A stretch of DNA of 64,000 bases, taken from the NCBI GenBank assembly GCA_032358255.1, contig JAULBX010010545.1, positions 1,670 through 65,669 on the forward strand, written 5' to 3'. The position numbers and the translations under genes were made by a program. Positions 1 to 64,000 of the stretch are shown here, one piece after another (the first letter of the stretch is position 1; the number at the start of each line of letters is the position of its first letter). The DNA is from Heterotrichella gracilis. Its lineage: Eukaryota; Sar; Xanthophyceae; Tribonematales; Xanthonemataceae. The notes beneath the pieces were generated by a model. The model did no database searches and was not told the DNA's origin. It saw nothing but the letters and a program-made list of their open reading frames with translations.

Positions 1-325
1 TTGATCGCAGATGGCCTTCGCTACCTTGTGGATATGGCGCTCACCTTGGGTGCACTGTGCTCCGCCTCCCCCGCAGCTGTCGCTGTGCTGCTGACACCTG
101 GCGGGGGGCGCCTGCTGCCCTTTTTGAATGAATTATCAACGTCATTTTCCTCCCCTTGCCACTAATCGATCAGACCAAAACTGAAAACGACGTCCTCCCC
201 TTGCCCTTGATCGCAGATGGCCTTCGCTACCTTGTGGATATGGCGCTCACCTTGGGTGCACTGTGCTCCGCCTCCCCCGCAGCCGCCGCTGTGCTGCTGA
301 CACCTGGCGGGGGGCGCCTGCTGAC
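1..325 (+). repeat. Direct duplication of an acceptor and exon start (1-117 copied at 207-323)
   Basis: The first ~117 bases recur nearly identically 206 bases downstream. Both copies include the 3' splice site (ttgatcgcag) and the start of the exon that I read at 217. The upstream copy runs into unrelated sequence after CTGCTG, where the real exon continues. Both copies are preceded by or joined through a short tcctccccttgcc motif. The left copy is probably an intronic ghost. Confidence 0.9.
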
Positions 326-3218
326 GGTGCTGGATGAAATATTCTGCCAGCTGCTGCCCCCCCTGGTGGGGATGGACAGCGGCTTGCTGGGGACCGGGGA
401 CGAGGTGCTGGATGAGGTAAGAAAAAACAAAACATTCATAAGGTGTGCAATACCTCTAGTGGCTTAGGAAATACTGTCAAGGGTTTAGCCTCTGCGGTCC
501 ACCCAGGAATACTTCGCTGCTCAGCTTCCCTCAGCAATAAATCCCAATACAAATGTTGTCATACGGCAGGTTCAACATCTGCACGCCTCCTTCTACGGGG
601 TCCTCCCCCGCCTCGCCGCCACCAAATCACCAGCGGCTACCAGAAAACCTTTGCGGAAACCCTAAAGTCTGGAATTTTGTGTGCGCCTGCGGCACAGCCC
701 TACATGGCTGAATTTTCTCTTAAACGCAACCCCAAGATTAATTGTATATCATTGCATCGCAGGTACAATACCTACATGCCTCTCTCTACCTTGCCCTCCC
801 CCGCCTGGCCGCCACCATCATCACCAGCGCATACCTGAAAAACCCTGCGGAAACCCTAGAGGCTCGGGCCAGCACGCCAGGGGAGGTCGCACCCGAGTTG
901 GTTCTTTCGCCCTTGACCAGGGGGGAGGCCCTCCAGGTGGCGCTGACAGCCTCCACAGGGGGGAGCGAGGCTGATTTTTCAGGAGGGGAGGGGAGCGATC
1001 AGCTGATGCTGCATGCTGCCAATGAGCGCTATGGACTGATGCAGCTGGTGGAGCAGGCGCTGCAGCAGGTATGGAATTTTTTGTTGGAATCATTATTATA
1101 GCTATCAGCTGTAGCTATACTTATTATTGTAGAGAAAAGGCCCGAACCGTTTGTTTTCAGCACTGCAGAGGGGGTATGGTGTGTGAACATGGAATGAACA
1201 CATGAGGGTAGAGTGAGGCCGAGATGCATAGCAGGTTTGAATGCAAGCGAGCAGGTAGCGAATAGGCATACCATGCCTATAAGCCCTGACTACTAATCAT
1301 CCTCCCGCAGGGTTGGATCACCCTAGACGACGTCCAATGGGAGTACAGCTGCGCCCTCCTGGGGGCGCCAAGTGGCGCACCCGCAGCGCACCAGCCCCCC
1401 TCCTCCCTCAACCCCTCGTGGTCCAATCCCCACCCCTGGCCCGCACTGGCACCCACGCCAGCGGCGGCGGCGGCGGTTGGGGGGGATGGCAGAGATGGTG
1501 GGGGGCGGCGGGCGGCGGTGGGGGGCGCCACTCGGCGCGTGCTGAACGAGGGGTGGGCACAGCGGGACATCACGCTGAGCCTGGCGGATGACATGGTGCG
1601 TTTATGATCTGTACCTATTACTTAAGTTATAATATTCCTTGTTTACACAGCAACACCCCTGCTGCTTGTGATTGCTGCCCTTCATTGCACGCTCTACACC
1701 CTGGTGCAGGCCCTACCTAGGGCGCGGTTTAGTGTTCAGGATTTGGCAAACCCTAATGTAGCCTCCCTGCCGCAGATGGCGTACTTCGATGAAGCTGATG
1801 GTTCATCGCTGAAGTTGAAAAATTTGCTCTCAGCTTGTTTAGGGTTCAGGCTTTGGCAAACCCTAATGTACCCCCCCTGTGGCACAGATGGAATATGACG
1901 ACGAAGCTGATGACTCATTCGCTGACCTGGCACCCACCACTGATGGGGTGTCGGAGGTGGAGGGGGATGAAACAAAGTGGAGCAGAAGTGGTGGTGGTGG
2001 CAGTGGTTTTGGTGGTGGTGGTGGTGGTGGTGGTGGTCCATCGGCACCCACCACCACCTATGTAGCTCTACCCCCCTCCACCAGCCAGAGCGCTCAGAGA
2101 GGTAATGGGTGGTGGGACGGCGGGGGTTAGTACTTCACATGTGTGCGTTGAAGCACACATGTGACTGCAAAATCTACACACAGAGTGCGCATGTGTGTGC
2201 GTGTGACACTAATAAACAATGTGCAGGGCGGGGCGGCAAGGGGAGCAAGCTGTGGGTGCTTTAACCCTGCACTGTCAATGATGAAAATTGCGCCCGGCAT
2301 GTGGCTTTACGCCCCCCTACTTCTTTTTATAGAGAGCGTACATGCGCAGGGCGGGGCGGCAAGGGGGGCAAGCTGTGGGTGCTGGACGAGCGCATCTACA
2401 ACTTCAAAAAGGAGGGGGCGCGGGAGGTGACGGGTGGGCAGGCGGAGGCCGAGGCGGTGGTCCAGGCTTCAAGGGATGAAATATACGGGCTGGGACGGGG
2501 AGGGAATGTGCCGCTGCGGGAGGGTGGTGGGAACGATGCAGGTGGGTGATGCAGGCAGTGCATACATACAATAATGTTAGAAACAAGCCGAGCATTCGCC
2601 ATGAATAAAGAAACACGGAAGTGAGAGCCACATCCTGTCCTGGAACAGGCACGTCGGTCGAGATGGGTGGGGCGGGCAGTGTGGAACGAAATATTGCCTG
2701 TGCGGCGAGGGTGGTTGTACACACGTGGTTTTTCGGGGAGGGTTTCCATCAGGGTTTCCATTCTACGCGCCAGCTGCTGCAGCCATGCCCTCATGGGTTT
2801 TCGTTTGCTGGCTATAGCAACGTCCTTCAGGGTTACCGCTCGCTAGCTACAGCAAACTCCTAAAGGGTAGAGTCAAAACCCTAAAGTTTTCACTGTCTAC
2901 AAAACCCTAAAGGGTAAAGTCAAGACCCTAAGTCTTGTTAGGTGAAGTTACAAGTTTTCACACCACGTGGCTCCCTTTTCTGCAGGTGCCCAGCCAATGG
3001 CCAGTGGCAGCGGGGGTGTGGATCGAACCCAGGATGTCCGGGCAGAGGAGGGGGGTCAACAGGAAACAGGCGGCAGAGGGGGTGGGGGGCCAAGAGGGGG
3101 GGGAGCAGGGGGGTCCCGGGGGCGGTCGTCCGGTGGCCGGGGGCGTGGTGGTGGTGGTGGGCCGAGGGGCAGGGGGGGACGGAGGGACAAGGGAGGCACC
3201 AGCTATCTTGTGTCGTAG
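217..3218 (+). CDS. ASCC2-like protein, 3' part (5' end outside the window)
   Basis: Six exons can be read: 217-416, 763-1068, 1311-1595, 1888-2101, 2350-2541 and 2986-3218. All have GT-AG borders and consistent phases, giving about 476 codons with no internal stop. The protein has an Ala/Leu-rich helical N-terminal part, an acidic patch (MEYDDEADDSFADL, exon at 1888), a block WVLDERIYNFKKEG followed by EIYGLGRGGNVPL (exon at 2350), and a Gly/Arg-rich RGG tail. The acidic patch, the GLGRGG block and the RGG tail resemble the C-terminal half of plant and animal ASCC2, the activating signal cointegrator 1 complex subunit 2, which acts with the ASCC3 helicase in alkylation repair and ribosome quality control. 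I do not see a clear CUE domain, so the name rests on the C-terminal half; the CUE may lie in an unread exon or be divergent. A candidate TGTAA poly(A) signal lies near 3410. The 5' exons are missing to the left. Confidence 0.55.
565..869 (+). repeat. Ghost copy of the 763 exon start (about 570-672)
   Basis: Sequence after the AG at 569 resembles the true exon start at 763, offset by 193 bases: cagGT..CAA...CTGCACGCCTCC and so on through the CGGAAACCCTA block near 655 and 848. The upstream copy still translates as VQHLHASFYGVLPRLAAT before degenerating. The downstream copy reads VQYLHASLYLALPRLAAT and continues open. Confidence 0.85.
1731..1925 (+). repeat. Ghost copy of the 1888 exon acceptor (exon-like start at 1776)
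   Basis: The intron end and exon start are duplicated at an offset of 112 bases. Both copies share gttcagg-tttggcaaaccctaatgta, a pyrimidine-rich tract, CAG, then ATG-GATGAAGCTGATG or its equivalent. The ghost reads MAYFDEADGSS, the real exon MEYDDEADDSF. A CCCTAA motif lies inside the duplicated unit. Confidence 0.85.
2220..2390 (+). repeat. Ghost copy of the 2350 exon start (exon-like start at 2227)
   Basis: About 40 bases from the acceptor into the exon (cagGGCGGGGCGGCAAGGG..) occur at 2224-2262 and again at 2347-2385, an offset of 123 bases. The upstream copy stops resembling the exon after GTGGGTGCT and runs into an in-frame TAA. Confidence 0.85.
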
Positions 3219-4288
3219 GGGAGGTGCGTACCTTTGGGGTTCAACCAAGTTGGTGGGCTCACCAATGCCGAGCAGCCATGCGAAGGCAAGGATAACTTAT
3301 CCTTAAGCTTGCTACCTTTAACTGTGCATGGGCTTACCCACAAGTGCATCTGCCATCCGCCACTGCGTAGGTTGGGACCGAGACATGTGCAGCTATGAAT
3401 GCTGTTGTGTGTAACTTCGTTTGCCAAATGGCCTCCAACCTCACCTTGAGTCAAAGCTGTTCCAAGTATGCAATTGCTAGTGTTACAAAGGGTCGACCCT
3501 TCCTTCAAACAAAGCTTTCCTAGGTAATCTTTCAGCGCAACGCAGAGTTGGGGGGCTGTCGCAGAAGCGCAACCCTGCACTCAAACACTGCTGCAAGATT
3601 TACATATATCCAAGGAGGATAGTTGTAGCACTTGTGGGGACCGTCGTTTGAGGACCACCGCCTCATAGTCGGGGATGCCAGCCGCTGCAGCGGGTAACGG
3701 GGTGGCGCCGCATGCACATGCCAGCCGCTGCATGCGGGTAACGGGGTGGCGCCAATACAGCCGCCAGTGCCACCGTCAATTGCCTTGAAGAATATATAGT
3801 AACTTGTCCTGGTGACTTGAGATCAACCTGATTCGACAGATCTTGCCACTGGGCCTGGCCCAAGCTGGCTGGCATGTCGCCACACATTCCAACGCACACA
3901 TGAAAATTGGCATCTTTACAATTTCAGTGGCCCGCAGTTCCAAAACATGCATGTGCTATCGGCAAAGCGTACACTGGCAATATTATTGAGCAGCTCCAGT
4001 TGCTGCACCCCTGTCACCAGGCAGACGTCTCCAGACTTGGTGCAGCCAAAATGATGGTTCCATCATGTGGTGCCAACAGCAAATGCAAATCCCCGGGATG
4101 GCCCGGCCCTTGCTCGCACAGGCTGCATGCCAAAAGCCCCACTATCCTGCTGCATTGCCACGTGGCATCGCCCCACTCTGCACCATTGCAATGACCTTGG
4201 TCCGCCCCCACATTCCCCACATCCATGTGTCCCACCCACCACCTCCCCTGCCATCCCCCCCTGCATCGCCACAGCCGAGCACAGCCCC
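3219..4288. other. Convergent intergenic region / 3' UTRs
   Basis: This lies between two convergent genes. A TGTAA near 3410 could end the left transcript, and TTACA at 3916-3920 (TGTAA on the minus strand) could end the CWF19L2 transcript. A short direct repeat (ccagccgctgca..gggtaacggggtggcgcc) is present at about 3678-3752. I see no supported gene here. Confidence 0.5.
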
Positions 4289-7200
4289 TCACTCCTGCAG
4301 CGCCTTGGTCCAATCGAAGGGCTCCCACTGCTGGGCAAACTCCGCTGCCCACTGGCGCTGGAGGGCGCTGGAGTCACCACGTGCGGCGCGGTGCATGTCC
4401 TCGTCCTTGCCCCCCAGGAGCCCCACCAGGGTGCTGCGGCCCAGGTTGGAAGGAAACTGCGGGTGACAATGGAATGGGTTACCAAGAAATTCAGAATGGA
4501 ATGAACAATCAATCAAAAGCCCGTCGCATTTGTTGCCTACATGGACCGTTTCCGTGAAAGCAGCACAGTACACTCCCCTGCCCCCTACACCTGAAACATC
4601 CTTCCTCCTCACCATCAACCAGGCGCACATACTCTAAACCCAAACTTTTAACCCCAGCCCTACATCCCAAACCAGAAGCACACACCATCCAACAGGTACC
4701 CAACTCCTACACCTGAACCTAAACCCTATAAACACACCTGTTCCTTGCCACTGATCAGATATTCAAATCCTGATCAGATATTCCAATCCTGACCAGATAT
4801 ATTCAAATCCTGATCAGTGGCAAGGATATTCAAATCCTGCACCTGCACCTGCACCCCCGCCATACCTTCTCCTCGTCATCGATGACATGCACAAACCCCA
4901 GGGACAGCCCAAACTCCACGTGGAAGTACGGGAAATTTGGGGGGATGGACCCCCGCAGCCCCTTGGTCCCCGTCTCAATCATGCGCTTGGCCGCGTGCTG
5001 CGCCCAGTCCCCAGTGGCGTCGTCGATCCCCTTCTTGAAGTACAGCGGCGCCTTGGCGGAGGCCGATGGGGGCACCGGCACGCACTCCACCACTGCGTGG
5101 CGCCTGGAGTCTGACAGCCGGGTGGCGGTCTCGAAAAACACCACCTCCTTGCCCTGTGCAGCACATGCGCGGTATGAGTTAGGGTTTCATGGAAGCATGC
5201 AGGGTTAGGGTATTGCGACCATTTTGTGGAGTACGCAGGGTATCACCATTAGGGTTCAGGGTTATGACTCCACTGACCACCTCCTCATTGCACTGAGCAT
5301 CAGGCTTCAAGTTTACTCAATCCTTTTCATCAAATTGGTGCACTTATTACATTTCATTTACACTTGAGCATAAACATACAGATAAAGTCTGTTGCTAAGA
5401 TGTATACATTATATAGGTTTAGTTCCTGTGCAAGTTTGGGCTCCGCACCTGCGCCATGAACATGCGGATGAGACACTTTTTGAAGTTGCGCATCTCTGTC
5501 CACGTGGCGTCGTCCACCTGGCGGCTGCTGGGCGTGTGCTCGTTGGGGATGATGGCGCAGTGGCCGGGGGCGAGGCGGCCAGCGGGGATCAGGGCCAGGT
5601 AGCAGGTCTGCGGGTAAAAAAAGCGCATCGAGCATGTGGACATGTGTTTCTTCCCGTTATGCTGGATTACGGTATCTGCACATTACCAAGGCAATGGTGA
5701 GGGTGCACCGTTTCAATACAGGAAGGGTCGTGAGGGATATTGGCGCAGCAGCCGGCGGGGTCTAGAAATCCCAGCAGAAGGCTCTGTTGATCCCTGCCGC
5801 TCCTTGTCCTGCGGAGATGTTCTGCAATGCTATAAGCTTGATAGCATGCCCCTAAACCCTACACAAAACTGGTGCAATCCGCCGTCCTGCACCACCCCAC
5901 GTCGGCCCCTCACCTGCGCAATGGCCATGGTGAGGTGCCGTGCCCGCCGCGCACTGGCAAAGCAAGAGTGCACGCGTCCTGGGGCCACCCTCACGCACCT
6001 GTAGAGCCCCGCACCTGGCGCTGCTTGTCCCTCTGCCAAAACCCTAAACCCTAAAGCCTCACTCTACACGAAGAAGTGTGCATTCCATCACCCACGCCGC
6101 CCCCTTACCTGCGCAATGGCGATGGTCAGGTGCCGCGCCCGCCGCGCGCTGGCAAAGCACAGCGTGCAGGCGTCCTGCGCGGCGCTGGTGCGCCGGTAGT
6201 CCGCCACCTGGCGCTGTTTCTCCCGCTTGGTCTGCTGCTCCTTGGTCCCCTTGGCCTTGCGGCTCTCATACAGGTCCAAACCCTGGTCGTGGTCATATTC
6301 ATCATCGGCATCCAGGTCCCGATCGCCGCGGAACCTGCACAGGGTTTAGGGTTTTGCAAAGGGTTCTAGGTGTTTTGAGGGCAGGGACGAGGGTGTCATG
6401 GCAGGACTGCCAGTTGGCGATTGCCAAGGAGCCTGCACAGGGTTAGGGTATTGGTGCACAAGGTTAGGGTATTGATGCCTTAGAGGACAGGGGTGAGGTG
6501 CTGGTGGCCGGGCGTGTACCTCCCCTCCCCCATTGTACTAACGCGCTTACCCAGAGGGGATGTGCCAGGTCAGCATCGTCACAAAGGATACGGTAATCCC
6601 AACCCCAAATCACTAAACACATGCCGCGAGCATTAGCGCAAGGGGCGCACACTCGGGCACAATGATGCTGGTCATCACCATGCATGGACACCCAATCCCA
6701 CACCTCGTGGCCCTGACCCGCCACCGCCCCACCCACTTTTTCTTGTGCATGATGTTTTCGGCCAGCGCGGCATCCATGTCCCCAGCCCCCTCGTATTTGG
6801 TGCGCTTCACCAGGGATGCCAGGTCACCATCGTCGTCATCCGCAAAGTAGCGCTGCTTCTCTCCCTCCGCATCGTACCGCTGCACGCGCTTGGGCTTGCG
6901 GCCTGCAAGGGGAAGTGATGGTTAGGGTGAATGATGTGCATGCAGGGATAGGGACTCGAGGGAAGTGAAACAGGGGCACTGGTGCAGAGGTGGAATCCAA
7001 GGGAGTGAAAGAGTTACAGGTACAGAGGGTAACAAAGGACATGAGGGACAGAGGGAAATGTACAGATGGAAATGAGCAGTGACACAAGGACAAGAGCAGG
7101 GCACTGGGCAGGTCAACCAATCACCCCCCCTACCAAAGACCCTAGCAGGGTTTTCTCACCTCCATCCGGCAGCCCCGTGCCTGACGCCTCCCTGCCGAAT

Positions 7201-10200
7201 GCGCCCGGCACCGCCCGCCCCTGCGCATCCACCTGCGGCAGCGCCACCACCTCCCTGCGGGCGGCCGCCACATCCGGCGCGTGCGCTGCAGCGCTGGCGT
7301 TGCCCTGCGCCAGGCAATGCAGTGGGTCGGCTGGTGCTACAAGCACTAATTACTTACTACCGTGTACTTCATGTTGTGAGTTTTCTACGCGGGGAAAAAG
7401 AGGGTTTTGTTTCAGCTCCCTGCGGAGCACTGTACTCTCCTGCCTGTTACAACGCTTGCCGCATGCCTGATACAATACTGCGCCCGCAGATTTGCCATAC
7501 AGGGTGGCAGGGTTTTCAAGGCCAGCGACGCTTCACCTGCAGGCGCGCACGCAGCGCAGCCGCCACGATCCGGTTGGTTTTAGGGTTTGGGTTTTATAGT
7601 ATAGGGTTTTCAAAAGCCACCATCGCCACACCTGCAGGCGCGCACGCAACGCTGCCGCCACGTTCCGGTTGGCGCCTTCGCCCCCCCCGCCCCCCAGCCC
7701 CGCCCTCAATGCAGCCGCTACTGAGCGGTTGTCGGCCCCCATAGCTCCTGGTGCAGGCACGGACTTTGGCGCGGATGCAGGGGCATTGTCCTCCCCTTCA
7801 CTGGATTCGGGATCATCTCCCCTGCGGCCGGTGCATGTATTTAGTGCCTGGCCCCACCCCTGGCTGCATTGTCCACCCACAGGGTTCATTTGCCACCCCT
7901 GGATTCATTTGCCACCCCTAGGCTTTCATGCAAGGTTCCAGTTGGGCCTCACAGGTGTGGTGGCAACAAATGGTACCTATGATGGGGGACTTCCCCATCC
8001 AAATACAGTGCAAGTGTACAAAGACCTTGCTACCTTTGGGTGTAACAAATGCTGGCATCACCGTGCCACCCAGTATCTGCTCCATAATTTCCGGCTGCCC
8101 ATGCACATGTATCACCGACAAAATCATATCCAGCTTGCACGCTTGCAACTGGCGCCTGCAAAAACAGTCGCACACAAAAAAAGTAAATATATTACTCACC
8201 TGGCAGATTGCATGCCTGCGCTGTCAGGCGCCTGGGCTCCGGTACCGCTGGCAGCAGGCGCCCTCCCCTGCCCACCTTCCTCCTGCCGCTCCCCTTTGTA
8301 TCGATCCAGGAAGCTCCCGTCATTCTCAAATGTGTTCATCTGGCCCGCAACGGTGCGCAAGAGATCAGCATCACCCTGCACGAAGCGAGGAGTTAATTAA
8401 TTAGTTACAAGCATCGCCCAGCATCGAGGCATGCTTTACTTTGATTACATGCACCGCCCTGCATAAAAACAACGCGGAGAGTGCAGCATCAAATACTCCC
8501 CTGCTTATAACAAGGGATAGATTTGCACCGGTGCAGCTTGATCCCCACCTGCCGACCCAGGGGATCCCTGGGAGGCCGCCTGCCCTCATGCCTAGGTGGC
8601 CGCTGGTGGTGGTGTGCAGCCCTCCTCTCCCCCTCCGCTCCCCTCTTCTCCCCCCCTTCTTCCTTGCTCCCCTTGTCCCCCCCTTGCACACCCTCCTCCC
8701 CCTTGTCATGGTGGTGGTGGCTGCGGTGGTGGTGGTGGTGGTGGCCCTCCCGTGCTGACCTGGCTTCGGAGCGGATGGTGTCATCGGTGTTGAAACCAGA
8801 GTCGTCCTTTACCTTCCCTTCATCCTTGTCCGCCCCTTCCACCTTGTCTTTGGGAGCGGATCGCCCAGTGGACTGCACCCGAGAGGGGCCTCCCCCTCGC
8901 CTGCATGGGCCACAAACCGTCAACACAAACCCTCAACCTATGGACAAAAACTGTACGTTCTGAGCAAAAAAAAACCCATGGTTGCACCACTGCAAGGTTT
9001 TGCTTTGGATGATGCGGTTCCCCATGCATTCCTGAGATGCATTGCCATTAAAGCCATAGCAGACATCTGGCAAGCAGCAGACAAGAGACAAAGACAGACA
9101 TACGGCCATTTGGGATAAATGAGGGCACCCTTGTGGCCAGTGGTACACCAGCATCAAGGAGGACCCTACTGACAACCCTTAGGCCCTTACTGGGCAGGCA
9201 ACACCTCACAAAAGGCAGGAGTGCATGGCGTGCGACCAGTGCAAGGTAGATAGATAGATGGTTTGATGCATCCACTGTTGACTCTAGAAACATAACTGTG
9301 ACCCTAAAACAGGTGCAAGGCGCAACAAGGCTGCGCCACCCACCTCCAGGACAGTGAGGAGTCCTCCGAGGGTTTGCGCATCATGCCCTGGTTTGAACTA
9401 AAGACTGCTGTGCAGGGATTGTAATGGGGATCGAGATTCCACCCCGATACATTTTTAGAGATTTGAGCCAACTCGCTGACAAGCTTCTAGATAGAAGGGG
9501 GCTAAAAAGGTGCAAGGAGCACGGGGGCTGCGATACCCACCGCCAGGACAGTGAGGAGTCCTCCGATGGCTTGCGCATCATGCCCTGGTTGGACTTGACA
9601 TCGGACAGGTAGTGGGGCACCGACTCCTTCCTCCTGCCCTCCTGACCACCCTCCCTCCTCTCCCCTGGCGCACCTCCCCCTCCCTCGCCGCTCGCATGCT
9701 TGCGGTGCTTGGCAGCAGACAGGTGCGCCATACCTGCGAACGCAGCCGTTTAGGGTTTAGTGAATGCTCTAAACCCTAAACCCTAAATAGCCAACAGGTG
9801 GGCCATCACTGCAACATGCACCCATCGCCATCGCCATGTCCCTTACCTGCACTTGAAAAGTTTCATTTTGCAACAGACAGTCGTTGTGGCAACTTCTGAG
9901 ATCGCCATCACCAAGTTATTCGTTTACATTTTGAGTTTTACGAATTCGTTGCACAGCCAAAGATTTTTGGTGGCAAGATTGAGGATCCTCTTTCTTCCCA
10001 TTCCCTACAGGTTTAAGGGTTAGGAATCTAAGCTTCAAGGGTTTGGTGAACGCTAACCGTGCGCCGCATGCCGCTGCGTGAGCCCCGCAGTGAGCTCGTT
10101 GAGGGACCCCCTAGGTTTTAGGGTCAAGAGTCTAAGGCTTAATAATTTGGTGGGTGCTTACCGTGTGCTGCATGCCGCTGTGTGAGCCCCGCTGTGAGCT

Positions 10201-11970
10201 CGTTGAGGGACCCCCAGCGCTCCGCCACCTCCTCGGCCACACTGCCACCCGCTTCCGCAGCCTGTCACATGGGATCCGTTTCAATCACTTGGGAACATAC
10301 TTGATCATATGAGATCAAATTCAATATTGTGGGATCATGTTTGATCCCATGGAATCACCTTCTCCCACTTCCGCAGCTTGGCACATGGGATCACTTTTAA
10401 TCATGTGGGATCATACATTGTCACATGGAATCACAAACCATGAAATGCAGAGGCCCGTTTCCAAGAGCCACAAAACCCCTAACCTCTATCTTGATCACGG
10501 CTGGTGGATGTGGTGCATGGTCACACCTGATCTCCACACATGATCTCGACCTTGTCCTGGCGCCTCCCTGGCCTCCATCCCAACTACCAAAACCCCTAAT
10601 CCCAGAACCATGAACCCTTGTTGCCCACCTGCGTCCTGGCCCTCTGCAGCGCCTTGACCCGCCAGCTGGCGCCTCCATCCATATATACAAAACCCTTGTC
10701 CCAGCAATGCTACACCCTTGATCCCCACCTGTGCCGCAACCCTCTGCAGCGCCACAACCCACCCACCGGCATCTCCATCGCCTATCACAGTCAACCCTGG
10801 TCCCAGCACTACAAACCCTTGAGCCCCACCTGTGCCCTGGCCCTCTGCAGCGCCTTGAGCCGCCAGCTGGCGCCCCCATCCCCAATCACAGCTTTCCCAG
10901 CCGCGCCTGTGCCTGTGCCTGATCCGACAGGCACATGGAGCCCTGGCGCAAACTCCTTGTTGGGGTCCTGTGGGTGGGAAATTGCCCTTTGGTAGGGTCT
11001 CGAGGTAGCGAAAACCCTTGGTTAGGGTTCTGTGATTGAGGGGGTTCACGCCTTGTGCCTGGGATGCTACAGCCTACACTAGTGAGACTAGGCCTTCTCA
11101 CCTCTTGGCTTCAAAGGCGCGTGGTCCTGCTGGCAAGCTTGCTCATGCATACTAACTGCAGTGCTTGTGAGCGACTAGGGTTTAGGGTTTACGCACCGGT
11201 GCAGCTGCGGCAGGCTCCTCCGGCTCCACCCCCGCCTCCTTGCTTTTGGTGAGTGGGCGCACAACTGTCATCCAGTCGTCGCGCTGGGGACCCTTGGCTA
11301 CTTCTGCATCAGCATCCCCAGTGTCTGCCGCTGCCGCAGGTGCAAGGGCGGGTGCGGGCTTTGCCGCTGGCTGCATGTCGAATTCGTCATCAAAGTCGCT
11401 CCCGCTGCTGGCGCTGCCAGGCCCGCTGCGTGGGGAGGCAGGTGCACCTGTACAAGGGTGATGGGAGTGCATTATAGGATTGAAGCTGCCTGATGCTTTG
11501 GATTGTGAGGCTGCGAACGGTCTAGTATGCAGGGTGAGGTGGTGATTTGGGGTGGGGAGTGGAGTAGGCAACCTGATTTGGGACATGAGCCACTCGTGTG
11601 TGGCAGGCGTGATACACATGCAGTTGGTATAAACGCATGTAGTGGAGTTGAGGGTGCCACTGTCTGCAGTACTCTGGCAAGGTCTATTAAACTCCTACCA
11701 CTGCCATTCCCGTGCGCCTTGTGGGATTTCTCCTTGTTCTGTTTATGTTTGTCCTGCACAAGACACAACACACAGTCGAATTTGGCTTATGCGTGGGTCA
11801 CAATTATACAGGCCAGTATGCATGCATATACAGTTATGCATGCATGCGCACTTAGTGCATCACAAGCACACCTTCCGAGCCTTCTTCTTTTCCTTTCTCT
11901 CTTTCTTTTTTTGTTTGCGCTGCTGCTTTTCTACCTCGCCCCGGTCAACGAACTTGACGCCTGAGAGCAT
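4289..11970 (-). CDS. CWF19L2: CWF19-like protein 2 (CwfJ family), spliceosome-associated lariat/debranching factor
   Basis: Fifteen exons, 5' to 3': 11872-11970, 11699-11753, 11197-11447, 10830-10955, 10162-10261, 9541-9733, 8549-8900, 8200-8375, 7632-7821, 7160-7304, 6737-6902, 6109-6334, 5449-5607, 4866-5153 and 4289-4456. They sum to 898 codons. The N-terminus is MLSGVKFVDRGEVEKQQ followed by a Lys-rich stretch. Family hallmarks follow in order: DDWMTV; IGDGGASWRLKALQRA; an AKHRKHA region ending in DSSLSWR; VVALPQVDAQGRAVPGAF; KQRYFADDDDGDLASLV; CTLCFASARRARHL (CwfJ_C_1); a HIT-like PGHCAIIPNEH; ECVPVP with FPYFHVEFG (CwfJ_C_2); and a final WEPFDWT. CWF19/Drn1 proteins associate with late spliceosomes and assist debranching of intron lariats in the nucleus. 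One exon encodes a His-rich stretch. The start is the first ATG of the conserved N-terminus. Recognition is firm. Confidence 0.93.
4743..4825. repeat. Perfect 16-bp inverted repeat flanking tandem 20-mers in a CWF19L2 intron
   Basis: CCTTGCCACTGATCAG at 4743-4758 is the exact reverse complement of 4810-4825. Between them are about three imperfect tandem copies of atattcaaatcctgatcag, and one more partial copy follows at 4826-4840. The region could form a stem-loop of roughly 80 nt. It lies in the last intron of CWF19L2. Confidence 0.85.
5914..6334 (-). repeat. Ghost copy of a CWF19L2 exon end and donor (about 5912-5990)
   Basis: The 3' end of the exon at 6109-6334, including its donor, is repeated 195 bases further into the intron: cacctgcgcaatggc-atggt-aggtgc... 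at 5911 matches ttacctgcgcaatggcgatggtcaggtgc at 6107. The copy degenerates near 6000. CCCTAAACCCTAAA lies between the two copies at about 6040. Confidence 0.85.
7530..7680 (-). repeat. Ghost copy of the 7632 donor edge (junction-like site at 7537)
   Basis: cacctgcaggcgcgcacgca and the following ~30 bases occur at 7535-7575 and at 7630-7670, an offset of 95 bases. The spacer is rich in telomere-like tagggttt (7585-7612). The upstream-coordinate copy is in the intron and does not continue the reading frame. Confidence 0.85.
8706..8760 (-). repeat. His-coding trinucleotide tract in CWF19L2
   Basis: Repeated GGTGGT on the plus strand encodes two His runs (HHHHHH and HHHH, separated by RS) on the minus strand, inside the exon 8549-8900. 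This is a likely length-variable, low-complexity insertion in a poorly conserved part of the protein. Confidence 0.8.
9337..9605 (-). repeat. Ghost copy of the 9541 donor edge (junction-like site at 9344)
   Basis: The donor end of exon 9541-9733 and about 60 bases of exon (cccac-c-ccaggacagtgaggagtcctccga-gg-ttgcgcatcatgccctgg) are duplicated 197 bases further into the intron, at 9338-9392. The copy diverges after the CTGG where the real exon continues. Confidence 0.88.
10030..10261 (-). repeat. Ghost copy of the 10162 donor edge (junction-like site at 10058)
   Basis: Sequence from the intron through the donor and about 50 bases into exon 10162-10261 is repeated at 10020-10110, an offset of 104 bases. 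Both copies include gaatctaag or gagtctaag, the donor, GCCGCATGCCGCTG and GAGCTCGTTGAGGGACCCCC. TTTTAGGG sits at the joint near 10116. Confidence 0.88.
10251..10440. repeat. GATC-rich degenerate repeats with a copied acceptor in a CWF19L2 intron
   Basis: The acceptor edge of exon 10162-10261 (ttccgcagcctgtcacatgggatc, 10252-10275) recurs at about 10371-10394. Between and after the copies, units of the form cacatgggatca...ttcaatca repeat imperfectly. The sequence is intronic. Confidence 0.7.
10615..10885 (-). repeat. Three copies of a CWF19L2 exon end (real donor at 10830)
   Basis: The exon end at 10830 encoding GDGGASWRLKALQRARAQ is copied at about 10722-10770 (decayed) and about 10624-10680. 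The outermost copy still reads DGGASWRVKALQRARTQ with a GTGGGC donor, but I see no AG acceptor next to it, so I treat it as a ghost. Confidence 0.8.
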
Positions 11971-13758
11971 CGTCTTCGCATGTAATGGCAACGTCGCAAT
12001 AAGCGATAAGTTTGTCAGAGAGGTTCAGAGAGAGTTGTCACACTGTCACGGTCTTGGCAATTTTGCAACACTAGCCAGGGGTCAGCGATGAAGACCGGGA
12101 GGCGTGTCGAGGGGTGTGTGTAATTGTAACACCAAGATGGGCGTGCCAGGCGTACAGTTGCAATTGCTACTGGCGATACGTGTTGTCTTGCCTGCAGCTT
12201 TCAAAAAGGGCGTTTCATGCCAGTGCCAATGCCTTTGAGAACAAGAAGACGGAAAAGCTTTCGGCTTAAGAGGTTGCGCTGGAAAGGAAAAGAAAAGAAT
12301 CTCTTTAAAGTGAAAAGCGGTGAATCTTTGCAAAATCCTGAAAAACGTCAATCGACAATCGCTGCACTACTGCCGCGGCTCAACGAGTGACTGCCCAACA
12401 GGGTTAAACGCTACCTTTGGTTCGTTGCGACGCCAGTTACATACGCCAGCGTCAGTCTATACACTTGCCGCTGCGGTGTTTGCTTGAACAGTGTTCATTG
12501 CCTGCTGCGATCTTTCCTTGGCACCCAAATTGGAAGGTTCTGCAGTACAAAATCTTGCAAGGCTTTCTCCTGTAGACAAGTTGGTGCAGCTGTGCTGTTG
12601 GTCCAAGTGGGCGGTAACTTTACGCCTTCGTTCGTGAAGACGGCGTCTGACTACACAACCCTGAGAGCAGCATCCCGAAACATACCCCTGCTGTGCCCAC
12701 TTTAAAAACCTCGTCTCCAACATAAGAAGAGCCTATCTATGTTGTAGGCAAGGAAGCAGCCGAGCATGTTTTGGTACGCTGCCCTCACTCTGAGCTCGTG
12801 TTTACATATGGTAACCCTGGGCACTGGCTGTCTAGACGGAGAGGTTCGTCTCTAGCTACGAGGTTCCACCTCACTGTCAACTGTAGTGCTCCTTGCTTTT
12901 CCTCGCCTCCTCAAGACAGTTCCAGGTCTACGGCCGTGTTGGTGCCTCCGCAAAACCTCCGCCAGTTGCATCGCAGGTCTGAAGAAGACCCTGCAGGGTG
13001 GCCCCAGTGCCGTGAAAGTTTTCGCGGGAACCACATTGACTCTGGTGGCCAAGGTGGGTCACCCAAACACTAGACAATGCTGAAGTGCAGAAGGTGTTAC
13101 AACTGCACTACCTGCCTTGCCCAAAGGGCGTGATTTGTGAGCTGTCTAGGGAAGGCATTGCAACTACATGCGTTTGCCCACTGCTCTGCATGTGACTGCT
13201 TATCCCAGTGGAACACTCCCTGCATATCAATATCCATAACTGTCAAATATCACCATAAATAGTGATACCATGGACGGCCCATGACCACCTGACGCCACAC
13301 TTTCTGTCTCACACAATGTCTCACGCGTTTGCCTCCATGAAAACATCTGTTTCCACACGGTCTCAGGGACCCAATGCCACACCCAAGGCTTGCTTGGCAA
13401 ACTAAGGCAACCCCATGCTTGCAGCCACCCAGCCACCCTACTCGCCATATTCTCGCCCTGCCACTAATTCACCACCGGCTACAGTCCCTGGCCTTATAGC
13501 CTGCACCAGCAACATGGAGCCGCAAACCATGTTTGTTTCGGCTTACGAATACATGGACAGCCTGCCAGGAAAACAGGCAAGTGTGCTTGGAAAAGGTTAA
13601 GATGTGGCACCAAGGGGCACAACTGCTGACCTTGTTTTAGGGACTGCCTTGCGCCGCGTGTGCAAGCTTTGCAAAGCTGAGTGCTCCTCTCATTGGTGTT
13701 TTGAAGTTAAACCCTAAACCCTAAACCCCCTTTTAGGGGTTTAGGGTAAAGCGGGGGA
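11971..13758. other. Divergent intergenic region between CWF19L2 and kinase 1
   Basis: The region should hold the promoters of both divergent genes. Open frames such as 12886-13083 (+) have no recognisable motif or exon partner. A short frame at 13415-13600 could hold a 5' exon of kinase 1, but no clear splice site supports it. Telomere-like repeats sit at 13708-13747. Confidence 0.4.
13709..13746. repeat. Head-to-head telomere-like repeats forming an 11-bp hairpin
   Basis: AAACCCTAAACCCTAAACCCC is followed at once by its inverse, GGGGTTTAGGG. CCCTAAACCCC at 13719-13729 pairs perfectly with 13736-13746 across a 6-base loop. It lies just upstream of the proposed start of kinase 1. Confidence 0.85.
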
Positions 13759-16495
13759 ATGCGTGCGCCTAGCTCCTGCCAGGAAACGCAGGGCCAGCTA
13801 CCTGTGGGACCCTTGCTGCGCTGGTGCGACCCCGCCACCGGACTGCCAACCGTGGTGCAGCAGAGCGCCTTGGAGGCTGCCAGGGCATATGCGATGGGCG
13901 AGCAGCTTGGCAGGGGGGCGTATGGCACTGTGTACCGGGCCACATGCATGAGGACAGGTGTTTCAGTACGTGGACTGGACTGGCACTTCCAGGTTGAGGG
14001 TTTTTGCCACCCCAACCTGTGCAAATGCTTTGCATGTGGTCACCACTCAGTTGTGTTGGGATGATGGCCCACTTGGGTTAGCTCTGGATACCCTTGAGAA
14101 ATACCCTAATGAGGGGTAATGCTCCTGCCAACACCGCCAAGCCGCGCTGCAGGTGCCGATCAAGTTCGCTCTGGATTCATATCGATTACCATTGAGAAAA
14201 ACCCTAATGAAGGGTTAATGCTCCTGCGAACACTGCCCACGCCGTGCCTGCAGGTGGCGATCAAGTTTGTGCAAGTGGTCAACGCACGCCACTTACAGCT
14301 GGTGGTACGGGAGGTGCTCAACCAGCGGGCGCTCACGGGCCACCCCCACGTGGTGGCGTTCAAGGAGCTCATCTTGACCCCGGATGGCGTGGGGATTGTG
14401 ATGGAATTTGTGAACGGGGGGCAGCTTTCGGATCTGTTGGACGATTTTGGGGTTCTTTCGGAGGATAATGCGCGCACCCTGTTTCAAGAGCTGGTGGCCG
14501 CTGTGGACTTCATGGCGCAGAAGGGGATCGCAAATCGGTGAGAGGAGGGGAGGGGAGGGAGATAGACGAGCAATGCCCACTTGAGACTGGGGCAAGCTTG
14601 TGCAAGGCTGAGTGCTAGTGTGGCTTTACTGCTGGAGTGCATCATTGAAGTGGGCAAAAAGCGTGGATACTAGTTGCACGGTTCCAGGGAGAGCTGAGAA
14701 CCACCACTTATCTTACATTACAGTGCACCAGCACGTGCAGGGCCGCAGCTCAGAGCCACTATGCAAACCACATCTGGCTGAGGCCTTGCATGCTGCATGT
14801 GTGCAGACATAGCCTTCTCAGCAAGCCGGGGGCTATGCCACCACAATGCCTTGCTGGGCTGCGTCTGCCACCCTTGCATGGGGACGTCGAGTTGTGTAAC
14901 ATGCTCATCCTCACTTAATCCTCATCCGCCCCCATCCGAGGGCAAGCCGGGAGCGAGCATATCCATAAATATTACTTGCATTCCGACATGAACGCCAGAT
15001 CAGCGAGAGCGAGCATGGACTCTAGGGTATACCCAAACCCTAAGTGGTTATTTCTCATCTTCAGGGACATCAAGTTGGAGAACTTGCTCATCTACCAGCC
15101 CTCCGATGGCGAGCCGCAGCTCAAGGTGTGCGACTTTGGGCTGAGCAAGGACAGTGTGAACGGGAGCGCTGCTCGCTCCATGGTGGGCACCCCGCTCTAC
15201 ATCGCCCCTGAGGTGCTCATGCCGCTTGGTCTCGACCAAGGGTACGATGGGCACAAGGCGGACGTGTGGGCGTGCGGCGTGGTGCTCTACTACATGCTGT
15301 ATGCAAGGTGCGGAAACCCTAAGCAGGGTTGAGGTCGACCCTATGTGGAGGAGATGGGTGGGCAGATGGCACGAATTCGTGTGAAGGAAGTTTGAAACTG
15401 TAGTTTCATTGGACTAAAGGCTGCAATGCCCGTTCTTGAACAGGCAGTTGGTGAAGAAAGAGGTCGGTATTACCCATTCCTGGCCACGTGTGCATCAACG
15501 GGGTGTTTCCTAGACATGGTCCAGGGCAGGAGGCTGTTGCCAGGCATTGAATATCCCTGCCCTGCAATGACTCAGCCTTGACTAAGGTTCATTGGCACCA
15601 AAGGTCTGAAGAGTCAAGTAGCAGTAGGCTTGAAGAGCCAGGCTCTGTTGGCAGTTTCTACCACTGGCAAAAGCTTTGGCCTCAAATGCAGTACCCGAAT
15701 CACCAAATTTGATTGCACGATGGCACATTCTGTAGATAACATGGGCCAGCACATGGCTGACGTGAGGAGTGCCTGTTACAGTTTGACCACCACACCCTGA
15801 CCTGCATGCCACGTGTTGCTGCTGCAGGCATCCATTCCAGGAGAGTTTGCGTGTGGACGAAAGCACGCCGCACATGAACGCCTTGCAGTCCTACTTCAAA
15901 GCGCTCATAAAGTTTGAATACCCTTTGTCGGACACGCTATCGCTCGACTGCAGGTGGGTCTGTTGGAAGTAGTAGACCATTCAGCTTGCAGTCCTTGTGC
16001 AGGCCTGGTGCCACGTGCATGCCATTTTACATCATCAGCTAATTTGGCCTACCTTGCATGTGTCCTTGCTTCCCCGTCCATGCTGCATAACTTGATCAGC
16101 ATGTGGATGCATGCTTGGTGTTAAAGATGTTAGGTTGTATGCAGGTTGTCATTGAGGACCAAAATTACTACAAGAAAATGCTCCAACCAGACCCTGACTC
16201 CCGCACCATCCTTCATGTCATGTGTGCGTTAATTGTCTAAGTGCGTTTAAATACTCATTTCTCCTTTATCAACAGGTCCCTTCTTTTGGCCATGCTTCAA
16301 CCAGACCCCGCCAACCGCCCCACTATGGCTGAGGTCATGTCTCATTGCTGGTACAACGGGGAGGGGGGATGGGGGTTTGGCCCCGCCATCCACAAATTCA
16401 ACACCCGCCTACTCCAGCGCCCGCTGCCACATGGCATGCAAAGCGAGGAAGACCTTCGGGCCATCTGCCAGGCGGTCTTTGTGTTACCTAATTGA
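13759..16495 (+). CDS. SnRK-like Ser/Thr protein kinase 1 (tandem copy), NRD catalytic motif
   Basis: Exons 13759-13965, 14254-14537, 15065-15307, 15828-15953 and 16276-16495 give 360 codons including the stop. The kinase domain reads in order: glycine loop [14 protein letters not shown] lysine, an E-containing helix C (REVLNQR), catalytic loop [13 protein letters not shown] in [33 protein letters not shown] and RHPF. The C-terminal extension has [16 protein letters not shown] and an [10 protein letters not shown] segment. The order, KLENLL and HPF motifs suit the SnRK2/CAMK group, which phosphorylates Ser/Thr on stress-signalling targets. The His of HRD is replaced by Asn, read across the exon 2-3 junction. 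The start is uncertain; an earlier exon may exist near 13415. The adjacent paralogue shares intron positions. Confidence 0.85.
14076..14290 (+). repeat. Ghost copy of the 14254 acceptor and exon start (exon-like start at 14153)
   Basis: About 100 bases are duplicated at an offset of 101. Both copies contain ggat..cc-ttgagaaa-accctaatga-gggttaatgctcctgc, CAG, then GTGCCGATCAAGTTCG (ghost) or GTGGCGATCAAGTTTG (real, encoding VAIKF). The ghost is therefore a decoy acceptor plus the catalytic-lysine codons. Confidence 0.9.
16166..16345 (+). repeat. Ghost of the last kinase 1 exon (about 16178-16225)
   Basis: ATGCTCCAACCAGACCCTGA and the following bases to TTCATGTCATG correspond to the real ATGCTTCAACCAGACCCCGC...GAGGTCATG at 16293. 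The ghost still reads [15 protein letters not shown] against [16 protein letters not shown]. It is intronic and lacks an adjacent acceptor. Confidence 0.75.
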
Positions 16496-19400
16496 GCAGC
16501 CCACCTTCAGGGCAGCAGGTGGGACGGAGGTGGCAGTTTGCGGCGGAAAAACCAGGAAATGACATCCGCATAGGTTGACAAATGGTGTTAGTTCTGGCCC
16601 ACTGAAAACCCTAAACCCTAAACCCAGCAGCGATGCGCCTGATACATCCGCAGCCAAATCTGCTGCATCAAACGTGACGACTTTTGCTGACTGGCATGGG
16701 AGGTAGCGGCCAGAAGCCAGTAGGGGCACGCCAGTGGCATTTGGTTAACGGATTCTTTGCTGTCCCATTTCTTTGCTGGTCCATGACAATTTCATAATGT
16801 ATTTTTTACATCGTGTTACCAATGCAGGTTGCCCTGCAGTTTGCAAGGTCTAGGTGCCCTTTGTCACATTGAAGGGGTGCACAGAAAGGAGGTGGTGTAT
16901 CCTCTTTCTATTTCAGCGGCGCATTGTGGCATGCTGTATTGGCTGCACACATGTGCACCATCATCACTTCCAAATCACTGCAATTGCCTACTGGCTCGAG
17001 TTATATTATAATCACTTTCAGTTTTTGCCCCTCTGCGAGGGTTAAGCAACCTTTTCCTGTTCCTGTGGAAATGTGTTGTGATTTACGCATGTGCCATCAA
17101 CCTATTGTTTGCGCCTGAGCTAATAATCCCAAATCTTTTCAAGGCGCAACTTTTGCTCAATGTCCCACAACAAACTTTCACCCCAGCAGCTAACAGTTTG
17201 CCAGGACGTTAGCAGCGCGGCCAAATTTTCACTTAGCCTGGTACATAATTTGGCACCATCACCACTCTGCCTTGCCAGACTCTGCGTTTTGTCCACATGC
17301 ACGCAGGTCTGAACATTTTTCTCTTGGCATGCCTGTTATCCAAGGGGCGTTGGGCATGGTCCATCTCAATAGATGTTCTGTGCATCTCTCTAGTAATAAC
17401 CTTGATAAGGTTTAGGGTTTCCACTTGCCCATCAATCTGCCACCCTACCTGTTGTTGGGGGATTTTTCCAATAATTCGGACCTGGCACGTGGCAAGCTTT
17501 TCAGGATGAAAATGTGGCAAGCTGCAATACCCTGTGTATCGCTGTTGGTGGCAAGCCGGCACTGTACCTAGGATCCTTCTTTTTTAAAAGCATCCTTGTG
17601 TCAAGGCACGCACGCCATCGCCCTATGCGCTGAAGCTTGCATCTGACACGGCAACAACAAGGTCCGCACTGTAACAGCACAGCCCCGGCTGCCAACAGCA
17701 GAGTGACATATGCAACATTGTGACTTGCAGCGCCACGCAGCACAGTCATGATGGCTGGTTTAGGGGTTTCTCCTTGCAAGGCTTTCTATAGTACAGCCAG
17801 GGGTGGTAGTTGACCACCACGCACACTCGCCAAGCTCTAACCCCAGGCCCCAGCTCTGACCCCTTGCCAATCCCTAGTTATTTTCTCAACCAGACAGTGG
17901 ATGGCCACATGCCATGGTGCAAGAAATTTTGCAGAAAGCAGGCAGCTTTTCTGCCAGAGCGTTGCAAGAACGCTCTATGGCGGCTGCTGTATGCTGTGTA
18001 CAATACCAACAGGGGAGTGCCCTGGAAATCCATAAAAGCGGATTAATCACAATTGTGCCTGCCATGGGGTACACCAAGTGTGTCGGTGAGTCGTGGGCCA
18101 ACGTCGGAGAAACGCACCAGTACCCACTGGACAACCCCTGTGCCAACAAGGCCGCACAATCGTCAAGTACCCTGCTGAATGCAACGACTGGTAGGTGTCA
18201 GCAAAAGGCTGGCGCTTCTGTTGGCAAAAAAGGCTGACGATGGCAGGTGAGGTAAAGTGCGATCACGTGGATCACTGGTTACTAACCACAGCCTCATCAT
18301 CGAGGATCGAGTGGATTTTTGAGGCTCCAGACTGGCCTCACCCGCGGCTGCAACCGTATCTGCAAACACGTGACGATCCTTTTGGAAGGTTTGCGGGCAG
18401 CAAACGAGCCAGGAACTTTTTCGCAGCCTTCCAAAAAAGAGCCTTCCACTGGCTGAACGTTCCTTGACCTTCTTTGTGTAACCTTCCTTTTTCGAACGGC
18501 TTTGAAACCCGACGGAGGTGGGCTTCACCAAGTTCGTGCAGAGGCCCAGCTGTTTAAACTTCGGTGGCGCGTGGATGCCCGTCGTGCAAACGCCCATGGG
18601 AAAAGCATGCTCCTGACAAGGTGATTGCCGGAACCGTCTCCAACTCCCACTCTCAACCCTTCATGCTACCGTAAACAAAGGAACAGCCTCAGCTGCGTAC
18701 TGGCTAGATTCTTCCAGGACGTTTGCATGTCAGGCTAGGCAAACCTCCTACAGTACCATGGGAGCTCGTCTGCAGTCCTCTACTCTCGTACCTCGAGTCC
18801 TGCAGAGAAGCAGTGATGCGGACGTAGTACGAGTCGTGTCTCGCTTAAACGTAGCGGGAACAGTGATACTCTCGCTGATTCCCTATGTTTGCTAACTGTG
18901 TCCGTCGCTTGCTACATCATACACGTCACAACACCCAATTGCAAGCCCAATTAACCTGCCAGCAATCTGCAAGTCCGTGTACAAATAACGAGAGTGGGAG
19001 CGGACTGTCGTTACTCCCTCCAACTTTGCCTATGGTGTACAGGTCAAATGACACGGGTGCGTACACTCAATTGTGCGAGCGGACGTCCTCGTATGCTGGC
19101 GCATCACCTTGATGCCCTCAGTGGTCCATAGGCCCATGCTGATGTCTTGCCCTTTGTGCCCGCAGGGGTGTACAGAACTGAAGTGTCAGGCGCGGGCCTC
19201 TAGGAGCTCCTGCGCAGGTACGTCGACCAACTTGGGTCTAACAATAACACTTGTAAAGGGCGTCAGTTGCAGATGGGCTGCCTTGTTTTGCCAACCTTGC
19301 ACAGCATGCTGCGCTGCAAGCCCTGTCCCAGTTTGCACGTCAACCTGTGCAGAGCCCGCCTCAAGGGACGTGCAAAACACCCTTCCCACTACAGCAAGCC

Positions 19401-19673
19401 AAAGCATCTCGTCAACTCACTCGTTGGCAACCCTTGCACATAGAAAGTGGCATGGCACCACACGACCTTCACCCCACTGTTTCCTCACCTTTTCTTCACT
19501 GCAGCAGGCGCCACAAAGCCAGCAAGCCAACTGCGCCTCGCCGCCCACGCCTTCATCAAATGTGCGAGCAGCGCAGCACCAGCACTAGCACCAGCACCAA
19601 CACCAACGTGCGCACCACCACCACCACCACCACCACCACCAGTACTGTACACGAAGCCCTGTACCTGACTGCC
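16496..19673. other. Intergenic region between the tandem kinases
   Basis: No supported gene. CCCTAAACCCTAAACCC occurs near 16606-16624. The open frames here show no domain. Upstream of the proposed kinase 2 start the frame stays open from 19347, so kinase 2 could begin earlier. Confidence 0.4.
19561..19643 (+). repeat. CAC/CAG-rich microsatellite upstream of kinase 2
   Basis: A run of agcaccagcac-type units passes into an uninterrupted (CAC)n tract at 19613-19640. In the frame continuous with kinase 2 it would encode Ser/Thr repeats, including a poly-Thr run. If translation starts at 19674 it is 5' UTR. Confidence 0.8.
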
Positions 19674-22526
19674 ATGGAGGAAGTGGGCAGTGACACGAGG
19701 GAGGGGGACCCCTCAGACCTGTGCCTGCGCTGGTGTGACCCCGCCACAGGGCAGCTTTCCAGCCTGCAGCACACCGCGCTGGCTGCGGCTGACAACTACA
19801 GCTTGGTGCGCCAGCTGGGCGGGGGCTCGTTTGGCACAGTCTACCTGGCCACGTGTCTGAGAACAGGCGCACAGGTAGGCACGCGCCAACCCTAAACCCT
19901 AAACCCTAAACCCTAAACAAGCGCACAGGTAGGCACGCGCCAACCCTAAACCCTAAACCCTAAACAGGCGCACAGGTATCCACCCGGCAACCCTAGACCC
20001 TACTTACTTCCAAGCGTCCCAGGGGTAGGGCCAGACCAGCACCCTAGACCCTAGGCCCCATATGTATGTAATGTGCCATAAACCCACGCAACATGGCTTG
20101 ACCCATAAATCCTAATAGTATGAGGGGTAAACCTAAACCCTATCAGTGTGAGAACAGGCGCACTGCTCCTTGCATGCCAACCCTATACTGGTGTGGCAGT
20201 TGTATCCGTTGGGCAGTAGTTGCAGTACAAATGGCCCACACTGGATATCTGCGGGCAACTGAACATCGCACCTCCTCCATGGAGTTGGCAACCTCCTCCT
20301 CACCCTGTTACTCACACTGTTCAACCCCGCACAGGTGGCCATCAAGCACGTGCAGGTGCACAATGCCTGCCTGCTTAAGAGTGTGGTGCAAGAGGTGCTC
20401 AACCAACGGGTGCTTGCCGGGCACCCCCACGTGGTTGCCTTTCGAGAGCTCATCTTGACCACCGATGGCGTTGGGATAGTGATGGACTACATGAACGGCG
20501 GGTGCATGTCGCAGCAGCTGGGCAAGACGGGTGCCCTCTCGGAGGCCGACGCGCGCATGCTGTTCCAGCAGCTGGTGGCGGCAGTGGACTTCATGAGCCA
20601 GCGGGGCATAGCAAACAGGTAGGCCATCGTGGAGAAAGTCAGTTTGAAAATGCAAAGGTACATTGGCCTGGCAGCACGGATTCTTTATATCATTCATGTC
20701 GTGGTGAAAAAAGGTGGGAATAAAGGTGCCAATTGCAGTACACCATGACAGGGTGCCATTAGACTTCCAAATAACACTTGAGAAGTGCGGTCCCAGGTGT
20801 AATAACAATACAATTTCATCAATTACAAAGGTGATACATGGGCCATGTACCATGCCAGCTTTTGATTGCATGCAAGTGTAGCAGCAAAGAAGCGCAGACA
20901 TGTGGACTGGGATAGCATGCCTTTTTGCAGGATAGGACACGGGTTCTTTTATCAATTCCCTCAGCCATTTACACCTGTGCATTATGCAACCTTTGCACGC
21001 AGGGACATCAAGCTGCAGAACCTGCTCCTGTGCTATCCTGAGAGGGAGGAGGTTGCCGAGCCGCAGCTGAGGGTGTGCGATTTTGGCCTATCCTGGTCAG
21101 ATGGGGGTAGTACTAATTGCAGAGAAGGTTGCGGCACCCCTGGGATTGTGGGTACGCCACTGTACACGGCCCCAGAAGTCCTACTGCAAGATGCCAAGCA
21201 GGGGGGCAAGGGGTATGATGGCCACAAGGCCGACATGTGGGCGTGTGGCGTGGTGCTCTACTACATGCTGCATGCAAGGTGCGGAAACCCTAAGTAGGGT
21301 TTAGTTTGATCCCAGACAAGGCTGATGTGTTGGCATGTCGCGCTGGGGTACTTGACATGCGGCAATGAATTACACAGGGTCAGCATGCATAGCCGATGTC
21401 ATCAGGGTGGTACAAAGCAGGAATTCCAGTGCGCTGTTTCTATTTTGCAGGAGCAGGACTGTGCGTTGATTGTCACACTTCTACAAAAGCCATGCCACAC
21501 CCTGCACACCTGTCCTTCACAAGCCACCACCAGGCGCCATCCCCCTCATACAGCAGCATGGCTGTATGCCGGTCATGCCCACATTCCTGCCTTTTAAAAC
21601 GCTCTACCCCTGAGGACTGAAGTGGCTGTCTGCCTGCAGCCACCCATTCGAAGACAGCCTCAGCAGCATAGCCAGTACGTCGCCCATGGCTGCCGTGCAA
21701 TCTTACTTCCAGGCCCTGGTGAAGTTTGAGTACCCCATCTCGGAGGACCTCAGCCCAGACTGCAGGTAAGAATTGTCATCATCACTCTGCAGGTAATACG
21801 GTAGCAGTGATAATCGTACTGCGCCTGGCATCGCTAGTTGGTTAGAGGCACGCTGGCACAGAGTACCCTGTTTTGGTTGATATCATATCAATCGCAGAAA
21901 GACCCTTGGATGTTGTGCAACTTGAGACAGAGTCTCACAGGTAATTTGCACCACACAGATTGGTGTGCTGGCCTGGCTGGAAAGTGGATGGCCTGCATCT
22001 CCTTGCATTGTGAACACTGGCAAGGATGTGCGTGTGAATACTTGAGCACGCCATGCACTGTTCTGCTCACTACCTTTTTACCTTGACCAACGTTCTCTGC
22101 CAGTCAGCAGTTGGACGTGCACAGGCCAGGCGCGGCATGCGCATGCATCAGCTGCAAAGGATTGCAACCAACCATCATGTCATCTGCCTGTGGGTGCCAT
22201 TTTCAGATTGCAATCCCGAGCTGTTGCTACCAAGCAATTGCAACTCCCTCCAATCACCCCCTCCTCGTTCCCCAGTTGTCCTGAGGCACCTCTGTATTTC
22301 CAGGGCCCTCCTGACGGACATGCTCCAATCCGACCCTCATGATCGCCCCACCATGGCTGCTGTGATGACGCACCCCTGGTACAACGAGGACTCTTCGCCC
22401 GACCTTGGCGACACAATCCACCGAGTCAACACCATGCTGCTGGACATGCGCTTGCCACGCGAGATGCAAAGCGAAGAGGAGATCCGTGCGCTCTGCCAAG
22501 GGGTCTTCGCAGCGCCAGACTTTTAG
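19674..22526 (+). CDS. SnRK-like Ser/Thr protein kinase 2 (tandem copy), NRD catalytic motif
   Basis: Exons 19674-19874, 20335-20618, 21003-21278, 21640-21765 and 22304-22526 give 370 codons including the stop. Exons 2 and 4 match kinase 1 exactly in length (284 and 126). Motifs: [11 protein letters not shown] near the start ([11 protein letters not shown] in kinase 1), LGGGSFGTV, VAIKHV, REL with an E-containing helix (QEVLNQR), [49 protein letters not shown], then MLQSDPHDRPTMAAVM and MQSEEEIRALC. As in kinase 1, Asn replaces the His of HRD. An insertion rich in Gly and Cys follows DFG. The start could lie further upstream, at 19347, in the same frame. It is probably cytosolic or nuclear; the substrate is unknown. 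Confidence 0.85.
19858..20190 (+). repeat. Repeated donor edge of kinase 2 exon 1 with telomere-like arrays
   Basis: The exon end gcgcacag plus donor gtaggcacgcgcc (19867-19887) is repeated at about 19920 and, more loosely, at about 19965. The copies are separated by arrays of three or four CCCTAAA units. A further fragment, gtgagaacaggcgcac, appears near 20147. Each copy carries a potential GT donor. Confidence 0.92.
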
Positions 22527-23997
22527 TGTTGATCAGACCGCTATGCCGCCTTTTGTGAGCACCTCCTTTCGCGTTAACATGTTTGGTTTCTTTCTTTCTT
22601 TTGTCTGCCAGATAGTGTAGGTAGACAAGGTCGAGTAGGCCTAGCAACATCACTCCACCCCTGCCCCGTAATTAACGCTACGCCCAGCAGGTTTCAACGC
22701 TCCTGCACCATTCTTCTGTCCCCTCAGCATCTGCTACGCATTCAGCTACCACAATTTTGTGTCCATGAGACAGATATCCTGAGTGACTTCACAAGGGGGC
22801 TATGCATACTTGCTGTGCAGCCTCATGCACGCCTTTGCCGCTTGTTTTCTTCATATATTGTTTTTTTCTCAAGGGGACTTTTGTTCCTTTCATCAGCTAA
22901 CAGAGGACAGGAAAGCTTAGAGAATGCTAGCAGCTGTTAGAGTGCTATTGGGAGCCGGCAGGTGCTCATCCCAAGTGATCACTCCAGTCTTGTGGGCCCA
23001 TGAGGTGCTAAGAAATTTCAACAGTTGAGGTTAACCAGTTTGATGCCGGGGCGTTCACTGAAAGGCGCTTATTGGCAGCCAGCGAGCCCTGATTTTGAGG
23101 TTGCCAATCACTGCAGTGGCATGTCAGTGTCACAGCCCAACACCAATTTTCCTGCTAAGGTCATTCAGTAAAATTAGGAAATTTTAAACCAATGTCTAGC
23201 TTATTGGCACATTTTCCTAGTACATTGTTTTTGCAGCAATGTCTTGGGCGTCCGTGCGCATACAATTTAATGCATGCATGACCTTCACGCAGTCCAGTCC
23301 ATTCCTCCTCTCAGTTTCCCTTGCCACCACGCTGCCAGGTTAATGTTTTCTATTTACAGCAAATTAAATCTTCACCATTAACTGCCGCAAAATGTCCTCT
23401 AGAAGTACAATGGATACAGTTCAAAGTGATTGCAGGCGTGTCTGAAGAACCCATACCTAGAGAACACGAGAGCCTCAGAAAAAGCTTTACTGTCACCCAA
23501 TGCATCACCACTTAGTGATAACCATTATGCCATCATGGTAATGGTGCAGCAAAATGACGACAACATATTGGTGATAGTTTTCCGAATGTGACATGCTTGA
23601 CCCAACGTCCCGCCACATAATGTACAGTTTATTGCTGATCACACGGTCGTATAAAAATGTTAAACATCTGCCAGAGTATCCAAGCATGTCGTGACCGTAG
23701 ACCAGCAAAGGAAATACAGACCTGATCGGAAAAATCCGGTTGAAAATGTGCCGCATACACTCATGGAGGCACCACAGCACCACGTGGTGTATTATCTGGG
23801 TATTCACCTAAAATATATCATTTACTCCACGCGTTCCACAACCACAACCATCTCCTTCGATGCAAGAAGACCCCTTCACCCGCCTTGCAAACCCACCTCA
23901 TGCGGCATGCGCATGGCATCTTTAACGGCAGAACCTTGTCCCATCTAGAGAAAACCTGACACTGGCTGTTCACCACATTGCTGTTGGCCTGGCCACT
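22527..23997. other. Convergent intergenic region
   Basis: Between kinase 2 (+) and the VASt gene (-). I find no gene, RNA gene or repeat that I can support. The longest frame, 23505-23807 (-), lacks motifs and GC-rich third positions. Confidence 0.4.
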
Positions 23998-25998
23998 TTA
24001 CCCCGCGGCAGGCACCACACCCAATGCTCGCTGGCCAGGCCCCAACCCCCTCACCAAGGCGTGCTGAATGAGGGTGACATGCATCACTAAGTAGCACACC
24101 AGCAGGAGGGTGAGCAGCTGAATGGCGCTGTCATAGGTGGTACGCTGTGCGCCCCGGGCCAGTGGCGGCTTGCCCCCTGGCCGTGCCTTGGGGCGCAGGG
24201 GCCTGCCGGTGCGGGGCGGGGCAGCAGCTGCACCCATGAAAGATATACAGAGGTGAAGGAAGGGGGTCGACTCACGCCAACTTCGGGAGGGAAGAACCGA
24301 CAAGAAATTAGGAGGAATGCACGTTGGCATCACAAATAGAATAAGGGCAATGGAAGGGAAGAAATACAATACAATGGCACCGAGCGCACCTGGTGAGCCG
24401 GTGTGTTGGTTGAGTAGCTGCTCAAGGAGGCTGTATGTCTCTTTCATGCCCTGCACCAAAATGTGTTTAGGGTTTAGGGTTTTAGGGTCTAGGATTTTTG
24501 CAAGCCCTGCAGCGCACACCAAAACATCAATCCCTTCCATGTTGTGACATTCTGCAAAAATAACATTTGCATAACACATACCCTGCAACATCCCTTCGGC
24601 ACTTCCACAGAATTGTGTGCAGGGTACAAAGCAAGGCATGGTCCATCCGCTAAAACATTCATCCACCCCCCCCGGGAACGTCGACACAGATGGCACTCAA
24701 ACCACGTGCACACGCCCTGCATAGTTATGGGTTTGGGGCAACGCACGTCAATCGCTGAGCCCTTTATTACGCCGCCCAGCCCAAACACAGCTTTGGTGAA
24801 CACCACCTGTCCGCTGATCTGCAGCCTCGAGGAGGTGGGTCCACTGCTTGTCACCACCCACTGCACGCTGTTGTGGAAGCTCTCCCCAAACGGCACCTGT
24901 TCAAAGGATGGTGCACTTGTGTCACCAGAAGTGACTGAAACTCACTTCAAGGCTGTGGTGATCTGCAGACAGTACTGGAGGCTGAAGGTGCCGCGCATAC
25001 AAAGAAAATGGCCCTGCACAATTGATATAGATAGACAGTATGCCTAGGCAAACATCCACCGCCATGCAAACCCAGAAGTGTGTTTTTGGATACACTGTGC
25101 AATATGACGTGTGCGAGCAGGCAGTGGGAGCGTACGTGTGGTGTAACGACTTTCTTCACAACCACCCAGCCCCCAGACGTCCGCTGCAGGCACTTGAAGT
25201 CCTCGATGCAAAAGGCCTCTTTGGGTCCCACCCTGTTTGGCTTGAGTGTCTTTGTGTACGTGACCCGCCTCATCAGGGTTTCACCTGCCAGCACCAAGCT
25301 CATGGTTGGGCAAAGGGGCAGAGTCGAGCACGGAAGCATGGTTTTGAAGACAACCCACGTTCTCTCATGCAACAAAAGTTGGTTTTCTAGCAACGAACGC
25401 ATACTGTGTAAACCAGAAGAGTACCGTTTCTCCTCCAGCCACTGTCTGTGATATCCTTGAGGGCTGTCTGCTCGTCCAGCTTGGCCATCACTGGCGCAGG
25501 CTTTTCTTGAAGCAGGGACCACATGTCCTTGGGCGAGACGGCCACTTGCATGTCCAGGAGCTGTACTGAAAGGGGCTCTGGTGCAACAACTGCGCCTGAG
25601 GCCTGGAAGTCTGCGTCGGAGCTGTCCACCTGCATGGCGTCACAACTGGGGTTTGAAGCAGATCTGTACTGCCCTTAAACTTCGAAGTGTAGGAGTGACT
25701 TCAGTTTTGTTTGCACGGTTGCCAAACGCACTCACGGGACGGTCACAGATAGCTAAATGCCGCATGCGTCTTGCATGCATGCATGACATGCATGCGTTAC
25801 CTGTCCCGTAGCGGGTGCCCCGTCCAAGTCTGAGTCCAAAACTTGTCTTTTCTTGCCACCCTTTTTAAAAAGCTTGAATGCTCCCAACGCCACTGCAGCT
25901 GCAGCGACAGCAGCAACCGGTACGCCTAGACCTGAAAGCCTGAACCTTTTCTGCTCTTTGGTGGTGTGGTCTCGAAGTTTGTAGTTCGCGTACGCCAT
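23998..25998 (-). CDS. VASt-domain protein with membrane anchors
   Basis: Six exons: 25801-25998, 25425-25629, 25136-25284, 24747-24896, 24390-24450 and 23998-24227, giving 331 codons including the stop. The N-terminus (MAYANYKLRDHTTKEQ) is followed by a hydrophobic Ala/Val stretch (about residues 24-42). The central ~150 residues show the VASt pattern: SPKDMWSLL, SGWRRNG..MRRVTYTK, a VVVKKVVTPHVPFGESF turn, VQWVV and SGQVVFTKAVFG. A basic, Pro-rich linker leads to a C-terminal transmembrane helix (AIQLLTLLLVCYLVMHV). VASt/ASTER-like domains bind sterols or other lipids at membrane contacts. No GRAM domain is visible, so this is shorter than classic GRAM-VASt proteins. It lies head to head with the VOC gene. 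The lipid ligand is unknown. Confidence 0.72.
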
Positions 25999-26470
25999 TG
26001 CAGTAAAAGGTTAGCGGAGGTTTAAAGGGAGGAAAGGTGAAAGTAATCAAAACGTGGGGTGCAGAGTGTTGCTCTACGCATCGCCCACAAGATGCTGGCA
26101 CCTTAATTTGATGTCACGGCTTTTGGGCGAAAAAGAAAAAAAGTGTCACTGGTGTGACGCAGAATACGAGCTATATACGTCCTGAAAAGGTTTCAACACA
26201 GCTCGCAAGCGAAGCAAACGCACACCGTTTCAGTGGGCTACGACGTTTCAGTGGGCTACGATGGAGCAGTGTTTGGTCACTAGGTGAAATAGACAAGTTT
26301 TTGTTGAATAGACAAGTTGCTTCAAAGTTAGCAGGGTGCAAGGCGCAGCCTGTCAGGTCTAAGTGCACCCGCACTGCGCGCTTTTGGAGACCAACTAGTC
26401 TGAGAGCACACACTGCCCCGAGCTCAGGCCAATGTGGGCACTGTAGGTAGCCACTGTCCCCACTTGCAAC
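25999..26470. promoter_or_regulatory. Probable bidirectional promoter (VASt gene / VOC gene)
   Basis: Only 472 bases separate the two divergent start codons. The interval contains a perfect tandem duplication of an 18-mer (CGTTTCAGTGGGCTACGA at 26226-26243 and 26244-26261). I assign no known factor to it. Confidence 0.5.
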
Positions 26471-27377
26471 ATGTCTGGTGAGCAGATCGACACACCAACA
26501 GCAGTCAGCCAACTGCCACCTTTCCACCTCGCGTTTCCTGTGCGGAACATTGAAGAGGCGAGGAGTTTCTATGGCGGGTGGGTGTGCATGCTGGTTGCTG
26601 TACCTCCCTGCGCCAGCCACCTGCCACCTCCCTACCATATGCATGCATTAAGCAAATTGTGCAACTTTCCCACCCCGCACCTGCAGAGGCTGACACAGGC
26701 ATTGCCCGCAGGGTGCTAGGCTGTCCTGAAGGAAGATCAGCAAGCGCATGGGTGGACTTTAACCTCTATGGTCACCAGGTGTGTGCCTTAGGCCAGGGAG
26801 TCTGTCGTGACCAGACATTACCTGCGAGTGAGAGCTTTTCAGAGTTCTTACAAATAGCAGCTGCAGCGTCGCGCCTGGAAGTATGTCATGACCAGACAGT
26901 GCAATTCAAACCTCAAGAACCCAACAACCAAGGTTCCCTGCTACAGATAGTGTCGAGGGATACAACGCCAGCTCAGCTGCCAACAGTGTTGACGGCGACC
27001 CAGTGCCCGTCCCACATTTTGGCCTGGCCTTGTCCCTGCACCAATTTCACGGCCTGGCGCAGCGGGTGAAGGACCATGGGGTCAAGTTCATCATAGAGCC
27101 ACACCTCCGCTTTGAAGGTGAGGAATGCTACAGTGACCATATTTCCCATATTTTCATAATAACCACATGCGCTCCAGGAGTGCAGCCAGATTTGCAGTCA
27201 GCTGGCACCACACAATCTTTTCTGCTGCTGAATACTTGTCAACCATACATGGGTCAACCTGCAGGGGCGCCCGGGGAGCAGTGGACCATGTTTTTCAAGG
27301 ATCCCAGCGGCAATTCTCTGGAGTTCAAAGCCATGACAACACCGAAAAATCTGTTTGCAAAATACGCTGTGAGTTAA
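26471..27377 (+). CDS. Glyoxalase / VOC-superfamily protein
   Basis: Clear exons: 26471-26577, 26712-26778, one ending at 27117, and 27265-27377. The protein starts MSGEQIDTPT and continues FHLAFPVRNIEEARSFYGG, then VLGCPEGRSASAWVDFNLYG, HFGLALSLHQFHGLAQRVK, FIIEPHLRFEG and MFFKDPSGNSLEFKA. This is the beta-alpha-beta-beta-beta arrangement of the vicinal oxygen chelate fold, with candidate metal ligands H (FHL), H (HFGLAL) and E (LEFK). It most resembles the compact bacterial-type group with GHQ, VPHFG and DPSGN blocks. The link between GHQ (26778) and VEGYNASS (about 26952) is unresolved: no AG gives the right phase, so a small exon may be missing. Specific substrate unknown. Candidate TGTAA at about 27677. 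Confidence 0.8.
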
Positions 27378-28702
27378 CCTGTGACCAGCAGCAAGAAGAA
27401 AGAAATAGAGTGAGAAGGGCAATTGTTTGATGCCTGTCCGCACTTGTGTGTGCAAGTATCGTACCATAATGGCGATCCCTGGCGGTGCAGCGGCTACTCA
27501 GTTGCCTGTGGCTCACTGAGTGCATGCTGACAGTGGTTGAGAAACAGTACTAACGTGAGTTCTCTAACCAGGCCTGTGTCCCTGTCCATCACCATTATTC
27601 TCATTATGTTATCAAATGCATGCAGCTTCTGATTCAGATATCATCATCACGGGATTGTTTTTATATTTTACAAGCCTCCTGTAAGAGTTGACTATGCGCC
27701 CTTGCGCCTTGAACCCAAACCTGCTCCAGCGCTGATGATCAATACATTATTACCTGCTGCTGCATACACTGTCAAAAAACTGTAACTTATGCATGCCTAA
27801 ATGCACGTGGCGATCATTGTGGCACTTTATTCCTAGCCTCAGGTTGACTTTGCAAAAGCACGGAAAACTTGAAAAGTGATCATGCATCTTGGCAAGTCTT
27901 GGAGTTACTAACCTAGCCCAGTAGTAGTGTGACCCTAGCGCTGAAACCACATGCATTAAATAGTCTTCAAAGATGTATAGTAACATATATAGTAATTTCT
28001 GTTGATGGCAAATTTTATTTGAAAAAATAAAAGCAGAACCAGGTTTGCTAATACACTGATCGGATACTATAACGACGAATAACCTGTTGGGCATGTTTAT
28101 TGTTGGTTGAACCAATGGAGGAGACGTACTGAAATAGAGACCTAAAACCACACCCTCACCTAGGATCCCGAGGCTGCCAATCCCCTATAACTGAGATCGC
28201 AAGCAACTAGACCATATGTACCTCTCACTCTCTCGATGCGGCCCGACTGCGCTTGCTGGGCCGGAAAAAAAATTTGGTGCCATATTATGCACAACAATAC
28301 AAAACATAAACAGTCTTTATTGCTGCAAAACACGGCGGTGCCATACAGTGAGAAAAAATGGTTCCGAAGTACGAATGAAAGTGCCTTGTCGAAGTCTTAT
28401 AAACTTAGCCAAGCCGGTTTTGTGGCCCGGCGGGATTGTTCTATCTGCTAGTTAGATAAGTGCACTGTGACAATGCGTCCCGCGCATCCACGCCACACAC
28501 CTACACGCCACACTGCCGCCAAAAGCTGCATATTACACAGCGCGCATCCAACCCACAACACACCTGTCGATGTCGGCATTGTACCTACACTAATGAACAT
28601 AGTGGCAGCCCGCATGCATTGATGGCTGTAGCTGTGGCTGTGGCTGTTGGACGGGGGTGCCCCACTGTGACACCCCACCACCAATAAGCTGCGGGTGAAC
28701 CT
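27378..28702. other. Convergent intergenic region; left edge of the RLK duplication
   Basis: No gene supported. From about 28140 onwards (ccacaccctcacc, ctctctcgatgcggccc) the sequence matches the region downstream of RLK-B at about 40547-40690, marking the 3' side of the segmental duplication. TTACA near 28534 could be the RLK-A poly(A) signal on the minus strand. Confidence 0.5.
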
Positions 28703-31700
28703 TTAAGAGGGCTTGGTGGGCTTGGGTTCAAGGAACCCACCCGAATCAACCTGCCACATGGGTGCCGCTGGCTCGCCTAGCCGCGGAGTGCCTGCCCCAT
28801 CTACCGAGGATTGCGCTGAAACCACCTTGCCACACGCACCACCAGATGCAGGGACAACGTCCAAGTAGTCTCCATGCTCGAATTCCAAGGAATTGACCTC
28901 CTTCACGGTGCCCAGCGGCTCAGCTCCCACTGATTGCAGCGTTTTGCCCCGCTTCCTGATATTGTGCAGGTGGGCAGCGTAGTACATCCGCATGGTCGCA
29001 TCCGCAACCCGGTCCGCCTGAGGCCTGGGCGCAAGCTCACTGAAAGGGCTGGGCCAACGCGATGGTCCAGTGGAAGTGCTGGATTCAAAAAACCCACCCG
29101 ACCCGGCTCGACGATCACCCTGCCATATGGGTGCTGCTGGCTCGCTTAGCCGCAAAGTGCCTGCCCCATCTGCCGAGGACCGCGTCGCAACCACCTTGCC
29201 GCACGCACCGACAGCTGCGGGGACTGCATCCAAGTAGTCTCCCTGCTCAAATTCCAAGGAGTTTACATCCTTCACAGTGCCCAGCGGCTCGCTTCCCACT
29301 GTCTGCAACCCGTCGCCCCGCTTCCTGATGTTGTGCAGGTGGGAGGTGTGGTAGATGCGCATGGAGGCATCCGCAACCTGCTCCGCTTGTGGCTTGGGCG
29401 CATGCCCACTGAAAGGGCTGGGCCGACGCGCTGGCGCACTGGAAGCGCTTTCCATAGTAGCGCTGCCTAAAGAGGATAGAAGCCGGTGGGGCTGGGGCCT
29501 GGGCGCAAGCCCACCGAAAGGGCTGGGCCGATGCGGTGCCGCAGTTAAGGTGCTTTCCATAGTAGCGCTGCCTAAACTGGATAGAGGCTCGTTGTCCAAA
29601 GGGCTGATGGGCCGCAATGAGGGCCCGGTGGAACTTGACTGCCTCACCGAATCCAGGGACACGCGCCTGGGATCCTTGCTCACCATCCTCGGGGCATCCT
29701 GGGCGGGGCTAGCACATTTCGGCGGAAGGCTCTTGTTGGTAACCTCGCCCAGCCCTTGATCTGCAGCCACCCGCTCACCCCTTGCTTGCTCCATATCCCG
29801 ATCAATCCTGGCCAGCGGATGGATTGAACCCTCATCTGGCCCACGGCGCTCGCGGGCGCCCTTCTCCGGATTGGCGTGTATCTGTGATACCCTCGCCATT
29901 GGGTTGGGAGACTTGAGGGCGCCCGCGGGCAGCGGCGCTTGGCCCAGTGGGATGGAGGTGCTGCGCATGTCGCGGGGGCGGGGTGAGGCGCTGGGCTCCA
30001 TGCGGCGGATGACTGCAATGACCGCTGCCATGCTGGGCCGCTCGTGGGGGTTGGTGGCGCAGCAGGCCTTGATGAGGTGGACAAGGCCTTGGGGGCATTC
30101 CTCGGGCACCCTGCACACAAAACACAATTTGGTTAATGCTGTCATTGATATTAAATTTCCTCGTACATGAAAATCATTTTGCCATGCCTCATTCCAATAC
30201 CAGTTGCCACCCCACCTTCACCCCGCCTCTGACCTTACTTACCTCTCCCCTCCCAATTGCCCCTCCAACACCACCTCCCCTCCCCCCCGCCCCCTTCGTG
30301 ATTATAAAAACCCAAGTTTACAAGCAGTTTCCATTGTGATTGATTTTCACTAGGTTTAATTAAAAAATGGTTTGATCATAAGCCTGCACATTCACTCATT
30401 GTGGGATGCTGCCCACAGTCTGGGCATGGGCAGCCTAGGGTATGAGCTCAGCAATAGGGTTCAAAATGAACCCTGGAAACAGTTCAGCAGGCATGGCCGG
30501 CCACATATACAAGGTTCTGTGCAGGGTTTAGGATTTTGGGTAAACCACGCACATGAGCTCCCGCAGGTTCCTCTCCCTGGGCGCCTCCCCCGTGCAGAGC
30601 TCCCACAGCACCACGCCAAAGCTGTACACGTCAGCGGCTGCGGTGGCAGAGTTGCCCTGCAGCAGCTCAGGCGCCATCCAGGCCCAGGTACCCGCCAGGG
30701 GGGTCTGCTCCAACCCGCTGTGCTGTGCAAAGTGCGCCATGCCAAGGTCACTAATCTGCAAGCAGGTTACCACACGCTACTCAGAATCGGTGTTACAGAG
30801 GACGAGTTTAGGGTTCAAGTTACCAATTTGCAACTAGGTTACCACACGTCACGCACACTGCTCAGAATTGGGGTTACAAAGGACAGCCTCCTCCTCCTCC
30901 TCCTTCCCGGTCACGCATTGAATGGACTGCATGGCTGCTACCCCAACTGACCCTTTCCACATGCAGGTGCAAGGCGCAGGGAAGCAGCACAGCCCAGGCC
31001 AACAATCAGATTAGGGTCTAGGGTNNNNNNNNNNNNNNNNNNNNNNNNNNNNNNNNNNNNNNNNNNNNNNNNNNNNNNNNNNNNNNNNNNNNNNNNNNNN
31101 NNNNNNNNNNNNNNNNNNNNNNNNTTATGCTGCAGGGTGCAGGTGCAAGGCGCAGGGAAGCAGCACACCAGGCCAACAATCAGATTAGGGTCTAGGGTTT
31201 ATGCTGCAGGGTGCAGGTGCAAGGCGCAGGGAAGCAGCACACCAGGCCAACAATCAGATTAGGGTCTAGGGTTTACGCCGCAGGATGCAGGCGCATGGCG
31301 CAGGCGAGGACAACACCAGATCAACAACTGCAGTGCCCCCACCAAGCATTCAAATAATGCTTTAATCACACATTTCATTCGTTCATTCACTTTTTTTGCT
31401 GTCCCTGTTGACCAGTAGGTTCTGGGTCAGGGTTTGAGTTAGGGTTTTGAGTCCACACCTTTGCCGTGCCATCCCTGCTGAGCAGTATGTTTGCGCTCTT
31501 GATGTCCAAGTGCAACACGCCCTGCTGGTGCAGGTAGTGCAGGCCCTGGGCGGCGTCCATTGCGATGCGACGGCCCCTGCAGCAGTGGGACGGTACATTG
31601 GTCAGGCTGTGGGCGATTACAATTACGATTGCGATTGCGATTGCTTTTTATGTTACAATCAAGATTGTGACCATGATCATGAGCAGGCAAGCCCTGGAAT

Positions 31701-34700
31701 GCATTCATTGCAAAGCCACGGCTCCCTGCTGTAGGGAGACAATGCATTGGTCACGCTGTGGACAATTAATGGACAACTAATACAATGGTTGTTTATGTGC
31801 AGGTCAGCCCTGGGCGGCATCCAGTGCCATGCGACGGCTCAACCCTGCCTTGCTCAAAATTGCAACCAAGTCAGCATCACACCAGTGCTCTTACTTTAAT
31901 ACAAGCTGCAACGACGTGCCGCATATAACAATATATTTTACATCTATACAGAATATATATAAAAAAAATGCACAGCGTGTGTCACAAAATATGCTCTGCA
32001 ATATGTGTAAATTGTGCATATCTCAAGGAATGGGTTTTCAAGTGTGAATCTTACATGAAGCGGGGTCGGGGGAGATTGCTCTGCTTTGCGCAAATGCTGA
32101 ACCCTTCACCGTAGACCCTGCTTGTAATCCCCGCTAAAGAGGTAGCCTAACCCCGAACCTAAGCCTGGCCCTAAGCCTGTGCGTACTTGTTGAGCCAGCC
32201 AAACACCCGCAGCCCCACGCGCTTGATTGCCGAGTACAGGTCCCCTCCCGACATGAGCTCCGTGACCACAACCACCTTGCCGGGCTGGATGCTGGCGCCA
32301 AGAAACTGCGGCAGCATTGCACACGGGAGTCAGTCAGGTGGGGCCAAGATGGTGCTGCACATCAGGGATTAGGGTCAGCTAGGTGGGGCGCCAATGCAGT
32401 AGTGCGCGGCCTGGAGCTCATTCCTGCTGCTGATGTACCCTTGTAAAACCTACATCCTGAGAGGCATACCTGCCCTACATGCGGGTGCTCGTAAAGCCCG
32501 TGAAGCTCCACCTATTGCACCACCTGCTGCTAGTCCCTGATCCCTACACCCTACACCCCTAAACCCTAAAGGCGTACCTGCACCACGTGTGGGTGCCTGC
32601 AGCTCTTGAGCAGCTCCACCTCCTGCACCACCTGCTGCTGCTCCACCTCGCTCATCACCACCACATCAAGCACCTTGACAGCCACGTCTAGGGTCTCGAT
32701 CCACACGCCCTTGTACACCTGCAGGGATTAGGGGATAAGGGTTAAAATCTCGATCCACAAGCCTTTGCACACCAGCAAGATGTAGGGTTTGGGGCCCCGG
32801 GGCCTCCATCCACACGCCTTGAAAACCAGGGATGCACACATGGGGTTTAGGGCTTAGGGCTTACAATGGGGTACATTGACCATGGGGTGCAGGGTTTACG
32901 ATATATGTACCACAACCCACAGGATTTAGAGTTTATAGCAGGGGGAGTAGAATAGGACTATTCTAGTCCCCCTGGTTTATAGTGTATTAGAGTTTGCAGG
33001 GTTTGAACGGGCAACAGAACAGGCCGCGCACGTACCGATCCATACTGCCCCTTGCCCAGCAGGATGGGCGTGCCATCTTCCTGCTTGCAGAGGGTGACGC
33101 TGGAGGCGTCAAAGCCCCACAGCATGCCGCTGTTCATCTCCAGCGACGACATTCGCGAGGCGGCGGTGGAGGTGCTCAGTGCGGTTGACATATTGCTCAT
33201 GTCTGACCCGCTCCGCAGCAGGGTGCGGCCAGAGTCTGGGCGGGCATCTGGCTTGGTGGGCTCGGCGGGGGCCGGCTGCCTGGAAAGCGGGTGGTGTAGA
33301 GAGGGTTGAGAGGGGCCTTTCTTATGGCTAAAGGTCCAGGGTTGTAGACAGGCTAAGAAGGGCCTGCTGTAGGGTTTAGGGTTGCATATAGGGTTGAGAC
33401 AGGGCATGTGTAGAGTTTAGGGTTGCAGACAGGGCTTGGTGGTGGTGGTCAACGGCAGGTTTGCAGAAACTAATGCATTTCAGCAGCACAGCCAGATTAG
33501 CTTACCATAGCTGGTTGCGATTCTCATTGAAAAACTTGAATGCATTTCAGCAGCAGCCATTGCACAGGCCTGCCAATCAGATCTGTCTCCGCAGGCCTCA
33601 CACCATCTTTTTATGGTTACCGCTTCAAGAGCCCCATGCACCACCCACGCAACTCACTTTGTGGGCACCCTGTGCGCAGCCACGACGGCGGTGGCCTTCT
33701 CCCGCACTACCACCAGCAACGAGACGCCGGTTGCCTGGACGCCCAGGTAGTCCACTAGCACAGTCAGCAAGGACAGCGCAGCCAGGGTGAGAGCCAGGCA
33801 GCGCGCCCTCAACACCATGACGGTCCAGGCGCCCCTGGCAAGCTGGATCGCTCTTGAAGCCAAGCTGCCGATGGGTGGCAAGCCAGGGAGTACGCTGGCC
33901 ACTGCACAAGGACAGGAGAAGGGTTTATGGTTTTAGATCCCGCTGGCCCACGGCAAGTGCCCTCACATGTACAGGACCCAAGGTTTTGGTTGAGCTGATC
34001 ACTGCTCAGGCACACACATGTTGCGCACAGCTGTGTTCAAGGCACACCATTGGCTCATGCTAAACCCTAAACCCTAATTCGGTGTGCTGGGTGCGCATAT
34101 CAGGGTGCACGAGGAGGTACCGCTGTCAGACCATGTGCTGCCATGAGTCTTCGGCCATGAGTCTTCAGCATGTGTATGTGGGCAAATCCAAATGCGGAGC
34201 ATGCGGCCTGCCAATGCGGCTACATGGCAATCCTCACCCAGAATGCCACCCACATGAGATCCCCACATGCAATGCAGCTACGGTACATGCCGATCCTTGC
34301 CCCCACAATGAGGTCACATGCAATGAAGTGAGGCCACATGTTGCGCACACCGAATCAGGGTTTAGGGTTTAGCATGAGCCAATGGTGTGCCTTGAACCTT
34401 GCTCCCACAATGAGGCCACATGCAACGCCCCAGGGCAACAACAATGCAGACAGTGAACGCATTGATACTTCAGGCTACACATACCGTGGTTGAGGTTGCC
34501 TTTGATTGAGTACCGCACGGTCTGTGAGCCATGCAGCAGCGCCATGTTGGTGCTGCCCTCAATCACCAGCATGCAGGAGCTGCTCCCCTCGCTGCACTCC
34601 ACCTCATCCGCTGAAAAGGAAAACGATGCCAGCGGCCTGCCCAGCACCCGCTGGCTAAACCTCGACTCCCGAATGCTCTGCCATGTCTCAGCATACAGGT

Positions 34701-37700
34701 CCAATACCGTGTCTGCAACTGCCTCCCTGCAGTGCTCGATGTTGTGGCACTGGCAGGTGAGCGCAGCTGCTTGCACGTCCTCTAACCTGCTAGAGCTCTT
34801 CCCTACCGTCTGCAGCGCACAGGACACCACCATATTATGCGACGAACTAAGTGCATTCCAGTTTTGAAGCCAGATTAGCATGCATGGATATGCCTCATCC
34901 CAGTCAATAGTTTTTGACTCGCCACGGCTTGTCTGACACTACTTCCGCGTGATTGGGGATACATGACATGATGGCATGTGATTCATATAAGGATAGCAAC
35001 CCATGGCCACTCTCATCAACCGCGTGCGATGCAAACAATGGCTTGGGGTTTAGGGTCTGTCACCGGATGTCAACACAGCACAGTCAAGTCAAAGGGCCAC
35101 ACAGGCAAGCCGGTACAAACATGCAAGGATATTATGTCGAGCTGATGATTAGCGCTATTTCAATGCCAATTTCACTTGCACCCAAATTTCAATTCCAATT
35201 TCACTTGCGCTGACATGGCTGATCCTACACTTGTGTGCCACTCACCAGCGCCAGCTGTGTATACACTTCAGCTGGAGGCATGCCACTCTGCCACGTGCTC
35301 TGGTCCACAGGCAAGCAATCCAGCGCCTCGTTGGCAGACAGGTTGCGCACGCTGGCATGCGAGCACAGCAGCAAGCCGCACTTGACAAACGGCTCTGCAG
35401 GCAAAGAATCCAGCATTACACGCACTTCCAACCTTGCCAGGGAGGGCTTTTGCGCCGTGCAACACTTGCAATGCATGCTCAAACAGCAGCTGGTGCGAAG
35501 CCAAGGCCGCTTGCTTTTCCTTTGTGGTAGTGGTCTAGTACACCAAAGGCAAAAGGAGAACCAGCTGCAGTGTGCACAGGCTGTACCCATCAGTGGATCC
35601 TACACACCCTCCAGGGCACATGGCCATAGCAGGCAAGAAGTGTCTCAACTTCCCCCCTATCCGGGGCACATAGCCACAGCTTGCAAAAAAGTATTCATTA
35701 CCCATTGCTCTGTGTGGTGTCAAAAGAATTACCTGTGCTGGCTGGCACAAACACATGGTCAAAGGAGCCTCCCTTGTAGCGGGTCAACCGCGATGTTTCT
35801 TCGGGGTTCAGGGGGTCAAAGGTGACCCAGGGCACAGAACCAAACAGGACAGTGAAGTCCTTGTAGCTGTCAAGGCCATTCCTACATCAAATTCAATCAG
35901 GTTGAATCAGAATAAATCATATTGAGTCAAATGAATCACATTGAACCAAACATGTCAGTGAGTATTTGTAGCTGTCAACTGGAATGCTTGAAACTTAATT
36001 AATTAACTACTAGGATTGCTGCTTGCATTCGAGAGGATTTAGATGCTGTCCCTGCTGACTAAGGTATTATCAAGGCTTAGGGTATTTAATGGTGGGGTTT
36101 GAGCTGCTGGGCCTACCTCTGGGGATTGCTGGGTGGCTGCCGGACACCCGCCTGTGCTGTTGAGAAGAACCGCTGCGGCACTTGCGCGTCGTTCCTCTTC
36201 CTGCTGAAACGGCCCTGCAATGCAAGCACGCCGCTGAAATCTAGCAGCCATGGTTGCAGTTGCCGCAGAGGCCATGCGCTGGGCTGTATGGGCTAGCTCT
36301 GTCTGGCACAGCGTGCAACCAGTGAACCATGGCTCCCAAACCTTGCAGCAGAAAAGTGTGCAGCCAGCATGCAGACAAACTGCAATGTCCTCTGTTTATG
36401 CATCAAATCCCACCATTTAACGCCAAATACCGCTTCCACTTACCGGCAGGTAGGTGTAAGACTGCTTGGCAAACACTTGGGTGCACGTGGCCTCGTCAGC
36501 CTCACAGTGGAAGGTGTGTTTGGACCCAACAACCTCTTTCCACTCGTTGCTGCCTTCGTCAATCCTGGTTATTGCCGGGCGCAGTGGCAACGACAAGGTT
36601 TCGTTGCTCTTTGTGACTACCCGTCCCCGGGCATCATAGATCTCTATTGCCCACCATGCCATGGAGTGTGACTCTGAAACCAAAGGCAAATAGGTCACAC
36701 ACTGGGGTGACAAAATGCACAGGAAGGGTAAACAGGCAACGTGTGGTGGGGATTGAGGAGGAACTGTGTCATTCAAAGGGCAATGCACGGTACACGAGTT
36801 GCGCTTAAAGTGCCAGTGTATATGCCTGTGTAGGCACAGTGTCGGGCATACCACACATTGGCGTATGTACCCATATGGGTTCTGTGCAAACATGGGCAAA
36901 AGCACACTGCCACATGAGCAGCTGGGCCATGAAACTTTGGTGAAGCCACTTTGCCGCCGTATAATACATGCATTCCCGCCTCAAAAGCCCTAGCATTCAT
37001 GCACGAGCACATGGGGCAGCTGCATTTAACGGCAGTCAACAACCTGGATGGGTGCCGCTGATACAGTCTGTCAGGTAATAGCGCACCTGCACAGAAGTCC
37101 CAGTCCACTCCAGCAGGTGACCCCGACTCCCCTAGACAACTGTCTGTTTCAACCGGGCACCAGGGCCGTTCTCCCTTATCTGAAGTCAGCACGCACGATG
37201 AGCCAAACACCGACTTTGTGATGTTTTGCTGTGTATCAAAAACTGAAAACCGAGTTTTGCAGCTGCACCCTGCAGCTGTCTTGGGTGCATCGTAGTCTGC
37301 AAGAAGGGCACGTGGTGTCAACAAAGGCTGCCAGAACGTGCATATTTAGGAGCTGCTGCGACAAGGCTGCATAGTGGTTCATATGGGCTTGGCAGTCGAC
37401 AGCGGTCTGCAAAAGACACCATGTCCTGTGGCCAGTCTAGTTGGATGCATCCCACCTGGGGCATTTATGGTACTGTAACTAGCTTAAGCAAAGGCAGCAC
37501 AAGAACGGTAGAGTTCAAACTTTCATGTACCTGTTAAGCAGTAGTCAAAGAACACTCCAGCGCTCAGCTCCCGAGGTTTGTACAGAGTGCAAGTAGATGG
37601 GTTCACAATACAGATTGGAACTGGGACGCCAAACATATCTGGTGTTGGTGTGAAACAGTGGCTGCAAGCAACAGGTGGGTAAGTTGTTGGTCACAGGCAA

Positions 37701-38492
37701 CAGGTGGGTCGGTTTGTGGTCACAGGTTCAGAAGGACACCTATACAACACACTGCCAAGCAAAGAGCAACAGCCGAACCAGCAACCAGTACCTGTGGGGG
37801 GAGCGCAAGTGGTGTCCTACAGTGCCTCCTAGGGAGTAAGGCTCCGAGCTGCACGTGCACCCGCCACCTGTGTGCCCTGGCGAGGTGATGACTAGCCCTG
37901 CACATATCAAAACCAACGGGGTTTGCAACTGGGGTGCTCAGTGCACTCACAAACCGAGTGGCTAGTGCTTGTTTAGGGGTTCAGGTTTGCAGCTGGTACT
38001 CGGTACACTCGCAGGCAACTGCCTAGCGCACTTGGATGGTAACACCCACACATCAAGGCAGAAAGAAGGCGCTAAGGGCAGAGGTGGTGGCTGGGTTCCC
38101 CGCCCACCTTGTGGCGCAAGCGCATCTTGGGTCCCTCCTTGGACCTCAGCCAAGGTTGTGTTCGCCTGCACAGTTGCAAGACACATGCTGATTGAGGCAG
38201 CCTGGGAGGAATGCACTACACAGGTGCACTTTGCAACGGGGGTTCATGGTCAACATGCCACACCAAATCCAAGCCAAGGCACACTCACCTCGCCAGATGC
38301 CAAGGCGTTGCTGAGCAGCAGCAGCACCAGTAGCACACCCACATAGGAGTTCCTGGCGCTTAGCTGCAGGGACGAGTTCTTAGATCTATCCACCTTGGAT
38401 TTATCCACTGAAAGCCCCTGTCTTGGCATTCCTTGCTTGTGGCAACCTTGTATGCACCCCAAAATATGCCTTCCAAGGATACTGGAGGGCAT
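28703..38492 (-). CDS. Receptor-like protein kinase A: Cys-rich ectodomain, TM, TKL kinase, repeat tail
   Basis: Seventeen exons: 38289-38492, 38108-38165, 37792-37897, 37531-37661, 37087-37296, 36444-36673, 36117-36214, 35733-35881, 35246-35394, 34485-34809, 33658-33901, 33036-33279, 32578-32718, 32187-32305, 31459-31576, 30553-30755 and 28703-30110. They sum to 1379 codons. A hydrophobic N-terminal segment ([15 protein letters not shown]) suggests a signal sequence. The ectodomain has Cys motifs [17 protein letters not shown] and a [15 protein letters not shown] module resembling FN2/kringle folds. The exon at 33658 holds a transmembrane helix ([16 protein letters not shown]). The kinase shows [28 protein letters not shown] in place of [12 protein letters not shown] and [12 protein letters not shown], typical of plant and algal TKL kinases. 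The start is the ATG conserved with RLK-B; a later ATG is possible. Ligand unknown. An assembly gap lies in an intron. Confidence 0.85.
28717..29620 (-). repeat. Nested in-frame repeats in the RLK-A tail (123 and 35 residues)
   Basis: The C-terminal exon contains two copies of a ~369-bp unit (for example, matching blocks begin at 28821 and 29190). Each encodes [16 protein letters not shown] and NSLEFE.GDYLD. Upstream are two copies of a 105-bp unit (blocks at 29448 and 29553) encoding [10 protein letters not shown] and RPSPF.G. All periods are multiples of three. RLK-B has one copy of the long unit. Confidence 0.9.
30755..30880 (-). repeat. Duplicated acceptor edge of the RLK-A exon at 30755
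   Basis: aatctgcaagcaggttaccacacg...ctcagaat-ggtgttacagaggac (about 30754-30810) recurs as caatttgcaactaggttaccacacg... at about 30825-30885. A tttagggtt motif sits at the joint (30809). Confidence 0.8.
30960..31290. repeat. 74-bp minisatellite in an RLK-A intron, interrupted by the gap
   Basis: Units of tgcagggtgcaggtgcaagg...caatcagattagggtctagggtttatgc start at 31131 and 31205 (period 74). A further partial unit ends at the gap (30960-31024) and a diverged one follows at 31279. RLK-B's matching intron holds about one diverged copy near 42322-42395. Each unit ends in a telomere-like tagggttta. Confidence 0.9.
31025..31124. other. Assembly gap (100 N)
   Basis: Exactly 100 undetermined bases, inside a tandem-repeat array in an intron. 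The round size is that of a scaffold gap of unknown true length, so the copy number of the 74-bp unit is not known. Confidence 0.98.
31397..31576 (-). repeat. Ghost copy of the RLK-A 31459 donor edge
   Basis: tttgctgtccctgttgaccagtagg (about 31395-31420) is a decayed copy of tttgccgtgccatccctgctgagcagtatg at the exon end at 31459, with gggtttgagttagggtttt between them. The matching RLK-B intron has its own copy at about 42566-42595, facing the exon end at 42638. Confidence 0.75.
32690..32850 (-). repeat. Repeated acceptor edge upstream of the RLK-A exon at 32718
   Basis: The exon start encoding YKGVWIETL (tctcgatccacacgcccttgtacacctgcag, 32694-32724) is followed by two decayed copies at about 32747-32778 and about 32805-32835. 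Telomere-like tagggttt sequences lie between them. RLK-B has a similar series at about 43655-43810. Confidence 0.8.
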
Positions 38493-40733
38493 TGCAGCAT
38501 CCTCTGTCAGCAAGCCGTCAGCATGTATGGTATGAATCTGACTCTCAAGGGCTCAGTTGACCAAACCAACGTCGGGGTGCAAATACTGCCTTGGTGTGTC
38601 GCAGAACTTTGGGCCCCCATCACCAATGCCAGTCCAGACAGGAAGGGTGCATCGCTGTTCTGTATAAACTGCTACCAGCTGGCTTTGCGTCGCGCTACTG
38701 TGAACACCGAGGGTGGCGCAGCTTATTTACGAAGGTGCATCGGCATTCTCGTCAGGTACCATGCCTATCAGGCCATCAGAACCCCGACAGAACAGCGCTG
38801 ATCGCGAGCGTGCACTGCCACTAGCCACACATGGGTGGTACACCTGCTCCGCGCCAACCTGCCTCGGAACACAACCCAACCCTTGCGTGATGGCAGAGGG
38901 GCCAGCCTCACAACGAAGATTCTGTTCCCAAGCTTGTGCGAGGTTACGAGTAAGTAACAAATGAGAAGGCGGTAACGCCCTTCGTGCTGTTTGCCCTTCT
39001 TATGGTTTGGCGGCCTAGTGTCTCTGGTAAAAGTCATGATGCTCTGGCGCTTTTAGAAAGTTTTTGCAGACAGAACAGCGGCGCAGACAGAACAGCCGCA
39101 GACGGAACCGCTTATCTAGAAGCTTTTTGCAGGCAGCTGAAACAGGAAGCAGCAGTCATGACCAAGGATGACGACATACTTGCTGCAGCACGGACCAAAA
39201 ATGACGACATACTTGGTGCTCACGGGCCAGAAATGTTTTCTACAAAATGATGTGGCGTCAGCGGTTGAGCTATTTTGTACCTGGTCCTGGAACCAGGTAC
39301 CAGACGGGCTGCTCCGCTGGCTCCTTGTCAATTGCTCAAGCAGCAACTGTTCAATCAGCTTTCGCCTCGCGTGCAGCCTTTCCTGGCCAGCGGGTGTACC
39401 TGTACAGTACCTGCTACAGGCTGTACCTGTACCTGCGTATTCTGCCCCTTTTCTGCACTAAGGTGCAGTAGCCTATCTCGGAGATAGCAGACTGGCCACT
39501 ACTTGCCAGCCGGGAACCTTGCTGGTGGGGCATCGGCTTGCATGTGGTGGGTGGGTGGGGAAACCTTAGTTTGTTGACTGAGAGCCTCATACCCAAAGTG
39601 CAGGCCCAAAGCTTGACCAGTGGGGGAGTTTTGAGATGGGTCATGTGAGAACGTGGATTTGGTGGCCCATCTTGTGGCTTTTGAACATCTGGTCTGCTGC
39701 GTGCTCTTGGTTGCACTGGCCTGGTTGTGTCCATATGTGGCCTGTATGGATCGTGGTGCGCAACCCCCCGGATGTCCTCTATGTAAGCCGAGCAATGTAT
39801 GGGATTATTGCAGGAGTGGTGGAGGCTTTCTCTAACCAGCATGTTTACTTACACTTTGATAGATGCAGCTTGATTTGAACTATGTGGCAAAATACAATCA
39901 AATGATAATCTTTACAAGCCTCCTCCTAACATGGCCTTGCACAGGTGACCCAGAACACGACATTCTCCATCGTTGGATTAAATAACTGACTAAGCCTGCT
40001 GCACGCACAATACGAACCTGGATCTTTTGACTGTCCAACAATTAGATGACATTTCATTTAGAGCTTCAATAACTTTGCTAGGACGTATGCCCTGCACAAC
40101 GTGGGCAGTACACATGCCAGAAAGGGCATGCGCATCCCAGCCTAATATGTGTACGCACATACACAACACATGACACAAAATATGCTGTGCAATTCAAGCA
40201 AACAACATGTGTCTGACTTTCCAAAAACACGAAAAACTGAGATACCAATGTTACTCTCATATGCACGCCAAGAGCATCTGGGCAAGATTTCTGAGTGTGG
40301 CACTGTGCCTGTGGCACTATGCACTAAAGTGTGGCACTATGCCTGAAGCCACTTGCATCATGCGAGCATATGAGAGTATCCAACGATCATTTGTGGCAAA
40401 TAGAATTTTCTGCAGATTGCAAACTAATATTTGAGAAAAAACAACAACCAGGAATGCAAATACACCAAAGCATGTTTGTCTTAGCCTCTTGAAAACGTTT
40501 GTTACTTGCACCTGATCTAATTGAGAAGTCGTATGGAAAATTTTAAAACCACACCCTCACCGTGGCTGCTGCTGGAAGACATTGTTCACCCTGTGGCTGC
40601 TAACCTCCTATCACAGAGATAAACAACACCGAGCACATATGAACTCTCTCGATGCGGCCCATTACAAAAAGGTGCGTGCCATATTATGCAAAATATACAG
40701 AACAAAGCAGCCTTATCCAATGCGGCACAGACC
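38493..40733. other. Intergenic region: RLK-A promoter and RLK-B 3' flank
   Basis: The RLK-A upstream region (about 38500-39150) matches the RLK-B upstream region (about 49250-49960) in blocks such as gcgtcgcgct.ctgtgaacaccg and atcgcgagcg. GTACCTGGT at 39278-39286 has an exact inverted copy at 39292-39300. TTACA at 40663 could be the RLK-B poly(A) signal. No other gene is supported. Confidence 0.5.
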
Positions 40734-43700
40734 TCATGAGGACTGCCCAAGCTTGGCTTCCGGGAACCCCCCCGAATCAACCTGCCACATGGGTGCTGCT
40801 GGCTCGCCTAGCCGCGGAGTGCCTACCCCATCTACCGAGGATTGCGCTGAAACCACCTTGCCGCACGCACCACCAGATGCGGGGACAGCGTCCAAGTAGT
40901 CACCGTGCTCGAATTCCAAGGAAATGGCCTCCTTCACAGTGCCCAGCGGCTCGCTCCCAACTGTCTGCAGCGCGTCGCCCCGCTTCCTGATGTTGTGCAG
41001 GTGGGAGGCGTAGTACATGGTGGCATCCGCAGCCGGGTCTGCCTGGGGTCTGGGCGCCTGGTGAGCAAGGTCACTGAAAGGGCTGGGCTGACATGGTGGT
41101 CCATTGAAAGTGCTGTCCGAAGTCGCGTTGCCTAAACTGGACAGGAGCCGGTGGTTCAATGGGCTGACGGGCCGCAAAGAGCTATCGGTGAAAGAAGCCA
41201 CTGGCCGCGCCCCCAAATCCAGGGACATGCGCCCAGTATCGTAACTCGCCATACGCTGGGCATCTTGGGCAAGGCTGGCAGACTTCTGCGGAAGGCTCTT
41301 GAAGGTCAGCTGCCCTTGATCTGAAGCCACCTGCCCTTGATCTGAAGCCACCTGCCCACCTATTTGCTCTAGATCCTGATCGATCCTGACCAGCGCATGG
41401 ATTGCATGCGCACCCTCATCTGACCCCCGACGCCCGCGAACCTTCTCCGAATGTGCGTTTACCCCTGCCATTAACGGGCTGGGCATATTCAGCACGCCTG
41501 CGGACAGCGGGACTTGGGCCAGTGGGATGGAGGTGCTCCGTGTCACTCGGGAGCGGGGCGTAGTGCTGGGCTCCATGCAGCGGATGACCGCAATGACCGC
41601 TGCCATGCTGGGGCGCTCGTGGGGGTTGGTTGCGCAGCAGGCCTTGATGAGGTGGGCAAGGCCTTGGGGGCATTCCTCGGGCACCCTGCACACAAATCAC
41701 AATTCGGTTAATGCTGAGTAATTAATATAGGATTTCTTCATTAATAAAACCCTGGACGTTATACAAAAACAAGTTTACAAGCAATTTTTATGGAGATTCC
41801 TTTGCAGCAGGTAAACATTTCAAGTGGTTTGATAGCGAGCCTGCTCAATTCACAATATGGAAGCTGCTCACGGTCTGGAAATTAACCAAAGCAAGGGCAG
41901 CCACACACATGAGCTCCAAAACAAGATTTTCAAGTTTGCTCAGCAGGCATGGCCGTCCACATACACGAGACCCTAGGTAGGGTTTAAAGGTAAGCCACGC
42001 ACATGAGCTCCCGCAAGTGCCTCTCCCTGGGCGCCTCCCCCGTGCAGAGCTCCCACAGCACCACGCCAAAGCTGTACACGTCAGCAGCCGTTGTGGCGCA
42101 GTTGCCCTGCAGCACCTCAGGCGCCATCCAGGCCCAGGTACCTGCCAGGGGGGTCTGCTCCAACCCGCTGTGCTGCACAAAGTGCGCCATGCCCATGTCA
42201 CCGATCTGCAAACAACCACCACATGTTATGCGCGTTGCTAAAAAATGGTGTTACAAAATAGTCCTCTACTTGCCCGGCCTTGCATTGAGGGTACTGCATG
42301 GCTTGTGCCCCAAGTGACACATGCAGGTGCAAGGCCCAGTGATGCAACACACCAGGCCAACAATTGCATCAGGGTCTAGGTTTTATTATCTAGGGTTTAC
42401 GGTGTAGGATGAAGGTGCACTATGATAGGGTTTAGGTGCATGGCGCAGGCAAGGACGACACCATGCCGACAACTGCAGTGCCCTTTACATCAGGCAGGGG
42501 GTCTTTTGGATTAAGCAGGGTTCCCATTGTAGTCGCAAGCAACGGTGTTCTTCGTTGCGGCTCACCTTTGCCGTGCAGTCCCTGTTGAGCCGTAGGTACA
42601 AGGGCTCAGGGTTAGGGATTAGAGACAAGGTTCACACCTTTGCCATGCCGTCCCTGTTGAGCAGTATGTTTGCGCTCTTGATGTCCAGGTGAAGCACGCC
42701 CTGTTGGTGCAGGTAGTGTAGGCCCTGGGCGGCGTCCATTGCGATGCGGCGGCCCCTACCGCAATGACACAATGCACTTGTCAGATTTTAGACAATTATG
42801 ACCATTTTGACATGCTTTTGATGCGGGTACAGCCAGCCCTTGGGGCATCCAGTGCCATGCAACGGCCCTTGCACTATCCGCAGTAGTGCGCATATTGCAA
42901 CAAAGTTAGCACCACATCTGTGCTCTGAGTTTGGCGCCACAAGTTAGGCAAGAAACCGTACTCCTCAAACCCGCTGAAGGGGTAGACTGACTCTGGACCC
43001 TGCCCCTGATGCCCTAATGCTGTGCGTACTTGTGGAACCAGCCAAACACCCGCAGCCCCACGCGCTTGATTGCCGAGTACAGGTCCCCTCCCGACATGAG
43101 CTCCGTGACCACAACCACCTTGCCGGGCTGGATGCTGGCGCCAAGAAACTGCGACAGTGGGGGTCACTTAGTGGGGCCAATGCTGGCGCTACACATTAGG
43201 GTTTAGGGTCAGCTAGGTGGGACGCCAATGGCGATGCACTAGCCCAAAGGGTTTTGCCATGGCGGCAAACGCCAGTCTATGCACTACTCTATGGGAACGC
43301 ACACACAGCGTTGGGGAGACACAAGCAACCGCAACCGCTCAGTCACATAAGGCAGCATCAGGGGTGCCCCCGCTGTAGTGCTAAAGGTATATACAGTAGT
43401 GTTAGTCAGCGTGTGGCTGTGTGCATAGAGCTCTTAATCTGCTGCTGTTGTACCCGTGTACACCCCTACAATCTAAAAATATGCTTGGCTGCACCTCATG
43501 TACCCTACACCCTAAAACCCTAACCCCTAAAGGCATACCTGCACCACGTGTGGGTGCCTGCAGCTCTTGAGCAGCTCCACCTCCTGCACCACCTGCTGCT
43601 GCTCCACCTCGCTCATCACCACCACATCAAGAACCTTGACAGCAACGTCCAGGGTCTCAATCCACACGCCCTTGTACACCTGCAAGGAGGAGAGTGAGTA

Positions 43701-46700
43701 GGGTTGAGGGTTTTGGGTCTCGATCAAGTTGCCTATAGTACACCTGCAGGGTGTAAGGTTTGGGTTTACAGTTCAGGCTGTTTATCCACACGCCTTTGTA
43801 CACCTGCAAGATGGCACACATGAGGGTTTAGCTGGTAAAGCCTTGAAAGCCCACAGGGAGGTACAGTACACATGGTTAAGGGGCTTAGGGCTTACAGAAT
43901 GGTACATCTACAATGGGATGCAGAGTTATTAAAACATGTACACTCACAAGGTCAAGGGGTTAAGTGCACCACAATTTGCAGTGTTGAGCGGGGTTCACTC
44001 AATCAGATCAGGTTTCTATACGCGCACGTACCGATCCATACTGCCCCTTGCCCAGCAGGATGGGTGTGCCGTCCTCCTGCTTGCAGATGGTGACACTGGA
44101 GGCGTCAAATCCCCACAACATGCCGCTGTGCATCCCCAGGGACCCAATCTGGGAGGCGGCAATGGAGGTAGCTGGCGCACCAGTGGAGGTGGTTGGAGCA
44201 GTGGTGGACATGCCGCTCTTGGCTGACCCGCTCCGCAGTAAAACGAGGTCAGAGTCTGGGCGAGCATCTGATTTGGTGGGTGAGGCGGGGCGTGACTGCC
44301 TGGAAAGCAGGTGGGGCAGACGGGGTTGAGAGGGGCCTGTTTAGAGTTTAGGGTTGCAGATAGGGTTAAGAGGGACCTGTTTGGGTTGAGGCTTGCAGAT
44401 AGGGTTGAGAGAGGGGCATGTTAAGGGTTGCAGGCAGCGCTTAGTGGTGGTGGTCAATGGCAGAAATACACAGCCATATTTACCATATACATGTACGATG
44501 CGTCCTAGTAAAAGGCTATAAATATGTGGGTGCATGGTTATGAACTGTGCATTGGTGAAGGTGCCCTCCAAATTTGGTCATGTGCAGTTTACAGTGAACA
44601 TGCATAGGGTTATAATTTATAGTCAAGTACGTTCCAGCAGCACAGCCAGATAAGCAGCCGCCCTTGCACAGCTTCCGCACAACCATATACTTGTCTCACG
44701 AGGCCCTACCCCATGTCAAATTTGGCAACGCTTCAAGAGCGACATGCAACATGCGACTCACTTTGTGGGTACCCTGTACGAGGCCAGGATGGCGGTGGCC
44801 ATCTCCCGCACAATCGCCAGCAATGAGACGCCAGTTGCCTGGGTGCCTAGATAATCCACCACCACTGTCAGCAACGACAGTACAGCCACGGTGAGGGCCA
44901 AGCAGCGCGCCCTGAACAGGATGACAGACCAGGCGCCCCTGGCAAGCTGGATTGCCCGGAAAGCCAGGCTGCCCATGGGTGGCGAGGCGGGGAGGACGCT
45001 GGCCACTGCAAAAGGAGAAGGAGAATGGTTTAGGTTTTGTGGAATACGCTGCATGCTGCACGCATCCGCACATGTGCAGGGTTTAGGGTTGTAAGATCAT
45101 GATGGCCCACAGTACGTGGCTACACATGTACAGTGCCCACGGGCCTGTTTTCAACTGAGCTGGCCAAGCTGCATACCTACACACATGTTGGGTGCAAGCT
45201 GTGATCCAGGCACGACATTGAGTCATGTTTGCCAGCCCTAGACCCTAACTTGGTATGCTGGGTTGCACAAGACCTTGCACGAAAAGGCACTGCTATCAGA
45301 TCATGTGTTGCCATGAGTCAGCGGCATGTGCAAGTGTGTGAGGCCAATATGCGGAGCATGCAAACCTGGCTTCAGTGCGGCTACATGGCAAATTTCGCCC
45401 CATAAAGCCACCCACATGAGATCAACATGCAAGCCCTTGAGCTATGTTGGGACTCAAGCAAAGCAACAATAATGTTGACAGAAAAAGTGGCGTGCGAAGG
45501 ATCAACATTTCAGGCTGCACGCACCGTGGTTGAGGTTGCCTTTGATAGAGTACCGAACGGTATGTGAGCCATGCAGCAGCGCCATGTTGGCGCTCCCCTC
45601 AATCACCAACATGCAGGAGCTGCTCCCCTCGCTGCACTCCAATTCATCCGCTGAGAACGAGAACGATGCCAGCGGCCTGCTCAGCATCCGCTGGCTGAAC
45701 CTCGACTCCCGGATGCTCTGCCATGTGTCAGCGTACAGGTCCAATGATGTGTCTGCAACCGCCTCCCTGCAGTGCTCGATGTTGTGGCACTGGCAGGTGA
45801 GCGCAGCTGCTTGCACGTCCTCTAGCCTGCTGGAGCTCCTCTCTACCGTCTGCAGCACACAGGATTCCGCTTGATGGCGTTAACCAATATGGCTGTGGCC
45901 CAAGCAAGCATAGAAAACCACGGCCACTCCCATCCCTAGACTGCAATGCAAACAAGTTTGACTTGCATTACGCGTCCATCACCGGGTGTAACACAGCACT
46001 GTCAAAAGTGCCACACAGGCAAGCCAAGATGCACAGGCAAAAATGCCAGGCTGATTTGTTCTTCTCGTTCAAATCTGGATTAGGCTGACATGGGTCATCC
46101 TACACTTCAATTGTGTTCCACTCACCAGCGCCAGCTGTGTGTACACTTCCACAGGAGGCATGCCACTCTGCCACGTGCTCTGGTCCACAGGCAAACACTC
46201 CAAGGCCTGGGTGGCAGACAGGTTGCGCACACTGGCATGCGAGCACAGCAGCAAGCCGCACTTGACAAACGGCTCTGCAGGCAGATAATTCAGCATTACA
46301 CGATACCCAACCAGGTAAGGCGCTTGCGCTTTGAGTTATTGCCAGGGACACACTAGCACATGCAAGATCAACCAATTATTCAATTTGGCAAAGCCTTTTG
46401 CACAGACTGGAGCCAAGATAAGGCCATACATAACGCTCTAGGGCACATGCTTGCAGCAGGCAAAGATAGGCAATAAGTTCAATTCCATCCAGGGCTACAG
46501 GTTGTACCCTACAGCATGCATATGTGGCCATTACACTGAATTTATGTGGCCTCATTATGGTAATTACCTGTGATGGCTGGCACGAAAATATGGTCAAAGG
46601 AGCCGCCTTTGTAGCGCGTCAACCGCGCTGTTTCTTCCGGATCTAGGGGGTCAAAGGTGACCCACGGTACAGAACCAAATAGGACAGTGAAGTCTTTGTA

Positions 46701-49246
46701 GCTGTCATGGCCAATTCTACATCAGATAGACTCAGATGAAACCGAGTGTATTTGCGCACAATTATGTAATGACATAGCGTAGAGCGCCATTGCACAACAA
46801 AGCATGGCATGGTAGGAAAGAAAGGCATAAACCTACTTTTGGGGGCTGTTAGGTGGCTGCCTCACACCCGTCTGTGCTGCTGAGAAGAAACGTTGCGGCA
46901 CTTGCACTGCATTCCTTTTTCTGCTGTAGCGGCCCTGCAATGCAAGGAATCTGCTAAGAACCAGCAGTCCTGGTTGTTGATGCATCTCAGGACATGTGCT
47001 GGGCTATCTGGCTCAATCTCTGTGGCACAGCATGCAAACAATGCACCATGCCTTCCAATCTTGCAGCAAACAAGTGCAGCCAGCATGCAGACAAAGTGCA
47101 TTGTAAATCCACTGTTTATGCTACATCACATGTCCTACATTTTCATGCAAAACACTGCTTCCACTTACCGGCAGGTAGGTGTAAGACTGCTTGGCAAACA
47201 CTCGGGCGCATGTAGCCTCATCAGCTTTGCAGTGGAAGGTGTGTTTGGACCCCACAACCTCTTTCCACTCGCTGCTGCCTTCATCAATCCTGGTTATTGC
47301 TGGCCGCAGTGGTAGCGACACGGTTTCGTTGCTCTTTGTGACTACCCGCCCTCGGGCGTCATAGATCTCTATTGCCCACCATGCCAAGGAGTGTGACTCT
47401 GAAACCACACGCAAACAAGTCACACATGGGTGTGTCGAAGTGCACGGCTAGGGCAAACAGGGCAATTTGGTGGTGGGCGTTGGGGAGAAACAATCCCACA
47501 AGGTTTTAAAGGGCATTGCCCGGCGCACGAGTTGTGCTTTAAAAGGCAAGGATATATTCGCAATTTGTGCCTATGTGTGTACCATGGAATGCATACATTT
47601 GGCATAAATGAACACTAAGGCACATGCGTGCGGATGCTGGCAAGCATACAAGAAGACATGAGGATAGTTGACACAGGCCAGACGCCATGAGCGCATTGGC
47701 ACATCCATGCATACATGCGCTTGAACACTGTGACATGTAGTCCTATTGCCCAACAACACACTCGGCATGCACCACGGTTGCACTCCATCGGCAGTCAACA
47801 ACCGTAAGATGACTCATGCGGTCAGGTAATAGCGCACCTGCACAGAAGTCCCAGTCCACTCCAGCAGGTGACCCCGACTCCCCTGGACAACTATCTGTTT
47901 CAATAGGGCACCAGGGCCGTTCTCCCTTATCTGAAGTCAGCACGCACGATGAGCCAAACACCGACTTTGTGATGTTTTGCTGTGTATCAAGAACTGAAAA
48001 CCGAGTCCTGCAGCTGCACCCAGCAGCTGTCTTGGGGGCATCATAATCTGCAAGCAGGGGCACGCGGCGTCAACAAAAGCTGCCAGAGCGTGCATGGTAT
48101 GGAGCTGTTGTGACAAGCCATGGTCCCAGGTGGCGCCACATTCACAATGGTTTATAAGGGCTTGGCAGCGGTCTGCTGTGTGGCCACTTTTGATGGATGC
48201 ATCCACCAGGGCATGCAGGGTATTGTATTTAATAACAGCTGATCACGGTGTGCAAGATTGTAACTTTACAAGCCAGCGTAGCACTTGAATGCCAGCGTTC
48301 AAGCTTTTGCTTCGTTTACCTGTTAAGCAGTAGTCAAAGAACACTCCAGCGCTCAGCTCCCGAGGTTTGTACAGAGTGCAAGTAGATGGGTTCACAATGC
48401 AGATTGGAACTAGGACAGCTGGGCCAAACATATCTGGCGTTGGTGTAAAGCAGTGGCTGCAAGCAATAGATGGGTCGGTTGGTGGTCACAGGTTCATTAG
48501 GGTACCGACACACACATACAGCCAAGGCAAAGAGCAACAGCTGAACCAGCAACCAGTACCTGTGGGGGGAACGTAAGTGTTGTCCTACAGTGCCCTCTAG
48601 TGAGTAAGGCTCCGAGCTGCACGTGCACCCCCCGCCAGTGTGCCCTGGGGAGGTGATGACTAGCCCTGCACAAGTCAAAGTCAGCGGGGTTGGCTACTGG
48701 GGCGCTCAGTTCACTCACAAAAGACCGGCTATTGCGCTTCCTTGTTTAGGGTTGAGGGATTGGAGCTGGTACTCAATAAATTTTCAGACAAGTGCCGAGA
48801 GCTCTTATTTGTTAACAAAGGCAGAATGGAGGTGCCAAGGGCAGAGGTATTGCGGTGGGTGGGGAACCCAGCCAACTACACACCTTGTGGCGCAAGCGCA
48901 TCTGGGGTCCCTCTTTGGACCTCAGCCAAGGTTGTACTCTCCTGCACAGTTGCAAGCCACATGTTGATCGAGACCTGGGAGGAATGCACCACACAGGTGC
49001 ACTTTGCAAATATACTGGTAAATATATTTGTCAGAATGTACATGCCAGGCTTGGCACACTCACCTCGCAAGACGCCAAGGCGTTGCTGAGCAGCAGCAGC
49101 AGCACACCCACATAGAAGCTCCTGGCGCTTAGCTGCAGGGTCGTGCTCATAGATCTGTCCACTGGGAGGCCGTTTCTTGGAAGTCCAAAGTTTTGGCAAC
49201 CTTGTATGCAACCCGCATAATGGCTTCCATGGATACTGGAGGTCAT
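40734..49246 (-). CDS. Receptor-like protein kinase B (recent duplicate of A)
   Basis: Seventeen exons: 49064-49246, 48884-48941, 48560-48665, 48320-48456, 47838-48047, 47169-47398, 46837-46934, 46568-46716, 46126-46274, 45525-45849, 44762-45005, 44032-44299, 43539-43679, 43030-43148, 42638-42755, 42003-42205 and 40734-41685. They sum to 1230 codons. Most exon lengths equal those of RLK-A. Signal segment [13 protein letters not shown]; the same Cys-rich modules, including PWCPIETDSC..DWDFC; TM helix CLALTVAVLSLLTVVV; kinase [28 protein letters not shown] in place of DFG, WMAPEV. The tail is about 150 residues shorter than in A because it has one copy of the long repeat. Introns differ far more than exons, consistent with selection on the protein. 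The start ATG aligns with that of A; a shorter start (MSTTLQL) is also possible. Confidence 0.85.
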
Positions 49247-51899
49247 TGCACCATCCTCGGTCAGCCAGCCTTCAGCACGTGTGGGTATGGATCTGGCTCT
49301 CAAGGGTTTGGTGTTCTAAGCCAACGTCAAACCAACTTTGGGGTGCATAAAGTGCCTCGATGTGCTGCAGAAATATCTGAACGTTGCCACTTGGGCGCCC
49401 ATCACCAACGCCAGGAAGGACGCGTCGCTGCTGGCAACTGCTGTTACTAGCGTACTGGCCAGCTGGCTTTGCGTCGCGCTGCTGTGAACACCGGTGGTGG
49501 CGCAGCTGTTTACGAAGGTACCTTCTCCATTGGTACATTCTCCTCATGGCCCAGCCAAATCAGCCCATCTGAACCCCGACTGAACAGCGCTAATCGCGAG
49601 CGTTCAAATCCACTCCGCGGTGGTACACCTGCTCCACGCCAACCTGCCACTTCCTTTGCCTTGCAACACAATACGACACTTGCAAACGGGACCTGGTGCT
49701 GTGAATCAAGGGCTCAAAAGGGGCCAGCCTCACCAACGAGCCCGTCAAACGTGCTTGTTGGGTTCAGAAGTAAGCAACAAATGCCAGGTTGTGGTAACGC
49801 TCTTGGCTGTTGCCAACAGTTGTTGGCCCTTTTACGTTTTTAGGGGCAACCTAGTATCTCTAGTACTCGGATACTGGGGGCACGTCTCTCGCGACAGTGC
49901 GCTTTTGTGGAAGCTTTTTGCAGACAAGCGGCGTGGCAGAGCCACAGACGGAACCGCTGCACCACGTCATCATTACCGCCATGTCATCACTTAAATAAAA
50001 AAGTGACGACATTTATTGAAAGCTCAGAAAATGGGCCAATATCACTGCCCGAGTGATACTATTGCCAGTGGCTCAAGCTATTTGTGGTGTGCTCAAGTCC
50101 ATCTGGAAGTCCAGTTAGTTACATCCTCGAGCGCAGTGGTCTCACAGCGCCTGTGCCAGGCCTAGGCTGGCGATTATAACGCAATTCACAGCCATCGCAC
50201 GCTGGTCAGCGCTTTCTTACATACACTGTGTGCATGTTCTACGGCAGAACACCCTGGGCGTTACATAGTTGAACGAAATATACGTATTAGACAACAATTA
50301 ACAGTTGGCAATAGCGCATTGGGTCCAGAGGGCTGCTGCGGTGGTGGGGTTACCCATGTATGTGCATCAAACTTGTATAATTCAAAGAGATGACCCAACC
50401 ATGTGCTTGCATCTACACATCCATTGGCGTATCTACAAGCCAAGTCGTGAAAGGGACCACCTGTAGTGGTGGTGACGCAGCCCTTATGCGTAGCAGCCGT
50501 GTTCAGGTCTCAAGCAGTTCCAGGCCAAAGGGAAGGCAAAGCAGACGGGTCTTTAGGGCGTCCCCGCACGACCTGTGTCCCTGCACAAGCAGCACACAGG
50601 TAGTCTAAGTCAAAATGTGGGGGAGGGGGCAGGGGGCACGGCCATGACTCGGGCCTGGGGTGGCGCTGACCATGCAGGTGGGTGGTGGTGAGTGGTGGGG
50701 TGGCCTTCAGCAACTTGCCAAGCTTGGAGCCTAACCCCAAACCCCTAAGCACAGTCCGCAGGGTACTTCTAGGAGGAGCACGGTACAGACTGAGGTCAGG
50801 CGGCAGGGTCCATAAATCCACTAGGGACAAGGGCACTGCTTGAAGGCGAAGGCTTGGCGATACTGCGGTTTTAGTCACGTTAATCGAACAATCTGTTACT
50901 CCTGAGCACAATCTCCAGAGCAGGGCTCTTCCGGTCCTTGGAATGACCATCATGGTTTTTAAAAGCAATTTCATGGCGTCTGATTGCGCTTGCCATCCGT
51001 ATGCAGGCCGTGTTTGGCAGCTGGTTATATATCAGCAGGTGGCAGGCCGTTTGCACACGTAGTCTTTGTACAGATCTATAGATGCGCACTCCATATATGC
51101 GCACATGCGCACTGCCACTGCCAGTGAGTGACTCATCCGATTTCCTGAACAATGTGCTGCACAATTGGATCAAACCCAGGGCCCATTACAGAACATTGCA
51201 CAGTTACAATAACGGGTACAAGTCGTACAACTGATATGCCGCCTAATTAATGCATTTAGCTATTATTTTCTTTCTGTGACCGAACAGCCTTGTCTTTCTA
51301 CACGGTACCCATTGCTAAACACACGCCATACTGAGGTATCACAGTAATGGCATGCCATGTAGTATTGGCACTACTTGCAGGCCCAAAAATTGGCAGAAGT
51401 GCATTTTTTTATTATTGAAAAGGGCTTATAGAGAATGTACTGAGCCAGCCTTGCAGGCTGGCTGTCCTGGACCATGGGTGTCCACATCATGATTTAGAAA
51501 AGCAGAATCGGAGTGAATAGGAGTCAACTAACAACTATACAGCTAAATTCCCAACTGGATTTTTGCAAACGGTACCGCGCAATGGTGTGCAACGCATCTT
51601 TATTCGAACAAACGTGGTAAGGTGATGAGCTTGTTAGCCCCTGAGGGGCACTGCCTAGTATGATGCCACAATACTCTTTCTATTGCTACAAACCAAAATC
51701 AAGAACATTATTAAGTCGGGAACATGCATAGTTCCCTCATGCCTGCGGCGCCGCCTGAGAAATTAGGTCCTGAACTTTCAGCAAAACCAGCAGCCTAGCA
51801 TTTAAATCTACAGCAAAAACAAAACAGCCAAGACCACACAATGCGCTCTGCAAGTGCACGCCAAAATGCCTGTATACATGCAAGGCATTGCCACAAATC
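49247..51899. other. Intergenic region: RLK-B promoter and RLK-C 3' flank
   Basis: The right end of the segmental duplication lies near 49960 (similarity to about 39100-39200). The rest holds no motif-bearing frame. The frame at 50510-50974 (-) shows no domain and no exon partner. I see no RNA gene. Confidence 0.4.
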
Positions 51900-54800
51900 T
51901 CACGCATCCCCGTCCTTCTTTGCGGCTTCTTTTGCCGAAGCTGTTGACAGCGCATGCGCAAGCTCGGGAGACCACTCATCGAATGTGGGCTCCCTGTTCA
52001 CTGGACCTGCCACACCACTCTGCCCTGGCGCCTGCTCCTGTGCTGCACTGGCTGCCTCAGCATGGGTGCTGAGCGCTGCCGAACCCCTTGCCTTGGACTT
52101 CCGCTTTGTGGTCCCCGATCCCACGCCACTGGCTCCACGGGCCACGGCTTCCGCCAGTGGCGGCCCATCGCCCACAATCAGCTCCGCCAAGTGCTGCATG
52201 TGCGCCACGCCCTTCATCCCGGCCCGCATGAACTCCCTCAAGGTGGCCTCAATGTCGTCGGCATGGTCCACGAGGGCTGGGTCATCCGAGCCACCGCTGC
52301 TGTTGCGCCGCATCGCGGCGCCGAAGATGTGGTCGGCCTGGGCTACGGATGCGCCACCAGCAACGGGCACGGGGGCCTGCAGCCCAGCCACATGCTGGGG
52401 GCCGGGACTGCGCAGCGCGTTGAACGCCCCGCTGTAGGCGGTGTCCTGGCGCACGCCCAGCGGTGGCGGAGGCAGGCGCGCGCTGCTGCGCGCTTGCTGG
52501 GTGGCCTGCCCTGCAAGCATCTCCTGCAGCCCCATGGTGGGCGGCGCGTGCCTCAGTGGGAACGAGGGTAATCCCCCGGATGGCCGGGGGGTGAACTGGA
52601 ACGACGTCTGCCGGCCAAACCCTCCGCCCAGCACATCCTGCTCCTGACGCTCGCCCTCGGCTGCATCTGCTTGCCTGGCTGGGTTGGGCTGGGAGGAGGT
52701 GAGCTTAGATGTCAACTCGAGAAGCTCGTCAAAGGAGAGGTATGGGGCGGATGGTCCGCCCCTCACGACAGACGCATGGGCTGCACCCGGTGCCTGCCCG
52801 CCCTTGGCCAATTGTGCTCTCCAAAGGTCAACCAGGCTTGATGCACCAGCCCGGGGCAAGGCAAGCTCACTCTCTGACGCCTTGGCAGCGGATGCGTGCA
52901 CCGCGCCCAATGGAGGGACAGGGCTGGCGGCATGCAGGGGCAGCATGGCGGGAGGGGCACTCCCTTGCTCCTTCAACTGCGCACCACTCCAATCCACTTG
53001 CTCCTGCTGCGCCAGACTGATACCCACATGTGCCTTGCTGGCGCTCGCCTGAACTGAATCATGCCCACCACCAGCACCGGCTACAAATGACGCGGGCGGG
53101 TCAGAGGCACCATACAGCTTTGATGCTGCCATGTCCTGCGCTGCAGGGTGGGACGCTGGGCCATCCTGGGACGAGGTGGGCGCGGGTGAAGGCGCGCCGC
53201 CCAGTTGTGCTCCGCCAAACGAGCCAGGGGCGCTGCTGGTGGGCATTACAGGAACGCTGACCACGGGTGAAGCTGACGCGCTGGGCGCGGGCGAGCAGAA
53301 AGGGGACACGCGCCGGATGGACGGCCTCCTGGGGGGGATGCTCATGCCCTTGTGGGCGCCTGCTTCGCTGGCCGTGCGGAATAGCTCGGGGCCTGCGGCT
53401 CCTCCCCCCTGGCTGAGCGCGAGCGCGTGCACGGTGGCGCCCCCCGTGCTCTCGCCCACGCTCCTCTCGCTGACCCCGCTGAGGGGCGCCATGCCCTGGG
53501 TGGGCATGGAGAGCGGGCGCTGCAGCTCCCTGCTGCTGCGCAGCGAGCGCACCACGGCCTGGTGGTGGCTGCGCGTGAAGGCCTCGGCGGCGCGGATGGC
53601 GGCGATGACTGCGGCCATGTCGGGGCGCCGCAGCGGGTCTGGCAACAGGCAGCAGTCGATGAGCTCGGAGATCTCGGCGGGGCACTCGGCGGGCACCCTG
53701 CATACACCCGGAAAGCGTCAGTTATGTTGGCTTGATATCTCGGTATTCCCACTACTTTGTATCAAATTATTGAGTCTTGCACAATAATGTATTCTTTAAT
53801 AAAAAACTAATTTAACAAGCATTTACTTATTAATTCATTATTTATTAAACTCAGTGGTATCAAAAAAAAAATCATAATAAACAGACACTAATAATCGTTG
53901 AAGCACTTTTGCGAGTGCGGCATGCCGACCCACTGCCCAAGGGCAGTGAAGTGGTGGGTGCTTTTGCCTGCTTACACATAGCTTACACAAACACCAGCCT
54001 GGGCTCCACCCGTCTCACCCCCACGAATCCCCGCCTATGGTCCACCAACCCACCTGAGCTCACGCAGCTTCCCGCGCACAGGCAGCTCCCCTGCGCAGAT
54101 CTCCCACATGACCACGCCAAAGCTGTACACGTCAGCAGCCGTGGTCACCAAGCGCGCATCCATCATCTCCAGAGCCATCCAGGACCATGTGCCGGACAGC
54201 GCCTGAGCGCTCATGGTGAACTTCTCTTGCATGATGTGCGCCAGCCCCACGTCAGCAATCTGCAAGATTCACAGCGTGTGTGAAAGGGTGGTTGATAGCA
54301 GCAGGCCACTGGCTGATTGCTGGCGAGGGGGGCAGCTCTAATTTTAGGGTTCAGAGCTCAGGTGTTAGGGGTTATGGTCACTTTTAGCGCTTCCTCCATG
54401 ACCAAGTGCCGGACAGCGCCTGGACATTCATGGTGAACTTAATTTGTACGATGTGCATCGCCCCTGCGTGGCGATCTGCGAGGGTGTTCACGGCGCGCGT
54501 CAGTGGCGCTCGAATGCAGCAGGCAAGCAATCGGTTGCTGGTGAGGGGCTAAGGTTCATGCTAGGGTTTACTCATGCATCCGTCAGTCCTGGAGCAAGTC
54601 ATGACCCAGTGCCAGACAGCGCCTGGGCGCATTGTTCCCATGCATGATGTGCGGCAACACATCGACTATCTGGAGGGTTTTCACAAGGGTTTTGCAAGCA
54701 CACGACTGCAAAGGTTGATGGCAACAGGTTGCCACGGGTGGAAAGCTGCGCAGCGCGTTGCTGTGGTATCTGTGGTACCAACACACTTGAGATGCGCAAT

Positions 54801-57800
54801 CTTTCAAAAAGACCATTGGAGCATGATCACTCTTCAGCTGCGGGGTATTATTATCAGCATTGAGTGGACTATTGCTGCACCTCGGCTTGATGACATTCAA
54901 GACCATCAACCTAGGCATTGGCCCAAGGCTTGTGCGGGAAAATGAAGTGCTAAGCTGTGTTGCCATTGCATTACTCTTTACCCATATTGGAGTGCAATGC
55001 TATGATGGTGTCATAAAAGTGCATTAATTCCCACCTTTGCCAGGCCATCCCTGTTGAGCAGTATGTTTAGGGTTAGGGTTTAGGGTCCACACCTTTGCCA
55101 GGCCGTCCCTGTTAAGCAGTATGTTAGCGCTCTTGATATCCAGGTGAAGGACGTTCTGCTGGTGCAGGTAGTGCAGCCCCAGTGCAGCGTCCAGCGCAGT
55201 GCGATGTCCCCTGCAGCAGGAGGCCATTACATTGGTCACGCGATTGGCGATTGTGATTATGGATTGTAATGCCCCGTTTTAATATTCATTTCAGGTATTG
55301 CAGGCCTACAGAGTCCGCCGCATTGCGATGGGGAGACAATATAATTGTGAAGGTACTGGGCAATATGGTTGTAATCACCCATTTATAATCACGATTATGA
55401 TAGTGCAGGTAGTGCAGCGTCCAGCGGAGTGCGATGGTCCCTACAGATGGGAGACGATTAAGTGGTGTTTGGAATTACCAGTGTGATTGCACATGCGATC
55501 CAAGCCCTAAAACCTGGACCATGAACTTGATTCCTCCATATGCCCACCTATCCCCATCCCACGCCCGCATCCCTTCGCACCCACCTGTTATACCAGCTGA
55601 ACTGCTGGTTGCCAGGCCCGCCCTTGGGGCTTCGCAGCGCGGTGTACAGGTCTCCGCCCGCCATCAGCTCTACAAAATTGGAAAAAAATCATTACATATA
55701 ATATTTTAATACTGTCCTTTTTACTAATAATTAAATGAGATAATAATGGTTGTAAGAAGAGAAAAAAAGCTGTACCAGTCATAATCGCGGTGCGCTGCTC
55801 GTCGAAGGCGGCCCCAAGGAACTGCACGATGTGCGGGTTGCGGCATGCGCGCAGTATGTTGACCTCCTTGACCACCTCCTTGACGTCCTTTTCGGTCATG
55901 GTGATGGGGTTGAGCACCTTGAGGGCCACGTGCAGCGCGCCCTTCCACTCCGCCTGGTACACCTGCACAGGGAGGGTTTTGACAGGGTTTCATTAGGGTT
56001 CTGGTAGGGTTGTGGTTGAGCACCTTGAGGGCCACGTGCAGCGCGCCCTTCCAGTAAGCTGGTGCACCTCCATGGGTAGGGTTTTGGTAGGGTATCATTA
56101 GGATTTGCGGCTGGCAACAGCGCATAGTCTGCACGTACAGTGCACCCATCCACTGCACCTAGTCTACCTGTACCGTTGGGGTTTGAGAGCACTTTGAGAG
56201 CAAGTACTGGTGTGTCCGCCCTAGGAACCCTAAAAAACACTAGCTAGCACATGCGCAGCCCAGTGCATTTCAAAAACCCTACTCAACACCCTTGTCCACA
56301 GATTCAACCGTATAGTACCTACCCCTCTACAAACGCCCTCGCCCAGGATTCAGCCTGACCCGTCCCAAACATGCCCTTACCACCCCCAAACTATCCCTTA
56401 CCGTCCCAAAGTTGCCCTTGCCAAGGACCAACTCCGACCCATCCTCGTTGCGACAAATCACCACGTCCTGGGCCGCAATGTGCCAGTCAAAGGCAGCAAA
56501 GTCGAACAGGCCTGTAGGGTCCCGCGGCAGCCCCCTCCTCTTTGCGCTGCCGGCTGATCCAGACCCCATGGGTGGCTGGGAGCTAGCGCCCGAGCCCACG
56601 CACCCATCGGTGGTGTGCGTGGTGGAGCAGGAGGGCGCCGTTGCCATGTGCTGGAGGCTTTGCCTGCAGGGGGGGCGATGCGGTGAGGCGGTGGAACTGA
56701 AGTGCATTCCAGCAGTTAAGCGAGACCACCGCTTCTCAACAGCAGGGCAAATGGCAGCGACAAGGCATGCATATGGTGTTGCTTCCCAGCTGGCCCCATA
56801 CTACGTCCGAGTGAGTAAACATCTTGGAAACACAGAGTAGAGCAGAGCATGATGATCTAATGGTGGTCATGGTGATTGTCAGTTGACTGACAATGGCTGG
56901 TCATCAGCACTGTTGCCAGATAAATCATGCAATGATGACGGATGTGCATCATGGCCTGATGCTTGGTCAGCATGGTCCGATGTCTCAGGGTTGGAAATAC
57001 AGGGTATTCTTTTCCGTTGTCTAGGGTCCAGGTAATTGGCGGTAAGCTGGTGTCTAGGGATTAGGGTTTTGCAGTCACCTGGATAGCCTCTGCACCAATG
57101 GCATGAGCATCCGGGGCCGCGAGTGGCGCCCCAGCAGCCAGTCAACCCCCAGCGCCACTGCCAGCGCACCAACGGCTACCGTCACGGTCACGCCTGCAGC
57201 TCGCCAGGCGCTCCCCAGCAGGGCACCCGCCCGCTGGAACAGGGAGACAATGGCTGCCAGGGTCACTGGCTGGTGCAGGGTGCGCACGTGGGCCACTGCA
57301 AATACAAATCACAGTTATTTTGTATCACCAATTTGATGATGTTTGATTTACTCGCTGATAAGATGAATAACATGTTATACCACAAATAAGAGGAATATAG
57401 GATTACACTTTTGTTCATTGCTGTTGCCTGACCTTCCGTTCCAATCTGGTGTTGCATGACTTAACAAGCGCAGAAACAGAGTGCTAAAATTGTCTGCTTT
57501 TCAAATTGCAGGTCAGACCACACAAACCCTCGCTGGAGAGCCCTGGCACTGCTCTTTGTGTACCCACCTCTATTCAAGTTCCCTTGCATCACGTAGCGCA
57601 AGCTCTTGGCTGTCCTCCAGGCACCGTTGCTGTCGTCGCTGTATGCATCCTCGCCAAAGTAACGCACACACCTAGACACATAGATACACAGCTAGTCAGC
57701 GACAGACATGCCAGCAACACAGGCGCAGCAGTGGTCAGCCTTGTACATGCAGTGCCAACCAGTTGTGGCCTAGCATTGTGTATACCACCTTCAAGATGGC

Positions 57801-60800
57801 CATTCATGAGAATCAGGTCTTGCGCAATCTGTCAGACAAGTTTTGCGCAGCAGTGGTCAGCCTTGTACATGCAGTGCCAAGCAATTGTGGCCTGGCATTG
57901 TGTATGCTACCGGTAGATTGTAAATTAAACCCAGAATGCTAAAGGTAGCATACAAGTAGCACAAGTATGCTACCATTCAGATCTTGCAAAATCTGGCAGA
58001 CAAGTCCTGCTGCGTCAGGTCAGCCCATGCAGCCCCAGGTCAGCCCATGTGGCCCCACGCGCACCTTGACGCATCGCACACTACATCGCTCCTGACAGTG
58101 GGGAACACGGGGATGCTGTGAATGGGCGCCAATCCCCACTGGCTGGCCTGGAGCTTGGCCCAGGGATGCGAGTAGAAAGCCAGGGATGTGTTGGCGGTGG
58201 CCGCTCGGCAGTCTGGCGTGTTTTTGCATGTGCATGTGAAGGAGGCGGAGCGCATGGTGGCAAGGGGGTTGAAGTCCCTTTCCTGCAAAAGGGGAAGGGG
58301 ATCATGTCGGGAAATTGTTTGTCATCTAGGGACTTTGCACATGCATGTGAAGTAGGCGGAGTGCATGGTAGCCAGGGGGTTGAAGTCCCGGTTCTGCAAA
58401 AAGGGGGGGAAAACATGTTGGCATTGGGTGCTAGGAGGGACTCCGCCCGCTCCCAGAAGGCCAAAGGCAATTCAATTGCTGAGGCAGACACTTTGTTTTA
58501 TGAACAGCATGTGAAGGAGGCTGAGTGGGTGTGCAATGCTGGAAGGTACGGCCAACGGCAGGCAGACATACGAAACACACGCTGCCTCATTGCAATGGAC
58601 GCCCAGTGTAGAGCTGTGGCGACAAAGGGTTAAGGGTCAAGGGTCTGTAGCGTTCTCCATGCCCGGACACATCCGCACCAGCATTGTCACGCAGTCGTTG
58701 CATACACTGGCGCCATGCTCAAAACATGCTGCTGTCCAAAACGATCCATTATTTTGCCTCCTTTTGTCTTCATCTCATGCAACGCTAGAGCAGGGCCCTA
58801 CGCACCAGCATTGCTGCGTAGTCGATGTATACCTCCACAGGCGGCATGCTTTCACCTGCCCAAAACAGTATACCATTTTGCCTCCTCATGTGTTTATCTC
58901 ATGCAACCCTAGACCAGGGCCCTACGCACCAGCATTGCTGCGTAGTCGATGTACACCTCCACTGGCGGCATGCGCGCCTGCCACACGCTGGACCACGCGG
59001 GGGGGCACTCCTCTGCCCGCTCCTCAGACAGGCCCCGCATGGTGAGGGTCTGGCACAGGCGCCAGCTGCAGGTCACTATGGGGTCTGCAAGCACAGGTGC
59101 GTGTTGTACTCAGAGGGTGGTTGCGTGTAAGTGTGACTGGGGTCTGCATGCGCAGGTACATTTAGTACTTGGTGAGTGATTGCGTAGCACTTTTGGGGAG
59201 TAGTTACTGGGCAGCTGCGCGTCTCTATGGAGTCCAGGCCCAAGCCGCACCCTTGTACATGGCACAACACACTGGGTGTGTTCCATCTAGCAAGGCACCA
59301 AAAAGGCGCCAGGGAGGCATCCTCAACCAATCAACGTTGGGGAGTGGTCACCCAATGGCTGTGCCCAGCACCCACCTATACTGAAGTTTGCGTAGACGTA
59401 GTCCACCACTGCCCCAGGGAATTTTGGCACCCGAGCCCTCTCGATGGGATCAAGGGGGTTGAAGTCTACGTAGGGCTTGGGGCCATATTTGAAGCTGCCG
59501 TTGATGGGTGCGGGATCTAGGAATCGCATGGGCAAAGAGGTGAGCACATGGTTGCTGTTCTGGATCTGCACCATGGAGAACACACAGCATGGTGGTTAGA
59601 TTGATTTCAAAGCAAAGCTACTTTTGAGAATGGTTGGGGAGGCACACAGGCTGTCAGTCAGTTGATCCAGAAACCTGAATAAAGTGATTGCTGTTCTGGA
59701 TCTGCACCATGGGAGACACACAGCATGGTGGTGAGTTCCAAAGCCAGGAATAAGCCTGGAAATGGAGGAGACACACAGGCTACCAGTCTGTTCTAGGTTC
59801 AGAATACCACATTGTGGCCCTACATTTGATGGCCGCTAGTGCTAGTACAGTACTGCGCTTGGTCCAATGTATGCACTGTACGCACGTGCGCTGTGTGCAC
59901 CATACACGGGTGCATGCCCCTTCCAGTTGATGCTTATGCATATTGGGTCCTTGACACAGTCCTCCATCCTACCTAGTGAACAGACAGCCATGTAGTGTAA
60001 TGTAATGTAAGGTAAGGTAAGGTAATGTATTGAACAGACAGCCACAAGTCCCAAAGCCAGCCTCACCAGTCTGAACACCTGGCTCCTTGACCACACGCCT
60101 AGAGCCTAAACCCTACACGCACCAGCCCACAAACCCTACAAACCTGGCTCACCAGTATCAGGCAGGACAGCTGCTTGCGGAACAGCATCTCGCACTCCCC
60201 ATCGTCCATCGGCCCACAGCTGCGGACACACTGCAGCCCCACAGTGGACGCCTTCACCCGCCAGTTGGCTGTGAGGTTCATCCTCCGGAAGCCCGGCCCC
60301 TGGCCGAGGCTGAAGGTCAAGTTGAGCTGCAGGTTCTCCTTACCCCTGCAGGTAACATGGTTTGGGTGAATTGTAAATGACATTTAATAAATGTGCTTTA
60401 TTTTTGCCGCTACAAGCACACCCACTGGTACAGGAAAAATAGAGAGGCATAATTCATAGAGTGAGTAGACCTAATACTTTAATGCACAATTTCAGGAGGA
60501 CTTAATACATCACATGATATATTAAAGTCCTCCCGACAAAAAAATGATTTTCTTAACAGATTCCATAAAAATTGTGGCTATAAAACATGTGGTCGGCATT
60601 CACCCGCACTCGCACCCGCACCCGCATTGGCCGGAGATCACACGCAATGTCTCTCACACAACCGCATTCAATGGGTGTAAGCTGCCAAGTTGGGCAGATC
60701 ATGGCATGTGTGGTAAGGCAAATTCATATAGATGGATACCTGCTGTCATAGCCATTTGACTCCCAGAAGGCATCGGGCGTGGGGCAGTAGTCCCAGTCGC

Positions 60801-62769
60801 TGCCAGCTGGCAGCGACCCGTTGGCCCCGCAGGTGCCTGGCTGTGTGTAGCACCAGGGCAGGGGCCGATCCACGGTGGTTGCACACCAGCTGCCGGTGCT
60901 GTCCAGTCGGGCGCTGAGCTGGTGGTCCACCATGCGGTAGCCTTGCTGGCAACTGCAGCCCGCAAGTGTGGTGACCGGTGGTGGGGCGCCGCCTGCAGGC
61001 GCGGGTGTAGGAGTGAGCAACCAGCGGGAGCCACACGGGGCGTAGTGGCAAACAGATAATCAAACAGATTTGGAATTTAATTTGCACAAAAGTTGGATAT
61101 TTGGGACTAATCCCATGATTGCCCTACTTTTCATACCTCGTAGGTAGACCCTAAACCCTAATGCCCTACTCTGCATACCAGGCAAGCAGTAGTCAAAGTA
61201 GAAGCCTGCAGCGTGCTGCAGAGGGGGGAAGTGGGCACAAGAGGCTGGGTCCACTTTGCACACAGGGATGGGCACCTCAGGACCCAGCAGGTCCGGGAGA
61301 GGCGTGTAGCAGTGCCTGCAGGACAGAAAGAACCATTATAGAGGAAGGAAAATGGGGAGTGGTGATGGTCTTGTAATGCAGATCATCGCATTACAATGGA
61401 TGATCTGCGCATTACAGATCATGTGCAGATCATCAGGTCGCGGATGACAGTAAGAAATCAACAAACAAAAAGGAAGCGAAGCAGGGATGGAAAATTGAAG
61501 TAAAAGATAATAACTTCATGTAAAAAGTGACATTTTTCATTATTATTCAAAAAGCGTATGTATTTCGCTGGTTTTTCCCTACAAGGATCAAACCGCCACG
61601 ATAGAACTAAAACCAACCGTCTACAAACCCAGCACCCAACTTGTCATAAGAAAACCTCTCATCCACAGCAATCTCATAGCGTTGGCCCTTTGCAATACCT
61701 GCGCGTAATGTTGCTGGGTGGGGGTGACACATTCCATTGATTATTATTCACAGGGGCACTCACAATGTCTTTGTGCTTGTCACAAATGTACATACTTGCC
61801 AAACCTATCACTAGTTATTCCGGAATTGACATCCTAAGTGGTGGTGGATACAATGCACGCCCTCACCTACCCAAAACAACCTTAATCCTCAACCCAAAGC
61901 AACTCCTCACCTGTAGGGCGACCGCAGGTACTGCCCCTCAAAGGGCGGAGTGGTGTACTCATATGGGTCGGGGAGGCAGTGGCACCCACCCACAGTCACG
62001 CCGGGAGAAGTGATCACCAGGCCTGCAAGCGGCCCACTGTGTAACGAGATGGCATGTGATGGTGATGTGGCGCACTAGGGTGTGAAAGCAGCGTGCAACG
62101 TGCGTGGTGACTGTGGTGCACCCACGCCACAGTGTACAGTATGATAGGGGCCCTGATAGCCACTTCTTGCAGTGTATGATGCACACATGCCATGACATGC
62201 TCTAGAGCCTGAGTGCACCATGCAGCGGCCGCCCGAGGAATTGCATGCCAGACAGGAGCCTGTTTTGCGTACTCACCCTCATCAGCTGCGTATTGCTCAC
62301 TGGTAGAAGCACTTAACTGAGAGTGCGGTACCTGAAAGTTGAAAAGCATGGGGTCAAGGCCAAACCCGTCCACTGCTGCAGTGGTGACACTTGGCCTTTG
62401 TGCACTGCAGTTTTGCCTGGCATGCAGCATACTGCGTAGGAGCTTGTGCACACTCTTATGATACTTGCAACATGCAGAAAGACAAACAGGCACCTTGAGT
62501 CCCTGCGCTGCCCAACGCCAATTGAATTGCCCAGCAAACCCAAACCCTCGTGAAACGCCTGCCCCCTCAGCAGGCTGTGTGCCACACTTGAACCACTCAC
62601 TCACCCTTTCGTGCTGGTGTGCAAGCACCCCCGTTGCAGCATTCCTAGTTGCTGCAAACAGGAAGCTGACCAGCAGCCAGAGCAGCATCGAGGTCCTTTT
62701 ACAAGCTGCCACCACAGGAGCAGGTCCTGCCCCATGGCTAGATTGCACGCACAGCCTTGGTGAGCGCAT
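51900..62769 (-). CDS. Receptor-like protein kinase C (divergent paralogue), DVG and ALE motifs
   Basis: Seventeen exons: 62605-62769, 62277-62331, 61911-62022, 61179-61315, 60740-60992, 60153-60345, 59376-59565, 58930-59084, 58065-58282, 57568-57671, 57079-57295, 56402-56663, 55776-55962, 55585-55669, 55093-55210, 54054-54259 and 51900-53697. They sum to 1485 codons. Signal peptide [18 protein letters not shown] (from 62688 if the inner ATG is used). Ectodomain: [29 protein letters not shown], and [15 protein letters not shown], which looks like an FN2/kringle module. The TM exon at 57079 includes [18 protein letters not shown]. Kinase: [28 protein letters not shown] in place of DFG, ALE in place of [16 protein letters not shown] ~600-residue Ser/Ala/Pro-rich tail follows. 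Several intron positions match A and B; others have moved or split. Confidence 0.85.
55034..55130 (-). repeat. Ghost copy of the RLK-C 55093 donor edge (junction-like site at 55035)
   Basis: ccacctttgccaggccatccctgttgagcagtatgtt at 55031-55067 repeats the exon end at 55090-55126 with an offset of 58 bases. The spacer is tagggttagggtttagggtcc, almost pure telomere-like sequence. This is one of the cleanest cases. Confidence 0.92.
55905..56085 (-). repeat. Ghost copy of the RLK-C 55962 exon start
   Basis: ggttgagcaccttgagggccacgtgcagcgcgcccttcca (about 55911-55950) is repeated almost exactly at about 56012-56051. In the copy the following bases are ...gtaagctggtgcacctcc instead of the real acceptor. 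Between the two are several tagggtt motifs. Confidence 0.92.
58210..58540 (-). repeat. Copies of the RLK-C 58282 acceptor edge
   Basis: The exon edge gcatgtgaaggaggcggagcgcatggtggcaagggggttgaagtcc..ctgcaaaagggg (58231-58300) recurs at 58341-58412, an offset of about 113, with the acceptor retained. A shorter remnant, cagcatgtgaaggaggctgag, is at about 58505-58525. Confidence 0.88.
58660..58985 (-). repeat. Triplicated donor edge of an RLK-C exon (real donor 58930)
   Basis: A ~124-bp unit holding gcaccagcattgctgcgtagtcgatgtacacctccac.ggcggcatg and then a ..ttttgcctcct..atctcatgcaa tail is present three times, at about 58674, 58803 and 58927. The middle copy is about 90% similar by eye; the outer one is more decayed. 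Only the 58930 copy continues as an open exon. Confidence 0.92.
59555..59745 (-). repeat. Ghost copy of the RLK-C 59565 acceptor edge
   Basis: ttgctgttctggatctgcaccatgg.ga.acacacagcatggtgg at about 59552-59595 recurs at about 59686-59732, an offset of about 134. Both copies include the acceptor and its pyrimidine tract. Confidence 0.88.
59995..60028. repeat. TGTAATG/GGTAA pentamer microsatellite
   Basis: tgtaatgtaatgtaaggtaaggtaaggtaatgta: about six 5-bp units shifting from gtaat to ggtaa, in an RLK-C intron. On the minus strand it reads ttacc/ttaca. Confidence 0.85.
60494..60534. repeat. Near-perfect ~40-bp palindrome in an RLK-C intron
   Basis: ggaggacttaatacatcac joins directly to its near inverse, atgatatattaaagtcctcc. 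The arms pair over about 19 bases with few mismatches and almost no loop. It is AT-rich and intronic. Confidence 0.8.
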
Positions 62770-64000
62770 CCAGAAGCCGAGGCGGAAGCTTCACTGGCTC
62801 GCGCTCAGCGCATAGCGAAGCCCACTGGTTCAATAGGCTCCTTGGTGCCGGTGGCTGTTCGAATTGGAGTGCAATGGCAGCTGCGTACTTGGGTAGCATG
62901 TGCAGGGAGGAGGAGGAGGGTGATACACGCAACGAAGCTTCGGGCTCAAGCCTAGTACTCCCCAATAGCTCGTGGGCATTGAAACTATTGGTCGTCCTCA
63001 AGCCTGAGCCCTTCCAACTGGGCGAGGCTAAACCTGGGGCAGCAGTGGCAGCAGGGTAATAGGGTTGAGAACACTGGGGACAAGGAAAGAGTCCAATTCA
63101 CATACTCGAGGTTGCGGTAGAGGGAGTGACAGGCGTAATAGCTTGCAGCGTCTTTCGCCTGTCGCCCCCCGCTACCGCAATCTTGAGTATAAAGCTATCC
63201 TCTTGCAAGTTCTGCGCACAGTTCCTGTGGGCGCTGACCTACACAGGAGCACCTGCACTCGTACATACCACCTAACAGGCACACAAGCTTTGGGCGTCGC
63301 AACGACTGCGGTGCCACGGCATCAGTGTGCTTCCTACCACTGGGAGGGCGTGGGTAGGGTCCACATTGCGGTAACTAGGTGCTGTGTAGTAAGCCCCACC
63401 TTGTTCGAACCTGACGCTTGCCTTGCTCGGTGAGAGGACCAAGCACTGCTCTTTACTACTATATTGCCGACGATGGACATGGGCCCACAACCTCAGTATA
63501 CAGGTCCAGTCGGTATCCAATACTTCGATTATCGTTCGAATTGCACCCGGTTCACCGGTTCAGCATTTGATAGGCCACACCTCGCTGAGCTAAGTGTCCG
63601 ATCGATCCAGCGCGGTGGTGGGCGAGGAAAAACAGGTAGAATACAGCGAGCTGCATAGGAGGTTTAAGAAATTGGCGCATGGGTGCGGTCCAGAACGACG
63701 AAACGACTCGAGTAAGTCACGACTCAAAGTGCTTATTAGGCATAGGACGTGGCCCCGCAGAACAGAAAGGGACACCTCTCCACCCTATCCAGTCAGCGGG
63801 AAGGCAAACTGTCAACCTGTAAGTCAACACTGCCCAGCAGGACCACCGCATTGCTACGCATATTGGTCGCCGCGACGGCGATTGCTTGGCGTCTATGGCA
63901 GTGCCCAGTGCCCATACCCATCTGCACATGCCAGAACAGCCTGAACCAAGGCTCAACCATGCTTCGCTTACTGCAACTTTGCCGCAACCCCCTGCCTAAG
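62770..64000. other. RLK-C upstream region
   Basis: The promoter side of RLK-C. No gene is supported to the right edge; the open frames are short and motif-free. A hairpin element is present at 63102-63190 and is listed separately. Confidence 0.4.
63102..63190. repeat. Imperfect 33-bp inverted repeat (hairpin or MITE-like)
   Basis: The left arm, 63102-63134 (atactcgaggttgcggtag..tgacaggc), pairs with the right arm, 63157-63190, with about five mismatches and one bulge, around a 22-base loop. It could be a small foldback element or a hairpin RNA precursor; the sequence does not distinguish these. Confidence 0.75.

Follow-up and report, generated by a model that had tools for sequence, protein, structure and literature searches.

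Introns in the window, the whole 64-kb stretch of DNA at issue, raise the question of why the sequence beside an exon so often repeats the edge of that exon together with its splice site, and what process might place such decayed copies (ghosts) there. The ghosts themselves are real. Fourteen of the 15 pairs of positions listed in an earlier note on this DNA were recovered as strong matches (blastn, E≤1e-3), while the pair 16178/16293 is weak (31 nt, E=0.008), with the gene finder beginning an exon at 16276. The gene finder, trained without the coordinates of the earlier note, reproduced 11 of the 15 second coordinates exactly as exon edges (217, 763, 1888, 2350, 6109, 7632, 9541, 10162, 14254, 55093 and 58930), and for 55911, 58231 and 59552 the closest predicted edges (55962, 58282 and 59565) lie within or beside the copies. 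Based on this self-trained HMM, in which stops are forbidden by construction and on whose predicted models all exon and junction counts hang, the window contains nine genes, eight with introns and seven with at least one ghost, in agreement with the claim of at least seven genes in nine. The range of offsets claimed, 58–206, was too narrow, since offsets go up to 232 within the window and to 381 in a further contig (C13). The ghosts of the window are collected in Table 1.

Table 1. Ghost copies of exon edges in the window (window coordinates)
Feature	Position	Strand	Identity and remarks
Acceptor + exon-edge ghost of 207-342 (exon 217-416)	1..136	+	93% over 136 nt, 70-nt filler
Acceptor + exon-edge ghost of 759-864	566..670	+	79%
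Acceptor + exon-edge ghost of 1837-1925	1727..1812	+	81%
Acceptor + exon-edge ghost of 2342-2383	2219..2260	+	95%, 81-nt filler
Donor + exon-edge ghost of 6091-6227	5896..6034	-	80%; seam telomeric tract 6036-6059
Acceptor-edge ghost of 6312-6356	6410..6453	-	80%
Donor + exon-edge ghost of 7603-7672	7509..7577	-	86%; telomeric tract 7576-7609
Donor + exon-edge ghost of 9502-9593	9304..9396	-	87%
Donor + exon-edge ghost of 10113-10215	10009..10111	-	83%; telomeric tract 10112-10141
Acceptor-edge ghost of 10248-10317	10364..10433	-	79%; ghost AG now AA
Donor-edge ghost array of 10671-10891	10571..10790	-	offsets 100, 201
Acceptor-edge ghost of 14187-14267	14089..14166	+	86%
Weak acceptor-edge ghost of 30747-30803	30819..30884	-	73%; AG decayed; edge test did not recover
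Donor-edge ghost, exon 31459-31576, kinase paralogue A	31397..31421	-	score 30, null maximum 25 of 60; coordinates from intron offset
Acceptor-edge ghost of 31539-31619, paralogue A	31687..31768	-	blastn + edge test
Donor-edge ghost of 32558-32639	32449..32531	-	blastn + edge test
Donor-edge ghost of 42635-42669, paralogue B	42563..42597	-	89%
Acceptor-edge ghost of 43647-43686, paralogue B	43771..43810	-	85%; telomeric tracts 43699-43718, 43748-43767
Acceptor-edge ghost of 54178-54330, gene C	54395..54548	-	71%; tract 54343-54378
Donor-edge ghost of 55090-55125, gene C	55032..55067	-	94%; 22-nt seam almost wholly telomeric, tract 55070-55086
Acceptor-edge ghost of 55169-55216, gene C	55401..55446	-	edge test adds another ghost, same edge
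Acceptor-edge ghost of 55905-56000, gene C	56011..56105	-	85%
Acceptor-edge ghost of 58223-58310	58334..58421	-	82%
Donor-edge ghost array of 58801-58973	58674..58849	-	79%
Acceptor-edge ghost of 59549-59663	59685..59792	-	75%

Chance repeats are ruled out, because non-cognate edges reach a score of ≥30 in 0.06–0.09% of cases. The divergence of the copies (70–96% identity) likewise rules out an assembly artefact, with the possible exception of C13:188286, which is 100% identical and adjoins an N gap. A search of the window against Rfam at gathering scores gave no match, and of ten long ORFs compared to Pfam, eight had no match and two had weak kinase matches under the cut-off. No allelic or haplotig copy that might serve as an empty site was found for the one gene region searched, that of a CWF19-like gene.

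We examined 314 kb of the 68.5 Mb, comprising the window and the contigs C13 and C90, as well as 28 short loci. In the 314 kb, 40 of 304 introns bear a ghost, based on a test of introns of ≥60 nt with both exons present, in which the adjacent 50-nt exon edge had to score ≥30. Their density is uneven (19/56 introns in the window, 17/192 in C13 and 4/56 in C90), and the window is unusually rich in ghosts compared to the 21/248 introns elsewhere. The same test applied to deeper exon segments gave 1/247 and 3/261, and further in, 0/159 and 0/166. Extrapolated from this sample, the genome would contain a very large number of candidate events spread over a range of ages.

The duplications cross splice junctions far more frequently than simulated ones. 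Our repeat search left out offsets <25 or >800, simple-sequence segments and weaker matches that overlapped a retained one, and removal of offsets >400 before classification reduced 78 events to 76. Only three of the 76 are intergenic, though intergenic DNA makes up 40% of the sequence. The exon-edge class contains 53 events, two of which (C13:102728 and C13:132221) have an exon copy without an intronic base; by the strict count without these, 51 of the 63 intron-related duplications in the 314 kb cross a junction, compared to a fraction of 0.34–0.35 in a simulation that includes a selection filter and decay. The excess over this same fraction holds for the less diverged copies, both at ≥85% identity (21/27, p=4e-6) and at ≥90% identity (12/17, p=0.003). 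Moreover, the intronic overhang is ≤13 nt in 14 of the 21 strict events at ≥85% identity, compared to 0.25 simulated (p=6e-5), a tendency that is weak over all identities (17/51, p=0.056). Duplications equally common away from junctions, which the earlier note had named as the result that would tell against a recurrent junction-linked process, are not what the 314-kb sample contains, and such a process has support from the window and from both further contigs.

Two consequences that had been suggested for introns fared differently. Lengthening is supported, as the median intron is 413.5 bp with a ghost and 304.5 bp without. Intron creation is not, since no case was resolved among the 78 events; in one of these (C13:104476/104975), both copies contain exon and intron sequence.

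The best clue to the origin of the copies, and one that is absent from the earlier note, is the telomeric seam. The events have an edge–seam–edge structure, and in 22 of 46 non-overlapping exon-edge events (a set in which C13:102728 and C13:132221 are retained) the two copies are separated by telomeric repeat (CCCTAAA), compared to 5.1 expected; the other 24 have no recognisable telomeric seam. CCCTAAA is the genome's own telomeric motif, as contigs C70, C140, C526, C609, C717, C770 and C824 begin with arrays of it. The 314 kb contains 144 intronic, 19 intergenic and 3 exonic telomeric tracts, while 19 scrambled heptamer classes yield 2–19 intronic tracts. Tracts are found in 27 of 40 ghost-bearing introns but in 51 of 264 ghostless introns (p=2e-9), and outside the window in 13 of 21 and 32 of 227, respectively (p=3e-6), although ghost-bearing introns are longer and lengths were not equalised in either comparison. 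Direct repeats flank 29 of 123 intronic tract clusters, compared to 34 of 620 control intron positions and 0 of 19 intergenic clusters (flanking repeat score ≥45, telomeric 7-mers masked; the clusters are partly nested in arrays and not independent). The genome's own repeat in seams and the duplicated flanks at clusters are both features by which a telomerase-type insertion is recognised.

These observations suggest that the ghosts may mark places where DNA broke at the edge of an exon and was patched, often with telomeric repeat, a reading of the sequence to which we give an even chance. A staggered break, with one nick within the exon and the other slightly beyond the splice site, would be followed by addition of the genome's own telomeric repeat to the 3' ends by telomerase, or by capture of a telomeric or other piece. 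Fill-in of the overhangs and joining would then leave the exon edge and its splice site doubled around a seam of ∼10–150 nt. With the outer splice site in use, the seam and the inner copy would become intronic and the protein would be unharmed. Junction-crossing events would thus survive, and purely exonic events mostly would not, because splicing removes the seam and the inner copy. Some units, seam included, could subsequently amplify into arrays. The breakage may also have some link to transcription or splicing. If this reading is true, splicing hides scars of break repair by which genes would otherwise be destroyed, and breaks concentrate at exon–intron boundaries.

It is also possible, if somewhat improbable, that the telomeric tracts were near splice sites first, due to a role in splicing or to earlier arrival, and that they triggered duplication of the edge by template switching or slippage. 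Every unit has its own telomeric tract in some arrays, and the arrays with telomeric repeat in their units (L035, L037, L038, L041 and C13:47155) fit duplication after insertion; moreover, telomeric tracts in reporter introns lead to rearrangements and expansion, according to a passage in a review (PMC6410037), and the orientation of tracts near splice sites could suit splicing motifs. Plain tandem duplication would repeat the tract, however, and in several young events the repeat is present in the seam and absent from the 30 nt past copy 2 (55032 in the window, C13:35517, C13:48480, C90:24201 and C90:42408).

The position and orientation of the tracts bear on both of these readings. In the 314 kb, 35 tracts start ≤25 nt from a donor (18 C-rich and 17 G-rich) and 7 more at 26–50 nt; near acceptors, at the same distance of ≤25 nt, there are 11 C-rich tracts and no G-rich tract, and intronic tracts overall are C-rich or G-rich in a ratio of 102:42. 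Exact patterns searched genome-wide, with overlapping matches within one tract counted repeatedly, gave 50 matches for a donor followed by G-rich repeat and 1 for a scrambled donor followed by G-rich repeat, 24 for a donor followed by C-rich repeat (10 for a narrower variant), and, before an acceptor, 144 C-rich and 38 G-rich matches. The CTGCAGG of the acceptor patterns is partly palindromic, and on visual inspection 11 of the 38 G-rich matches, as well as 11 among the C-rich matches listed (total 144), read as a donor on the opposite strand. In local seams, C-rich repeat is nearer copy 2 in 7 versus 4, and G-rich repeat is nearer copy 1 in 7 versus 10. The genome-wide patterns partly fit extension of 3' ends, as repair of a break would predict; the local seam counts favour neither side, and the C-rich surplus in introns and the equal numbers near donors in the 314 kb speak against it. 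Selection on splicing motifs could mimic the pattern, since sense G-rich repeat could supply cryptic TTTAG acceptors and C-rich repeat looks like branch and pyrimidine signals.

Telomere-flanked donors taken irrespective of ghosts have a ghost score of ≥30 in 12 of 20 cases, these being the first 20 of the 50 donor–G-rich sites, compared to 26 of 295 for all donors in the 314 kb, where the masking differed slightly. Since non-cognate scores reach 33 in the 20-donor test, two positives, L044 (33) and L043 (35), are borderline; in L048, L050 and L061, also among the 12, the matched edge contains telomeric repeat and the pattern lies on an array unit. Eight further loci, chosen for a double pattern match nearby, are a biased set.

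Ordinary tandem duplications might arise everywhere and be retained by selection in introns and at junctions, with the telomeric repeat incidental. Exonic events would indeed be purged, and in five of the six wholly exonic pairs the offset is a multiple of three (369, 105, 102, 66 and 75, but not 88). This explanation is nonetheless unlikely, because it predicts many intergenic events where 3 in 76 were found and seams are enriched in telomeric repeat; the junction excess persists over a simulation that includes both filter and decay, by which a pure selection filter is rejected as the full account.

We consider it quite improbable that the ghosts are more than passive scars and are retained because they function as alternative splice sites or exon ends. 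The ghost dinucleotide is intact in 46 of 51 events, and in 28 of 34 events with ≥14 intronic nt, compared to 62% expected (p=0.009); the median splice-site score of ghost donors, 3.87, equals that of all real donors, while that of ghost acceptors is 2.64 compared to 4.07 for real ones; and one ghost (C90:40313) is partly predicted as exon by the gene finder. The remainder of each ghost decays, however, many offsets break the frame (e.g. 206, 193, 110, 98 and 94), and retention for function is silent on origin. Because ghost sites mostly keep GT or AG and the donors score like real donors, it is plausible that the ghosts seed alternative splice sites, as the earlier note had suggested.

Introner elements are insertions that are spliced out, and a mobile element of this sort with long target-site duplications would account for an insertion between direct repeats; such an origin is very improbable, as the 314-kb sample has no shared inserted family at many introns, ≥40 nt are shared by 7 pairs of introns from different genes (306 introns, telomeric 7-mers masked), four of these pairs linking paralogues A and B, and 1 of 30 fillers has a non-local match within the 314 kb.

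By what route introns grow, and what supplies their new DNA, is poorly settled, and the telomeric seam is a sequence signature pointing to a candidate enzyme, which opens the question to testing in an alga. The proposed repair of breaks with telomeric repeat resembles systems described elsewhere. Interstitial telomeric sequences were inserted at double-strand breaks in rodents and primates, with a duplication accompanying 6 of 130 insertions in the former and 4 of 25 in the latter, in the passages concerned (Nergadze et al. 2007, PMC2246262). As there, the genome's own telomeric repeat is found inside chromosomes at putative break-repair sites, sometimes with target duplication; unlike the events in those passages, repeats flank 29 of 123 intronic clusters here, the duplicates are tens of nt, and the tracts are largely intronic and crowd junctions. 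Small tandem duplications also arise at breaks with 3' overhangs (43-bp in one assay) via fill-in by CST, the telomere C-strand fill-in complex, with Pol alpha-primase, followed by end joining, and paired-nick duplications in plants are cited in the same paper (PMC8355091). Direct repeats around a short filler are common to that system, in which the duplicate derives from overhang fill-in, and to ours; its passages on these duplications, however, describe no telomeric seam or splice-junction preference, and the main text does not use the word intron. Duplications involving splice sites are likewise described for Drosophila (PMC2809761) and for potato RdRp, where the duplication spans an intron–exon boundary (PMC4974935), but in the passages on these cases introns are created, while the events here lengthen introns that already exist and turn one copy intronic.

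Three kinase paralogues (A, B and C) in the window were compared with one another. All three have ghosts at 3 of the 8 junctions tested, although the donor ghost of A is modest (30, where the null reaches 25 at most). For both acceptor ghosts of C, the match to C's own exon is far the better one (90 versus 30/26, and 56 versus 30/26). That all ghosts in A, B and C go back to one ancestral origin is thus unsupported, and the closeness of the C ghosts to their own exon suggests that the events recurred or were homogenised.

Introns in this genome carry decayed copies of the adjoining exon edge together with its donor or acceptor (ghosts), and these exceed both chance and a simulated selection filter. 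Comparison of the window with itself by blastn returned 50 local direct repeats, including the ghost pairs listed in the earlier note; 14 of its 15 pairs pass E ≤1e-3, but 16178/16293 is weak. The junctions that it had assigned coincide with an exact predicted exon edge at 11 of the 15 second coordinates, and three more coordinates lie inside or beside a copy. Its statement that most genes of the window are affected also stands, as at least one ghost is found in seven of eight intron-bearing predicted genes. Gene models came from a 13-state HMM gene finder trained, with no junctions supplied, on 314 kb (the window plus two sampled contigs of the same genome, C13:1-200000 and C90:100001-150000). 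Pfam domains scored above cut-off in two of the three predicted proteins checked, and GC content in the 314 kb is 63% in exons, 52% in introns and 51% in intergenic DNA.

When exon edges were aligned into their own introns (score ≥30), ghosts were found at 26 of 295 donor sides and 19 of 302 acceptor sides, compared to 0.06-0.09% for edges from other genes and to 1/247 and 3/261 for deeper exon segments, with none further in. Ghosts are present in 40 of the 304 introns in the 314 kb, and these introns are ∼110 bp longer, in agreement with the proposed lengthening. The high density described earlier holds for the window (19/56 introns), but it is above the genome average, since C13 (17/192) and C90 (4/56) are poorer.

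A junction-crossing duplication can be removed by splicing while an exonic one cannot, and thus some junction bias is expected. In our null simulation, duplications were placed uniformly in the same genes, exonic ones were purged, intronic copies were decayed and detection was identical; 34% of intron-related events crossed a junction. The observed share is 51 of 63, by a strict count of events whose exon copy holds intronic bases, which bears out the suggestion that junction-spanning copies surpass random placement. By the same count, the excess is seen at ≥85% identity (21/27, P = 4e-6) and at ≥90% (12/17, P = 0.003). At ≥85% identity, the exon part of the copy has a median of ∼33 nt, and 14 of 21 events include ≤13 nt of intron in the copy versus 25% simulated (P = 6e-5); this short reach is weak over all identities (17/51, P = 0.056). 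Intergenic DNA makes up 40% of bases, yet holds 3 of 76 events.

The alignments show copies separated by a filler that usually does not recur after the second copy. This seam contains telomeric repeat in 22 of 46 cases, compared to 5.1 expected, and lacks it in the other 24. The telomere repeat of the genome is CCCTAAA/TTTAGGG, found at contig starts including C70, C140, C609, C717 and C770. (GTAA-type tandem repeats occupy the first ∼90 bases of contigs C203, C234, C301, C464, C580, C613, C694 and C786 of G000, this genome, perhaps assembly break points.) Telomeric tracts are a general property of introns here: the 314 kb holds 144 intronic, 19 intergenic and 3 exonic tracts, while scrambled heptamers give 2-19 in introns. 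Direct repeats flank 29 of 123 intronic tract clusters, compared to 34 of 620 random intron positions and 0 of 19 intergenic clusters. Similarly, a tract occurs in 27/40 ghost-bearing but 51/264 ghost-free introns, an association that persists outside the window (13/21 versus 32/227).

Tracts crowd exon edges: 35 start ≤25 nt from a donor, compared to 7 at 25-50 nt; C-rich and G-rich tracts are equal near donors, and 11 C-rich and no G-rich tracts lie ≤25 nt from an acceptor (314 kb). Exact patterns were counted across the 68.5 Mb, 903-contig genome: a donor is followed by a G-rich tract 50 times (scrambled donor, 1) and by a C-rich tract 24 times, and an acceptor is preceded by a C-rich tract 144 times and by a G-rich tract 38 times. 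Thus, genome-wide, the G-strand tends to point away from the exon at either edge, as expected for extension from a broken 3' end, a kind of prediction set down beforehand. However, a first local test gave no clear direction, C-rich and G-rich tracts balance near donors in the 314 kb, and selection on splicing signals could yield the same asymmetry.

Among the first 20 of the 50 donor-then-G-rich sites, taken regardless of ghosts, 12 have a downstream ghost of the exon edge (score ≥30), compared to 26/295 of all donors; two of the 12 are marginal, as the highest non-cognate score is 33, and in three the matched edge contains telomeric repeat, so that the pattern there fell on one unit of an array. 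Another eight loci, selected because pattern matches came in pairs, hold units that combine an exon edge with its splice site and telomeric repeat; the units are repeated, some of them several times. In the intron sequence at 30962-31327, units of 74 nt that include telomeric repeat form an array, broken by an assembly run of N.

We favour an origin by repair of staggered breaks with a telomeric seam, rescued by splicing. Breaks would open at exon edges, telomeric repeat would be added or captured, fill-in and end joining would follow, and splicing would rescue the gene; we would guess that transcription-linked structures might underlie such a preference for exon edges, exons also being richer in GC. 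The main rival is that tracts come first and prompt duplication of the exon edge; rearrangement and expansion are reported for telomeric tracts placed in the introns of reporters (PMC6410037). For break repair there are two precedents: telomeric repeat is inserted at mammalian breaks, as proposed here, but with few duplications (6/130 and 4/25 loci; PMC2246262), and in mouse cells tandem duplications arise when 3' overhangs are filled in by the machinery of the telomere C-strand, CST and Pol alpha-primase (PMC8355091). Known intron-gain models, as far as the sources covered describe them, make introns, whereas here existing introns grow; we therefore group ghosts with known break-repair scars and not as a new class. 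The open-licence literature searched, as far as covered, yielded no description of intronic telomeric repeats combined with splice-junction duplications; the parts covered mention interstitial telomeric repeats in Chlamydomonas, with chromosome fusions suggested (PMC6549138), and leave intronic ones unmentioned for the Coccomyxa genome (PMC3446292).

Features of the window discussed in the text
Feature	Position	Strand	Product
CwfJ/CWF19-like gene	4292-11472		Pfam CwfJ_C_1 and CwfJ_C_2
Kinase paralogue A	28706-34833	(-)	
Kinase paralogue B	40737-46296	(-)	
Kinase paralogue C	51903-62193	(-)	

The nearest named matches of the CwfJ/CWF19-like protein are from Parachlorella kessleri (64% identity) and Trebouxia (63%), over 98-99% of the query, which suggests that the DNA probably comes from a green alga of trebouxiophyte type. 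The three consecutive paralogues share a kinase-like region and several exon lengths, a natural test of intron change; A and B are close and C is divergent. All three carry ghosts at the same three of eight junctions tested. By eye, the A and B ghosts have changes in common, and the acceptor ghosts of C come from its own exon. Such recurrence reflects either hot junctions or ghosts homogenised with their exon.

The splice dinucleotide is intact in 46 of 51 ghosts, and in 28 of 34 events with ≥14 intronic nt, compared to 62% expected (P = 0.009). Ghost donors score like real donors, and ghost acceptors score lower. One repeat event (L033, C90 sample 40086-40393) is a candidate alternative exon end: the ghost is 96% identical, its donor is intact, and part of it is predicted as exon by the gene finder. 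An offset-499 repeat in the C13 sample (104476-105255), each copy of which includes both exon and intron, may represent duplication of an exon-intron unit or a case of intron gain. Large repeats within one exon occur at 28745-29449 (336 nt, offset 369) and 29388-29588 (96 nt, offset 105), both offsets being divisible by three.
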